Assembly: GCF_025698545.1 (NCBI RefSeq)
Contig: NC_068577.1
Coordinates: 5,595,501-5,659,500, forward strand
Direction: 5' to 3'
DNA from: Gossypium raimondii
Taxonomy: Eukaryota; Streptophyta; Magnoliopsida; Malvales; Malvaceae
DNA: 64,000 nt
The notes under the pieces are model-generated. The model worked only from the letters and a program-made list of their open reading frames with translations, was not told where the DNA came from and searched no databases. A program made the position numbers and the translations under genes. The first letter of the stretch is position 1; each line of letters starts with the position of its first letter. Of this stretch, positions 1 through 64,000 are shown one piece after another.

Positions 1-360
1 CGCTAAAAATCGAGCATTAGCGGCGCTCAACATAAAACGCCGCCAAAGATCGAGATGAGGAAAAAACGCCGCAAAAAACCTAAGCCCAACGACACCGTTT
101 TCTGACCTTTTGGGGCTTTAGTGGCGTTTTCTCAAAAGTGCCGCTAATGCTCTAGCTTTTAGCGGCGTTTTTAATAAAGCGTCGCTAATGCACAGAGCTT
201 TAGCGGCGTTTTTAGGAATGCGCCGCTAATGCTCAGACCTTTAGTGGTGTTTTTGAAAAAGCGCCGCTAATGCTCAGACCTTTAGCGGAGTTTTCGAAAA
301 AGCGCCGCTAATGCTCAGGGCTTTAGCGGCGCTTTTCAAAAAGCGCCGCAAAAACATTTT
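1..360. repeat. GCGGCG-type tandem repeats (CACTA-like subterminal repeats?)
   Basis: About six imperfect copies of a roughly 50-bp unit in which an AGCGGCGTTTT-type arm alternates with its inverted partner CGCCGCTAATGCTC. Short GC-rich arms of this kind, inverted relative to one another, are known from subterminal regions of plant CACTA (En/Spm) transposons. No CACTA terminus is visible because the window begins inside the array, so the assignment is inference. No coding frame was found. Confidence 0.5.
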
Positions 361-767
361 ACATGTCTATTTACTATTTAATTTGTTTATTTATATTAAT
401 TAAAATTCAATTTATTTTTAATTAAATATTTTTAAAAATGGATCAATTTAAAATAATAACACGTAGAAATAATTTGAAATAAAAACATAAAAATATTTGT
501 TAAAAATGGAAAAATTAAAATACTATTATTTAAAATAATTTTAAAATTTTTGGGTACATGACTGATTGGTTTTAATTTATATATTAAATAATTTCATATA
601 TAATTGTAAAAGATACGATAGTATTAATTTTAAAATATTTAATTAATTATCATTATAGTTTAGGGTTTAATATATATGGTTTAAGGTATATGGTTAATTT
701 AGGATTTAAGGCCGGTTTAGGAGTTACAATTTTAAGGTTTATAGATTATGGAATTAGGGACTATGGA
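361..767. other. AT-rich spacer, no gene seen
   Basis: Very AT-rich DNA with no open frame. From about 660 it grades into degenerate TTTAGGG-like repeats that continue into the duplicated region. Confidence 0.6.
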
Positions 768-1270
768 TTAGGAATTTTGGTTTAAGGGTTGTGATTTAGG
801 GGTGAAGGGTTAAGGGTTAGAGATTAAGAGTTAGGGATTTAAGGTTTATGGATTCGGTGTCAGGTTAGGGTTTAAGGTTTAGATTAATTAGTGTGTTTTA
901 ATTTATATTAAATAAGGTTTAAAGGTTAGGGGTTAGGGATTTGGGTTAGGGTTAGAGTTTAGGATTTAGATTAATTAGTGTTTTTTAATTTATATATTAA
1001 ATAAGGTTTAGGGCTTAATAGTCAGGGGTTAGGGGTTAGAAGTTAAAAGTTAGTGATTTAGGGTTTAGAGATTTAGGGTTGGGTTAGAGTTTAAGGTTTA
1101 GATTAATTAGTATTTTTTAATTTATATATTAATTAAGTTCTTATATAATTGTAAAAGAGGGGTTAGGGGTTAAGGGTTAGAGGTTAGGGATTAGGGGTTA
1201 CGAGTTTATGTTTTATGATTTAGGGGTTAGGAGACATGGGTTTAGGGTTTAGATTAATTGGTATTTTTTA
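660..1270. repeat. Degenerate telomere-like repeats, copy 1
   Basis: Dozens of imperfect GGGTTTAGGG / GGGTTAGGG units, interrupted several times by a recurring AT-rich spacer that includes TTAATTAGTGTTTTTTAATT. The units are too degenerate for an active telomere seed and look like an interstitial telomere-like satellite or the inside of a transposon. The same stretch recurs at about 4398-4880. Confidence 0.75.
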
Positions 1271-1821
1271 ATTTATATATTAAATAATTTCTTATATAAT
1301 TGTAAAAGAGATAATATTAATTTTAATATATTAAAATTATTATTATAGTTTAAATTATTTAAGAGATAATAGATCAATTTTATATATATTAAATGGTTTA
1401 GGATTTAAGGTTTACTTTAGATTTGTTTTATTATAGACCAATTTTATTATAGTTTAAATTATTAAATAGTTTAAATTATTAAAATATACTATATTTATTT
1501 TGAGAGTACTTGATTTTTTTAATAAAAATCCAGTTTATAAAAAATAGTTATAAAAAATATTTTATAAAATCACATAACTAATAATTTTTAGCAAATAAAA
1601 TAAAAAATTTTTAACAGAGCAAAACGACGTCGTATTGATCAAGATAAAATAAATTTTTTTGTGGCGTTTTTATAAAAAATGGCGCAAAAAAAACATTTTA
1701 CTTCAAAAAAAATGGCGCCTGTTTATCCCTAAATTCCCCCCTGAAGCCCCTAATTTTCCCCCTAAAAATAATCACCTCAGCACACTATTACTCCCTCAGC
1801 TCTGCGCGAAATCCTAAAGCA

Positions 1822-2156
1822 ATGCCTCCCAAAGTAGCTAAATCCCTAGAAACAACGAACTCGCCTTCAACCTTCTTCTTCAAACCAGGTCCCCCTCTCT
1901 CTCTTGCTCTCTCTTTGCTTTTTTGCCTGATTTTTTTTTGTTTTTTTCTTAGATGAGTCCCTGGATGGTTGGAGTCTTATTGTTTCAACAAGGCAAGTGG
2001 GTGTTCCAGATCCATCATTGAAGCTGGAAATACATATTTCCAGGATTTTAGGCAGTTTTTCTTGGTTGTTTTATGGGCTTAAATCGAAGTCGTTTAAGAT
2101 CTTCTGCTCCGTTTCACTCCAAGCCTTTGTTTCGTAGACATCTTCAATCCATGAAG
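1822..2156 (+). pseudogene. Exon-like 5' gene fragment, copy 1
   Basis: An ATG at 1822 opens a 22-codon frame (starting MPPKVAKSLETTNSP) that ends at a plausible splice donor CAG|GT at 1888/1889. A pyrimidine-rich stretch and acceptor TTCTTAG follow, then an exon-like segment from 1953 that ends near GAAG|TAAG at 2156. The upstream sequence is CT-rich like a plant 5' leader. I do not recognise the encoded peptide. It may be the 5' end of the gene that also supplied the FtsH-like exon 0.9 kb downstream, or an unrelated captured leader. No long continuous reading frame survives. Confidence 0.35.
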
Positions 2157-3060
2157 TAAGTTCCTTTTTCCAAATCTCTGTCCTTTTTCTGTTTTCCTGA
2201 TTTTTGAGGCACTTATTGTTTGATTATTTGTTGATTATGGGATCTGGGTACTCGGATATCTATAGCAAAGTCAATTTAAGCTGCCTGTTATTTGATTAGG
2301 TTGTTGGTTATGCTAGCTTGAGTTGTGAATCTGGTGAACAAAGAACTTGCATAAAATCTCTTTAGTTTCTTTCTTTTTAAAAATCATTAACTATAACTTT
2401 ACTAGTAAGAAATGAGAAATATCAAACCCACCACTTCTCAATATCCGAGCATTTAACTTTACTAGAATACCTTGTGCTCTTGGCAACATTTGGCTGCCCC
2501 TACATTTCTTAAAATTTTTCTAATTCAAATTCATATTTACTGTTTTTGAACAAAATTAATAATAATTTTGTTTTGTCATTTCTTCTAATATTAATAACTA
2601 GCTACTTATACTATATTAGAGAATCAAATATTCACCGAGTCAATGGAGTATATAATTTAAATAAATTATCCTTGAGATAGTACCGAACCAGTTTTCCTCT
2701 TTGAAATTGCTTTAACTAGTGAAATGCTTCGGTAGTTTGCTATCTTTGTGGTGGAAATTGTTGATGTCTATTTTGGACTTTGGAGCTATAATTTCATTTT
2801 TTTATATGCAATTTTATTTTTATTTTCTTTTATACAGGATGAGAACCGGTATAGTTTAAGCAATCTCATTAATGTCTTGTTTTATTCTTCTTGAAATTCG
2901 AAGAATCAGTTATTTAAGTGTTTTCATTCAGTTTACATGTTTACCTCTGTTTCTCTGAGTTTCATATTTAACTAATCCATCTTAATTGGTGGTAAATTCA
3001 TGTTTTAGGCACTAATCAATTTTAACCAAATTATCTAACTGTAATTTGTACTGCTTGCAG

Positions 3061-3224
3061 ACTTTCAGCAGCATGATCCCAAAATTGTCAAGCAAATTAG
3101 CCAAATGCGGGTGAATCACCTTGGACTAAATTTGACCAAAGATGATCTGCAAAACGTGGTTGATTTAATGGAGCCATATGGTCAGATAAGCAATGGAATA
3201 GAATATCTAAATCCTCCCCTTGAT
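3061..3224 (+). pseudogene. Single exon of an FtsH-like (FTSHI5-type) plastid protease homologue, copy 1
   Basis: A 164-bp block is bounded by a good acceptor (TGCTTGCAG before 3061) and a donor-like GT at 3225. It reads open in one frame and includes the stretches QMRVNHLGLNLTKDDLQNVV and VDLMEPYGQISNGIEYLNPP. From memory this resembles a middle exon of plant FTSHI5, a presumed catalytically inactive FtsH-family protein of the chloroplast. No database check was possible. The neighbouring exons with the AAA ATPase and peptidase domains are absent, so this is a captured or left-over fragment. Flanking sequence looks like the retained introns of the source gene. Confidence 0.55.
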
Positions 3225-4397
3225 GTCAGTAACTAACTTGCTTGTCATTTTAAATATGCAAGTCAATTGCTATTAATAATTTTCTGTTGGATTCTTTTTG
3301 GACTAAAAAATAATTTCTGGGGATAGTCTAAGAATCTTAAATTTTATAGAAAGCCAATAAAGTGCTTGCTGGACGAAATGTGGTGATTAATTGAATTGCA
3401 AGGTCATACATGCTGTTAATTTTTTAAGAGCTGATAAATGAGTATGACATAGTGCTCATAAATGTTCTAAGGATGTCTTTAGATGAATGAAATTGTTTGA
3501 TAGTTTGAAGTTATAAATCTTTGTATTGATTTTCTCAACAATCTGAAGCCTGTTATACTTAGCAAATTTTTCTATGAGAATGGGTGTTTAACAGTTGTGA
3601 TTTGGCTTGAAATATATGCGGTTGAGATGGTTGATATATTATCAAGCATGCAATATATATCACTGTCGTGACAAGTTTTTATAGGATATATTTGAAATGG
3701 GTGCAATTTATATCCTTGTTACAGGAAATATATATTTAGTGTATTGTATTGTTTTATTTATTTACATTTTTTCTTTTTCTTTCAAACTCTAAATTATTTA
3801 TTATTCATATTAGTATTATTATCATTATTATTATATTTCTACTTATATTTATTTATTTAAATTTTAAATATATTTGTCTTATTATATATTGATATTATTA
3901 TTTGCTTATTTATATCTTTTTATTTCAAACTTTGTTATATATATATACATAGATTTTTTTATTTTTATAATTTTATTTATTTTCGTTATTGTTTGTCTTA
4001 TTTGATATTTATTTATTTATTTATGTGTTCATTATTATTTTGAAAATGTTTTAGTCCTATTTGTTTATTTACTTATTATTTCATGTATAATTGATTTGTC
4101 CTTTTATTTATCTTATTTTTGTTGTTGTTGCTCGTATTATTTATGCTTACATCATCGTATTCATTTTTATTTTGTTACGCATATTAACACCGTGTTTCAT
4201 TTCTACTATTTCGCGTTAGATTAATTTTATTCAATGCATAAATTATGATTTTGAATAAGCAAAATCTCGTGTTTAGATTCGAGAAGGTCGTACCTAACTT
4301 ATGGGTTTTCGATTTTCACAATAAATCTAAATACGAATCTTTTCAAACTTAAGTTTTAAACGATCTTTGGAATTAACAAAAGATCGTGTCCTAACTT
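3225..4397. other. Intron-like then AT-rich sequence, no gene
   Basis: The first 450 bases look like retained intron of the FtsH-like fragment. Beyond about 3715 the DNA is T-rich simple sequence (TTTATTTATTTA-like). Its end carries GATCGTGTCCTAACTT, a motif of the LTR family seen again at 8027-8518. Confidence 0.5.
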
Positions 4398-4880
4398 TAG
4401 GAATTTTGGTTTAAGGGTTGTGATTTAGGGGTGAAGGGTTAAGGGTTAGAGATTAAGAGTTAGGGATTTAAGGTTTATGGATTCGGTGTCAGGTTAGGGT
4501 TTAAGGTTTAGATTAATTAGTGTGTTTTAATTTATATTAAATAAGGTTTAAAGGTTAGGGGTTAGGGATTTGGGTTAGGGTTAGAGTTTAGGATTTAGAT
4601 TAATTAGTGTTTTTTAATTTATATATTAAATAAGGTTTAGGGCTTAATAGTCAGGGGTTAGGGGTTAGAAGTTAAAAGTTAGTGATTTAGGGTTTAGAGA
4701 TTTAGGGTTGGGTTAGAGTTTAAGGTTTAGATTAATTAGTATTTTTTAATTTATATATTAATTAAGTTCTTATATAATTGTAAAAGAGGGGTTAGGGTTA
4801 AGGGTTAGAGGTTAGGGATTAGGGTTACGAGTTTATGTTTTATGATTTAGGGTTAGGAGACATGGGTTTAGGGTTTAGAT
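4398..4880. repeat. Degenerate telomere-like repeats, copy 2
   Basis: Repeat of the TTTAGGG-like array of copy 1 with the same AT-rich spacers in the same places. Confidence 0.75.
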
Positions 4881-5441
4881 TAATTGGTATTTTTAATTTA
4901 TATATTAAATAATTTCTTATATAATTGTAAAGAGATAATATTAATTTTAATATATTAAAATTATTATTATAGTTTAAATTATTTAAGAGATAATAGATCA
5001 ATTTTATATATATTAAATGGTTTAGGATTTAAGGTTTACTTTAGATTTGTTTTATTATAGACCAATTTTATTATAGTTTAAATTATTAAATAGTTTAAAT
5101 TATTAAAATATACTATATTTATTTTGAGAGTACTTGATTTTTTAATAAAAATCCAGTTTATAAAAAATAGTTATAAAAATATTTTATAAAATCACATAAC
5201 TAATAATTTTAGCAAATAAAATAAAAATTTTTAACAGAGCAAAACGACGTCGTATTGATCAAGATAAAATAAATTTTTTTGTGCGTGCTTTTATAAAAAT
5301 GGCGCAAAAAAAACATTTTACTTCAAAAAAAATGGCGCCTGTTTATCCCTAAATTCCCCCCTGAAGCCCCTAATTTTCCCCTTAAAAATAATCACCTCAG
5401 CACACTATTACTCCCTCAGCTCTGCGCGAAATCCTAAAGCA

Positions 5442-5770
5442 ATGCCTCCCAAAGTAGCTAAATCCCTAGAAACAACGAACTCGCCTTCAACCTTCTTCTT
5501 CAAACCAGGTCCCCCTCTCTCTTGCTCTCTCTTGCTTTTTTGCCTGATTTTTTTGTTTTTTCTTAGATGAGTCCCTGGATGGTTGGAGTCTTATTGTTTC
5601 AACAAGGCAAGTGGGTGTTCCAGATCCATCATTGAAGCTGGAAATACATATTTCCAGGATTTTAGGCAGTTTTTCTTGGTTGTTTTATGGGCTTAAATCG
5701 AAGTCGTTTAAGATCTTCTGCTCCGTTTCACTCCAAGCCTTTGTTTCGTAGACATCTTCAATCCATGAAG
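5442..5770 (+). pseudogene. Exon-like 5' gene fragment, copy 2
   Basis: Same ATG frame, donor (CAG|GT after 5508) and downstream exon-like segment as in copy 1. The polypyrimidine tract before the acceptor is shorter. It is not recognised and has no long coding frame. Confidence 0.35.
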
Positions 5771-6678
5771 TAAGTTCCTTTTTCCAAATCTCTGTCCTTT
5801 TTCTGTTTTCCTGATTTTTGAGGCACTTATTGTTTGATTATTTGTTGATTATGGGATCTGGGTACTCGGATATCTATAGCAAAGTCAATTTAAGCTGCCT
5901 GTTATTTGATTAGGTTGTTGGTTATGCTAGCTTGAGTTGTGAATCTGGTGAACAAAGAACTTGCATAAAATCTCTTTAGTTTCTTTCTTTTAAAAATCAT
6001 TAACTATAACTTTACTAGTAAGAAATGAGAAATATCAAACCCACCACTTCTCAATATCCGAGCATTTAACTTTACTAGAATACCTTGTGCTCTTGGCAAC
6101 ATTTGGCTGCCCCTACATTTCTTAAAATTTTTTCTAATTCAAATTCATATTTACTGTTTTTTGAACAAAAATTAATAATAATTTTGTTTTGTCATTTCTT
6201 CTAATATTAATAACTAGCTACTTATACTATATTAGAGAATCAAATATTCACCGAGTCAATGGAGTATATAATTTAAATAAATTATCCTTGAGATAGTACC
6301 GAACCAGTTTTCCTCTTTGAAATTGCTTTAACTAGTGAAATGCTTCGGTAGTTTGCTATCTTTGTGGTGGAAATTGTTGATGTCTATTTTGGACTTTGGA
6401 GCTATAATTTCATTTTTTTTATATGCAATTTTATTTTTATTTTTCTTTTATACAGGATGAGAACCGGTATAGTTTAAGCAATCTCATTAATGTCTTGTTT
6501 TATTCTTCTTGAAATTCGAAGAATCAGTTATTTAAGTGTTTTCATTCAGTTTACATGTTTACCTCTGTTTCTCTGAGTTTCATATTTAACTAATCCATCT
6601 TAATTGGTGGTAAATTCATGTTTTAGGCACTAATCAATTTTAACCAAATTATCTAACTGTAATTTGTACTGCTTGCAG

Positions 6679-6842
6679 ACTTTCAGCAGCATGATCCCAA
6701 AATTGTCAAGCAAATTAGCCAAATGCGGGTGAATCACCTTGGACTAAATTTGACCAAAGATGATCTGCAAAACGTGGTTGATTTAATGGAGCCATATGGT
6801 CAGATAAGCAATGGAATAGAATATCTAAATCCTCCCCTTGAT
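6679..6842 (+). pseudogene. Single exon of an FtsH-like (FTSHI5-type) homologue, copy 2
   Basis: I see no difference from the 164-bp exon at 3061-3224 and the same acceptor and donor flank it. The identity of this exon while nearby homopolymers differ fits a very recent duplication or an assembly duplication. Function is as described for copy 1; it is a fragment, not a gene. Confidence 0.55.
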
Positions 6843-8026
6843 GTCAGTAACTAACTTGCTTGTCATTTTAAATATGCAAGTCAATTGCTATTAATAATTT
6901 TCTGTTGGATTCTTTTTGGACTAAAAAATAATTTCTGGGGATAGTCTAAGAATCTTAAATTTTATAGAAAGCCAATAAAGTGCTTGCTGGACGAAATGTG
7001 GTGATTAATTGAATTGCAAGGTCATACATGCTGTTAATTTTTTAAGAGCTGATAAATGAGTATGACATAGTGCTCATAAATGTTCTAAGGATGTCTTTAG
7101 ATGAATGAAATTGTTTGATAGTTTGAAGTTATAAATCTTTGTATTGATTTTTCTCAACAATCTGAAGCCTGTTATACTTAGCAAATTTTTCTATGAGAAT
7201 GGGTGTTTAACAGTTGTGATTTGGCTTGAAATATATGCGGTTGAGATGGTTGATATATTATCAAGCATGCAATATATATCACTGTCGTGACAAGTTTTTA
7301 TAGGATATATTTGAAATGGGTACGAATTTATATCCTTGTTACAGGGAAATATATATTTAGTGTATTGTATTGTTTTATTTATTTACATTTTTTCTTTTTC
7401 TTTCAAACTCTAAATTATTTATTATTCATATTAGTATTATTATCATTATTATTATATTTCTACTTATATTTATTTATTTAAATTTTAAATATATTTGTCT
7501 TATTATATATTGATATTATTATTTGCTTATTTATATCTTTTTTATTTCAAACTTTGTTATATATATATACATAGATTTTTTTATTTTATAATTTTATTTA
7601 TTTTCGTTATTGTTTGTCTTATTTGATATTTATTTATTTATTTATGTGTTCATTATTATTTTGAAAAATGTTTTAGTCCTATTTGTTTATTTACTTATTA
7701 TTTCATGTATAATTGATTTGTCCTTTTTATTTATCTTATTTTTTGTTGTTGTTGCTCGTATTATTTATGCTTACATCATCGTATTCATTTTTATTTTGTT
7801 ACGCATATTAACACCGTGTTTCATTTCTACTATTTCGCGTTAGATTAATTTTATTCAATGCATAAATTATGATTTTTGAATAAGCAAAATCTCGTGTTTA
7901 GATTCGAGAAGGTCGTACCCTAACTTATGGGTTTTCGATTTTCACAATAAATCTAAATACACGAATCTTTTCAAACTTAAGTTTTTAAACGATCTTTGGA
8001 ATTAACAAAAGATCGTGTCCTAACTT

Positions 8027-8518
8027 ACGGGGCATGATCCCTTTTCTAAATCCGAGATAGTTAAATATTTTTTAAATAAGTAATTTTTTGGCATTTATTC
8101 GCGCAGCGGGAATTCAAGACATTGTGTCCTAACTTACGGGATATAATTCTCTTTCTCGATTAACGTGAAATATGCCATTTTCTCAAAAATTTTCAACATT
8201 TCAATAAATTATTGTATTTTAAATCTCTTCAAAATTTTCAATTTTCGACACTAAAGACACTAAATAATCAACTAGGTACTAATTTTGGGTGTTACGAGGG
8301 TGCTAACCATTCCTCGTACGTAACCGACTCTCGAACCCGCCTTTCTGAATTTCGTGGACCAAAATCGTTGTTTTAATAAAATCAAATTGTTTATTAAAAG
8401 CAACCACTTTTCAAGGTGACCAGATCACACCTCATCAAAAAAGATTGGTGGCGACTCCCGTGTTTGTTTTCATTTTCAAAATTAAAGTCGACCCCGTTTT
8501 CACAAAAAAAATAGTTTC
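8027..8518 (-). mobile_element. LTR fragment, same superfamily as the solo LTR at 56758-60418
   Basis: Read on the minus strand this starts TCGAAACTATTTTTTTTG and soon reaches GGGAGTCGCCACC. It then has GGTGTGATCTGGTCACC, an AGGAATGGTTAGCACCCTCG-like stretch and CCCGTAAGTTAGGACAC repeats. The solo LTR at 56758 starts TGTCGAAACC and has the same landmarks in the same order, so this is the 5' end of a related LTR in minus orientation. The terminal TG is lost where block 1 begins at 8519. How far left the LTR extends is unclear; the duplicated 3.63-kb region may be part of it. Confidence 0.6.
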
Positions 8519-9908
8519 GATGCATACTTTTATCGAAGATCTAATTCCGTAAGTATAAATAGGTTTATATAAATATTTTCTTAAATCAAATTGATGATCG
8601 AACCGATTAGACCACCATTTCAGTCAATCTGACCGATTCAACCGGTCCAATTAAAAATTGATTAAAAATTAAAAATAAAATTTTTTAAACTCCGATTCGA
8701 TCAATTTTTTAACTAGTTCAATTATTTCATACCCATTCCCAATCTAATCGGTTCAAAGTCGCTCTCTGGATTGATCTCTTGATCAATTCCCAATCCAATC
8801 GACCAGTCTAGTTCAAACAACACTGGTCTATACCAACATCTTACTTATCTGTTAATATATGATGAGCGTATATTAGTACATTTTGTTAGTGTTGGTGTAA
8901 AAGTATCTATAATGACAAATTAAATTTAATAAATGAGTAAAATTTTTGGAAGAAACAAGTTAACAATTTATTTTACTTTTGAGATATAAATTAAAAAATT
9001 AAATAAAATCAAGTATATATAAAAATTAAATTTGATCTCGAGACGAAAAAAACTCTCTAATAAGTGTGTTTCAAAGTTTTAATATATTATCTTATTTGTT
9101 GTTTCGAACTAATATTATTTTGGTTTAAGTGAGTTTTAAAAAACTCTCTAATAAGTGTGTTTCAAAGTTTTAACTTGTGTTTTCAATTACTACAACTTCA
9201 ATTGGGAGTTCTAACTTTCAATTTTTTTTTTTTTGCAATGGTAAGTTTAACAAGAAGCTAAACATGCCAATTTTGACTTTGATCCTATTTGATTTCACCA
9301 TAAAAGGTTAACAATTTTAACTTCTTCAACTTAAATTTCAATTGGTTTGAATTTAAAATAATTTTGAAATAATTTAATTTTAAATAATCTAAATTTAAAA
9401 TGATTACACCTCGAAATAAATAGAACAAGTAACATAGAATAACCTAAACTTGAAGTAACCATAACTCAAAACAATCTAGACCTATAATGACTTAACTAAA
9501 AAATTAAACCTCTCACTGAAATGACTTAAAGCAAACCAAGCTTGAAATTGACCCAAACCCGAAACAACTTGAAAATTTTAAAATCTTAATTAACTTGATT
9601 TAAATTAACCTGATCCCAAACCAAATAAATATGCACAACTAAAAGGTGATCTAGAATGTCGGAAAAGTTAAATCATGTAATCATCTTTTAAAATGTTTGA
9701 CATAGTTAAGTAAACGACCCTATGTCGGGCTACATAACAGGCAATTGGCTGAAACATTGGTAAGCTGGAGGATTAATTTGATCAGCTAACTTAAGGCGCT
9801 AACTTATTAATTTAATTAAGAGGTTAACTTATTACATGAGGTCGCTTCCATGCCAACCACAACAACTGCATTTCACCAGTTTTAAACTCCAATATCCATT
9901 AGAAGATG
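8519..9908. repeat. Upstream flank of P1, repeated before P4 and P6
   Basis: No gene. This AT-rich flank contains a block rich in GAACCG/CGGTTC motifs (about 8590-8830). It matches the flanks at 39968-40568 plus 46301-47096 (P4) and 53860-55150 (P6), and the beginning recurs at 60690 and 63500. At 9133-9137 it keeps the empty site GTTTT where block 2 received its Copia element. Confidence 0.75.
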
Positions 9909-9915
9909 ACCTACC
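9909..9915 (+). promoter_or_regulatory. AC-I element ACCTACC upstream of P1
   Basis: Exact ACCTACC about 190 bp upstream of the P1 start codon, inside a block conserved before all six genes. AC elements are known binding sites of plant R2R3-MYB factors. Confidence 0.55.
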
Positions 9916-10011
9916 AAATATCTTTAATATTGACCAAGCTTTCTCCTTTCTCAACCATGTATGATCAAATATCACCAACTCCAGTGGCCTATTCCCACTG
10001 CTCCAAGACCC

Positions 10012-10019
10012 TATATAAA
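10012..10019 (+). promoter_or_regulatory. TATA box of P1
   Basis: TATATAAA 88 bp upstream of the ATG at 10100. Transcription would be expected to start 25-35 bp downstream, that is, after the ATG at 10031. Confidence 0.75.
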
Positions 10020-10099
10020 CCCCTTACACCATGCTTTCTCTTCCTCACTCAAAACTAGCTATTAAGATAAAAAGACTTTGTTTCATCTGCTTAACAGAA

Positions 10100-10453
10100 A
10101 TGGCATCTTTCAATTGCTTTGCTTTGGCATTCTTCGTGGCTTTGTCGTTTTCAAGCATTGACGTTGGCCTAGCAGCTCGTCACCTTCAGCAACTGCCTCC
10201 GATGCCAACATTGCCTACAACCACACTCCCACCATTCCCATCTATCCCTAATCTCCCACAGCCATCCATACCATCTTTCCCAAGGCCCGGGGCACTTCCT
10301 CCACTTCCTACCATGCCTGGGTTGCCCACATTGCCAAGTGTACCCAGGGCCACACTGCCTCCTCTGCCAAGCATACCCTCAATCCCCACAATCCAACCTA
10401 CAATTCCCTCTATTCCTTTCCTTTCTCCACCACCTTCTCCTTCTACCCCTTAA
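10100..10453 (+). CDS. P1: secreted proline-rich protein, 117 aa
   Basis: Predicted small secreted, probably cell-wall-associated, proline-rich protein. Residues 1-25 are a classic signal peptide (hydrophobic core FALAFFVALSF, likely cleavage around LA-A-R at 25-27). The mature part, about residues 27-117, is about one-third proline, arranged mainly as hydrophobic-Pro-x triplets (MPT, LPT, FPS, IPN and so on), which would favour a polyproline-II rod. It ends in SPPPSPSTP, a plausible hydroxyproline-glycosylation site. It has no tyrosine, lysine or mature cysteine, so extensin-type cross-linking is unlikely. I chose ATG 10100 because the in-frame ATG at 10031 lies only 12 bp after the TATA box and would give a poor signal peptide. 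It resembles PELPK-like proteins only loosely, and the exact role is unknown. It is almost identical to P4. Confidence 0.85.
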   Translation: MASFNCFALAFFVALSFSSIDVGLAARHLQQLPPMPTLPTTTLPPFPSIPNLPQPSIPSFPRPGALPPLPTMPGLPTLPSVPRATLPPLPSIPSIPTIQPTIPSIPFLSPPPSPSTP

Positions 10454-10690
10454 AAATCCCTTTTGGCTTATGGGACCCAGTCCAGAGTCGGGACATGCTA
10501 CTACTGTTCTCATCTCATTCATGGTCGAAAGTGGTAGTTACAGACTCGAGTTTTTAATCAGCATATATAGTTACTTATTTGTTTACTTTCTCTCTCCGAA
10601 GATCGTACAAGATTTGAGCCGTCTTTGTATGTTGATTTTTGAGAACTATTGTTTGCTTATTTTCACCACATATAGGATTTGTTTGTATAA

Positions 10691-10704
10691 ATGGGAGTTC
10701 CCAT
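10691..10704 (+). other. 3' flank hairpin of P1
   Basis: ATGGGAGTTCCCAT can fold into a short stem. An equivalent element follows all six genes in the family at a similar place near the expected poly(A) region. Confidence 0.45.
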
Positions 10705-10729
10705 TATTTGGTGTATTTTGATACGTTAT

Positions 10730-11948
10730 TCTGCTTATTTATAAACTTCACATTGTTAACACACGAATTTAGCAAATGAAGAAAATAATGATAAAATAAA
10801 TTAATTATGATACAACACCACAAACCAATGAGATCAGAATTGAAAATGATTATTAAAAATATTAAATTGAAGTATATAACATATAATACATTAAATAACA
10901 AAATACAAATACAAGTTATATTTATTTTAAACTATAATTAAAAATTAAATTTATAAAATACACTATTATATTTAAGCTAAATTATATATTAAAATGTTAT
11001 ATTAAATAATAATTAAAATCATTATTACATTAAAATAATGATTAATTGAGATAAATATTAAATTTATACATGAACTTCGCTTCAATATGCAATTTGATAC
11101 ATGAACTTTTATTTGGTACAATTATATAGATAAAACTTGTATTGTCGCTAATATGTATATATGAAACTTAGATTTTGATTTAATTGTATACATTTAAATA
11201 ATATTTATTTTCATATTGATTAATATAATTATTTACTTATGTAATATCCAACGTAAAATGGTGCTAATTCGATAATGTTGTTAGTGATTTTAGAAAATTA
11301 AACCAAATCAAAATTTCATGTATAAAATCGTACAAAATAAATCAAAATTTATGTATAGTTTTGATATTTATCTCTAATAAATTTGTGGAATAAAATAAAA
11401 TTTTAATTAATAGACTAGGATTGAAAAATTAAAAACTCACCAATGAGCTTGTGTTTTAGTTGGGGTTCAATTTTGTCTAAAGATATCAATGGACCAAAGG
11501 AGCCCTTATAATTTGTTGTCTGTAAAATAATTATAACATAAGACATTATGTAAATTTTTCGCATGGAACAAGTTAAGGATTTATTTTGGTTTTGAGATTA
11601 AATAAAACCACGTGTGTATAAAAATCAAATTGGAGCTAAGGGCAGTGGAAAAAACCCAAATTCTATCATGTTGATGTTTCTAAATAATGTTTCTTTGTCG
11701 AGATTGAGGGCATTTTAAGATAAAATTCTCCAATAAGTGTGCTTATTAAAGTTTTAACCATTTTTATCCATCCTATCCAAAATCAACCCAACTCATTCTA
11801 TTTATAAGTATACAAGGACGAATTTAGGGCTAACCAACCCAATTCAACTTTTGATAGAATTTGCTTTGGGTAATTTTGATAAGAAAAATAGGAAGATAAT
11901 TATTTGAAATTTTAAATTATATATAACTTAGAAAAAGAATAACATATA
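10730..11948. other. AT-rich 3' flank of P1, no gene
   Basis: Only AT-rich sequence with short chance frames. It matches 47835-49094 behind P4. The last nine bases (11940-11948, TAACATATA) are the left target duplication of the MULE. Confidence 0.7.
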
Positions 11949-12152
11949 GGGTGAAATACTTAAAATGCCAAATTTTAAAAATAAAACTATTGGATTAGGT
12001 CAGTTTTTGAAAAATTACGAACTAAGTTTAAATGATGAAAACTCTTCCAGCTAGAAGCGCTTTTCACAACGTTTACCCCCCAACAGCTTCCCCACCCCAA
12101 CAGCTATTTAAATAGCCGTTGAACCCCCCTGAACTAATGACTATTTTTTTCC

Positions 12153-12160
12153 TATATAAA
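12153..12160 (+). promoter_or_regulatory. TATA box of the PMD gene, copy 1
   Basis: TATATAAA followed by a CT-rich leader of about 200 bp before the PMD reading frame. The same arrangement occurs in copy 2 at 49299-49306. Confidence 0.55.
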
Positions 12161-12362
12161 CCCCTAATTCTTTTATTTTTTCAATTCAATCTCAACTCAT
12201 CTCTCTCGCATTCTCAAATCTCTCTCAAATTTTCCTCAATTCCCTCTTAATTTCTCACTCATTTTTTATTCTTCTCTCAACTATTCTTTTTATTAAAATT
12301 GTATTAATGTTTTTTAAATTATTTTTCTATTACAAATTATTTCGTATTTTTCAAAATTAGTA

Positions 12363-13670
12363 ACGGAAAAATCTCTAATTCGTTTGGATGACAAGCACAT
12401 TTCGGTCGAATGGTAAAATTTTTTTATTTATATTAGTCTAATTTAATTTAAATATTTTCTTGTTATATTGAAATTTAATATTTTGTATGGTTTTTTATAT
12501 ATAGTCGGAAGATCGAATTTTGGAGACGTATATTTGTAATCTACCCGCTCCTCCATACTTGAAAAATACAAGACTTTTGCACGTGGCTCGTATGGGTAGG
12601 GGGTTTAAATTGGACCCCACACTTGTAAGTGAGTTGGTGGAAATGTGGAGACCCGAGATGCACACATTCCATCTTCCATGCAGCGAGTGCACTATCACAC
12701 TTGAGGATGTGTAGTTACAACCTGAGTTATCGATGGATGGGCCGGTAGTGACTGGGTCAGTTGACACAGCCGATTGGAGAGATGAATGTGAGCAACTCTT
12801 GGAGAAGGTTCCGGACATGATTTATGGAGCCTAGATAGATGTGAATTGGTTGAAAAGAAAATTTTTGTGGGCTCGATGTGGAATCGAGTGAAGTCCAAAG
12901 AGAATAACACGCTTGGGCTCCATAAATCACAATAAATCATCGGGGGTCTATTAATGCCCAATAAATCAAGAAATCTTTTCCATTTAAGGTGGTTACTCAA
13001 ACTCGTAGACTTTAGAGAAGTGGGCGAACTCAGTTGGGGATAGCCATGTTGGCGACCTTGTATTGGGAGATGTGTCAGGCGGCAGAACCATAGAAAATTA
13101 AAATTAGTGGTTGCATGCTACTACTGCAATCATGGGTGTGGTATCGGTTGCCATTTTTACGTCCTCGAGCGAACTACCCTTATGCATGCCCACTCGTAAC
13201 AAGGTAAATTTCATTAGATAATATATTTATCATAATAAAATTATTTAAAATTTAAATTATTGTGTTAGCATATTATTTTAATAAGTGGAACTATGGGCCA
13301 AGTTATGTGGGACTACCGGAGGAGCTTTAAGATATACGACTTTTGTTAGATCAACGATAGGAAGCGGAGGTATATATTTTTTAAATTTGAATTATATAAT
13401 ATTAACATAGTTGATTTAAAAATTAATAGTATAAATACAATTAAAAAGTTTATTATTTTAATATAGTTTGAATGCATCCCGTTTGAATTCTTGGTGAGTC
13501 CCAACATCTGGCATGTGAAGTTGTCATTGGTAGTGTATGCTATGATGAAGATGCTTGAATCAGATAAAGTTATGTAACAGTTTGAGTTTAGGCAAACGAT
13601 TCTGCTGACACCCTAAGACATCAAATATCTGCACTATATCGACTTGTGGGGGAGAATAGATGAAAATTGG
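12363..13670 (+). pseudogene. Plant mobile domain (PMD) gene, copy 1, 5' part
   Basis: The reading frame KSLIRLDDKHISV (from 12369) is the usual beginning of plant PMD proteins (aminotransferase-like, PF10536 type; MAIN/MAIL1 relatives). It is preceded by ACG at 12363 where an ATG would be expected. After an intron, exon 2 from about 12505 encodes LETYICNLPAPP, LLHVARMGRGFKLDP and WRPEMHTFHLPCSECTIT. A TAG at about 12712 interrupts it where copy 2 has CAG. A later exon (about 13290-13370) reads NYGPSYVGLPEEL with further stops. PMD genes are often carried by plant transposons; host members act in transcriptional silencing. Here it is non-functional: no ATG, several stops, and split by the LARD in the codon region of W-P-T-F-H. 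Confidence 0.75.
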
Positions 13671-16600
13671 TGTAACGCCCCAGAATTTGGGCCTAGAAGT
13701 ATTGGGCCTTGAGCAAGGGAATGGTTAGGAAACTGTGCACAAAAGTATGTATGCTTTAGTGGTTAAGGGTCCTAAGAGAAGTTGGAAAAGTCCTGGGTTC
13801 AAACCTGGGCTTTAGCAAAAATTTTGGTTTTAAGTGAATAAAACTCTGGATGCTTGGTTGTAGGCCTTTTAAATTATTATGTTAAAAATGTCATAAGGAA
13901 GCATGTGGTCTAGTGGTTGTGGCATCATTAAGGTTACAAAGGAGCCTGGGTTCATGTCTTGGCTTTTACAATTTATTTTATTCTTTTAAAGGAACCTGGA
14001 CTTTGGCCCTTAGACCTTTTTATTAATTAAAGATAAAATGTGAGACAAAATAGCTTGTGGCAAGGAGGCAAGTGGCGTGTTGAGCTATTGAGGGGGGATT
14101 GGGTTCGAATCCCATTGCAAGCAAAAAGGATATTTATTTTGCTAGTATGAGACAGAAGGAGTTTAAGGTGGTTTCGAACTCTGTAAGGTGAAGTTTGAAT
14201 TGGTCTTGGATGGAATTGTGGAGAAAATTAAGAAGGAGATTGGGGAGAGAATTAAGGAATTTCGAATATGGGAGGTTGGTAGCATGTTGTGGCCGAGTGA
14301 GATTCTAAGGCTTTAGTGGAATGCGACTAGGGGAAATAGGGAGCATTTTCGGCACTAGGCATTTCTTTGTTCGGTTTTGTGGGGTTTTAGATGAGAGTGC
14401 CGAATTCTCTTTGGGTTTTTACCATTCGGGGATTTGTTTCAAGTTTTGCGTTTTAACTATTGAGGTGACCAACATTGCTGCTATTTCCTTCCTTTCTACA
14501 TTTGCCGAATAGGTAACTTTCTTTTTGGTTTCTTTTTCTTTCTTTGCTTTGCTGAAATCCCTTTCCTCTCTCACTCTTAGTTCTGCTTCTTCTTTTCCTT
14601 CTAAATCCTTCTCCTCTCGGCCTCCCTTCTAAACTGAACCTACTCTCCATCTTCTTCTTCCTGCTTCCCGCTCTCTTCCAATCATAGCCGATTCTTCATA
14701 AGGATTTTTTTATACGTTCAGTTTATCATCTTTCCCTATTGTGTTTGGCCGAATATACTTGAACTATTCTAACCGATCCCATCATCATCAATTTTGGGTT
14801 CTAAAATCTCTAAAAGGGAAATGGACGTTTTCGATTATATGTTGCGTAATGAGATATCAATGATGGCGAGTAGTAGCCATTCTGAGGGAGGATCAGGAAT
14901 GGTACCAGCTGAGAATGGGCACGTAGCCCCTGCGCCCAAAGTTAAGTAGCATAAAGTGTAAGCTGTTCGGGATTTTCCACCGGGTTGCAGCAGGGTGGTT
15001 GCACCAATCTTTGGATCAAGTGGGCAATCACAACCGGCTGATCTAGTCAAGGGAGAGGTAATCTGTTGGACAAGTATTTTCGATAGAGGCTGTTTTGATA
15101 AGTTGATTGGGATTCGATTAACCCGATTGACAAGTGATTAATGGATTGCCTTGATTGATTGTAGGTTGGAATTCTCGTAGGTCTTTCAAATTTTTCGCAA
15201 TTAGGTGTGTATCTGTACACCGTAAATCATTACTGTCATAAAACCGAAAGAGTGTGTGTAATGACACCCTCTCTAAATTGCAAAGCAGCAAAAGTTAAAA
15301 AGTCGTGAGCACGACGTTCGAGACATCACGAGCGCGCGAGTGCTCGAGTGGTAAGCTTAGCGTGCGATACGTGGTAAAATGATCGAATTACCCCTGAAGG
15401 GTAAAATGATCGAGATACCCTCTTAGGGTAAAATAACCAAAATACCCCTGTAAGGTAAAATGACCGTAATGCCCCTAAAGGGTAAATGACTATTTTGCCC
15501 TTCGAGGTTAAATGATTGATTTGTCCGTGATGAAAATGATTGATTTATCTGTGATTTAAATGACTGCTTTGTTTGTAAATTGTATGACTGATTTTGAGCA
15601 TGGCATTCCGCATACAAAACATACTGCATGGGGTTGGGTTACTGTTATGGAGGAAGTACTGTACTAGTGGCTCTGTCACGATCACTGTGACTGGTGGCTT
15701 AGCCACACATTCTGATTACTGGCAGCTTTGCTACAATATTGTTGCTGGCAGCTTTATTGCGATACTACTGATGGCTGTGTGCCGGTCATATCACTGCTAC
15801 TGATGGCTTTGATTCGATCATATTATCGTTACTGATGGTTGTGTGCCGATCATATCACTGCTACTGATGGCTTTGGGCTAATCATATTGCTGTATTTATG
15901 GCTTGTAGCCATTCTGTTTATAGCTTATAGCTATTCTGCTTACGGCTCTTAGCCATTCTGATTACTAGTAGCTTTGCTGCGATACTGATTAGTGCTGCTA
16001 CTGGTGTTGATATTGATGTGATGGCTGGGTGGGTCGATTTTATCCCCACATGGTGTTTTGGTTGGTACGGGTGGTGTGTTGGCTGGATTGAGATGGGTTG
16101 CATTATTACATTGTACCGATATTGTATTGGGCTAAAGCCCACATTGTTACTGTATTGGGCTAAGACCCACACTATTATTGCATGTTGTATGCTGACTGTT
16201 TGATAGGGGATTACACACCGAGTTTTCGCAAACTCACCTTTCTGTCTAATTATACAGGTAATCCTCAACGTTAGACGGTTCAGAGCTGTGAGGGACTCGG
16301 AGAGGGCCACACAATTGCACATGTTTTATTCTGTTTTACTCATTTACTTAAGCAATTTGATTTTGATTCGGGTTGTAATAAGGCCTCTATAATTTTTGGA
16401 TTTTAAATTTGGAATTTGATGTGATTGTGATTTATATCTGCTAGAAGTAGAACACGGTTTTCTAAAATAATAACTATTTTTAACATTACGTTTCCGCACC
16501 TCAATTTTTAAATATCACATTCTCGTAGATCATTTGCTTTAAATTAAACTTTCTTTAACAATAAGGTTTTGAAGGTAATAACTTTTTAATAAACCTCGAT

Positions 16601-16762
16601 TGATAATAAACAAACACAAACTGAGGTTTTATACAAGTTTTAAATGGCAAGAAGTTTGAAATTTCAAGAAGGGTTTTTAATGAAAACATGGTTTTCGAAA
16701 AACACTTCAATGTGACATGCCAGATTCAGGCCTAACTTCTAGGTCGGGTGTGGGGTGTTACA
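13671..16762 (+). repeat. LARD 5' LTR (3,092 bp)
   Basis: TG...CA termini. It contains short tandem repeats of the type GGGTAAAATGA (about 15370-15500) and TGATGGCTxTGxGCCGATCA (about 15770-15870). Near the end is a block GGGGATTACACACCGAGTTTT also found in the Gypsy LTR. Compared with the 3' LTR it has about 190 extra bases (about 14910-15100). Confidence 0.9.
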
Positions 16763-17251
16763 TTTAGTGGTATAAGAGCCTAGTTGTAAAACTCGACTGT
16801 GGAATGCGTTTTCAAATTTTTAGATATTAAAAGGTTATTTTCGAATATGTGAAATGTTTTAATATACTTATTCTGAAAAGTGTGGCACACCGAGTCTCCG
16901 GCGCTGAATCCGTAAGTTTTCTGAATACTTTTGTCTATTTAGAAATTAAAATGCGGTAAGTTAGGAAGTACTGTGACTACTTTAGAAATTAGATTATACC
17001 ACTCTAGATAGAGCAAGCTGAAACTATAGGGGACTGGAACTGTAGTGAAACTTCAATCTGCATAAAACAGTTAGTGCTGATTAAACGAGAATAGACAATG
17101 GGCATAAGAGATATGCGCAAATGTGGTTCAAGAGGCTGTAGTAATGTTTTGAGTCAGAGTGCGCAGCGGGAGCGTAGTGGTGAAGTCTGTGTGTGCGACT
17201 ATCTTATTAGTTGGAAATTTCGAAGACGAAATTTCTTTAAGGGGATAGAAT
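16763..17251 (+). other. LARD internal region with primer binding site and polypurine tract
   Basis: TTTAG then TGGTATAAGAGCCTAG at 16768 is a primer binding site complementary to initiator tRNA-Met, with changes from TGGTATCAGAGCC. The leader includes CACACCGAGTCTCCGG (about 16888), shared with the Gypsy element. Just before the 3' LTR lies the polypurine tract AAGGGGATAGAA. There is no open frame of useful length. Confidence 0.8.
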
Positions 17252-20142
17252 TGTAATGCCCCAGAATTTGGGCCTAGAAGTATTGGGCCTTGAGCAAGGT
17301 AACTTTTAGGAAACTGTGCACAAAAGTATGTCTACTTTAGTGGTTAAGGGTCTTGAGAGGAGTTGGAAAGGTCCTGGGTTCAAACTTGGGCTTTATCAAA
17401 AATTTTAGTTTTAAGTGAATAAAACCTTAGATGTTTGGTTATAGGCCTTTTAAATTATTATGTTAAAAATGTCATAAGGAAGCATGTGGTCTAGTGGTTG
17501 TGGCGCCATTAAGGTTACAAGAGAGCCTGGGTTCAAGTCTTGGCTCTTGCAATTTATTTTGTTCTTTTAAAGGAACCTGGACTTTGGCCATTAGACCTTT
17601 TTTTTTAATTGAAGATAAAATGTAAGACAAAAGAGCTTGTGGCAAGGAGGCAAGTGGCGTGTTGAGCTATTGATGGGGGACTGAGTTCGAATCTCATTGC
17701 AAGCAAAAAGGATATTTATTTTGCTAGTATGAGGCGGCAGGAGTTTGAGGTGGTTTCGAACTCTGTAAGGTGAAGTTTGAATTGGTCTTTGATGGAATTG
17801 TGGAGCAAATCAAGGAGGAGATTAGAGAGAGAATCAATGGATTTCGAATATGGGAGGCTGGTAGTGTGTTGTGGTCAAGTGAGATTCTAAGGCTTTAGTG
17901 AAATTCGGCTAGGGTGAAATAGGGAGCATTTTCGGCACTAGGCATTTCTTTGTTTGGTTTTGTGGGGTTTTAGAGGAGCGTGCCGAATTCTCTTTAGGTT
18001 TTTACCATTCGGGGATTTCTTTCAAGTTTTGCGTTTTAGCTATTGAGGTGACCAAAATTGCTGCTATTTCCTTCCTTTCTATATTTTCCGAATAGGTAAC
18101 ATTTTTTTTGGTTTCTTTTTCTTTCTTTGCTTTGCCGAAATCCCTTTCCTCTCTCACTCTTGGTTCTGCTTCTTCTTTTCCTTCTGAATCCTTCTCCTCC
18201 CAGCCTCTCTTCTAAACTCAACCTACTCTCCATATTCTTTGTCTTTGCTTCTCGCTCTCTTCCAATCATAGCTGAATTCTTCATAATGATTTTTGTGTAC
18301 GTTCAGTTTATCATCTTTCCCTATTGTGTTTGGCCGAATATACCTGAACTATTCTAACCGATCCCATCATCATCAATTTTGGGTTCTAAAATCTCTAGAA
18401 TTGAAATGGACGTATCCGATTATATGTTGCGTAAAGAGATATCAATGGTGGCGAGTAGTAGCCATTCTGAGGGAGGATTAGGAATGGTGCCAGCTGAGAA
18501 TGAGCATGTGATAAGTTGATTGGGATTCGATTAACTCGATTGACAAGTGATTAATGGATTGCCTTGATTGATTATAGGTTGGAATTCTTGTAGGTCATTC
18601 ATACTTTTTGCAATCAAGTGTGTATTTGTAAACCGTAAATCATTACTGTCGTAAAGCCAAAAAAGTGTGTAATCACACCCTCTCTAAATTGTAAAGCGAA
18701 AAAAGTCGAAAAGTCGTGAGCATGGCGTTCGAGACATCACGGGCGCGCGAGTGCTCGAGTGGTAAGCTCAATGTGTGATATGTGGTAAAATGATCGAGAG
18801 ACCCTCTTAGGGTAAAATAACCAAAATACCGCTGTAAAGTAAAATGACCTTAATGCCCCTAAAGGGTAAATGACTATTTTACCCCTCGAGGTTAAATGAT
18901 TGATTTGTCCATGATGAAAATGACTGATTTGTCTGTGATTTAAATGACTATTTTTCCTATGAATTGTATGACTGATTTTGAGCATGACGTTTCGCATACA
19001 TGACATACTGCATGGGGTTGGGATACTGTTATGGAGGAAGTACTGTACTAGTGGCTCTGCCACGATCACGCGCATCGTGGTTTGGCCACATTCTAATTCA
19101 TCGCGCCTTTGTCGCAATATCGCTGTTAGCGCCTTTGTCGCGATACTCATCGATGGTCGTGTGCCGATCATATCACCGCATCGATGGCTTTGATCCGATC
19201 ATATTATCGTTACTGATGGCTGTGTGCCGATCATATCACTCTACTGATGGCTTTGGGCCAATCATATTGCTATATTTATGGCTTGTAGCCATTCTGTTTA
19301 TAGCTTATAGCTATCCTATTTACGGCTCTTAGCCAATCTGATTACTAGCAGCTTTGCTGCGATACTGATTAATGATTCTACTGGTGTTAATATTGGTGTG
19401 ATGGCTGGGTGGGTCGATTTTATCCCCACATGGTGTGTTGGTTGGTATGGGTGGTGTGTTGCTGGATTGAGATGGGTTACATTATTACACAGTACCAATA
19501 CTGTATTGGGCTAAGGCTTACATTGTTACCGTATTAGGCTAAGGCCCACACTGTTGTTGCATGTTGTATGCTGACTGTTTGATTGGGGATTACACACTGA
19601 GTTTTCAGAATCTCACCCTTCTGTCTAATTGTATAGGTAATCCCTAGCGTTAGACGGTTCGGAGCTACGAGGGACTCGGAGAGGGCCACACAACTGCACA
19701 TGTTTTATTCTTTTTTGCTCATTTACTTAAGCAATTTGATTTTGATTCGGGTTGTAATAAGGCATCTATAATTTCTGGATTTTAAATTTGGGATTTGATA
19801 TGATTGTGATTCATATCTGCTAGAAGTAGAACACAGTTTTCCAAAATAATAACTATTTTCTAACATTACGTTTCCGCACCTCAATTTTTAAATATCACAT
19901 TCTCTTAGATCATTTTCTTTAAATTAAACTTTCTTTAACAATAAGGTTTTAAAGGTAATAACTTTTTAATAAACCTCGATTGATAATAAACAAACACATA
20001 CTGAGGTTTTATACAAGTTTTAAATGGCAAGAAGTTTGAAATTTCAAGAAGGGTTTTTAATGAAAACATGGTTTTCGAAAAACAATTCAATATGACACGC
20101 CAGGTTCAGGCCTAACTTCTAGGCTGGGTGTGGGGTGTTACA
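17252..20142 (+). repeat. LARD 3' LTR (2,891 bp)
   Basis: Same ends and internal landmarks as the 5' LTR. It lacks about 190 bases at 18507/18508, apparently a deletion after insertion, and differs at many scattered sites, so the insertion is not very recent. Confidence 0.9.
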
Positions 20143-20379
20143 ATTGGCCTACATTTCACGTTGAATATTCCAACCTTTGGAACAATATATACGAATTTTT
20201 ACCTACTCGTGAGGCAATTATCGCTCTGAAGTTAGCTTGCGATCCGGAGTACATGCCATGGTTTAGACACTATGGCAAGCCATATCTACTAGCGGAAGAG
20301 GCGAGGGGTAGACAACGTGAGGAGGCCACGACAGGAGCCTAGGTATCCAAGGCTAGGTGCAGCTTTCGAGGCGGGTCTA
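20143..20379 (+). pseudogene. PMD gene, copy 1, middle part
   Basis: Resumes directly after the LARD target duplication. It reads WPTFHVEYSNLWNNIYEFLP, then ACDPEYMPWFRHYGKPYLL, the conserved C-terminal region of transposon-borne PMD proteins. It then passes into an arginine-rich stretch and is cut by the Gypsy element near 20380. By comparison with 50548-50596 about 48 bases of host sequence are missing at this junction. Confidence 0.75.
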
Positions 20380-20732
20380 TCCCACTACACATCCACCACT
20401 CAGAAACCCAGTTCAGCACAACTCTTGCCAAAATTAAGAGCAAAAATACAACCTTTACTGTCCCAAAGATTCGAACCTATGGCCTCCCTCACACCAACAC
20501 TCCACTTATCCACTAGACCAGCAGGCCCATTCTGTTAATTATTTGCCAACTTTTACTTAAAAGCCTACTGACCAAAGATAGGGCTTATTCATAAAAAATA
20601 CCAAAATTTGCCTTAAGTCTTGGCTTGAACTTGCGGCCTTCCAAACACTCCCAGAACACATAACCACTAAAGTTGATAGATGTTTGTGTCACACATTCAC
20701 AATACTGAAAATTAAAATTTTAGGGCGTCACA
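20380..20732 (-). repeat. Truncated Gypsy 3' LTR (about 350 bp)
   Basis: Matches 27710-28064 of the other LTR from TCCCACTACACATCC to the GGGCGTCACA terminus. Next to it (20733-20745) is the polypurine tract, which reads TTAGGGGGTAGAAT on the minus strand. The rest of the LTR is missing. Confidence 0.85.
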
Positions 20733-20744
20733 ATTCTACCCCCT

Positions 20745-21681
20745 AAAGATAATTTCGTCCTCCTGATCAGAACAGATGAGGACACTGCTGACACATTGCA
20801 TCCTCAGGCTCCCATGTGGCCTTTTTAGTGTTATGCTTACGCCATAGAACCTTTACCAGTAGAATGGATTTCCTTCTCAGAACATTAACGTTGCGATCCA
20901 AAATCTAAATCGACTCTTCCTCAAAGGTCAAATCTGGCCTAACCTTGATCTCTTCAATAGGGACAATATGAGTAGGATCAGAGTGGTAGCGCCTCAAATT
21001 GTCCTCCAGTATCTGAATCACCCTCTCAGACTGACCATCGATCTGAGGATGGAATGTAGTACTGAAGTCCACCCTTGAACCTAGAGCCTCAGGTAACTTC
21101 CTCCAAAACCAGGACGCGAAACAAGGATCCCTATCAGAGGTGATCGAAATCTGTACTTTATGCAGTCTCATTATCTAAAAAATATAAAGTTTCGCCAGCT
21201 TGTGCAGAGAATTATCAGTACGAACCGATATAGAGTGGGCAGAATTAGTCAATCGATCCACGATGACCCATATTAAATCCTTCTTAGTGGGTGTTAGAGG
21301 CAACCCATTAACGAAATCCATAGTTACGCACTCCCATTTCCAAAGAAGAATCTTAACCAGTTGCAGCAAACCCGAAGGTAATTGATGCTCAGCCTTAACC
21401 TGTTGGCAAGTCAAACATTTACCCACAAAATCAGTAACCTCACATTTCAACCTTGGCCACCAATATAACTCACGAAGGTCTCGGTACATCTTATTTCCGC
21501 CAGGATGCATAGCATAAAGGCTACTATACGCCTCTCTCAGTATGGCTTGTCTCAAATCAGTATCATTTGAAACACAGATTCTCCCACGAAAATAGAGTAC
21601 CTCATCACTGTTTAGTCCAAAATTTGTAGTACAACTACCCTCAATCTGTCGGAATCGAAGACCGAATGACTCATCCTCCAA
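20745..21681 (-). pseudogene. Gypsy integrase remnant
   Basis: The frame at 21681-21175 has an H2C2 zinc-binding region (HPGGNKMYRDL ... GKCLTCQQVK) followed by the integrase core beginning TMDFVNGLP with its first Asp. The frame at 21171-20905 supplies SITSDRDPCF (second Asp) and GQSERVIQILED (catalytic Glu). It then jumps to SDPTHIVPIEEIKVRPDL, so the region usually between the core and the C-terminal domain is deleted. The tail at about 20840 resembles the chromo-like VKVLWRKH...ATWEPED. Stops and frame changes make it non-functional. Confidence 0.75.
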
Positions 21682-22050
21682 CTACTTACCCTTAATCTGA
21701 TCAATCCAAAACGACTTAACTTGAAGCTCGGCTAATAAACTACCATTCATCAAATAAACTTAGGCAAGCAAATATTGCCCTCAAATTAGTCATAGCCTTA
21801 CGGCTCAGTGCGTCAAACACCACATTGGCCTTACCAAGGTGGTACTCAATGGTGCAGAATAGGAGCATCAGTCAGTACAGTCTAAAACTTCTTAAAGCTC
21901 TCTTACTGTGCATCAGTCCAGTTAAACGGCACACCCTTACGTAGCAGCTTAGTCAAGGGTGCTACAATCAATGAAAAACCCTCTACAAATCATCGATAAT
22001 ATCCCACTAGCCCTAGAAAACCGCGGATCAGACACGTTCCTAGGCTACTT

Positions 22051-22690
22051 TCACTCCAACACAGCCTCAATCTTTCGAAGATCAACTTGAATCCCCTCAG
22101 TTGAAACTACATGACCAAGAAATGTCTCATTACGCAGCCAGAACTCGCACTTACTAAACTTAGCATAGAGCTGTTTTTCCTTCAAAATCTGAAGAACGAC
22201 TTGAAGGTGCTCATCATGCTCATCCTCAGTCCTCGAGTAAACCATTATGTCGTCGATGAATACCACCACAAACTGATCCAAATAAGGCTGGAACACTCGA
22301 TTCATTAAATCTATGAAAGTTACCGGTGCATTAGCCAATTCGAATGGCATCACTAGGAACTCGTAGTGACCATAACAAGTCCTAAACACCGTCTGACGAA
22401 CATCACCCTCCTTAACCCTTAATTGATGATATTCAGATCGAAGGTCAATCATAGAGAAAATCGAAGCTCCTCAGAACTGGTCAAACAGATCATCTATCCT
22501 CGGTAGGGGGTAATTATTCTTAATGGTTAATTTATTCAGCTGCCTGTAGTCGATGCACATACGCTTGGGTCCATTCTTTTTCTTTACAAACAGAACCGGT
22601 GCTCCCCACGGAGACACATTAGGGCAGATGAACCCACGATCTAAAAGCTCTTGAATCTGAGCCTTAAGCTCCACAAGCTTATTCAGTGCC
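22051..22690 (-). pseudogene. Gypsy reverse transcriptase remnant
   Basis: RT blocks in order: [40 protein letters not shown], a break near 22460, then [13 protein letters not shown] and [12 protein letters not shown] with the catalytic Asp pair. The usual MPFGLTNAPA appears as [10 protein letters not shown]. An RNase H region would lie at 21700-22050, but no continuous frame remains there. Confidence 0.8.
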
Positions 22691-23723
22691 ATTCTATAGG
22701 GAGCGATGGACACTGGAGTTATACCAGGAAAGAGCTCTATCTCAAACTCCACTTCACGATTCGAAGGTAAACTCGATAGCTCATCCGGAAAGATATCTGG
22801 AATATCATTTACCGTTCTGATATCCTTAACTGTAGAGTCCCTAAAATCTGAAACACTTACATAGGCCAAGAATGCCTCACATCCCTTATGAACCAACTTC
22901 TCCGTCACCAGTGCAGAGATCAAATTAGATAAGTAGTTCCGACGTTCTCTGATCATGACTACCTCCATATCCTCCTCAGTGATTTTTACCTTCTCGACCA
23001 GGGCAGAAAGATCTCGCTCCCTCTGCGGGGCTATCAGAACTTTCAAATTATCTCTGAATTCATCATCAAAATGGACACATCGCTCATACTTAGATGCTAC
23101 CATACCTCGCGTATAGTGGCTCAGTCTCAAAAACTCGGCCTCGTACTCAGCCACTGATCGATCCCCCTGTGTAAGATTCAGAAACTCCCTCCTACGTGCA
23201 TTCACATAACTAGCTTCTACATATTTCCCCTGGAATGCGGTCTTAAAGAACTCCTAGGTTAGACGCTCGGGCTAAGTGCTCTCATTAACAGTCACCCACC
23301 ACTAATAAGCCTCGTTCCGCAGCAGCGAGATTGCACCTTTTAATTTCTGCTTAGGGGTACAATCTAGATCATCCATTATCCTCTCTGTTGCCTCAATCTA
23401 GTACTCGGCCACACTTGGGGAGACCCTAGTGACACCCCTAAAAAGCTCAGCTCTATTGCATCGGAGTCGTTCTGTAACCGACCATCGACTCCTAAATCCA
23501 GTATTGGGCCCAGTGACCCTCTCCAAAATCCTTAGCATAGCTTAGGACAATGCATCATCCCCAGCCATGCGATCTTGAGACCCGCCTCAAGAGCAGTGAC
23601 ATCAAGCGCCTCACTCAGATCCAAATTTGACAGATTGCCAGATGACGAAGACCTAGCTCGAGCAGCTCTATGGCCTCTACCACGGCCTCTTGTACCCCGT
23701 CCGCGAGTACCTCTGGTGCTCAT
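22691..23723 (-). pseudogene. Gypsy gag remnant
   Basis: Begins MSTRGTRGRGTRGRGRG at 23723 (basic, Gly/Arg-rich, typical of plant Gypsy gag). After stops near 23530 and in 23220-23400 it continues as [20 protein letters not shown] and LSHYTRGMV, the retrotransposon gag domain. Soon after [14 protein letters not shown] it passes directly into the C-terminal part of the protease/RT linker ([16 protein letters not shown]). The zinc knuckle and protease active site are therefore deleted. Confidence 0.75.
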
Positions 23724-24122
23724 TATCTAATTGCATTTTATTGGTATTAACAGTTTTATGCATCAGTTTACAGTTCCAGTGTTTATTAACAGATATTTTA
23801 TAAAAAAATATCAAAAGTGTAAAGTTTGTTTCAGACATCGTAGTGTCAATCAATGTCTATCAATTTTACTACAGTCTCAGTATATACTATTTTAAGTGTT
23901 TTCAATATAGTCTATCTATAATAGTCTCAGTATATACTATCTATAGCAGTTTCAGGATATACTATCAATGATAGTTTTAGTTTCAGTTTAAACAATTCAC
24001 AGTATCAAAAAACTTACTGGATCGGCACCGGAGACTCGGTGTACCATATTTTCAGTAAACATATTTAGAAATCAGTTCTCAGAAATAATGTCTTAAAAAC
24101 CCATATCCACAATCGAGTTTTA

Positions 24123-24141
24123 CAACCTGGCTCTGATACCA
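24123..24141 (-). other. Gypsy primer binding site (tRNA-Met)
   Basis: Minus strand reads TGGTATCAGAGCCAGGTT, a standard complement to the 3' end of initiator tRNA-Met, five bases (TTTAG) inside the 5' LTR. The LARD has the same TTTAG spacer. Confidence 0.85.
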
Positions 24142-24146
24142 CTAAA

Positions 24147-27100
24147 TATAATACCCCAAACCTGGCCTAGACGTTATGGCCGAATTTGACGACGTTACAT
24201 GGTAGTGCTTTTCGAAAAATATGTCGTCGCTAAATCCTCTATTCTATTTAACCATTTTTTATTATCTTATGTTAACTTCAAATCGTGTCGTTCGTTTTCA
24301 AAATATTATTCATTTACAAATCATTATTCAATTTCAAAAAGTTTTTTTATTTTTATTGCGGAAGCTTTTAAACAGTTTGCTTATTCGTGGTATTTTTGAT
24401 AAAACATTAATTTCAATTGAAAACACGAGTTTTACCTAACACTAGCAGATTTAAATCATAAAACTGTAAAAAATCTAAATTTTAAACCAAAATTCGTAAA
24501 GGCCATAATTACAGCAAAATACTCCCAAATAAAAGTAAAATCATAAATAGGTAGTAAACAGTGTAAAAGAAGTTGTGTGGCCACCATTGAGTCCTTTGCT
24601 GCACCGATCTGCCTATATCTAGGGATTACCTGTACAGATTAAATAAAAGGGGTGAGTTTACGTAAACTCAGTGTGTAATCCCCATACAAATGAATAGTTA
24701 GTAAACAAATAATCACAAAAATAATATCAGTCCAGTTTGGGCCTTAGCCTATCTTAGTACAAAAACAATCATACAGTAGGGCTTTAGCCCATCACAGTAT
24801 CAGTAGTAGTAACAGATATGCAGTCACAAAAATCCTACCCATCCAGCCTCTACACACCATCTCCGTCCAACCCTACACTCCATGTGGGGATATAATCGAC
24901 CCACCAATCCCTACACTCCAAGTAGTACCGAATGCGGAACTAGACAATAGTTTGTAGTTGAGCTACCAGTAAATTAGGCTCAAGACCTTTCAGTACACTT
25001 CCTCCGAACATTATAATCCCCCAACCCAATGTAATGCAATATACAAATATGACATGCTATAACATAATATCATGCATGTAAACAGGGCATACAATATCAA
25101 TCAGTGTGACATAATCAGGCTTAATCATATCAGTCATACAGTCATTTCAATCAATTAGGGGTCTAGGTTAACTTATCGACCCTATAATAAGTTCACAGTA
25201 GGGGTGAGTAAAACTCAATTCGACTCAAAAAAATCGAAAAAAATTCAAATTTCGAGTTAAACGAATCGATTTATTCGAATAAACTCAATTTTTTTTTCAA
25301 ATTTCGAGTTCAAATCGAGTTGAGTTTTCGAATTCGAATAACTCGATTAATTCGAATATCAAACTATAATATTTTACATTTTTACCCCAAACTCTCAAAC
25401 CTTTTTACTTTTCCCTCAAAAACTTTTACTCCTTCCCACTTTCCCCCCAAAACTTTTATTCCCCTCCCCTCCCAACCCCCTAATCTACCTAAAATTCATT
25501 TCCCACCAAAATTTTACTCTCCCATTTACTTTTTCTCAAAATTTTACTCCCAAAAACCCTCAAAACCTTTTATTTCCCCCCAAAATTTTTACTCCCTCCC
25601 ACTTTTCCCCTAAAACTTTTATTCCCTTCCCATCCCACCTTTCATCTACCCCAAACCCCCTCCATTTTTTTAATATTTTCCCTCCAAAATTTTACTCCCC
25701 CCTATTTACTTTCCCTCAAACTTTTATTCCCCAAAACTTATTATTTCCCCCCTAAACTTTTACTTCTCACCCTTTACTCTCAAATAAAAAATAAAAATTA
25801 TCCAAAACAAATCACTAAACATAAATATTAATAATTTTATTTATATCTACTATTTATATTATTAAATTAAATTTCACATTTTATATTATTTATATTATTG
25901 AATTGTTTAGTCATGTTGAATATTTATATTAAAATTGAATTATTAATTATGCTATAAAATATTCGTGTTAAAATTTTATATTGGTATCAATTTCACATTT
26001 TATTTTTAAAATAATTTTGATTAAAAATCATATTTTTACATTTAATATTTTTTAATTCCAAAATATATAGTGACAAGAATCTGAAGATAATTGAAACAAC
26101 TAAACAAGCAAAGAAGCTAACCAATATATAAAAAATTAATAAATAAATTATGAGGTGAAGAAAGTTAATAAAAAATTTGATTAAGGCGGACAAATTTTAT
26201 TACGATGGGTGACAGTGGTTACAAGGACCCAAAATTATTTTTTAAAATTTAACTCGAATAAATATATTCGATTCGATTCAATTTGAATTCCATCTCACTC
26301 CACTCGATTCGAGAAAACTTCAAATAAAGTTAGGATGATAAAATGAGATTCGAAAACTCGATTAACTCGAAAATTTTCGATTCGATCGAATGCTCACCCC
26401 TAGTTCATAGTCGACTTGGGCGACTCGTGCAACGTTATCAGTCAAACAGTGAAAATGAGCCTACAAGCCCATGATGTTCGCCCGTGTAGGCCTACATGCC
26501 CATGTGGCCCACATGGCCCAAATTGGCCTTGGCCACGTGATCCATTTTAATGTAACCCGTGTTAGATAATTATTCAAATGTGTTTCCACTATTTACTTAT
26601 ATGATCCTTCAAAGTTATTTAATTGAGTCACTGTTACTAAATTATTTTTATCTTAAGCTACAAAATTCTGAATTAAGATCCGTAAATTTTTCCTGAAACC
26701 AGACTCACATATCTTCTTACATAAATTTTCAGAATTATTGGTTTAACCAATAAGTACAGTTTATTCTTTAAAGTTCCCCTATTCTGCTATCTGACAGTTT
26801 CGACCTTTTTGCAATAAAAATTAATTATCTTCTCGTACAGAATTTGGATGATGTTCTTGTTTGTTTCTTTTGAAAGTAGACTCATTATAGGTTTTAAAAT
26901 ATAAATTCTAACCTATAATTATTTTTATACAATTTTAATAATTTTCCAAAGTTAGAATAGGGATTCCGAAATCATTCTGACTCTATCTCACTAAAATTCA
27001 AATATCTCATAATATGAAATTCTTTTGCTTACTTAGTTTCTTCTATGAGAAACTAGACTAAAATATATTTAATCCCATATTTTTTCATTCTTTAATTTGA

Positions 27101-28064
27101 TTTGCACAATTTATGGTGATTTTTAAAAAACAGTAAGCAATTTCGGCTTTTCGCCGAATCCCTTATTTTTGTGTTTCGAGTACACAGTTGGTTTTGTTTG
27201 ATGCTAAAATAGTCCCCGAGCACTCCAAAACCTATAATTAAGAAAATAACACCATAATCAGTCTTACCTCGCGATTAATCAAAATCCTGAAACCAAAATA
27301 CTTATTCATAAAATGATGAGCACTTATCGCAAAAACTTTAAATCGGTACGTTTACGAAAATCACGAGGAGAGCCTTAATCCTCATGAAATGCTGCTGCCA
27401 ACACCCTGGAATTAGACTATTGAACACAAAATAATCTCTTAACATGATACCTAACAACTTACTGAACTTACTGAATTTGCACAAGTGCTGCTTAACACAA
27501 AATAATCTCTTAACAAGGGAATTTCGACAAAAGAAAAGATAATCGAGTAAGAAGCAAAGAAGAAAAAAAAGTTTGGTAGAGATGGGAAAGAGAAAACGTT
27601 AGAAAGATGGAGAGCAAAACAACTCTTTTTTTTTCGAAAATGGAAAAAGTGATCAGATTTTGGATATTCTCCCCCATAATCCCCTAATTCACTTCTAAAA
27701 TTGCTCCCTCACTTCCCACTACACATCCACCACTCAGAAACCCAGTTCAACACAACTTTTGCCGAAATAAGGAGCAAAAATATAACTTTTGCCGTCCCAA
27801 AGATTCAAACCCATGATCTCCCTCACACCAACATTCCACTTATCCACCAGACCAGCAGGTCCATTCTGTTAAGTATTTGCCAAATTTTACTTAAAAACCT
27901 ACTGACCAAAGATAGGGCTTATTCATAAAAATACCAAAATTTTCCCAAGTCCTGGCTTGAACTTGAGACCTCCCAAACACTTCAAGAACATATAACCACT
28001 AAAGCTGACAGATGTTTGTGTCACACATTCACAATACCCAAAATTAAAATTTTAGGGCGTTACA
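24147..28064 (-). repeat. Gypsy 5' LTR (about 2.7 kb plus a nested MITE)
   Basis: Ends at 28064 with GGGCGTTACA (TGTAACGCCC on the minus strand) next to resumed PMD sequence. The inner edge is at TATAATACCCC. Includes GGGGATTACACACTGAGTTT on the minus strand (about 24685), as in the LARD LTR. The net length without the 1,204-bp MITE and its duplicated site is about 2,706 bp. No gene is inside. Confidence 0.8.
25199..26402. mobile_element. hAT-type MITE (1,204 bp) in the Gypsy LTR
   Basis: Starts TAGGGGTGAGTAAAACTC and ends GAATGCTCACCCCTA, giving inverted termini TAGGGGTGAG. It is flanked by GTTCACAG (25191-25198) and GTTCATAG (26403-26410), an 8-bp target duplication with one mismatch, as for hAT elements. 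The inside is rich in TTCGAGTT/AACTCGAA motifs, with a CT-rich stretch (25380-25780) that gives meaningless open frames. No transposase. Confidence 0.8.
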
Positions 28065-28540
28065 CACCACCCTCAATCAATATGGTTTGATTTATTCTGG
28101 TGCTTTACTAACCCCGTCATTTTTACACAAGCACCACATCTTACACAACATTTATCTATTTCTACATCGATGCCAGGTTTTATTTTTGGACCACCACTTC
28201 CATCTTCGGCATATTACACACCAATGAAATCGATGTTTCAAACGACGACGATTTCGAAGATGGCATATAGGCCATTTATGTTTGGGGCACCAACCGAAAG
28301 TCTGATTGTTCTATCATCAGTGTATGGGACACAATATAGTTTTATACATACGTCGATGGTGTCACAAACACCCATCTTTGCAACCACTTATTCCTAGAGC
28401 GGAGGATATACGATGGCAATTGATGAGCACTCCATAATCAATCATGAATGAAGGCAAAGAAGATGAGAGGCCGAGATTACAACCTATACGCCAGTGTAGA
28501 TATAATGAGGAAGACGAAAAGGCCGGTATACAGCTTGAAT
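28065..28540 (+). pseudogene. PMD gene, copy 1, 3' part
   Basis: Resumes at CACCACCCTCAATC after the Gypsy LTR. It reads SISTSMPGFIFGPPLPSSAY and then YRPFMFGAPTESLIVLSS, the low-complexity C-terminal tail seen in transposon-borne PMD genes, and has a stop near 28397. It matches 50597-50940 of copy 2, with some additional divergent sequence before the next element. Confidence 0.65.
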
Positions 28541-29340
28541 TGTAACATCCCAAAAACCAGTTTAGAAGAAATTGCGTTTTGAAACCAAAAGAGGTCATCC
28601 CTCGATTTGAGTTTAGACTTTGGAAATTCTTAACAAGTAAATTGATTTGGTTCAGTGGTTAAGTGTTCTTGGTATGTGTGTGAGGTTCTGGGTTTGAATC
28701 CTGTTTCTGGAAATTTTGTCATTTTGCTTAAACCCTTACTTTTGAATGTTAGTTTATAAGTTAAACTCAGTCAATTGATATTAAGAATGAGCTTTCTGGT
28801 TCAATGGTTAAGTGTCTGTATACCATTTGGTCTTGTGTTCAAGTCTCAACAAAAGCTACAAAGATATTTTTTACTAAACTACCTTACAGGGTCGTTTATT
28901 TTAGTTGATTAAACTTTCCCAAAACAAAAACTTCCTTTTCTTTTCATATTGTTTCATTTTTTTTCTAACGTGACCCTTTTGCTTCCTTCTTCATTGATTC
29001 AGTTTCACCGTTTTAAGTTCCTTTCTTTTTGTGTTATGTTATGTTACATTGATTCTATACGAGGTCTGACTTCTCCTTTCTAGTTCGATTCATTGGCCAG
29101 TAAGTTCGATTTAAAGGTTTGGTGTCGAAGGTTCTTCGACGTAACTTCAATTTTAGAATGTTAGTTTTTTAGCGATTTGACTGCAAGTTAAATCTGATGT
29201 GCTGGATGTGCTTTCAGTGCATTTTTCTAACAATGCATTGAAAACGTGTTCTATGTAGAGTGTTTTCCCTTTACCACTTTCAACTCCTCCAATTTCCCAC
29301 TCACCCATTAGATTCCCAGGATTCCCAGGATAATATTTTC
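28541..29340 (+). mobile_element. LTR fragment inserted in MULE copy 1
   Basis: Starts TGTAACATCCCAAAAACC, a typical plant LTR beginning. It is absent from block 2, where the flanking sequence is continuous near 50970. The right edge is approximate (GATAATATTTTC) and no second LTR or target duplication is visible, so it is a truncated copy or a damaged solo LTR. Confidence 0.5.
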
Positions 29341-29918
29341 TGAAAAAATCTGATTGAGCTCAACCTCCCGTAAGCTACGGGTGATCAAATCTCAATTTTA
29401 TTCGAAAAAAATTACAAACTAAGAGTTAACCGAATCGAGTAGTTCGAGTTTCAATTTTGAATCGAATTAAATTTTACAATTCGAATAATTGGAATATACA
29501 ATTTTTGTAAATATCAAATTAAATAATTATTAACTTTACAACTCAAAAAAGTATAAAAAGTATAACGAATATAGAAAAAACTTAAAAAATATAAAAAAAC
29601 CTTAAACCTTAAACCCTAAACCCCTAAACTATAAAACACAAAGACCTACAAAATGCTAACACTAACCCTACTTTAACAAAAAACAAAACCCTTGCCCTAA
29701 AAAAACCCTAAACCCAGAAGGAAAACGCCTTTAGTTGGAAGCGTTTTCAATGGATGTGACATAAAGTGTGTCTAGTTGAAAGCGTTTTTTTTGCAAATCC
29801 GCTGAAAATATTTTCAGTAGGAAGCATTCTTTTTTTTAGTCTAATCACGTAATTTTTCCAAAAATCAGCCTAATTTAGTAAATTTTTAAAAAAATCGGCA
29901 TTTTTGAGAAATTTACTC
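29341..29918. repeat. Right subterminal region of MULE copy 1
   Basis: Contains a short AAACCCTAAACCCCTAAAC stretch and three copies of an AGTTG(G/A)AAGCGTTTT motif (about 29735-29830) related to the left-end AGCTAGAAGCGCTTTT. Ends in the MULE terminus. The sister stretch is 50980-51557. Confidence 0.6.
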
Positions 29919-29927
29919 TACCATATA

Positions 29928-30600
29928 TGTATATAATTGATTAGGGGACATAGTAGGAAAGGTCTATAAGGAAATGTGTAGATTACATAGTTTCTTTATA
30001 TAATCAGCTTCGAAAGTACTATTGTTGTGCATGTTAGGGAAACTTTGTTAACATGGAGGTTTATCAAGTATACTACTTCACATATTATTAATCTATAATA
30101 TATATAAAAGTACGAGTTTGAAATTTATTTTTAATTGATGAGAATATTTTTATTTTCTATCATATTATTAAATTCACAATTAAAAATAATTATAATATTT
30201 AAATTAGTATTATTACTTACAAAAGTTGAAATGAAATAGAAATGATACATTTAAAAATAATTATAATTTAATAAAAGTTGTGACAATTACACATTTAAAT
30301 ATAATTAGTCGTACACGCTTTAAAATATAGGGAAAATGTGATAAATATAAATATAATTTACTATTATTAATTAAAATAAAATAATTATTTAAATAGAATT
30401 TTAAACATAGTAATTATCACTTCACTGTTTGATGAATATTTCGTAATGGATACGTTCTAACCGTAAGGTTTTTAATTGTTGGGTTAGAATGAGTTTATGT
30501 GATAATGTTCTTTCCGTAAGATTTTTAATTGTTGGGTTAGAATGAGTTTATGTGATAATGTGGTGAATGTAGTTTTGGGAGTTCGATAACAAAATCATTC
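29928..30600. other. AT-rich spacer, no gene
   Basis: Matches 51567-52660 of block 2 except for the MITE there. The empty MITE site ATGTGTAG is at 29974-29981. A 54-bp TTTTTAATTGTTGGGTTAG-containing unit is repeated twice at about 30460-30560. Confidence 0.65.
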
Positions 30601-30604
30601 TACC

Positions 30605-30779
30605 AGCCTCTAACTTTACTGCCTTTAACCAGTTTTTCTCAAGATTCATATCAGCGGAGGAAAGAACTGGTGTTACTTTTGAGGATTTCGCTGGCCAAGA
30701 ATTTTTTAAGAGAGAATAACAAGAGATTGTACGAATTTAAAAAAATGATGAGGAGTTCCAAAATCAACATTTTTTATAG
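30605..30779 (+). pseudogene. Unknown conserved exon-like fragment, decayed copy
   Basis: Homologue of 52665-52862. The frame reads LTAFNQ-type sequence through EERTGVTFEDF but is broken by a TAA at about 30718 where the sister has TTA. Further changes follow. The source gene is not recognised. It ends about 210 bp from the stop codon of P2, which faces it. Confidence 0.45.
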
Positions 30780-30851
30780 TTGGGACCCAAATATATATCC
30801 CATATAAGTAATAACGTATCAAAGTACAACAAATTTCAAGCACAAGAAATA

Positions 30852-30873
30852 ATGGGATTTGGGAAACTCCCAT
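30852..30873 (-). other. 3' flank hairpin of P2
   Basis: Minus strand ATGGGAGTTTCCC...ATCCCAT can fold. It is equivalent to the hairpin behind the other five genes. Confidence 0.45.
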
Positions 30874-30987
30874 TTATACAAACAAATATATGTGGTGAAA
30901 AAAAGAACATACAATACTCAAAATCAAGAGACTACTGAAAACACATTAAAACAAATCCAGTATGCAGCAGATAAACAAAAGGGTATT

Positions 30988-31341
30988 TCAAGGAGTAGAA
31001 GGAGAAGGTGGTGGAGAAAGGAAAGGAATAGAGGGGATTGCAGTTGGGATTGTGGGCATGCTTGGCAGAGGAGGCAGTGTGGCCCTTGGTACACTTGGCA
31101 ATGTGGGCAACCCAGGCATGGTAGGAAGTGGTGGAAGCGCCCCAGGCCTTGGCAATACCGGTATGGATGGCTGTGGGAGATTAGGGATAGATGGCAGTGG
31201 GGGGAGTGTGGTTGTAGGCAAAGTTGGCATTGGAGGCAATTGAGGCAGCTGCAGAAGGTGACGAGCAGCTATCCCAACATCAATGCTTGCAAATGACAAA
31301 GCCATCACGAATGCTAAAGCAAAGCAACTGAAAGATGCCAT
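30988..31341 (-). CDS. P2: secreted proline-rich protein, 117 aa
   Basis: Same architecture as P1 but a distinct subtype shared with P5. The signal peptide is MASFSCFALAFVMALSFASI, followed by RHLLQLPQLPPMPTLP, then hydrophobic-Pro-x triplets and the SPPPSPSTP tail. Relative to P5 it has Ser instead of Asn at residue 5 and Val instead of Ala in the SIP(V/A)LPRPG stretch. No tyrosine or lysine in the mature chain. The start at 31341 is preferred over the in-frame ATG at 31422, which is only 10 bp from the TATA box. The gene is divergent from P3 (7.4 kb away, LINE between). Confidence 0.85.
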   Translation of the reverse strand: MASFSCFALAFVMALSFASIDVGIAARHLLQLPQLPPMPTLPTTTLPPLPSIPNLPQPSIPVLPRPGALPPLPTMPGLPTLPSVPRATLPPLPSMPTIPTAIPSIPFLSPPPSPSTP

Positions 31342-31432
31342 TTTTCTAGAGATGTGAGTCCAATTAAGCAGACGAAAGAAAGCTCTTGTTTTGATAGTTG
31401 TGGAGTGAGGTAGAGAAAGCATGGTGGTGGGG

Positions 31433-31440
31433 TTTATATA
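31433..31440 (-). promoter_or_regulatory. TATA box of P2
   Basis: Minus strand TATATAAA, about 92 bp upstream of the start codon, in the conserved context TATATAAACCCC. Confidence 0.75.
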
Positions 31441-31519
31441 GGTCTTGGATCAGTGGAGTTGGTAATGTTTGATCATGTATGGTTGGAATGGAGAAAACAT
31501 AGTCAATATTAAAGGATTT

Positions 31520-31526
31520 GGTAGGT
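31520..31526 (-). promoter_or_regulatory. AC-I element upstream of P2
   Basis: ACCTACC on the minus strand, about 180 bp from the start codon, in the conserved GACCTACCAAAT context. Confidence 0.55.
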
Positions 31527-31609
31527 CAACTTCCCATGGGTATTGGAGTTTAAAACGGTGGAATGCTGTTGTGGTTGGCATAGAAGCTTCATCCAGCCAC
31601 TTAATTAAA

Positions 31610-33449
31610 CAGTATACTTAAACAATCCTCCAGGTTAGCAAAGTTTTCGCTAGTTGGCCAGATATCTAACAGAATTAGGATTTGTTTACTTAACATGTCA
31701 GGTATGATACTCGTATTTCGAAGTTGATTATATAAATAAATTTGCCATGGTTGAGCTTAAAATTGTTGGGTGTTAATATACACATTTGTAAAGACTTATT
31801 AATTTTTACTTGGAATTGAAATGATTTAAACAAGAATTTTGAAATGACAAACAAAATAATTTGAAATGACTTAAATTTGAAGTGATCGAGATCTGAAATA
31901 ATCAAAACCTATAATGACTAAATCAACATAAAATTTCATATGACTGTCCTTAAAGATATTCACATATTTACGTATCTCTCAGTATTTAACTTGTATCACA
32001 AGCAATGAAAAAATTGGGAAAATTTACCCATTTGAACGGAATTTAGCTTATTAGGCTGAAGCCTCGTGCTATGCATACATATTCTCTTATTTTGAGTCTT
32101 ACAAGTTTACAACAAACTAAATCTATATAAACATTATTTAATAGGTGTATCTAAAGGATATGGAATATGTGTAATTCTTTAAAATACACAAAAACTTCCA
32201 ATAGGGTTTAGCTTATTTTTGGATTTGTCTTATTTTACGCTCAAATCATTCAAATTGAGGCTAAGTTTTTATGTCTAATCATTTTGATTCAAATTATTTT
32301 AAGTTTTGGTTATTTCAAGTTCGAATTGTTTTGTGATCAAATCATTTTAAGTTTAGATTGATTCAGTAAATTTAAATTTGGATTCTTTTATAATAAATTG
32401 AGTTTGAGTTAAAGGCGATAATACGACGATGTTGATTTCTTTTATCACCTCAAGTCTAATTATATATTGGATTTAATTTTTGGTATAAATTTTAAAATTG
32501 TATATAAATTTCAATTTAATTTGTAATTGTATGTATGAATTTTAATATATACTTGAATCTCTAATTGTGGTTAAAATGTATACTTAAAACTTTAATTTTG
32601 ATTTAATTATACACATTTAAAGAAAAGATACTTCAATTTATTTTTATATTGGATAAATATAATTATTTATTTATACAATATATAAATATAAAATAATGTT
32701 ATATCAATAATTGTGTTAATAATTTACAAGAACTGAATCAAATTAAAATATAAAATTATAAAAATCAAAATTCATGTATATAATTACACATTATATCATA
32801 ATTTTAATATTTATCTCTTAATTTTTAATCCAAACCCAAAAATAAAATATTCCATCCCAAAATTTTACATAATTTTTTTATGTCATATTAAATACATGTA
32901 AAGTCGGTCAATAAATTACACCTAGTGACAAAGTATTATTCAAATATAATTTCATTGCTAAAACCTATTTCTATTTTTCTTCTAGTGTCTTCAACTTTAA
33001 ATATAAACATAGGTATTGAAATTTTAAGATTTTTATGTTATTTGATCTTCTCCTTTTTTTAAATAATTAATGTTTAATACAGGTAATCAAGACCGTATTA
33101 GTAGATGCATAATTTTTTTATTGAAATTGATACGTATTATTTTAGATTTATCAATATTTTTAAAAATACTCAATATATATAAATATATTACAAATATCAA
33201 ATGAATGAAACTAAATAAATTTTAAGTATAAAATATTCATTAGTTATATAAATTACTCATTAATAAACTCAACACATAAAATTTATCATTCAAATAAATT
33301 CAAAATTAATAATAATAATCCATCATTGGATATGAAATTTTAAGGATTAGCTCGTTCTCTTGATAAAAGAAGCTGAAAAGTGAACAAATATTTTTTTTTG
33401 ATAATCGGGTGAATGATTTTTAATTAAGCATATTTTAGTTTTTATATAT
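31610..33449. other. AT-rich spacer, no gene seen
   Basis: Upstream flank of P2, identical in kind to block 2 until about 31757, after which block 2 joins directly to the P6 upstream repeat. The rest is AT-rich without recognisable elements. Confidence 0.55.
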
Positions 33450-33809
33450 TTTTTTTGAACTAAAATTTCAGATTGGGCTTTATTTAAATAACCTGCATTA
33501 CTACACATATAGTCTTAAAAAGAAAAGAGAAAGAGCCCAGTTATCAGACTTGGCCCAACATAAAGAAAACTAAGACAAAATTAAATGGAAACCTAATCGT
33601 TTAGAAACCAAAAAAAGGAAACAAAAGTCTGAAGCAATTAATGCTGCCGTTCTACCTGCCCAATCAGCCTCACAGGAAAATAAATGTATTGTCTTTTCAT
33701 CTTTCTTTACTTCTTCAAGACGTTTTCAATTTACCCAAGGGCTTGCTTTAGTCACTCTGTTACCTACCCTTCTCAGACTCCCCTCCCTCCATTTCTCCCC
33801 TTTCCTATT

Positions 33810-34421
33810 TCAATCTGGTTCTCTCACCCTTTCATTTTTCGCTTGTCTTTCTGCAACTTCAGGGACTCTTCTGACCAGGTAATCTTCTTTATTACTCTTC
33901 AATGCTTCAGTTGCTAAGATATGCGCGAGACTATTTGCTAATCTTGGGACATGCTCAAACCTACAATCATTAACATTTAACAGTAGCTGATGAATGTTAT
34001 GAATATACGCACTAACCATTGATTTGTCTGGGCTTTTTGCTTTGCATTTCCTTATTATTGATAAAGAATCTCCTTCAATAATAACTTTTTCCCACTGCAT
34101 GTAAACGCCGATCTGGAGTGCTTTTCGACATGCGAGTGCCTCCGCCGCAAAGGCTGATGAAACCCGTTGGCAGACCTCCGAGCATGATAGGAGAACTGTA
34201 CCCTCTCTGTCGCTGGCCACTATTCCAACATCCGCTTTATTTTGTTTACCTTCATATGCTGCGTAGAAATTGATCTTAACAACCTGGTCAGATGGCTTTT
34301 TCCATTTTTTAACAGGTATGGAAGTTAGTGGTCTATTTTTACCAATCCCATTTAACTCTATTATGTAGCTATGAACAAATCTCCCTATTTCTTTCCCAGA
34401 TTTACTCCATTTTTTTTTCAC
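33810..34421 (-). pseudogene. LINE RNase H-like domain
   Basis: Open 203-codon frame. KINFYAAYEGKQNKADVGIV marks the first strand, but the first catalytic Asp of the KxNxDA motif is replaced by Tyr. AFAAEALACRKAL supplies the Glu, IIEGDSLSII the second Asp, and HVPRLANSLAHILA the C-terminal helix. This is the plant-type RVT_3 domain of L1 elements. Confidence 0.75.
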
Positions 34422-34574
34422 TCTATTATTCCTGTCTCCCCAGATAGCCCATAATGCAACGCAAAAGATCCGACACTGGGATGCCGAGCTTTATGAAAAA
34501 ACCCAGGTTAGCCACTGTAGAAACCCCAACTGGTTATCTTGCAAATACTTATGAAATAATAACTCTCTCCATAC

Positions 34575-35599
34575 TTATGTTGAAACATGACATTTACGGA
34601 AGAGATGGTCCATAGTTTCTGTTCCTGAGCCACATCGGGGACATACTGATGTGTTTGTTAGCCTTCTAAGTAGCATATTAACATGTGTAGCTAGGAAATT
34701 CCATGATATCTTCCAAGTTGTAATTTTTATCTTTGAAGGAAGATCTAGTAGCCATAGTTTTCTGTAAAAGTCCTTATAGTCGGTTTGTAAAGCATAAGCT
34801 CTAAGATCATCTTCAGTACTTTGTAATAGTTTATAGGCGCTACGTACTGTGTACTCACCCAACACTTCAGTACTCCAGACTTGGAAATCTTAGTGTGGTC
34901 TTTCTGCCAGCGGGATACTGAGGATCATCTCGACAACATCTTCTGGAAAGGTATATGCTATGAACTCCTTTTTCCATGTTCTACTACTTGAATCAATTAA
35001 CGCCGCAACTTTAAAATCATTCAAACCTGTTAATCTGCCATGTGGTAAAAGTGGAATCCAATAATCACGGGTTATCGAAATATTCGTACCTCTACCCACC
35101 TTCGAACACAATCCCTCTGCTAAAATACCCTTAGTAGCCCAAATACTTTTCCATGTGTACGAAACATTATTCCCCAACTGTGAATTTAAAAAATTGACTT
35201 TTGGAAAATATTTTGCTTTTAAGACTTGTGCTACTAAAGAGTTTGGATTGTTCAAAATTCGCCACCTCTGTTTAGCTAAAAGTGAGATATTGAATTGAGC
35301 CATATTTCTAAAGCCCAACCCACCATCTTCTTTAGGACGACATAAGTACTTCCATTAACGCCAATGAATACCTTTTCTTCCATGCGCTTTCTGCCACCAG
35401 AATTTAGCAAATATATTTTCAAATTCTCCACATTTAATAAGAAGCACGACATTGCATAGGATGGAATGGTCTGTAGCACCGATTTAATAAAGACTTCTTT
35501 ACCTCCTTGAGATAACATTCTGGTACTCCACCCATCAATCCTAGTAGAAATCTTTTCTTTTAACTGCTGAAAGGATTTTTTCTTACGTCGACCAACCAC
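34575..35599 (-). pseudogene. LINE region between RT and RNase H, with zinc-binding RVT domain
   Basis: Three broken frames: 35599-35276 (RIDGWSTRMLSQGGKEVFIK, IPSYAMSCFLLN), 35318-34890 (MGFRNMAQFNISLLAKQRWR) and 34865-34575 (YTVRSAYKLL ... CPRCGSGTETMDHLFRKC, the zf-RVT cysteine/histidine cluster). All are standard for plant L1 ORF2. The frame shifts show decay. Confidence 0.75.
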
Positions 35600-35647
35600 A
35601 TTCGGAAGCCCTAAATATCGTTCTAAGTTTGTTGAGATCCTTACCCC

Positions 35648-36397
35648 CTATATTGCCGAAACTTCTTCCTTCTTTTCTTCATACGTATTTGTGCTAAAAA
35701 ATATGGTGGATTTATTGAAATTAACACATTGCCTAGAACACCTTTCATATTCCTTCAAAATTTCTTTTAGTACCCTAGCACCCCTATCTAATGCTTCCCC
35801 GAACAAAATACAGTCATCTGCAAAAAGTAAGTGTGAAATTTCTGGTCCTTTTTTGCTGGCTTTTGCACCTTTTATTAATCCTTCTCCTGAAGCCATTCTC
35901 ATCAAAGATGATAATCCCTCACTACATATCAGAAATAGAAAAGGGCCTAGCGGGTCTCCTTGGCGTAGGCCTCTAGACGGTGAAAAGATTCTTCCACTTC
36001 TTCCATTTATATTAACTGCATAGGACGTTGTGGAAACATAATTCATAACCAGCTTCACCCAATCGGATGTGAAACCCATTCGTAAAATCACTTCCTTCAA
36101 GTATCCCCACTCAACCCTGTCATAGGCTTTGCTCATATCAAGCTTTACTGCCATATATCATTTTTTTCCTATGCGCTTCTGTCGAAAAGTATGCAAGATC
36201 TCATAAGCTAGCAGCACATTGTCAGTTATTAGCCTTCCCGGAACAAACGCACTTTGAGCCGCATTAATACATCTTCCAATAACTGCTTGCATTCGGTTTA
36301 CAATTATTTTTGCAACCATTTTATAAATGACTGAACATAAATTGATGGGTCTAAAATTAGCAATGCTTATGAGATTTGTGGTTTTTGGGATCAGCAC
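35648..36397 (-). pseudogene. LINE reverse transcriptase
   Basis: Frames 36397-36158 (RPINLCSVIYKMVAKIIVNR, INAAQSAFVPGRLITDNV) and 36154-35648 (KLDMSKAYDRVEW, LRQGDPLGPFLFLICSEGL, HLLFADDCILF). The catalytic Asp of DMSKAYD and the ADD pair are present. One stop separates the two frames. Confidence 0.8.
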
Positions 36398-37325
36398 AAT
36401 GTTCGTGTGATTTAAATTACCTAAACTTGAGCCTTTATTTTAAATATCCAAACAGAGATTTGTTGTTTCCTTACCTACAATATGCCAAAATTTTTAAAAG
36501 AAAATGGTTGGAAAACCATCATGTCCTGGTGCTTTTGTAGGTCCCATTCCCTTCAATGCCGCAAACACTTCTTCTGCTATAAAAGTTATCATTAGTCTCT
36601 ATTGATATCTATCGAAATATTTTCCTTTATTCCCGTTAAGAGATAGGAACAATCCCCGGCTCCTTTTGACGTGAAGAGCTTCTGAAAATAGGAGGTAGCT
36701 ACTTCATTAATCTCACTCTCTTTATTAGCTTCTCCTCCTTAATCTTTCTCGAACTTGGATATTGTATTTATACGTCTTCGACATGTAGCAAAACTGTGAA
36801 AAAAGACTGAGTTCTTATCCCTACTCTAAGCCAATTTGCCCTTGCCCTTTGTTCCCAATACACTTCATCTTTATCAATTTTCATATTCAAGTGGATCTTA
36901 GTGTTAATAATTTCTGCCATCGTGTTTTCATTCCTTTCTTTTCCCATTAACATATCAAGTTGCTTCGTTAGTTTTTTCTTTAGTCCTTCTCGTCCTTTCT
37001 TAATCATTCTCGCCTATACCATTAAGTCTGCTTGTAATTTTCCAAGTTTCTCAACTACTGTGCCTGTTCCTGACTCCCAAGATTCTTTGATTACGTTCTC
37101 GCACGTTTCTTCCATCAGCCACCACGCATCAAATTTAAATTTTTAGTTGCCCTTATGAATGCTTTCACCATTTGTATTAATTAGAATTGGACAGTGATCG
37201 GACATCGTGCGAGGTAGATGGTTAACGCTATTTGTTGAAAAAAGGAACCTCCATTTATCATTTATCACACCCCTATCGAGTCTTTCTCTAATATTTGTCT
37301 CCGGTAGATTTCCATTTATCATTTA
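36398..37325 (-). pseudogene. LINE endonuclease end and linker
   Basis: Starts within the apurinic endonuclease: RERLDRG, NHLPRTMSDHCPILIN (the conserved SDH active-site region), then FDAWWLMEETC. A basic linker follows (36768-37007: RMIKKGREGLKKKLTKQL and EVYWEQRARANWLRVG). The catalytic residues upstream are missing because of the 5' truncation. TCCATTTATCATTTA occurs twice (about 37252 and 37309) at the truncated end. Confidence 0.65.
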
Positions 37326-38514
37326 AATCATAAAATCGTATAAAATCCAAATTTTAAATTTATAAATAAATATGTATATATTTTAAAAAATATGTATACT
37401 TGAATAATACTAAGATAGATGCAACTTAACAAGAAAATGCCTATAAAATAATAACAAAATTAACAATAAAATAAGTTGTATACAATATCCAAATAATAAC
37501 AATAAAATAGTAGCAAAATAAGGAGAAAACAAAAAAAATATCATTAAAATAACAAAATAAATAGCAGATTTTTTTTCTCATTTAGTGAATTCGGACCGGA
37601 CCGGATTCAGATAAAAATGTCTTACCCAAGGCCTGAATTTTCGGGTGAACTTTCAGGTCAGGCTGGGTAGCCCGGCCATGAGCAGGTTTACTTAGTATTA
37701 ACTTATTCTCATCTTACGCAGACAAAATCACTGCCACCTCAATTGGTAGTTCCAACTTCCAATTGCTTCTTGCTTGTAGGCAGCCTAATGCAACATGGCA
37801 GGTTTAACTTGGAGGCAGACTTGTTAATTTAAACTTTAGCTTGAAAATTTTATTCGATTAACTCGAATTTAAACTCGATTCAATCTAATTTGGTTATAAA
37901 AAGTCAACAATTTAAACAAAAAATGATTCAAACTTGAAATAACTGGAACCTTAAATGACTTGATTAAATAACTCTAAATGATTTGAATCTAAGATAACCT
38001 ATTTACAAACTTAATTACCAAGACCGAATGGCCAAAAGACGAAATTGGCTTTAACATGAAATGATGTGAAAATTTTAAAATTGAATTCATCTTGTCCATA
38101 TCAATCCAATCTAAATCTAACTCAACTCATTCAATTTACAAGTATAGTTGAGGGGTGTATACATAGTTTCTTTATATAATCAATTCGAATAATAGTGATA
38201 ATATTGTTGAAAAAAATATTTATGAATCCCCAAAAAAATTAATTTTTATAAACTGTAAAAGGGTATAGAGAATACTCTAATTCTAATTCTAAATATATAT
38301 ATATATATATATATATATAATCAACTTTGAAAGTTATCGTCTCATGCCAATCGTGCTTGGGAAACTTTGCTCACTTAGAGGTTAGTCGAATAATACTATT
38401 TGACATATTCTTAATTTAATTAAGAGGCTGACTTCATTACATGAGGTAGCTTCCATGCCAACCACAACTACTGCATTTCACCTATTTTAAACTCCAAAAT
38501 CCCATGAGAAGATG
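37326..38514. other. Spacer and P3 upstream flank, no gene
   Basis: AT-rich. A fragment at about 37590-37700 with GGACCGGACC, GGTCAGGCTGGGTAG and CCGGCCATGAGCAGG is a relic of the MITE family intact at 51621-52093. An (AT)n microsatellite lies at 38293-38319. Near 37770 are traces of the upstream repeat of P1/P4 (GCTTGTAGGCAGCC). Confidence 0.55.
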
Positions 38515-38521
38515 ACCTACC
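38515..38521 (+). promoter_or_regulatory. AC-I element upstream of P3
   Basis: ACCTACC in the conserved promoter block, about 185 bp upstream of the start codon. Confidence 0.55.
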
Positions 38522-38614
38522 AATACCTTCAATATTGACCAAGTTTTCTCCATTCCAAACATACATGATCAAATATTACCAACTCCAGTGGCCTATTCCC
38601 ACTGCTCCAAGGCC

Positions 38615-38622
38615 TTTATAAA
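38615..38622 (+). promoter_or_regulatory. TATA box of P3
   Basis: TTTATAAA followed by CCCC, about 80 bp before the start codon. Confidence 0.7.
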
Positions 38623-38702
38623 CCCCAACACCATGCTTTCTCTTCCTCACTCAAAATCTTTCTTTCATCAGCTTATAATTAGTTTCAAAATCTCTGGACA
38701 AA

Positions 38703-39056
38703 ATGGGTTGTTTCAATTGCTTTGCTTTGGGATTCTTCGTGGCTCTGTCGCTTGCAAGCATTGATGTCGGGGTTGCAGCTCGTCACCTTCAGCAACTGCC
38801 TCCAATGCCAACATTGCCTACAACCACACTCCCACCATTCCCATCTATCCCTAATCTCCCACAGCCATCCATACCATCTTTCCCAAGGCCTGGGGCGCTT
38901 CCTCCACTTCCTACCATGCCTGCTTTGCCCACATTGCCTACTGTACCAAGGGCCACATTGCCCCCTCTACCAAGCATGCCTTCGATTCCCACAATCCCAA
39001 CTACAATTCCCTCTATTCCATTCTTCTCTCCACCACCTTCTCCTTCTAGTCCTTAA
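38703..39056 (+). CDS. P3: secreted proline-rich protein, 117 aa
   Basis: Same length and plan as P1. The N-terminus is the most divergent of the family (MGCFNCFALGFFVALSLASI), still a good signal peptide but with an extra Cys. The mature part has TMPALPTLPTVPRATLP and ends FFSPPPSPSSP, a C-terminal type shared only with P6. The upstream in-frame ATG of the other plus-strand genes is out of frame or absent here, which supports the internal start as the family's true start. The gene is divergent from P2 and is followed by block 2. Confidence 0.85.
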   Translation: MGCFNCFALGFFVALSLASIDVGVAARHLQQLPPMPTLPTTTLPPFPSIPNLPQPSIPSFPRPGALPPLPTMPALPTLPTVPRATLPPLPSMPSIPTIPTTIPSIPFFSPPPSPSSP

Positions 39057-39138
39057 AAATCCCTTTCGCTAGGTGATGGGTGGCTATTCCAATCCAGAGT
39101 CTAATTTTTTTGTCCACCACTTATATTGCTTTGTATAA

Positions 39139-39161
39139 ATGGGAGTTTCCCCAATTCCCAT
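39139..39161 (+). other. 3' flank hairpin of P3
   Basis: ATGGGAGTTTCC...ATTCCCAT can form a 6-7-bp stem. It corresponds to the hairpins behind the other family members. Confidence 0.45.
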
Positions 39162-39169
39162 GTTTTTCT

Positions 39170-39961
39170 GTACTTTGATAGTTATTTTGCTTATTATTGG
39201 ATTATATACTTATTATATATATAATGTTTTCATTAACTAATTAATTACTGAATCCATTGTTAACACATGAGTTTATGAAAGTAAGATAAGAATGAAACAA
39301 TAAATATAGACAAAATAAATTAATTATGATGCAACGGTGAATCAAATCTAAATTATTCTTTGAGAAAGTAAACACTTGACTAATAAACCACAATTTAAGG
39401 TTAAACTAACTCAAATTATCTTGAGGTTAAACTAACCTAAATTATTCTTAGAGAAGATAAACACCTGGTCAATAAACTACAATTTGAGGTTAAACTAATT
39501 TACATTTTTCAATGTTAAAGAGGATGAGTTTTTTATTAGATTTGAACCTTGATGCTTCCTGGAGCTTTGTCACTAGGCAATAGCTTATTGACAATTTTTG
39601 TAAGAGTGGGTCCATCCAGATCAACAGTGAAGTTGGCTTCACTAAGACTAAAAATAATAGTGTTAATGAGATTAGTTATTATAGTAGTGAAATTAAAATC
39701 AATTTTACAGTATATATTTAAATTCAAGAACAACACTACTAGTGAGATCAAATTCGAAAATCACTATTAAGGGTGTTAAATTAAAATATATATATATATA
39801 TGAAAAATAAATAAATAAAAAATTAATTAAAATTATATTTGAGTTAAACTATAATTAAACATTAAATTTATAAAAATACTTATACTATATTTAAATTAAA
39901 TAATATATGAAAATATATTATATTAAATCATAATGAAAATCATTACATTATAAATAAATTG
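39170..39961. other. 3' flank of P3, no gene
   Basis: AT-rich. Matches the P6 flank at 55800-56757 plus 60419-60690. At 39681-39685 it keeps the single ATAGT that is duplicated around the solo LTR of block 2. The chance frames here have no family resemblance. Confidence 0.65.
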
Positions 39962-40568
39962 CCATATACCAATGCATACTTTTATCGAAGATCTAATTCC
40001 GTAAGTATAAATAGGTTTATATCAATGTTTTGTTAAATCAGATTGATGATCGAACCGATTAGGCCACCATTTCAGTCAATCCGACCAGTTCAACCGGTCT
40101 GATAAAAAAATGATTAAAAATTAAAAATAAAATTTTCTTAAATTCTGGTTCGATCAATTTTTTAACTATAGTTCAATTAGTTCATACCCATTCCCGATCT
40201 AACCGGTTCAAAGTCACTCTCTGGATCGATTTCTTGATCAATTCCTAGTCCAATCGACCAGTCCAGTTCAAACAACACTCGCCTATACCAACATTTTACT
40301 TATCTGTTAATATATGATGAGCCTATATTAGTACATTTTGTTAATGTTGATGTAAAAGTATCTATAATGACAAATTAAATTTAATAATTGAGTAAATTTT
40401 TTGGAAGAAACAGGATAACAATTTATTTTACTTTTGAGATATGAAATAAAAAATTAAATAAAATCAAGTATATATAAAAATTAAATTGGATCTGAGACGA
40501 AAAAAACCTCACCAATATTATCTTATTTGTTGTTTCAAACTAATATTATTTTGGTTTAAGGGAGTTTT

Positions 40569-41201
40569 TGTTATTACAAAACTCCGGTAAGGAAAATCTC
40601 GAACACACGATCAAGTTTAACAAAGAAAAAGAAGAAATAGGACAAGGCTCCAAGGCGTGTATCAAGCCACTATCTTTAAGGTTATATTCGCCCCACTTAT
40701 CTTCAGTGCAAATGAGTTCCAAGCAAATTAACCTCGAGGATACAATGAAGCCAATGACTATTTATGCTTTTGCAATGACGAGAATAGTCCACTATGCAAT
40801 TGAGTAATGTGTAACAAAACTCAATTTCTACAAAGGATTTCTGCAGAATACTTTATAGAATAATCTAATAATATTAGAAAATGAAGGAAGAGAAGAAATA
40901 ATATTAGAATTTGTTGATATATTTCCAAATGAAAACCCATTCCTATTTATAGGAATTTTCTTGTCTCTTCATAGAGACATCTTTCAATAGGTGTCTTTAT
41001 GAATAAATATATAATAATAATAATAATAATTATTCATTTAATTTTGTAACTATTCAAATGATATTTTTGAATAATTATAATTCTTTTTAAAAATCAAATG
41101 ATATAACTTTTGACCAATGACCAAAAGATTTATCTTTTGATTAATTACACCATTCATTTATAGTTATTGGGATACTATAAATATTTGAAAATGTTCCAAC
41201 A
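40569..41201 (-). repeat. Copia 3' LTR
   Basis: Left-hand LTR, so the 3' LTR of this minus-strand element. Immediately inside it (41202 on) the minus strand reads TGAAAATGGGGAGAT, the polypurine tract. A chance frame within it is not a gene. Confidence 0.9.
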
Positions 41202-41749
41202 ATCTCCCCATTTTCAAAATATTTAGATTTTGATATTCTTGGAAATCAATTTGCATAAATAAAGGTGTCTTACGATTGAACCTTCACTTAGTGAAAAACA
41301 TGTTAAAGTTAATCGAAATTGCATGGTAGACTAAGCTTTGAACCAACTATTCCATTTGATTAACTGAACACATCTCACACAATGATTTCAACATCACCAA
41401 TGCTTAGTATCTAGGGACACTATTATGGCCATGTGTCTATGTCCTCTTTTCATGAGTGCTATCAGAGCCAAGCCCTTAAGCTCCTAGAAGCGGCCACACT
41501 TCCACTCACATAGGTAGATCCCATCAAAAGTGTTCCCGTAATTATAACACTCTAACATATTTATGTTATGGGTCCATTAAGAGTATATTACTCATCCTTC
41601 CCTTATCATTACGGGTACCTAGCACTTTAATCTTAGGATGAATTTATTTATAGTGCTAACAGTCACATACTAATGATGTACTTTGTCTCATTGAACTCAA
41701 GACTTGACGTTATACCAAGCGTTGAGTCGAGTTTCCATCATGGGTGACT
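41202..41749 (-). other. Copia 3' untranslated region
   Basis: About 550 bp between the RNase H stop codon and the polypurine tract. No open frame of note. Confidence 0.7.
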
Positions 41750-43267
41750 CTAATTAATAGGCTTGAGTCCCATCCCTTTTGAGGTCCTTTTTACTGCATC
41801 TCTAGCAAGACTTTTTGTCAAAGGATCTGCCAAATTTTCACTTGACCTCACATAATTAATAGTGATCACTCCATCAGAGATTAATTGTCGGACATAACTA
41901 TGTCTTAATCCAATGTGTCTAGACTTTCCATTATATACTTGGCTATATGCCTTTGCTAGAGTAGCCTCACTATCACAACGAATAGAAATAGGTGAAATTG
42001 GCTTAGGCCATAAATGTACATCATAAAGCAAATTTCTTAACCATTCTGCTTCTTTAAATGCAGCGACTAATGTAATAAATTCTGCTACCATGGTGGAATC
42101 AGTAATACATGTTTGTTTCTTGGAACCCCAAGAAATGACTCCTCCACCAAGAATGAAGATCCATCCATTAGTAGATGCATGATCTTCCAAACTTGTAATC
42201 CAACTAGCATCCGAATGCCCTTCTAAAACTGGAGGATATCCATTATAACACAATCCATAGTTAATAGTTTTCTTTAAGTACCTAAGTACTCTATTCAAAG
42301 CTTGCCAATGCAAACTACTTGGATTACTTGTGTACCTACTCAATTTTCCAACAGCATATGCAATATCTGGTCTTGTACAAGTTATTATATACATAAGACA
42401 ACTAATTAGACTTGCATATTTCAATTGATCAATTTTCCTTCCAGCATTAGATACTAATTTTAGTTGAGGATCCATGGGTGTAGATGATGGTATACAGTTG
42501 AAGAGATCAAACTTTTTAAGCACATTTTCAATGTAATGTGATTGTGATAAAGCTATAGTGCTTTCATCTCGGGTTATTTTAATCCCAAGAATAACATCTG
42601 CTACACCCATATCCTTCATAGCAAAGTTGTTTGACAAGAATTTCTTTGTGTTTTCTATTTGTTCCAAATCCGTGCCAAAAATGAGCATGTCATCTACATA
42701 TAAGCAAATTATGACACCCTTTCCATTATCAAATTTGCTATATATGCAGTTATCGGATTCATTTATTTTATAGCCATTAGCTAAAACAACCTTGTCAAAC
42801 TTTTGGTGCCATTGTTTTGGTGCTTGTTTAAGCCCATATAAAGATTTAACAAGCTTACATACCTTATGCTCTTGTCCTGGAACAAAAAATCCTTCCGGTT
42901 GCTCCATGTACACTTCCTCTTCCAATTCACCATTTAAAAATACAGTTTTAACATCCATTTGGTGAACAACCAAATTATATATAGAGGTAAGTGATATTAA
43001 TAGTCTAATTGTAGCAATTCTTGCTACTGGAGCATAGGTATCAAAGTAATCAATACCTTGTCTTTGTGTAAAACCTTTTGCTACCAACCTTGCTTTAAAT
43101 TTATCAATGGTTCCATCGACCTTCATTTTCTTTTTGAAGATCCATTTACAACTTATTGGTTTGGAACCTGGTGGAAGATCAACAAAGATCCAAGTTTGAT
43201 TTCCCATTATTGAATCCATCTCATCATTTATTGCTTCTTTCCAAAAAGCAGAGTCTTGAGATTTCAT
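41750..43267 (-). pseudogene. Copia reverse transcriptase and RNase H (open for 505 codons)
   Basis: RT region about residues 20-270. KARLVAKGFTQRQGIDY and HQMDVKTVFLNGELEEEVYM give the first catalytic Asp (about residue 105), KSLYGLKQAPKQW follows, and CLYVDDMLIFG gives the Asp pair at about 192-193. The RNase H region has GHSDASW (about 352-357) and ends with RHSYVRQLI and ADPLTK. It was part of a single polyprotein, so the first Met is not a natural start. It is cut off from integrase by a stop near 43380. Although no internal defect is visible, the element as a whole is probably inactive. Confidence 0.88.
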
Positions 43268-43382
43268 CGCCTCTTCAAATGTAATAGGATCGATTCGGTA
43301 TTATAACAATAAGGTATCTTATTGCATATACTTTCACCTTTTCCTTTTACAAGAAACATAATGAAATCTGGTCCAAAATCTT

Positions 43383-44390
43383 TTACCTTTTAATCCTCTT
43401 ACTTCTTCTTAATTCTTGACAAGATTCATCATTATTATCAATTTGTTTCAATGGAATCTCATTCTCATTTGAAGAATGAATCAATTGTTGTGGTTGTAAT
43501 TGTCTTGATATAGAATTAAATCTATTTTCATCAAAAATAGCATCTCTTGATTCAATAACAGTATTAATTGAAATTGAATCATTTGGTTCAATTACCATGA
43601 ACCTATATGCCTTGCTATTATGTGCATAACCTATAAATATGCATTCAATTCCTCTTTCACCTAACTTTTTACGTTTAGGTGTTGGAACTTTTACAATAGC
43701 TCTACAACCCCAAACCTTCAAATAATTAAGGTTTGGTTTCCTTTTCTTCCATTGTTCATAGGGGGTTATTTTAGTTTCCTTATTAGGAACTCTATTCAAT
43801 ATGTGACAAGCTGTTAGAACAGCTTCTCCCCAAAAACCTTGTCCAAGACCTGAATATGATAACATTGAATTTACCATTTCAGTCAAGACTCTATTTTTTC
43901 TTTCAGCTACACCATTTTGTTGTGGTGTGTAAGGGGCTGAAACTTGATGGACAATTCCAGTGAGTTCAAAATAACTTGGATTATAGTATTCTCCACCTCT
44001 ATCCGATCTTAAGCACTTGATAAATGATTCACACTGAAGTTCAACTTCAGATTTATAAACTTTAAATTTATCAAGCGCTTCATCTTTTGAATGCAATAAA
44101 TATACATAACAATATCTAGAACAATCATCAATAAAAGTAACAAAATATTTCTTTCCACCTAATGTAGGAGTATTATGCAAGTCACATAAATCACTATGTA
44201 TCAAATCAAGCAATTTTATTTTCCTTTTAACCTTAGGGAAAGGATTTCTTGTAATTTTAGTCAACATACGTATTGCATTTTTCAATATTATTATTAAAAA
44301 CAGAATTAAATCTAATTTATACATGTCATTCAATTTTCTATAATTCAAATGACCTAATCTATAATGCCACAAACAAAATGATTCAACCAT
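43383..44390 (-). pseudogene. Copia integrase
   Basis: Begins in the pre-integrase zinc region (LWHYRLGHLNYRKL). The following Cys pair is lost in a scrambled stretch (LILFLIIILKNAIRML), so a frameshift or deletion has damaged the zinc finger. The core keeps DLIHSDLC (first Asp), CLRSDRGGEYYNP (second Asp) and QQNGVAERKNR (Glu), then WGEAVLTACHILNRVP and the C-terminal IFIGY block. It ends at a stop after ELRRSKRIKR. Confidence 0.82.
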
Positions 44391-44834
44391 ATAAGCGTAA
44401 ATAGTATTTTATTCTTATTAATAATATTAAGTTTGAACATGCTTTCATACATATACCCTTTTCCCACAAAAATTCCTCCCTTAGATAAAATAAACTTATC
44501 TACCTCAAAAACAAGTTTGAAACCAAACTTATTCAACAGACTTCCAGACACTAAATTTTTCCTAACTTCTGGTACATAATATACATCATTTAAGGTTAAA
44601 ACCTTTCCAGAAGTGAATTGTAGTTCAACAGACCCTTTGCCTTTAATTGTTGCGGTGGAAGAATTTCCCATGTACAAGACATTGTCATTTTCACATTGTG
44701 TGAACTTTGTGAACATGCTTTTGTCTTTGCACACTTGTTTGGTTGCTCCAGTATCAATCCACCATGTATTATCATCTTGTGCCATATTAATTTCGGATAT
44801 CATTGCAACGAACTTTTCGTTATTATCACCTTAG
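44354..44834 (-). pseudogene. Copia protease
   Basis: WWIDTGATKQVC gives the aspartic protease active site DTG, followed by MGNSSTATIKGKGSVEL and LNDVYYVPEVRKNLVS, typical of plant Copia. A stop lies upstream between the gag zinc knuckle and the protease. At about 44370 a frameshift separates it from integrase. Confidence 0.8.
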
Positions 44835-45648
44835 AAGATGATTTCTTCTTTAAAATCGACATTTATTCTTGAAATGTCCCGCTTTCCACAATGATAGCAT
44901 GAGCCCTTTTGTTTCTTTTTGAACTTAGGTGCTCTATCACCGATTGAACTTTCTTTTGAATGGTTTAGTAGTCATGCTTCCTCCGTAACATGTACTTTGG
45001 CATTTTCGAATTTAGGTTCGATCTTGTTTTCGATACTCTTCTTCAATACGAAGATGATTTGCCAAAGCCTCAAGAGATATTTCCTCTTTCTTATGTTTTA
45101 GACTTCTTTTAAAGTCTTTCCAAGATGGAGGAAGTTTGTCTATTATAGAGGATACCACAATCATTTCATCCATTTTCATATCATATTGCTTAAATTGATT
45201 CAGCATCTTTTCAATATCACGAAATTGTTCCATAACAGAACGACCATCAACCATTTGATAATTATTGAAACGACTGACAAGAAATTTTGTTACTTGTAAC
45301 ATCTTCGGTCATGTATCTTGCCTCCAATTTGTCCCATAATTCTTTAGCGGTGACGTCATTTTGGTAGGTGTCGAACAAACCATCAAATAAACCATTCAAT
45401 ATGTGGCCCATGCACATGTAATCAGCATTGTCCCATTTTTGTCTTTCTTGGGTTGCAACAACATATTCGTTTTCATTCTCTTTAGGTCTTGGAGTATCCA
45501 AAACATAAGCAATCTTCAAAGTTGATAACAAAAAGTGCATCTTTTTCTGCCATCGTCGAAAATTGCCACCATCAAAACGATCAAGTTTAACAAAGTTAGA
45601 AGCCAACTCCCTTAGTGTTCCACTTTCATGTGTTGTGGTATTCATCAT
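44835..45648 (-). pseudogene. Copia gag
   Basis: Begins with MMNTTTHESG at 45648, only 16 bp from the LTR. FDGGNFRRWQKKMHFLL and ELWDKLEARYM are the plant Copia gag (UBN2-like) signatures. A frameshift near 45290 is followed by RFNNYQMVDGRSVMEQF and LANHLRIEEEYRK. The zinc knuckle is cut short: CYHCGKRDISR lacks the usual His and last Cys. Confidence 0.8.
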
Positions 45649-45664
45649 AATATAACCTTAAAAT

Positions 45665-46295
45665 TGTTATTACAAAACTCCGGTAAGGAAAATCTCGAAC
45701 ACACGATCAAGTTTAACAAAGAAAAAGAAGAAATAGGACAAGGCTCCAAGGCATGTATCAAGCCACTATCTTTAAGGTTATATTCGCCCCCACTTATCTT
45801 CAGTGTGCAAATGAGTTCCAAGCAAATTAACCTCGAGGATACAATGAAGCCAATGACTATTTGCGTTTTGCACTGACGAGAATAGTCCACTATGCACTGA
45901 GTAATGTGTAACAAAAACTCAATTTCTACAAAGGATTTCTGCAGTAATACTTTATAGAATAATCTAATAATATTAGAAAATGAAAGAAGAGAAGAAATAA
46001 TATTAGAATTTGTTGATATATTTCCAAATGAAAACCCATTCCTATTTATAGGAATTTTCTTGTCTCTTCATATAGACATCTTTCAATAGGTGTCTTTATG
46101 AATAAATATATAATAATAATTATTATTCATTTAATTTTGTAACTATTCAAATGATATTTTTGAATAATTATAATTCTTTTTAAAAATCAAATGATATAAC
46201 TTTTGACCAATGACCAAAAGATTTATCTTTTGATTAATTACACCCATTCATTTATAGTTATTGGGATACTATAAATATTTGAAAATGTTTCAACA
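45665..46295 (-). repeat. Copia 5' LTR
   Basis: Right-hand LTR, promoter-bearing in element orientation. It begins TGTTGAAACATTTTC and ends GTAATAACA on the minus strand. Confidence 0.9.
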
Positions 46296-46300
46296 GTTTT

Positions 46301-47096
46301 AAGAAAAAAAACTCTCTACTAAGTGTGTTTCAAAGTTTTAACTTGTGTTTTCAACTACTACTACTTCAATTGGGAGTTCTAACTTTCAATTTTTTTTTTT
46401 TTTGCTTGTAGGCAGCCCAATAGCAATGGTAAGTTTAACAAGAAGGTAAACAAGCCAATTTTGACTTTGATCCTATTTGATTTCACCATAAAAGGTTAAC
46501 AATTTTAACTTCTTCAACTTAAATTTTAATTGGTTTGAATTTAAAATAATTTTAAAATAATTTAACTTTAAATAATCTAAATTTAAAATGATTAGAGCTC
46601 GAAATAAATAGAACAGGTAACATAGAATAACTCAAACTTGAAGTAATCATAACTCAAAACAATCCAGACCTATAATGACTTAACTAAAAAATTGAACCTC
46701 TCACTAAAATGACTTAAAGCAAACTAAGCTTGAAATTGATCCAAACCCGAAACAACTTGAAAATTTTAAAATGTTAATTAACTTGATTTAAATTAACCTG
46801 ATCCAAAACCAAATAAATATGCACAACTAAAAGGTGATCTAGAATGTCGGAAAAGTTAAATCATGTAATCATCTTTTAAAATGTTTGACTTAGTTAAGTA
46901 AACGACCCTATGTCGGGCTACATAACAGGCAATTGGCTGAAACATTGGTAAGCTGGAGGATTAATTTAATCAGCTAACTTAAGGCGCTAACTTATTAATT
47001 TAATTAAGAGGTTAACTTACTACATGAGGTCGCTTCCATGCCAACCACAACAACTGCATTTCACCAGTTTTAAACTCCAATATCCATTAGAAGATG
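46301..47096. other. Upstream flank of P4 after the Copia element, no gene
   Basis: Continues the block 2 copy of the P1 upstream region. It keeps GCTTGTAGGCAGCCCAATAG near 46405, which block 1 lost at the corresponding place near 9235. Confidence 0.7.
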
Positions 47097-47103
47097 ACCT
47101 ACC
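47097..47103 (+). promoter_or_regulatory. AC-I element upstream of P4
   Basis: ACCTACC in the same context as upstream of P1. Confidence 0.55.
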
Positions 47104-47199
47104 AAATATCTTTAATATTGACCAAGCTTTCTCCTTTCTCAACCATGTATGATCAAATATCACCAACTCCAGTGGCCTATTCCCACTGCTCCAAGACCC

Positions 47200-47207
47200 T
47201 ATATAAA
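47200..47207 (+). promoter_or_regulatory. TATA box of P4
   Basis: TATATAAA, 88 bp upstream of the ATG at 47288. Confidence 0.75.
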
Positions 47208-47287
47208 CCCCTTACACCATGCTTTCTCTTCCTCACTCAAAACTAGCTATTAAGATAAAAAGACTTTGTTTCATCTGCTTAACAGAA

Positions 47288-47641
47288 ATGGCATCTTTCA
47301 ATTGCTTTGCTTTGGCATTCTTCGTGGCTTTGTCGTTTTCAAGCATTGACGTTGGCCTAGCAGCTCGTCACCTTCAGCAACTGCCTCCGATGCCAACATT
47401 GCCTACAACCACACTCCCACCATTCCCATCTATCCCTAATCTCCCACAGCCATCCATACCATCTTTCCCAAGGCCCGGGGCACTTCCTCCATTTCCTACC
47501 ATGCCTGGGTTGCCCACATTGCCAAGTGTACCAAGGGCCACACTGCCTCCTCTGCCAAGCATACCCTCAATCCCCACAATCCAACCTACAATTCCCTCTA
47601 TTCCTTTCCTTTCTCCACCACCTTCTCCTTCTACCCCTTAA
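47288..47641 (+). CDS. P4: secreted proline-rich protein, 117 aa
   Basis: Block 2 counterpart of P1. The proteins differ at only one visible residue (Phe for Leu in the PP(L/F)PTMPGLP stretch). Signal peptide, triplet-proline mature chain and SPPPSPSTP tail are as in P1. The start is chosen by the same TATA argument against the ATG at 47219. Its 3' flank lost about 80-90 bp compared with P1 (around 47640-47720). The nearest upstream feature is the Copia element, whose 5' LTR faces away about 1 kb from the start codon and could affect expression. Confidence 0.86.
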   Translation: MASFNCFALAFFVALSFSSIDVGLAARHLQQLPPMPTLPTTTLPPFPSIPNLPQPSIPSFPRPGALPPFPTMPGLPTLPSVPRATLPPLPSIPSIPTIQPTIPSIPFLSPPPSPSTP

Positions 47642-47805
47642 AATGGGACCCAGTCCACAGTCGGGACATGCTACTACTGTTCTCATCTCATTCAGGGTTG
47701 AAAGTGGTAGCTACAGATCTTACAAGATTTGAGCCGTCTTTGTATGTTGATTTTTGAGAACTATTGTTTGCTTATTTTCACCACATATAGGATTTGTTTG
47801 TATAA

Positions 47806-47819
47806 ATGGGAGTTCCCAT
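47806..47819 (+). other. 3' flank hairpin of P4
   Basis: ATGGGAGTTCCCAT, as in P1. Confidence 0.45.
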
Positions 47820-47834
47820 TATTTGGTGTATTTT

Positions 47835-49094
47835 GATACGTTATTCTGCTTACTTATAAACTTCACATTGTTAACATACGAATTTAGCAAATGAAGAAAA
47901 GAATGATAAAATAAATTAATTATGATACAACACCACAAACCAATAAGATCAGAATTGAAAATGATTATTAAAATATTTAGTTGAAGTATATACATATATA
48001 ATACATTAAATAACAAAATACAAATACAAGTTATATTTATTTTAAACTATAATTAAAATTAAATCTATAAAATACACTATTATATTTAAGTTAAATTATA
48101 TATTAAAATGTTATATTAAATAATAATTAAAATCATTATTACATTAAAATAATGATTAATTCAGATAAATATTAAATTTATACATGAACTTCGTTTCAAT
48201 GTGTAATTTGATATATGAACTTTTATTTGGTACAATTATATAGATAAAACTTATATTGTCGTTAATATGTATATATGAAACTTAGATTTTGATTCAATTG
48301 TATACATTTAAATAATATTTTTTTCATATTAGATTAATATAATTATTTACTTATGTAATATCCAACGTAAATTGTGCTAATTCAATAATGTTATTAGTGA
48401 TTTTAGAAAATTAAACCAAATCAAAATTTCATGTATAAAATCGTACAAAATAAATCAAAATTTATGTATAGTTTTGATATTTATCTCTAAAAATTTGTGG
48501 AATAAAATAAAATTTTAATTAATAGACTGGGGAATGAAAAATTAAAAAAAACTCACCAATGAGCTTGTGTTTTAGTTGGGGTTCAATTTTGTCTAAAGAT
48601 GTCAATGGACCAGACCTCTAATGACATCCAAAGGAGCCCTTATAATTTGTTGTCTGTAAAATAATTATATCATAAGACATTATGTAAAATTTTCGCATGG
48701 AACAAGTTAAGGATTTATTTTGGTTTTGAGATTAAATAAAACCACGTGTGTATAAAAGTCAAATTGGAGCTAAGGGCAGTGGAAAAAACCCAAGTTCTAT
48801 CATGTTGATGTTTGTAAATAATGTTTCTTTGTCGAGATTGAGAGCATTTTAAGATAAAATTCTCCAATAAGTGTACTTCTTGAAGTTTTAATCATTTTTA
48901 TCCATCCTATCCAAAATCAATTTAACTCACTCTATTTATAAGTATACAAGGGCGAATTTAGGCGCTAACTAACTCAACTCAACCCAATCCAATTTTTGAA
49001 GAATGTGTTTCGGGTAATTTTAATAAGAAAAAGTAGGAAGATAATTATTTGAAATTTTAAATTATATATAACATAGAAAAAAGAATAACATATA
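47835..49094. other. AT-rich 3' flank of P4, no gene
   Basis: Matches 10730-11948. It contains a short extra piece near 48615 (CCAGACCTCTAATGACATCC) absent from block 1. It ends in the target duplication TAACATATA (49086-49094). Confidence 0.65.
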
Positions 49095-49507
49095 GGGTGA
49101 AATACTTAAAAATGCCGAATTAAAAAAAATTTATTGGATTAGGTCAGTTTTTGAAAAAATTACGGAACTAAGCCGAAATGACGAAAACTGTTCCAGCTAG
49201 AAGCGCTTTCCACAACGGTTACCCCCCAACAGCTTCCCCACCCCAACAGCTATTTAAATAGCAGTTGAACCCCCCTGAACTAATGACTATTTTTTTCCTA
49301 TATAAACCCCTAATTCTTTTATTTTTTCAATTCAATCTCAACTCATCTCTCTCGCATTCTCAAACTTCTCTCAAATTTCCCTCAATTCCCTCTTAATTTC
49401 TCACTCATTTTCATTCTTCTCTCAACTCTTCTTTTTATTAAAATTGTATTAATGTTTTTTAAATTATTTTTCTATTACAAATTATTTCGTATTTTTCAAA
49501 ATTAGTA

Positions 49508-50928
49508 ACGGAAAAATCTCTAATTCGTTTGGATGACAAACACATTTCGGTCAATCAATTGTAAATGGTAAATTTTTTATTATATTAGTCTAATTTAATT
49601 TAAATATTTTCTTGTTATACTGAAATTTAATATTTTGTATTTTTTTTATATATAATCGGAAGATCAAATTTTGGAGACGTATATTTGTAATCTACCTGTT
49701 CCTCCATACTTGAGAAATACAAGATTTTTGCACGTGGCTCGTATGGGTAGGGGGTTTAAATTGGACCCCACACTTGTAAGCGAGTTGGCGGAAAGGTGGA
49801 GACCCGAGACGCACACATTCCATCTTCCATGCGGCGAGTGCACTATCACACTTGAGGATGTGCAGTTACAACTCGAGTTATCGATGGATGGGCCGATAGT
49901 GACTGGGTCAGTTGTCATAGCCGATTGGAGAGATATATGCGAGACTATGGGCCAAGTTATGTGGGACTACCAGAGGAGCTTTAAGATATACGACTTTTGT
50001 TAGATCAACGATAGGAAGTGGAGGTATATATTTTTTAAATTTGAATTATATAATATTAACATAGTTGATTTAAAAATTAATAGTATATATAATTAAAAAT
50101 TTTATTATTTTAATATAGTTTGAATGCATCCCGTTCGAATTCTTGGTGAATCCCAACATCTGGCATGTGAAGGTGTCATTGGTAGTGTATGCTATAATGA
50201 AGATGCATGAATCAGATAAAGTTATGCAACAGTTTGGGTTTAGGTAAACGATTCTGTTGACACCCCAAGACATCGAATATCTGCATTATATCGACTTGTG
50301 GGGGAGAATAGATGGAAATTGGCCTACATTCCACGCTTAATATACTAACCTTTGGAACAATAGATACGACTTTTTACCTACTTGCGAGGCCATTATCGCT
50401 CTAAAGTTAGCCTACGATCCGGAGTACATGCCATGGTTTAGACACCATGGCAAGCCATATCTACTAGTAGAAGAGGTGAGGGGTAGACAACGTTATATGA
50501 GGAGGCCACGACGGGAGCCTAGGCATCCAAGGTCTGGAGCAGCTTTCGAGGAGAGTCCATCATCTACACCAACACAAGAACCGACACCGATGGTCGCACC
50601 ACCCCTAATCAATATGGTTTGACTTATTCTGGTGCTTTTCTAACCCCGTCATTTTTACACAAGCACCACACTTGCACCACATTTGTCTATTTCTACATCG
50701 ATGCCAGGTTTTATTTTTGGACCACCACTTCCATCTCTAGCATATTACACACCGATGCAATTGATGTTTCAAATGACGGCGATTTCGACGATGGCATATA
50801 GGCCATCTATGTTTGGGGCACCAACCGAAAGTCTGATTGTTCTATCATCGGTGTGTAGGACACAATATAGTTATATGCATACGCCGATGGTGTCACAAAC
50901 ACCCATATTCGTAACCACCTGTTCCTAG
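49508..50928 (+). pseudogene. Plant mobile domain (PMD) gene, copy 2
   Basis: Same beginning as copy 1: ACG (49508) in place of ATG, then KSLIRLDDKHISVNQL. Exon 2 encodes LETYICNLPVPPYLRN, VARMGRGFKLDPTLVSEL, ERWRPETHTFHLPCGECTIT and LSMDGPIVTGSVV with no stop. A deletion of about 500 bp then joins ADWRDIC to sequence that belongs downstream (ACTATGGGCC...), putting it out of frame. The later parts (WPTFHA-like, DPEYMPWFRHHGKPYLL) and the low-complexity C-terminus (MPGFIFGPPLPSLAYYTPM) remain. It is non-functional but less decayed than copy 1, and is useful as the uninterrupted reference. Confidence 0.78.
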
Positions 50929-50940
50929 AGTGGATGATAT

Positions 50941-51557
50941 ACGATGGCAATTGAGGAGCACTCCACAATCAACCTAAATAAATCTGATTGAGCTCAACCT
51001 AAGAGTTAGCCAAACCTCAGTTGTATTCGAAAAAAATTACAAACTAAGAGTTAACCAAATCGAGTAGTTCGAGTTTCAATTTTGAATCGAATTAAATTTT
51101 ACAATTCGAATAATCTGAATACACAATTGTTGTAAATATAAAAGTAAATAATTATTAACTTTACAACTCAAAAAAGTATAAAAAGTATAAAGAATATAGA
51201 AAAAAACTTAAAAAATATAAAAAACCTTAAACCTTAAACCTTAAACCATAAACCCCTAAACTATAAAACACTAAGACCTACAAAATGCTAACACTAACCC
51301 TACTTTAACAAAAACCAAAACCCTTGTCCTAAAAAAACCCTAAACTCAAAAGGAAAACACCTTCAGTTGGAAGCATTTTCAATGAATGTGACAGAAAGCG
51401 TGTCTAGTTGAAAGTTTTTTTTTTTTTTTTGCAAATCCGCTGAAAATATTTTCAGTAGGAAGCATTTTCGTGTTTTTAATCTAATCACATAATTTTTCCA
51501 AAAATCAGCTTAATCTAGTAATTTTTTTAAAAATCGGCATTTTTGAGAAATTTACTC
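50941..51557. repeat. Right subterminal region of MULE copy 2
   Basis: Short CCTTAAACCTTAAACC stretch and three AGTTG-AAGC motifs before the terminus, as in 29341-29918. No gene. Confidence 0.55.
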
Positions 51558-51620
51558 TAGCATATATGTATATAATTGATTAGGGGACATAGTAGGAAAG
51601 GTCTATAAGGAAGTGTGTAG

Positions 51621-52093
51621 TAGAGTCGCTCATGGTCGGGCGGCCTACTACTGGACGGCCCCACCAAATATGGGAGGGTTTGGGTAAAATATAGGCCCAA
51701 ATATGGGCTTGGGCAAAAAACGAGGCCCGATTAAAAAGCGGGCAGACCTCGGCACCACTTTTTGGCCTGCCCGCCCAATTTAATAATAAATATTTTATTT
51801 TTTAATTTTTAATTTTAAAATACTTTTAAAATAATTTTTAAATTTTTTAATTTTAAAATATTTTAAAATACTTTGTAAAATTTTTTAATTTAAAAATATT
51901 TTTAAAATAATTTTTTAATTTTAAAATAATTTTTGGTATTTATTTAAAAAAGCAGGCAAGGCAGGCAGGCTTATGAATTTTTCGGCCGGCTGGACAAAAT
52001 TCTAGGCCCATATTTGGGCAGCCGGGCCTAGGACCCGGCTGAAATTTTTATGGGCCGGCCCGAACCCGCCCGCCCGGCCCATGAGCACCTCTA
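51621..52093. mobile_element. hAT-type MITE (473 bp)
   Basis: Starts TAGAGTCGCTCATGGTCGGG and ends CCATGAGCACCTCTA, giving inverted termini TAGAG-YGCTCATGG. It is flanked by a perfect 8-bp target duplication GTGTGTAG (51613-51620 and 52094-52101). Block 1 has the empty site at 29974-29981 (ATGTGTAG). GGCC-rich arms surround an AT-rich centre; no coding capacity. Confidence 0.9.
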
Positions 52094-52101
52094 GTGTGTA
52101 G

Positions 52102-52660
52102 ATTACATAGTTTCTTTATATAATCAGCTTCGAAAGTACTATTGTTGTGCATGACATGTTAGGGAAACTTTGTTAACATGGAGGTTTATCGAAGTATACT
52201 ACTTCACATATTATTAATCTATAATATATATAAAAGTATGAGTTTGAAATTTATTTTTAATTGTCGAGAATATTTTTATTTTCTATCATATTATTAAATT
52301 CACAATTAAAAATAATTATAATATTTAAACTAGTATTATTACTTACAAAAGTTGAAATAAAATAAAAGTGATACATTTAAAAATAATTATAATTTAATAA
52401 AAGTTGTGATAATTACACATTTAAATATAATTAGTCGTGCTAATCATAAAATATAGGGAAAATGTGATAATTATAATTATAATTTACGATTATTAATTAA
52501 AATAAAATAAAATAAAATAATTATTTAAATAGAATTTTAAACCTATTAATTATCACTTCACTGTTTGATGAATATTTCGTAATGGATACGTTCTTTCCAT
52601 AAGGTTTTTAATTGTTGGGTTAGAATGAGTTTATGTGATAATGTGGTGAATGTAGTTTTG
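52102..52660. other. AT-rich spacer, no gene
   Basis: Block 2 version of 29982-30600. Simple AT-rich sequence only. Confidence 0.65.
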
Positions 52661-52664
52661 GGAG

Positions 52665-52862
52665 TTGGATAACAAAATCATTCTACCAGCCTCTAACTTT
52701 ACTGCCTTTAACCAGTTTTTCTTAAGATTCATATCAGCGGAGGAAAGAACTGGTGTTACTTTTGAGGATTTCGCTAGCCAAGAATATTTTAAGAGAGAAT
52801 TACAAGAGATTGTACGAATTTTAAAAAATGATGAGGAGTTCCAAAATCAACATTTTTTATAG
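52665..52862 (+). pseudogene. Unknown conserved exon-like fragment
   Basis: A 65-codon open stretch without an ATG start, beginning LDNKIILPASNFTAFNQFFL and containing EERTGVTFEDFASQEYFKR, then EIVRILKNDEEFQNQHFL and a stop. Its composition is that of a soluble helical protein, unlike the AT-rich surroundings. I do not recognise the family. It looks like the last exon of a lost gene. The block 1 twin (30605-30779) has a premature stop. It converges on P5, whose stop codon is 210 bp away. Confidence 0.45.
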
Positions 52863-52934
52863 TTGGGACCCAAATATATATCCCATATAAGTAATAACGT
52901 ATCAAAGTACAACAAATTTCAAGCACAAGAAATA

Positions 52935-52956
52935 ATGGGATTTGGGAAACTCCCAT
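52935..52956 (-). other. 3' flank hairpin of P5
   Basis: Same folded motif as behind P2. Confidence 0.45.
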
Positions 52957-53071
52957 TTATACAAACAAATATATGTGGTGAAAAAAAAGAACATACAATA
53001 CTCAAAATCAAGAGACGACTGAAATCACATTAAAACAAATCCAGTATGCAGCAGATAAACAAAAGGGTATT

Positions 53072-53425
53072 TCAAGGAGTAGAAGGAGAAGGTGGTGGAG
53101 AAAGGAAAGGAATAGAGGGGATTGCAGTTGGGATTGTGGGCATGCTTGGCAGAGGAGGCAGTGTGGCCCTTGGTACACTTGGCAATGTGGGCAACCCAGG
53201 CATGGTAGGAAGTGGAGGAAGCGCCCCAGGCCTTGGCAATGCCGGTATGGATGGCTGTGGGAGATTAGGGATAGATGGCAGTGGGGGGAGTGTGGTTGTA
53301 GGCAAAGTTGGCATTGGAGGCAATTGAGGCAGCTGCAGAAGGTGACGAGCAGCTATCCCAACATCAATGCTTGCAAATGACAAAGCCATCACGAATGCTA
53401 AAGCAAAGCAATTGAAAGATGCCAT
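53072..53425 (-). CDS. P5: secreted proline-rich protein, 117 aa
   Basis: Block 2 counterpart of P2. Signal peptide MASFNCFALAFVMALSF, then RHLLQLPQLPPMPTLP and the triplet-proline chain with SIPALPRPGALPPLP, ending SPPPSPSTP. It differs from P2 at two visible residues. The extra Leu-Pro-Gln-Leu after the cleavage site distinguishes the P2/P5 subtype, compensated by shorter spacing later so that the length stays at 117. The start at 53425 is chosen over the in-frame ATG at 53506, which lies too close to the TATA box. Divergent from P6, with 1.9 kb between their start codons. Confidence 0.86.
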   Translation of the reverse strand: MASFNCFALAFVMALSFASIDVGIAARHLLQLPQLPPMPTLPTTTLPPLPSIPNLPQPSIPALPRPGALPPLPTMPGLPTLPSVPRATLPPLPSMPTIPTAIPSIPFLSPPPSPSTP

Positions 53426-53516
53426 TTTTCTAGAGATGTGAGTCCAATTAAGCAGACGAAAGAAAGCTCTTGTTTTGATAGTTGTGGAGTGAGGGAGAGA
53501 AAGCATGGTGGTGGGG

Positions 53517-53524
53517 TTTATATA
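53517..53524 (-). promoter_or_regulatory. TATA box of P5
   Basis: TATATAAA on the minus strand, about 92 bp from the start codon. Confidence 0.75.
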
Positions 53525-53603
53525 GGTCTTGGATCAGTGGAGTTGGTAATGTTTGATCATGTATGGTTGGAATGGAGAAAACATAGTCAATATTAAAGGA
53601 TTT

Positions 53604-53610
53604 GGTAGGT
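53604..53610 (-). promoter_or_regulatory. AC-I element upstream of P5
   Basis: ACCTACC on the minus strand within GACCTACCAAAT. Confidence 0.55.
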
Positions 53611-53624
53611 CAACTTCCCATGGG

Positions 53625-55150
53625 TATTGGAGTTTAAAACGGGTGGAATGCTGTTGTGGTTGGCATAGAAGCTTCATCCAGCCACTTAATTAAACAGTAT
53701 ACTTAAACAATCCTCCAGGTTAGCAAAGTTTTCGCTAGTTGGCCAGATATCTAACAGAATTAGGATTTGTTTACTTAACATGTCAGGTATGATACTCGTA
53801 TTTCGAAGTTGATTATATAAATAAATTTGCCATGGTTGAGCTTAAAATTGTAAATAAATTGCCATATACCTTTATCGAAGATCTAATTCCATAAGTATAA
53901 ATAGGTTTATATCAATGTTTTCTTAAATCAGATCGATGATCGAACTGATTAGACCACCATTTCGGTCAATCCGATTGGTTCAACCGGTCTGATTAAAAAA
54001 TAATTAAAAATTAAAAATAATTTTTTTAAACTCCGATTCGACTAGTTTTTTAGTCAGTTTAATCGGTTCGTAGTGATTCTCGATCTAATCGGTTCAAAGT
54101 CACTCTCCGTATTGATCTCCCGATCAATTCCCAATCTAATCGACTAGTCCAGTTCAAACAACACTGGTAAATACCAACATTTTACTTATCTGTTAATATA
54201 TGATAAGCCTATATCAATACATTTTGTTAGTGTTGGTATAAAAGTATCTATAATGAGAAATCAAATTTAATAATTAAGTAAAATTTTTGGAAGAAACAAG
54301 TTAACAATTTATTTTACTTTTGAGATATGAATTAAAAGTTAAATAAAATGAGGTATATAAAAATCAAATTGGATCTTAGACCAATAAAAACTCACCAATA
54401 TTATCTTATTTGTTGTTTCTAACTAATATTATTTTGGGAGTTCTAACTTTCAATTTTTTCTTTTTGCTTGTAGGCAGCCCAATACCAATGGTAAGTTTAA
54501 CAAGAAAGGTAAACATGCCAATTTTGATTTTGATCCAATCTGATTTCACCATAAAAGCTTAATAATTTTAATTTCTTCAACTTAAATTTAAATTGATTTG
54601 AATTCAAAACAATTTAAATTTAAAATGATTTAATTCTAAATAACCAAAATTTAAAATGATTAGAGCTCAAATAAATAGACCAAGTAACTTAGAATAACTT
54701 AAACTTGAAGTAACCATAACTCAAAACAATCTAGACCTATAATGACTTAACTCAAAAACTAAGCCTCTTACTGAAATGACTTAAAGCAAACCAAACTTGA
54801 AATTGATAAACCCGAAATAACTTGAAAATTTTAAAATCTTAATTAACTTGATTTAAATTAACCTGATCCAAAACCAAATAAATATGCACAACTAAAAAGC
54901 CATCTAGATTAATGTCCAACAAGTTAATTCATGTTTAAAATATTTGACATATTTAAGTAAACAACCCTATGTCGGGCTACATAACAGGCAATTGGCTGAA
55001 ACATTGGTAAGCAGGAGGATTAATTTGATCAGCTAACTTAAGACGCTATTAATTTAATTAAGAGGCTAACTTATTACATGAGGTAGCTTCCACGCCAACC
55101 ACAACAACTGCATTTCACCATTTTTAAACTCCAATATCCATTAGAAGATG
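53625..55150. other. Divergent P5/P6 intergenic region with duplication junction, no gene
   Basis: To 53850 this matches the P2 upstream flank. From 53851 it becomes the P1/P4-type upstream repeat (GAACCG-rich block about 53935-54165, then AT-rich sequence). The junction marks a rearrangement that brought P6 next to P5. Confidence 0.65.
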
Positions 55151-55157
55151 ACCTACC
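55151..55157 (+). promoter_or_regulatory. AC-I element upstream of P6
   Basis: ACCTACC in the P1/P4-type promoter. Confidence 0.55.
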
Positions 55158-55253
55158 AAATATCTTTAATATTGACCAAGCTTTCTCCTTTTTCAACCAT
55201 GTATGATCAAATATCACCAACTCCAGTGGCCTATTCCCACTGCTCCAATACCC

Positions 55254-55261
55254 TATATAAA
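55254..55261 (+). promoter_or_regulatory. TATA box of P6
   Basis: TATATAAA, 88 bp upstream of the ATG at 55342. Confidence 0.75.
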
Positions 55262-55341
55262 CCCCTTACCCCATGCTTTCTCTTCCTCACTCAAAAGTAG
55301 CTATTAAGATAACAAGACTTTGTTTCATCTGCTTAACAGAA

Positions 55342-55695
55342 ATGGCATCTTTCAATTGCTTTGCTTTGGCATTCTTCGTGGCTTTGTCGTTTTCAAGCAT
55401 TGACGTTGGCCTAGCAGGTCGTCACCTTCAGCAACTGCCTCCGATGCCAACATTGCCTACAACCACACTCCCACCTTTCCCATCTATCCCTAATCTCCCA
55501 CAGCCATCCATACCATCTTTCCCAAGGCCTGGGGCGCTTCCTCCACTTCCTACCATGCCTGCTTTGCCCACATTGCCTACTGTACCAAGGGCCACATTGC
55601 CCCCTCTACCAAGCATGCCTTCGGTTCCCACAATCCCAACTACAATTCCTTCTATTCCATTCTTCTCTCCACCACCTTCTCCTTCTAGTCCTTAA
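55342..55695 (+). CDS. P6: secreted proline-rich protein, 117 aa, chimeric
   Basis: The N-terminal half (MASFNCFALAFFVALSFSSI, promoter and leader) is of the P1/P4 type. The C-terminal half (TMPALPTLPTVPRATLP, FFSPPPSPSSP) and the 3' flank are of the P3 type. The switch lies between 55444 and 55529, where both parents are nearly identical, as expected from unequal crossing-over or gene conversion. Residue 26, at the predicted cleavage site, is Gly instead of Ala (LAGRH), which might shift cleavage by a residue. One Ile-to-Val change (SVPTIP) distinguishes it from P3. The frame is intact and the promoter complete, so it is probably expressed. The start is chosen as for P1. Confidence 0.87.
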   Translation: MASFNCFALAFFVALSFSSIDVGLAGRHLQQLPPMPTLPTTTLPPFPSIPNLPQPSIPSFPRPGALPPLPTMPALPTLPTVPRATLPPLPSMPSVPTIPTTIPSIPFFSPPPSPSSP

Positions 55696-55777
55696 AAATC
55701 CCTTTCGCTAGGTGATGGGTGGCTATTCCAATCCAGAGTCTTATTTTTTTGTCCACCACTTATATTGCTTTGTATAA

Positions 55778-55800
55778 ATGGGAGTTTCCCCAATTCCCAT
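55778..55800 (+). other. 3' flank hairpin of P6
   Basis: ATGGGAGTTTCC...ATTCCCAT, as behind P3. Confidence 0.45.
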
Positions 55801-55809
55801 GATTTGCCG

Positions 55810-56757
55810 TACTTTATACTTATTTTGCTTATTATTGGATCATATACTTATTATATATATTGTTTTCATTAATTAATTAATTACTGAATCCATTGTTAAC
55901 ATACGAGTTTATGAAAGTAAGATAAGAATGAAACAATAAATATAGACAAAATAAATTAATTATGATACAAAGTTTTAGTTTACTAATGCTTCACCTGCAA
56001 TTAGTTTACATTTTCTTTTACAATTCAAATCCAAATTATTCTTGGAGAAAGTAGACACTGACTAATAAGTCACAATTTAGGGTTAAACTAACTCAAATTA
56101 TTCTGAGTTTAAACTGACCTAAATTATTCTTTGAGAAGCTAAACACTTGACCAATAAACTACAATTTAAGATTAAACTAGTTTACATTTTTTAATGTTAA
56201 AGAGTGAAAAAATAGAATGTCGGTAATAACAATATATCACAAAGAAAAAGAGAGAAAAATAAAGAACACAAATTTTACGTGGAAACCCTTCTGGGAGAAA
56301 AATCACGGGCAGAGGAGAGGATAATTTACTATGTCGAATTTGAATGATTACAAGAGGAGTAGACTATGTCTATTTATAGGCTTGTAAAACCATATTCTAA
56401 TAGGAGCGTAGTAAGATTGAAACGCCTTATTCTAATCAATATCAAATAGATGGAGCTTAATAAGGTTTAAAAAACCTTATTCTAAAATAAAATAAAAGAA
56501 GTGTAGTTCTATTTGGATTTTACTTTTATTTTATTTTACCAATATATTTTATTTAAATAAGGATTCGAGTCACTTAATTCTAACAAAGAAGATGAGTTTC
56601 TTTTATTAGACTTGAACCTTGATGTTTAAAGAGGTTTGTCATTAGGCAATAGCTTATTGACAATTTTTGTAATAGTGGGTCAATCGAGATCAACAGTGAA
56701 GTTGGTTTCACTGAAACTAAAAATAATAGTGACAATGAGATTATTTATTATAATAGT
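55810..56757. other. 3' flank of P6, no gene
   Basis: P3-type flank. It includes an extra stretch at about 56210-56580 not seen behind P3 (with ACGTGGAAACCCTTCTGGG and TATTTATAGGCTTG, the look of an LTR or gene-leader fragment). It ends in the target duplication ATAGT (56753-56757). Confidence 0.5.
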
Positions 56758-59700
56758 TGTCGAAACCATTTTTTATTTGATTTGAAAATGGGGATCGGCT
56801 TTAAAAATGGAAATGGAGTCGCCACCGATATTTTATTAGGGTGTGACCGGTTCACCATTAAAAAATAATTTTGGTCTGCGAAATTTCGAGAAAATAGATT
56901 CGGGAGTCGATTACGCACGAGGAAGGGTTAGCACCCTCGTATGCCCAAGATTGGTACCGAATTGATTGTTTGATGGCTTAATGTCAAAACTTTGAAAAGA
57001 TTTTAAAATACGATCCTTTGGTGAGAAAACTTGAATAAACTAAATTGAATGATAAGACGCACTTATTTCGCAGAAATAAATTGCTACACTCAGTGAGTTA
57101 GTGTGTAAAAATTCAATCATCGAAATTAAATTTGTCTCTCCTTTTTTAGAAAATCATGTGTTTTAATAAGTTATTCGATTATTTAAGTCAATCGAGAAAT
57201 CAAAGTCCAGTAAGTTAGGGTTCAATTCCTCGAAATTCCTAAACATCAAACATTGCCTTTATTTTAAAATCGAGATAACAAAATGTTGTATTCAGTAAGT
57301 TAGGATCCAACATTTTGAAGTCTCAAGAGCTTTATTTTAAAGTTGTATGGTTTTACCAAAATAAACACTTGGCTATTCAAATTCATCGAGAAGAATTGAA
57401 GCCCAGTAAGTTAGGGTACAATTCTCTCGAGAGCTATGAACACCAAGCATTTTTTGAAAATCATGACATAAAATGGTTTTGGTACTCTAATGAAACCGAA
57501 TATTAAAAAAATGCGATGGGATGCTAATGTACAACATGAAACAATGATTAATAGGCTAAAGTATACTAATAATCATGAGTAATCAAGAAATGCGAATAAA
57601 CAATATAAAATCTATGCGGGCAATAATATCCAACACGCATCATGCAAATACAAATATCAACATTCAACAACTAAATGAATTAATAGTCAATTTTAAAAGA
57701 AATGACATAAAAAAATATAATAAGTTTTCAACTAAAACAAAATGAATATTGAAATATATCAAAAGGTTAAAAGGAATACTATATGAAATAATAATATAAA
57801 ATAAATTTTAAAATAATTATTGTACGAAAAGAAACTCAAAATAATATATATGCTAATTTAAATAAACGATACATACAAAATAAAAATTTTATAATAGTAT
57901 ATGTATGGTAATATATGTACAAAAATTGAAGTAAGTAAAGTATATAAGGGAGTTTAAAAGAAATAAATTGTATATAAGATTTAAAACATATATACAAATA
58001 TATATTTCAAAACAAGTTAGAATTACATACATGAAAGTATCAACACATAACTTTTATATTTGGATGGAAAAGAAAAGAAAGTTTGAAAAACATTATAAAG
58101 TTATAGAATGTACAAACTATATCAGATAAATATAAAAAGAAATATTAATTATAAAACCTAAGTAGAAATTCATAATACATTTAAGGTTATAATTAAAATA
58201 ACTAAGTATGGTACGTTTAGATAATATTAGTTTAAAATAATAGTATATTATATTTTAAATAATTCTAATGATAAATTTTAAAACAATATTAAAACTTAAA
58301 TATTCAAATAATGCTAGGTTTATAACTAAATATATACTAAAGACAACAAAATCAAATAAAATTTTAGAAAATGAATAAATTAAATTATGGATTAAATCAG
58401 ATTCAAAACCAAAATCATAAGGAAAATCAGAAAATAAAATAAAATTAAAGAACCAAAATGGAATGTGCGTATTTCATAGGGGACCAAATAGGCAATATTC
58501 CCTATTCCTCAAAACGCATTGCAACAGTATGGGCCAGAACGAAACAACATTGAAAATGTGGAGCGAATTTTGAAAAATAAATAAAATAAAAGAGCACCGA
58601 TTTGAAATTTGTTTGAAATTAAAGGGTCTAATGCAACAATTAAGCGCACCAGTCTAGGAAGCCAGGTCAGATCCTTGAAAACAACGTCGTTTTGGACGTA
58701 TGTCTCCTCAACTGATGAGTGGATGAAATTGAAAACAAAATAAACCTATATGGCCAAAATTAAAAGAACTGAAAGGGATTAGATCAAAACAAATTGAGAG
58801 AACAGGAGGACTCAATGCGCAAATAAACCATCAGTATAAAGCACGCGGATCCTCCTTCTTGAATCGGGTCGGGTCATCGGGTCTAGGCACCAAACGGTGC
58901 CGTTTTTGAAAAAGTTTAAAAACTAAAAAAAGAAACCCTAAATCTAAAGGTTTTCATTTGAAATGGTAGGAGGAAGGCAGAGAGCCGCTTGGTTTTTCAG
59001 TTTCTGTCGCAGCTCCACCCTTCAGATCCCCATCTGCTCCGATTGCGACGAGAGAGATAGGGATCCGACCGTCGCACTATGAAGGTAAACTCTCCTCCTT
59101 AAGCCTCTTTTTATTATCTCTATATGTATGTGACCCAAAAAAGAAAAAAGTAAGAAGAGAATACATAAAGAAAAACGAAAAAGAACCACCTTAGAAAAAT
59201 TCCATCGATATTTGATTTCTCTGTTTTTTGTATTTCAATATGTCTTTTTTTTACATTCGATTTTCTCTCCATATTTTTTTATTTTTCTTCTATTCAATAT
59301 GTGTGTGTACCGTTTATAGGGGTGTGCAAAATTCGGTTAACTGACCGAATTCGGTTAATCGGTCGGTTAATCGAATTTTTTCGGTCGGGGGTCGGTTAAT
59401 TATTTTTTAATTTTTCGGTTAACGGTTAATTCGGCTCGAAACCGGTCGGTTAACCGAATTTTTTCGGTTAACTGAAAAAATTAATAAATAAAATTATAAT
59501 ATATAAATAAGCCCACTATTCACCTAAACCCAAGTATTCAACCCAACCCAACCCAATCATAAAATTAAATTACAAATAATTTATTAAATAAAAATAAAAT
59601 TTTAAAACTAAGACTAAAACTAAAGTCTAAAAGTCTAAAAATAATTTAATTATGTAGTGATTCAATTTGGTTAATTTGGTTAATTCGGGTAATTCGGTTA

Positions 59701-60418
59701 ATTCTGTTAATTCGGTTAATTCGGTTAATTTTTAACCAAAAATAAAAAACATATAATTTTCGGTTAACCGACCGAATTAACCGAAAAAATTTCGGTTCGG
59801 TTAATTTTTTTGAAAAAAATTTCGGTTCGGTTAACAGTTAAAGATTTTGAAAGGTCGGTTAATTCGGTTAATGTTATTTCGGGTCGGTTAACCGGTCGGT
59901 TAACCGAATGAACACCCCTAACCGTTTACAGATTCTTAAATCGGCCTTTATAGCCGAAAATGAAAAAAAGAAAATAAAATCAAAAAAAATCAAAAGAAAT
60001 CTGTCCTTTTTCATTTACTGTTGATTTCTGCTCTTTTTGTTTGCTTGTCGTTCTTGCAGTACGACGACGCTGCAGCTGCGGTGGCAATGGTGTGAAGGTC
60101 AGACGAGGCGTGCGTGGTCGGGGAGAACGGCACTGAAGTCGCTAGGGTTTTAGCCTCTGATTTTGCGTTGGGCCGCTTCGTGATTGGGCTAGGGTCTAGG
60201 CAAATTGGGTTTAAATTTTAATGGGCCCTAGTGAATTAGCAATTTGGGCCTGATGTTGGGTAGTTTAGGTATTGGGTTTCTGTTAATTGGACTTTGGGTA
60301 TGTAATTTTGGTTTTTTTTTAAATTGGGTTAATGTAATGGACATTTGGACTTTTAATTTTTTTATTTTTATATTTGGGTTTTAATATCTGTATTAATGGG
60401 CAAAATTTGGGTATTACA
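56758..60418 (+). mobile_element. Solo LTR of a long-LTR retrotransposon (about 3.05 kb plus nested MITE)
   Basis: TGTCGAAACC start and GGTATTACA end, flanked by a perfect 5-bp duplication ATAGT (56753-56757 and 60419-60423). Behind P3 the site is uninterrupted (39681-39685). I find no second copy of the terminus inside, no primer site and no coding domains, so it is a solo LTR. It contains four GTAAGTTAGG-(A/G)T-type repeats (about 57200-57420) and AAACGACGTC/AACGTCGTTTT-like motifs. A leader-like GC-richer segment (58960-59085) may hold the transcription start. LTRs this long occur in Tekay/Del-like Gypsy elements, but the lineage is not proven. The open frame at 57315-57506 is fortuitous. 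Confidence 0.85.
59317..59920. mobile_element. hAT-type MITE (604 bp) nested in the solo LTR
   Basis: Ends TAGGGGTGTGCAAAATTCGG and, inverted, TAGGGGTGTTCATTCGG. A perfect 8-bp target duplication ACCGTTTA occurs at 59309-59316 and 59921-59928. The body is made of TCGGTTAA / TTAACCGA motifs in both orientations, giving strong folding potential. No coding capacity. Confidence 0.92.
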
Positions 60419-60423
60419 ATAGT

Positions 60424-60755
60424 GAAATTAAAATCAACTTCGTAGTATATATTTAAATTCATATGCAACACTACTAGTGAGATCAAAATTGAAAATAACT
60501 ATTAAGGATGGTGAATTGAAATATATGTATATGAAAATAAATAAAAAACAAATTAATTAAACTTATATTTGAGTTAAACTATAATTAAACATTAAATTTA
60601 TAAAAATACTTATATTATATTTAAATTAAATAATATACAAAAATATATTATATTAAATCATAATGAAAATCATTACATTATAAATAAATTGTCATATACC
60701 AATGCATATTTTTATCGAAGATTCAATTCGTAAGTATAAATAGGTCTATATCAAT
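60424..60755. other. Continuation of P6 flank and start of a unit repeat
   Basis: Resumes the P3-type flank after the solo LTR. From about 60690 it enters the start of the next unit (CCAATGCATATTTTTATCG) before being cut at 60755 by the TIR element. No gene. Confidence 0.6.
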
Positions 60756-63351
60756 GTATTAGTATACACTCATCTATATCTAATATATTTTCCAACTTAA
60801 TTTAACTTTAATTAAATTACTTAAAATAGTTAATTTTTGAATTATAAGCAAACATTGTTTCTTCTTTTGCAAATTTTAATCATGTTGTTTTTCCCCCCAT
60901 AAGTTAATATTTTTTTTATTTTTGTCCAACCATTTTTTTTAAAAAAAATTAGTAATTTTTGCGTAATTTTTTACATGTCATTAACACATAAATTTGGTAA
61001 TTATTTTATCTTGATCCCCGAACCAAAAATCCTGAACCTTGAACTCAAACCATGAACCTTAAACCTTGAACCCTAAACCCTAAAGTTTAAGGTTTAAGAT
61101 TTAAGGTTCAGGATTCGGTTTTGGGTTTGGAGTTGATAGTTTAGGGTTTTAAGTTTGGGATTACGGTTCAAACGTTCAAGGTTACAAGTTATGAGTTACG
61201 AGTTTGGAGCTTATGGTTTAAGGGTTCATGGTAATGGGTTCAAGTTTAGTGTTTGGGCTTAGGGTTTAGGGTTCATAATTTTGAGATTTTAGATTTAAGG
61301 TTTAGGGGAAAAAATTACCAATATTGTGATAAATAATTTTGATTATAAAAATTTACATTTCAACAAATTTTTTATGTCATTGCCACATAAATTTGATAAA
61401 TTTTTTACCACAAACACTAAACCTAGAATCTCGAACCCAAAACCTAGAAATTGAAACCCTAAACTCGAACACATAACCATGAACACTAAATCTAGAATCT
61501 CAAACCCTAAACCATAAACCCTAAATCTTAAACCATATACCCTACAAATATAACCCTAACCAAACCCTAAACAACATAACAATAAACCATAAATTAGAAC
61601 CCATAACACTAAATCCTAAATCTAGAACTTGAACCATAAACCCTAAACTCGAACCCATAACCCTAAATCATAAGCCTAAAATCTCAAACCTTAAATAATT
61701 AAATTAAAACCACAAACGCTAAACTTAAACACAATCATAAACCATAAACCCTAAACACTTAATCTAGAATATCAATCCCTAAACCTAAAATATAAAAGCA
61801 AAAACCCTAAACTGAAAATAATAACATTTAACAATTAAACTTTAAACCCAAACCCTAAACCTTAAACTCTAAAATTAATAACAATAAACCCTCGAGCACT
61901 CAAACCCATAACCATCAACCTTAAACCATAAATCATGAATCGTAAATCTAAAATCTCAAAACATGAACATTAAAAATATATAATCATAAACCATAAATCA
62001 TTAAACCTCAAACCTAAACTCAAACATATAACCTAAACCCTAAATGCTAAACCTCAAACTCAAAATCTAAAATCTCAAATCTTGAACCCAAAACCCTAAA
62101 GCCCAAACCATAAACTTAGACTAATAACCATAAATCCCAAACCATAAACCCAAAACCTAGAAAATCAAACCTTAAATTGTAAACTCAAAAATTAATGTCT
62201 ATAAACCTTAAACCATTGAACCCATAACCAAGAATCCTAAACACTAAACCCTAAATACAAAATCTAGAATCTCAAACCCTAAACCCAAAACATAAAACCT
62301 TAAACAAAAAATTTAAACACAAAACCTAAACTTCAACCCATAACCTTGAATTCTAAACATTAAACATTAAACCATGAACTTTAAATCTAAAATCTCGAAC
62401 CCTAAATCTAAAACATAAAACCTAAAACCCTAAACTTAAACATAAAACTATAAACCATAAATTTAGAATCACAAACACTAAACCCAAAGAATAGAAGCCC
62501 AAACCCTAGACTCAAACATCTAACCATAAACACTTAAACCCTAAACCTAAACAATAAACAATAAACCATAAAACCTCAATCACATAACCGTCAACCCTAA
62601 ACCTAAACCATAAACCATTAACCTTAAATCTAGAATCACAAACCATGGACCATAATCACTAAAATCTTAACCCCAAAATGTAAACTCAAGCCCATAACCT
62701 TGAACACTAAACTCTAAACCATAAACCCTAAACTAGAACATATAACCTTAAACAATAAACTATAAAATCTAAACTTTAAACCTAAAACTTAAACCCTAAA
62801 CCTTTAAATTATAAACCCTAAACCTAGAATCTCAAACCATAAACCATAAACATAGAAGCCTAATCACTAAACCTTAAAGCCATAACCCTAAATATTAAAC
62901 CATAAACACTAAACCCTAAATCCTAAGCCCAAACCTTAAACTCAAACCCATCACCCTAAACCCCTTTAACCATAAACCCAAACTCTAAACTAGTAAACCA
63001 TAACCACAAAACCTTAACTTTAAACTCAAATCTTAAACCTTAAATCCCAAACCTTAAACTTTAGGATCCAAGGTTTGAGTTTAAGGTTTGAGATTTTGGG
63101 TTCGGGGTTCAAGGTAAAATAATCACTAAAATTATGTGTTATGACTTGGAAAAATTGCACAAAAAAGTACTATTTTTTTAGAAATTGGTTGCACAAAAAA
63201 AAATAACTTATAGAAAAAAATAGAATGATTAAAATTTACAAAAGAAAAGAAGATGCTTGTTTATAATTTAAAAATTAATTATTTCTTTAATTTAATTAAA
63301 TTTTAATTAAGTTAGAGAAGATATTAGATATAGATGAGTGTCTAATAATAC
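60756..63351. mobile_element. TIR element filled with telomere-like repeats
   Basis: The left end GTATTAGTATACACTCATC...TAATAT matches the inverted right end GTATTATTAGACACTCATC...TAATAT over about 45 bp (ACACTCATCTATATCTAATA is nearly perfect). The interior is AT-rich, followed by degenerate CCCTAAA-like repeats. No transposase and no clear target duplication, so the superfamily is undetermined. Confidence 0.6.
61018..63115. repeat. About 2 kb of degenerate telomere-like repeats
   Basis: Roughly 200 imperfect AAACCCTAAACC / AACCATAAACC units. A short inverted portion (GGTTTAAGGTTCAGG-type, 61081-61310) lies near the left end and another (GGTTTGAGTTTAAGG, 63060-63110) at the right end. Around 61315-61400 lies an AT-rich spacer. 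Too degenerate to be a recent telomeric insertion. No gene. Confidence 0.8.
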
Positions 63352-64000
63352 TTTGTTATATTTAAAATTGTATGACATGCCACTATTTTATTGGTGCCTA
63401 AAAGCTATACTTTTTAGGATCATCCTAATATATATTATTGCTTATGAAAATATATTATATTAAATCATAATGAAAATAATTACATTATAAATAAGTTGCC
63501 ATATACCAATGCATACTTTTACCAAAGATCCAATTCTGCAAGTATAAATAGATCTATATTAATGTTTTCTTAAACTGGACTGATGATCGAACCAATTAGA
63601 CTACCATTTCGTTAGTTCGATCGGTTCAATCGGTCCGATTAAAAAATGATTAAAAATTAAAAATTTAATTTTTTAAACTTCAATTCGACTAGTTTTTTAG
63701 CTAGTTCAATTGGTTCGTATCAGTTCCCGATCTAACCGGTTTAAAGCCACTCTCTGAATCGATCTCCTGATCGATTCCCAGTCTAATCGATCAGTTCGGT
63801 TCAAACAACACTGGTTTATACCAATATGAACCTATATCAATACATCTTGTTACTATTGGTATAGAAGCATCTATAATGACAAATCAAATTTAATAATTGA
63901 GTAAAATTTTCGGAAGAAACAAGTTAACAATTTATTTTAATTTTGAGATATGGATTAAAAAGTTAAATAAAATCAGATATATATAAAAATCAGTGGATCC
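63352..64000. repeat. Start of a third tandem unit
   Basis: From about 63430 the sequence matches the junction region before block 2 (39910 on). From about 63500 it repeats the upstream flank of P1, P4 and P6, including the GAACCG-rich block, up to the end of the window. No gene is inside the window. By spacing, another proline-rich gene may lie 1-1.5 kb beyond the end. Confidence 0.65.

Follow-up and report, generated by a model that had tools for sequence, protein, structure and literature searches.

The PR-peptides of poplar (Populus trichocarpa) are the closest described counterparts of the proteins treated here, matching them in size, motif and gene clustering in a comparison by described features rather than by alignment (PMC5073881). 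In the part of that survey used here, 16 PR-peptides have chromosome-17 locus names (Table 4), with lengths of 97-174 aa and six of them at 116 aa; they mostly hold three PPLP motifs, and all are given with a signal peptide and without a GPI anchor or Pfam entry. Most poplar PR-peptides there have one C-terminal SPPP, and chromosome 17 carries a cluster of 23 PPLP genes, which probably arose through tandem duplication (PMC5073881). BLAST similarity to AtPRP9/AtPRP10 is a further criterion for PR-peptides (Showalter et al. 2016). As for other classes, the PELPK proteins (At5g09520/At5g09530) are secreted, Leu-Pro-rich and clustered in Arabidopsis, rice and Sorghum, and in grape the PEHK class has 18 proline-rich genes, some known and some predicted, on a single chromosome, an arrangement ascribed to tandem duplication (PMC3149072).

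The stretch analysed here (the window) covers 64,000 nucleotides of cotton DNA on contig C13, and is likely part of a tandem gene cluster whose products are secreted cell-wall proteins, short and Leu/Pro-rich, of the PR-peptide type. The ORF list and tblastn over the whole window located six open frames, P1-P6, each with 117 codons (Table 1), confirming the preliminary description; they are real, and proteins of this kind have already been described as a cluster in poplar. No seventh family copy was found in the window, tblastn (E ≤ 1) giving only weak matches outside P1-P6, the best with E 0.004 at 25443-25664. An upstream ATG, opening a frame of 140/144 aa, was rejected as the true start: it lies 16-17 bases past the beginning of TATAAA, where transcription has most likely not yet started, and in P3 it does not share the reading frame. 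Besides P1-P6, and leaving aside the frame overlapping P3, 14 ORFs of at least 100 aa are present; the Pfam scan of ten of them returned transposon domains in seven and nothing in three. The claim that every other gene-like sequence is broken is therefore roughly right for the ten scanned, and only roughly, because one Copia element still has fragments of pol as long as 505 aa.

Table 1. Features of the window (positions in the window)
Feature	Position	Strand	Description	Evidence
Block a1	8520..9137	+	First piece of tandem segment	Self-BLAST, divergence
Segment 1 core (P1-P2)	9138..31766		Collinear with 46306-53851 apart from insertions	Self-BLAST, segment comparison
P1 promoter	9850..10099	+	ACCTACC (-191), TTGACC (-170), ACCAACT (-126), TATAAA (-86)	Motif scan
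P1	10100..10453	+	117-aa proline-rich protein, single uninterrupted frame	ORF list, tblastn
LTR element	13671..20145		LTRs of ~3 kb; confined to segment 1, with 5-bp target duplication; segment 2 has the empty site	Self-BLAST, segment comparison
Gypsy-type relic	20380..28064		Flanked by 350-bp repeats; confined to segment 1; no clear target duplication	Self-BLAST, Pfam, segment comparison
P2	30988..31341	-	117 aa, second subtype; HLLQLPQLPP opens mature part	ORF list, tblastn, alignment
P3	38703..39056	+	117 aa, third subtype	ORF list, tblastn, alignment
Block a2	39972..40568	+	8.2% from a1	Self-BLAST, divergence
Copia LTR retrotransposon	40568..46295	-	Confined to segment 2; target duplication of 5 bp; LTRs differ by 1.5%	Pfam, segment comparison
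Segment 2 core (P4-P5)	46306..53851			Self-BLAST, segment comparison
P4	47288..47641	+	117 aa, near-copy of P1 (2/354 bases differ)	tblastn, pair comparison
P5	53072..53425	-	117 aa, near-copy of P2 (3/354 bases differ)	tblastn, pair comparison
Block a3	53847..54437	+	12-13% from a1 and a2	Self-BLAST, divergence
P6	55342..55695	+	117-aa hybrid: P1/P4-like to +102, P3-like from +189	Informative sites
Block a4	63443..64000	+	15-16% from other blocks; orphan, no family gene in next 9.4 kb	Self-BLAST, downstream search

Regarding the proteins, the N-terminus is hydrophobic by eye and ends in GLAA/ARH, and all six are probably secreted, with a putative role in the cell wall. From residue 27 on they contain about 36% Pro and no Cys, Tyr, Lys, Asp or Glu; each whole protein has 21-22 hydrophobic-Pro dipeptides, 1-3 PPLP, three PP[LF]P and one SPPP near the end. 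Arabidopsis AT2G22510 may be a homologue. Searches of Pfam (six proteins), NCBIfam (three) and the PDB (one) returned no match, and no relatives occurred in the prokaryote contigs. The protein would enter the secretory path and lose its first ~25 residues; in the mature form, prolines may then be hydroxylated and the C-terminal SPPP may receive arabinose, and the protein would sit in the wall as an extended, non-globular rod that is free of tyrosine or cysteine cross-links, the mature part having neither residue.

Several features of PR-peptides recur here: the length of 117 aa lies within the 97-198 aa of the listed ones, PPLP/LPPLP repeats and a single C-terminal SPPP are present in all six proteins, and the genes are clustered by tandem duplication (C13 has 27 copies within 0.5 Mb). 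Classical arabinogalactan proteins have at least 50% Pro+Ala+Ser+Thr, a cut-off that P1-P6 exceed with 55-56%; that they belong to this class instead is nonetheless quite unlikely, as by eye their C-terminus has no hydrophobic tail that could take a GPI anchor, most of their prolines (by eye and by dipeptide count) follow Leu/Ile/Phe/Met/Val and not Ala/Ser/Thr, and PPLP with a single terminal SPPP is the arrangement of the poplar PR-peptides in the part of the survey used (PMC5073881). Compared with the latter, as that part describes them, the cotton cluster differs in species, in having also members of 142-274 aa and a hybrid between paralogues, and in being full of transposons.

As for the remaining classes, PRPs are defined by at least 45% PVKCYT or at least two PPVX[KT]/KKPCPP repeats; P1-P6 have 40-43% PVKCYT and no PPV, and many of the poplar PR-peptides listed in the portion used are also under 45% (33-44%; PMC5073881). 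Extensins have at least two SPPP repeats, in the part of the source used, against one in each of P1-P6. P1-P6 resemble the PELPK proteins, by description, in being secreted-looking, Leu-Pro-rich and clustered, but none of the six contains a PELPK repeat, which places them outside that class; with the grape PEHK class they share tandem clustering and not the repeat motif (PMC3149072). A separate long PELPK protein is encoded on contig C4, with a 40% match to P1 over 98 residues (E 2.8e-4).

A TATA promoter of ~250 bp is common to P1-P6, and counterparts of the P1 promoter motifs precede all six genes in the motif scan, with candidate secondary-wall MYB-type (SMRE) and W-box motifs among the shared elements; six further promoter patterns had no match in the six promoters in the same scan.

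Self-BLAST resolved two tandem segments, P1(+)P2(-)P3(+) and P4(+)P5(-)P6(+), into which transposons were inserted later, in agreement with the tandem segmental duplication proposed earlier. The fixed succession of subtypes proposed with it holds for order and strands (+ - + / + - +), but not for P6, which is a hybrid rather than a plain copy of P3: it is P1/P4-like to codon 34 and P3-like from codon 63. From -255 to +102 its informative sites agree with P1/P4, except for three that match neither parent; from +189 to +417 they agree with P3, except for one that matches neither. Unequal crossing-over or gene conversion would produce such a pattern. Block a4 spans 63443 or 63509 to C13:5659567, past the window end, so that the further unit thought to start there is real as a repeat block; however, the seventh gene predicted ~1.5 kb past its start was not found, nor any other family gene within the following 9.4 kb, and a4 is, as far as checked, an orphan block. 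The array does continue past the window, as anticipated: the next family match in the genome-wide listing is at C13:5680338, 20.8 kb on.

The preliminary description had named false duplication as a possible refutation. An assembly artefact might be suspected since additional family copies lie on the unplaced contigs C50 and C16, and since gaps exceed mismatches in parts of the 3.63-kb array of C13, pointing to poor polishing and redundancy nearby. A 3.4-kb stretch of C16 equals C13:6003200-6006600 bar 34 gaps and 5 mismatches, and another 2.4 kb of C16 aligns at 96.3% with C13:5997.5-5999.9 kb (47 gaps, 27 mismatches); the C16 copies were for this reason not counted as extra. L035 was not among the matches listed in this comparison. 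The segments of the window, in contrast, are 2-9% apart; mismatches between them clearly outnumber gaps (97:28 and 15:4), and their private insertions include two with target-site duplications and empty sites, which makes falsely duplicated segments extremely improbable here. In the two older elements the paired LTRs have K2P values of 0.09-0.11, equal to or above the segment divergence of 0.03-0.09, although for one of these elements the sister segment shows a clean empty site; dating by LTR divergence was rejected, transitions also being in excess.

The whole-genome search found 28 family copies on C13. Of these, 27 lie within 0.5 Mb and form a cluster that expanded through repeated local duplication; the literature search found no published description of it. 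Open frames are kept by 22 of the 28, with lengths of 96-274 aa and 117 codons in eight; of the six interrupted copies, one sits 252 bases before the window start, and at least one is perhaps an assembly error. The statement that all copies are intact at exactly 117 codons thus describes the six genes of this stretch and not the family. By our own arithmetic, six of six would be open with a chance of ~0.2 when 22 of 28 are, so that the case for selection is weakened where it is built mainly on intact frames of fixed length.

The proposed dN/dS comparison gave values below 1. The codon model returned an omega of 0.39 for P1-P5 (p = 0.0006), with 0.36 in the signal part (p = 0.038) and 0.43 in the mature part (p = 0.013); it was 0.515 for 12 genes (lnL -1213.07 vs -1222.84 at omega 1) and 0.335 for 16 (lnL -2046.90 vs -2092.77 at omega 1), kappa being fixed at 2 in the null models of these two sets. 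Seven recent pairs of our choice, pooled, had 21 replacement changes in 1958 sites and 16 silent changes in 760 (ratio 0.51, one-sided p = 0.032). Because the ratios for 12 and 16 genes are below 1, purifying selection on the family, on average, is modestly supported. Constraint is not uniform across the family, with ratios of 0.77 for P2/P5, 0.78 for g5991/g5995, 0.88 for g5961/g6064 and 1.26 for g5961/g5991 (16 replacement, 5 silent).

P1 and P4 differ at 2 of 354 coding and 140 of 3219 flanking bases (p = 4e-5), P2 and P5 at 3 of 354 and 31 of 1385 (p = 0.06, not significant). In both pairs, the two youngest, silent sites are unusually similar, about as much so as the codons, with two silent changes in ~194 sites against ~7 expected at the flank rate (own arithmetic), and the same holds for the likeness of the P1/P4 promoter to the codons; low coding divergence is therefore not due to protein selection alone, and exchange between copies contributes. 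Taken further, this likeness could come mainly from gene conversion and unequal exchange in the recent past, in an array that drifts and decays under little selection today, as P6 (an exchange product), the six interrupted copies and the four ratios of 0.77-1.26 might suggest. Such a reading is rather doubtful, given that omega is significantly below 1 in the codon-model fits, that the pooled recent pairs give 0.51, and that only in-frame indels separate the coding frames of P1-P6. In the preferred account, of exchange together with mild purifying selection, unequal crossing-over between copies would make, delete and fuse units, and the two processes would keep recent copies alike, so that the cluster would mainly set the dose of one product.

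A more speculative proposal, unlikely as it stands, is an actively rearranging wall-protein locus, in which unequal crossing-over in the conserved proline-rich stretch would swap the 5' (promoter and signal peptide) and 3' halves of paralogues, P6 being one product; copy number would then tune wall or fibre properties between species, because P1-P6 share a promoter with SMRE and W-box motifs. The locus would become a candidate for wall or fibre traits if copy number proves to vary among related species. The cluster suggests that poplar is not alone in having large tandem arrays of PR-peptide-like genes, and a single sequence here records, in compact form, duplication, the insertion of transposons, a hybrid gene and decay.

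The window also holds a 3.63-kb tandem repeat at 768-8026; its identity with the 3.63-kb unit of the gene array at C13:5.961-5.976 Mb was rejected, there being no match of at least 200 bp between them, and it has many dispersed relatives, 40 of 3479 candidates having been scored.

Regarding the six proline-rich protein genes of the window, P1-P6, an ORF scan and tblastn found all of them as open frames of exactly 117 codons, as the preliminary description had stated; in the alignment of the six, the only differences are substitutions and a pair of 9-base indels that keep the frame. No seventh copy was detected in the window with tblastn at E ≤ 1, the best leftover match having an E value of 0.004. 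The six frames look trustworthy because mismatches are well in excess of gaps in the window comparisons of P1/P4 (97:28) and P2/P5 (15:4). From residue 27 on, our chosen start for the composition count, the protein has about 36% proline; Arg occurs three times, and Lys, Asp, Glu, Cys and Tyr are absent. Domain and structure searches found no match in Pfam (six proteins), NCBIfam (three) or PDB (one).

As for known classes, poplar PR-peptides are described as short proteins, most of which carry LPPLP repeats and a single SPPP at the C-terminus (Showalter et al. 2016, PMC5073881); the text of that work reports 23 clustered PPLP genes on chromosome 17, and its Table 4 has 16 PR-peptides with chromosome-17 locus names, six of which are 116 aa by our count. 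Compared by these described features, the six cotton genes agree with PR-peptides in every feature testable here. By motif, they fall outside PELPK proteins, classical PRPs and extensins. By composition, their proteins pass the cut-off for classical AGPs. In grape, PEHK genes are described as clustered, as are PELPK genes in other plants (Newman and Cooper 2011, PMC3149072). A cotton protein named GhPRP5 influences the length of fibres in RNAi plants (PMC4507145). The observation is sound: the locus is a PR-peptide-type tandem cluster that includes a hybrid gene and extends farther than the window shows. Such a cluster is of an ordinary kind, yet instructive.

A protein search of the same genome (750.8 Mb, 281 contigs) listed 60 matching stretches, which were then read as genes. 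On C13, the contig where the window occupies 5595501-5659500, there are 28 family places, 27 of which fall within 5594899-6093890 and the last at 6480069; the family thus continues past the window. Of these, 22 are open from the start codon, with 5795875 counted as open although its stop comes three residues early, and six are interrupted; open lengths are 117 aa (8/22), 146 aa (8/22), and 96, 109, 115, 116, 149 and 274 aa (one each). Selection had been argued from the fixed length and the intactness of all copies: both hold in the window (6/6), but on C13 only 8/22 open copies have 117 codons and 6/28 are interrupted, which weakens the argument; by our arithmetic, six open out of six has a chance of about 0.2 given 22/28, which is unexceptional. 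Further copies are on C12 (two), C5 (one), C3 (two, distant), and the unplaced contigs C16 and C50, the latter with three open copies and adjoining broken or partial pieces. Some of the interruptions may be assembly errors because comparisons are gap-rich: part of C16 nearly duplicates C13 but is rich in indels (34 gaps and 5 mismatches in 3.4 kb); in the 3.63-kb array at C13 5.961-5.976 Mb, gaps outnumber mismatches in the 5976 copy as well as in two of three comparisons between units; and the stretch around 5594899 has 21 gaps and 39 mismatches against P3.

Some loci deserve mention. The 274-aa member (L011, C13:5680338-5681210) has the proline-rich module four times by eye; L019-L020 (C13:5961413-5976593) hold five copies spaced 3.63-3.68 kb, three with identical coding sequence; contig C16 (L034-L035) is partly a repeat of C13, with indel noise. 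The P1-, P2- and P3-type pieces of C50 are 95-99% like their best window match, and would come from elsewhere in the array or from another haplotype.

Features of the array (segment 1, P1-P3 side; segment 2, P4-P6 side; segment layout from self-BLAST of the window)
Feature	Position	Source or remark
Collinear core	9138-31766 (P1+, P2-) vs 46306-53851 (P4+, P5-)	self-BLAST
P3/P6 matching stretches	38411-39522 (P3) vs 55049-56204 (P6)	self-BLAST
Block 'a', ~600 bp, four copies (a1-a4)	starts 8520, 39972, 53847, 63443	self-BLAST
Insertion private to segment 1	13671-20145	LTR element; 5-bp target duplication, clean empty site in segment 2
Insertion private to segment 1	20380-28064	
Copia element private to segment 2	40568-46295	5-bp target duplication, clean empty site in segment 1
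Interrupted C13 copies	5594899, 5721696, 5833279, 5910244, 5976123, 6093564	

The flanks of P1/P4 and P2/P5 diverge by 3-9% (K2P) depending on the piece; among block 'a' copies, a1/a2 differ by 8%, a3 from both by 12-13%, and a4 from the rest by 15-16%. The second private insertion of segment 1 had no clear target duplication in the segment comparison. The first has terminal repeats of ~3 kb and merely ~490 bp internal; the two LTRs differ by 9%, although a clean empty site is seen in the sister segment, which has diverged by 3-9%. The domain scan found LTR retrotransposon pieces and a non-LTR reverse transcriptase, contents that mark the window as plant DNA; we assigned the Gypsy and LINE labels ourselves, from domain and context.

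P6 is a hybrid of the P1/P4 type and the P3 type. At informative sites (P1 = P4, P3 different), P6 is nearly always P1/P4-like from -299 to +102 of the ATG, except for three P3-like sites, all at or before -256, and three like neither; from +189 to +417 all are P3-like, bar one like neither. The switch falls within the coding region, within 87 bp that contain no informative site. P3 and P6 differ greatly at the start codon and immediately upstream of it (36/99 sites in 38611-38710). One unequal crossover could have produced P6, and would also have deleted a P2-type gene between the parents; gene conversion could have done so too, and the data fit both without separating them.

About 250 bp upstream are common to all six genes, with TATAAA, ACCTACC, ACCAACT and TTGACC/T at corresponding places; the two MYB-type sites among these match the SMRE consensus ACC(A/T)A(A/C)(T/C) as given in PMC3726746. 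The motifs were picked after inspecting the alignment, and six of the nine patterns scanned had no match in the six promoters. SMRE counts for P1, P2 and P3 are 3, 3 and 2 (fractions of 2000 shuffles 0.013, 0.022 and 0.076) and W-box counts are ordinary (0.27, 0.05 and 0.23, 2000 shuffles), these tests not being independent as the copies are related. Regulation by SMRE-type MYBs is only a suggestion.

Selection on the family is supported modestly, the ratios of replacement to silent change being below 1 in the codon models, in line with the preliminary description. Among the 15 NG86 pairs of the six genes, 13 have ratios of 0.19-0.32, and the two near-copy pairs 0.38 and 0.77, on five changes in all. 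The codon model gave omega 0.39 for P1-P5 (2dlnL 11.8, p = 0.0006), 0.515 for 12 genes (ten from C13 and two from C50, leaving out P6 and the C12/C5 outgroups; 2dlnL 19.6), and 0.335 for 16 genes (the 12 plus P6, two from C12 and one from C5; 2dlnL 91.7), the last two fits being approximate because kappa was fixed at 2 in the null model. We selected these 16 out of 28 frames that had been extracted; the frames set aside, whose repeat structure is too different to align, were the eight 146-aa forms, g6064, g5680, g6480 and c50_61. Seven recent pairs, our choice from 17 compared, when pooled had 21 replacement changes against 16 silent ones, a ratio of 0.51 (p = 0.032, one-sided Fisher test), treating the pairs as independent, an assumption unconfirmed for g5991/g5995 and g5998/g6004. 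Ratios near or above 1 occur for g5961/g6064 (0.88) and g5961/g5991 (1.26; 16 replacement, 5 silent). Coding differences are rarer than flanking ones in P1/P4 (2/354 vs 140/3219, p = 4e-5); for P2/P5 the contrast is not significant (3/354 vs 31/1385, p = 0.06). Silent sites are also low in these pairs (2 changes per ~194) and the P1/P4 promoter is conserved to the same degree as the frame; therefore, part of their likeness comes from homogenising exchange or from a mutation rate that is lower close to the genes.

Other repeats of the window include an abutting 3,629-bp tandem duplication at 768-8026 (98.9% identity) of a repeat that has many relatives scattered over other contigs; a 41-bp tandem repeat at 116-349 with inverted arms GCGGCG...AAAAAGCGCCGC; a long degenerate telomere-like tract (AAACCCT/AACCCTA) at 61407-63060, not at a chromosome end; and, at 781-1208 and 4410-4827, shorter tracts that resemble TTAGGG.
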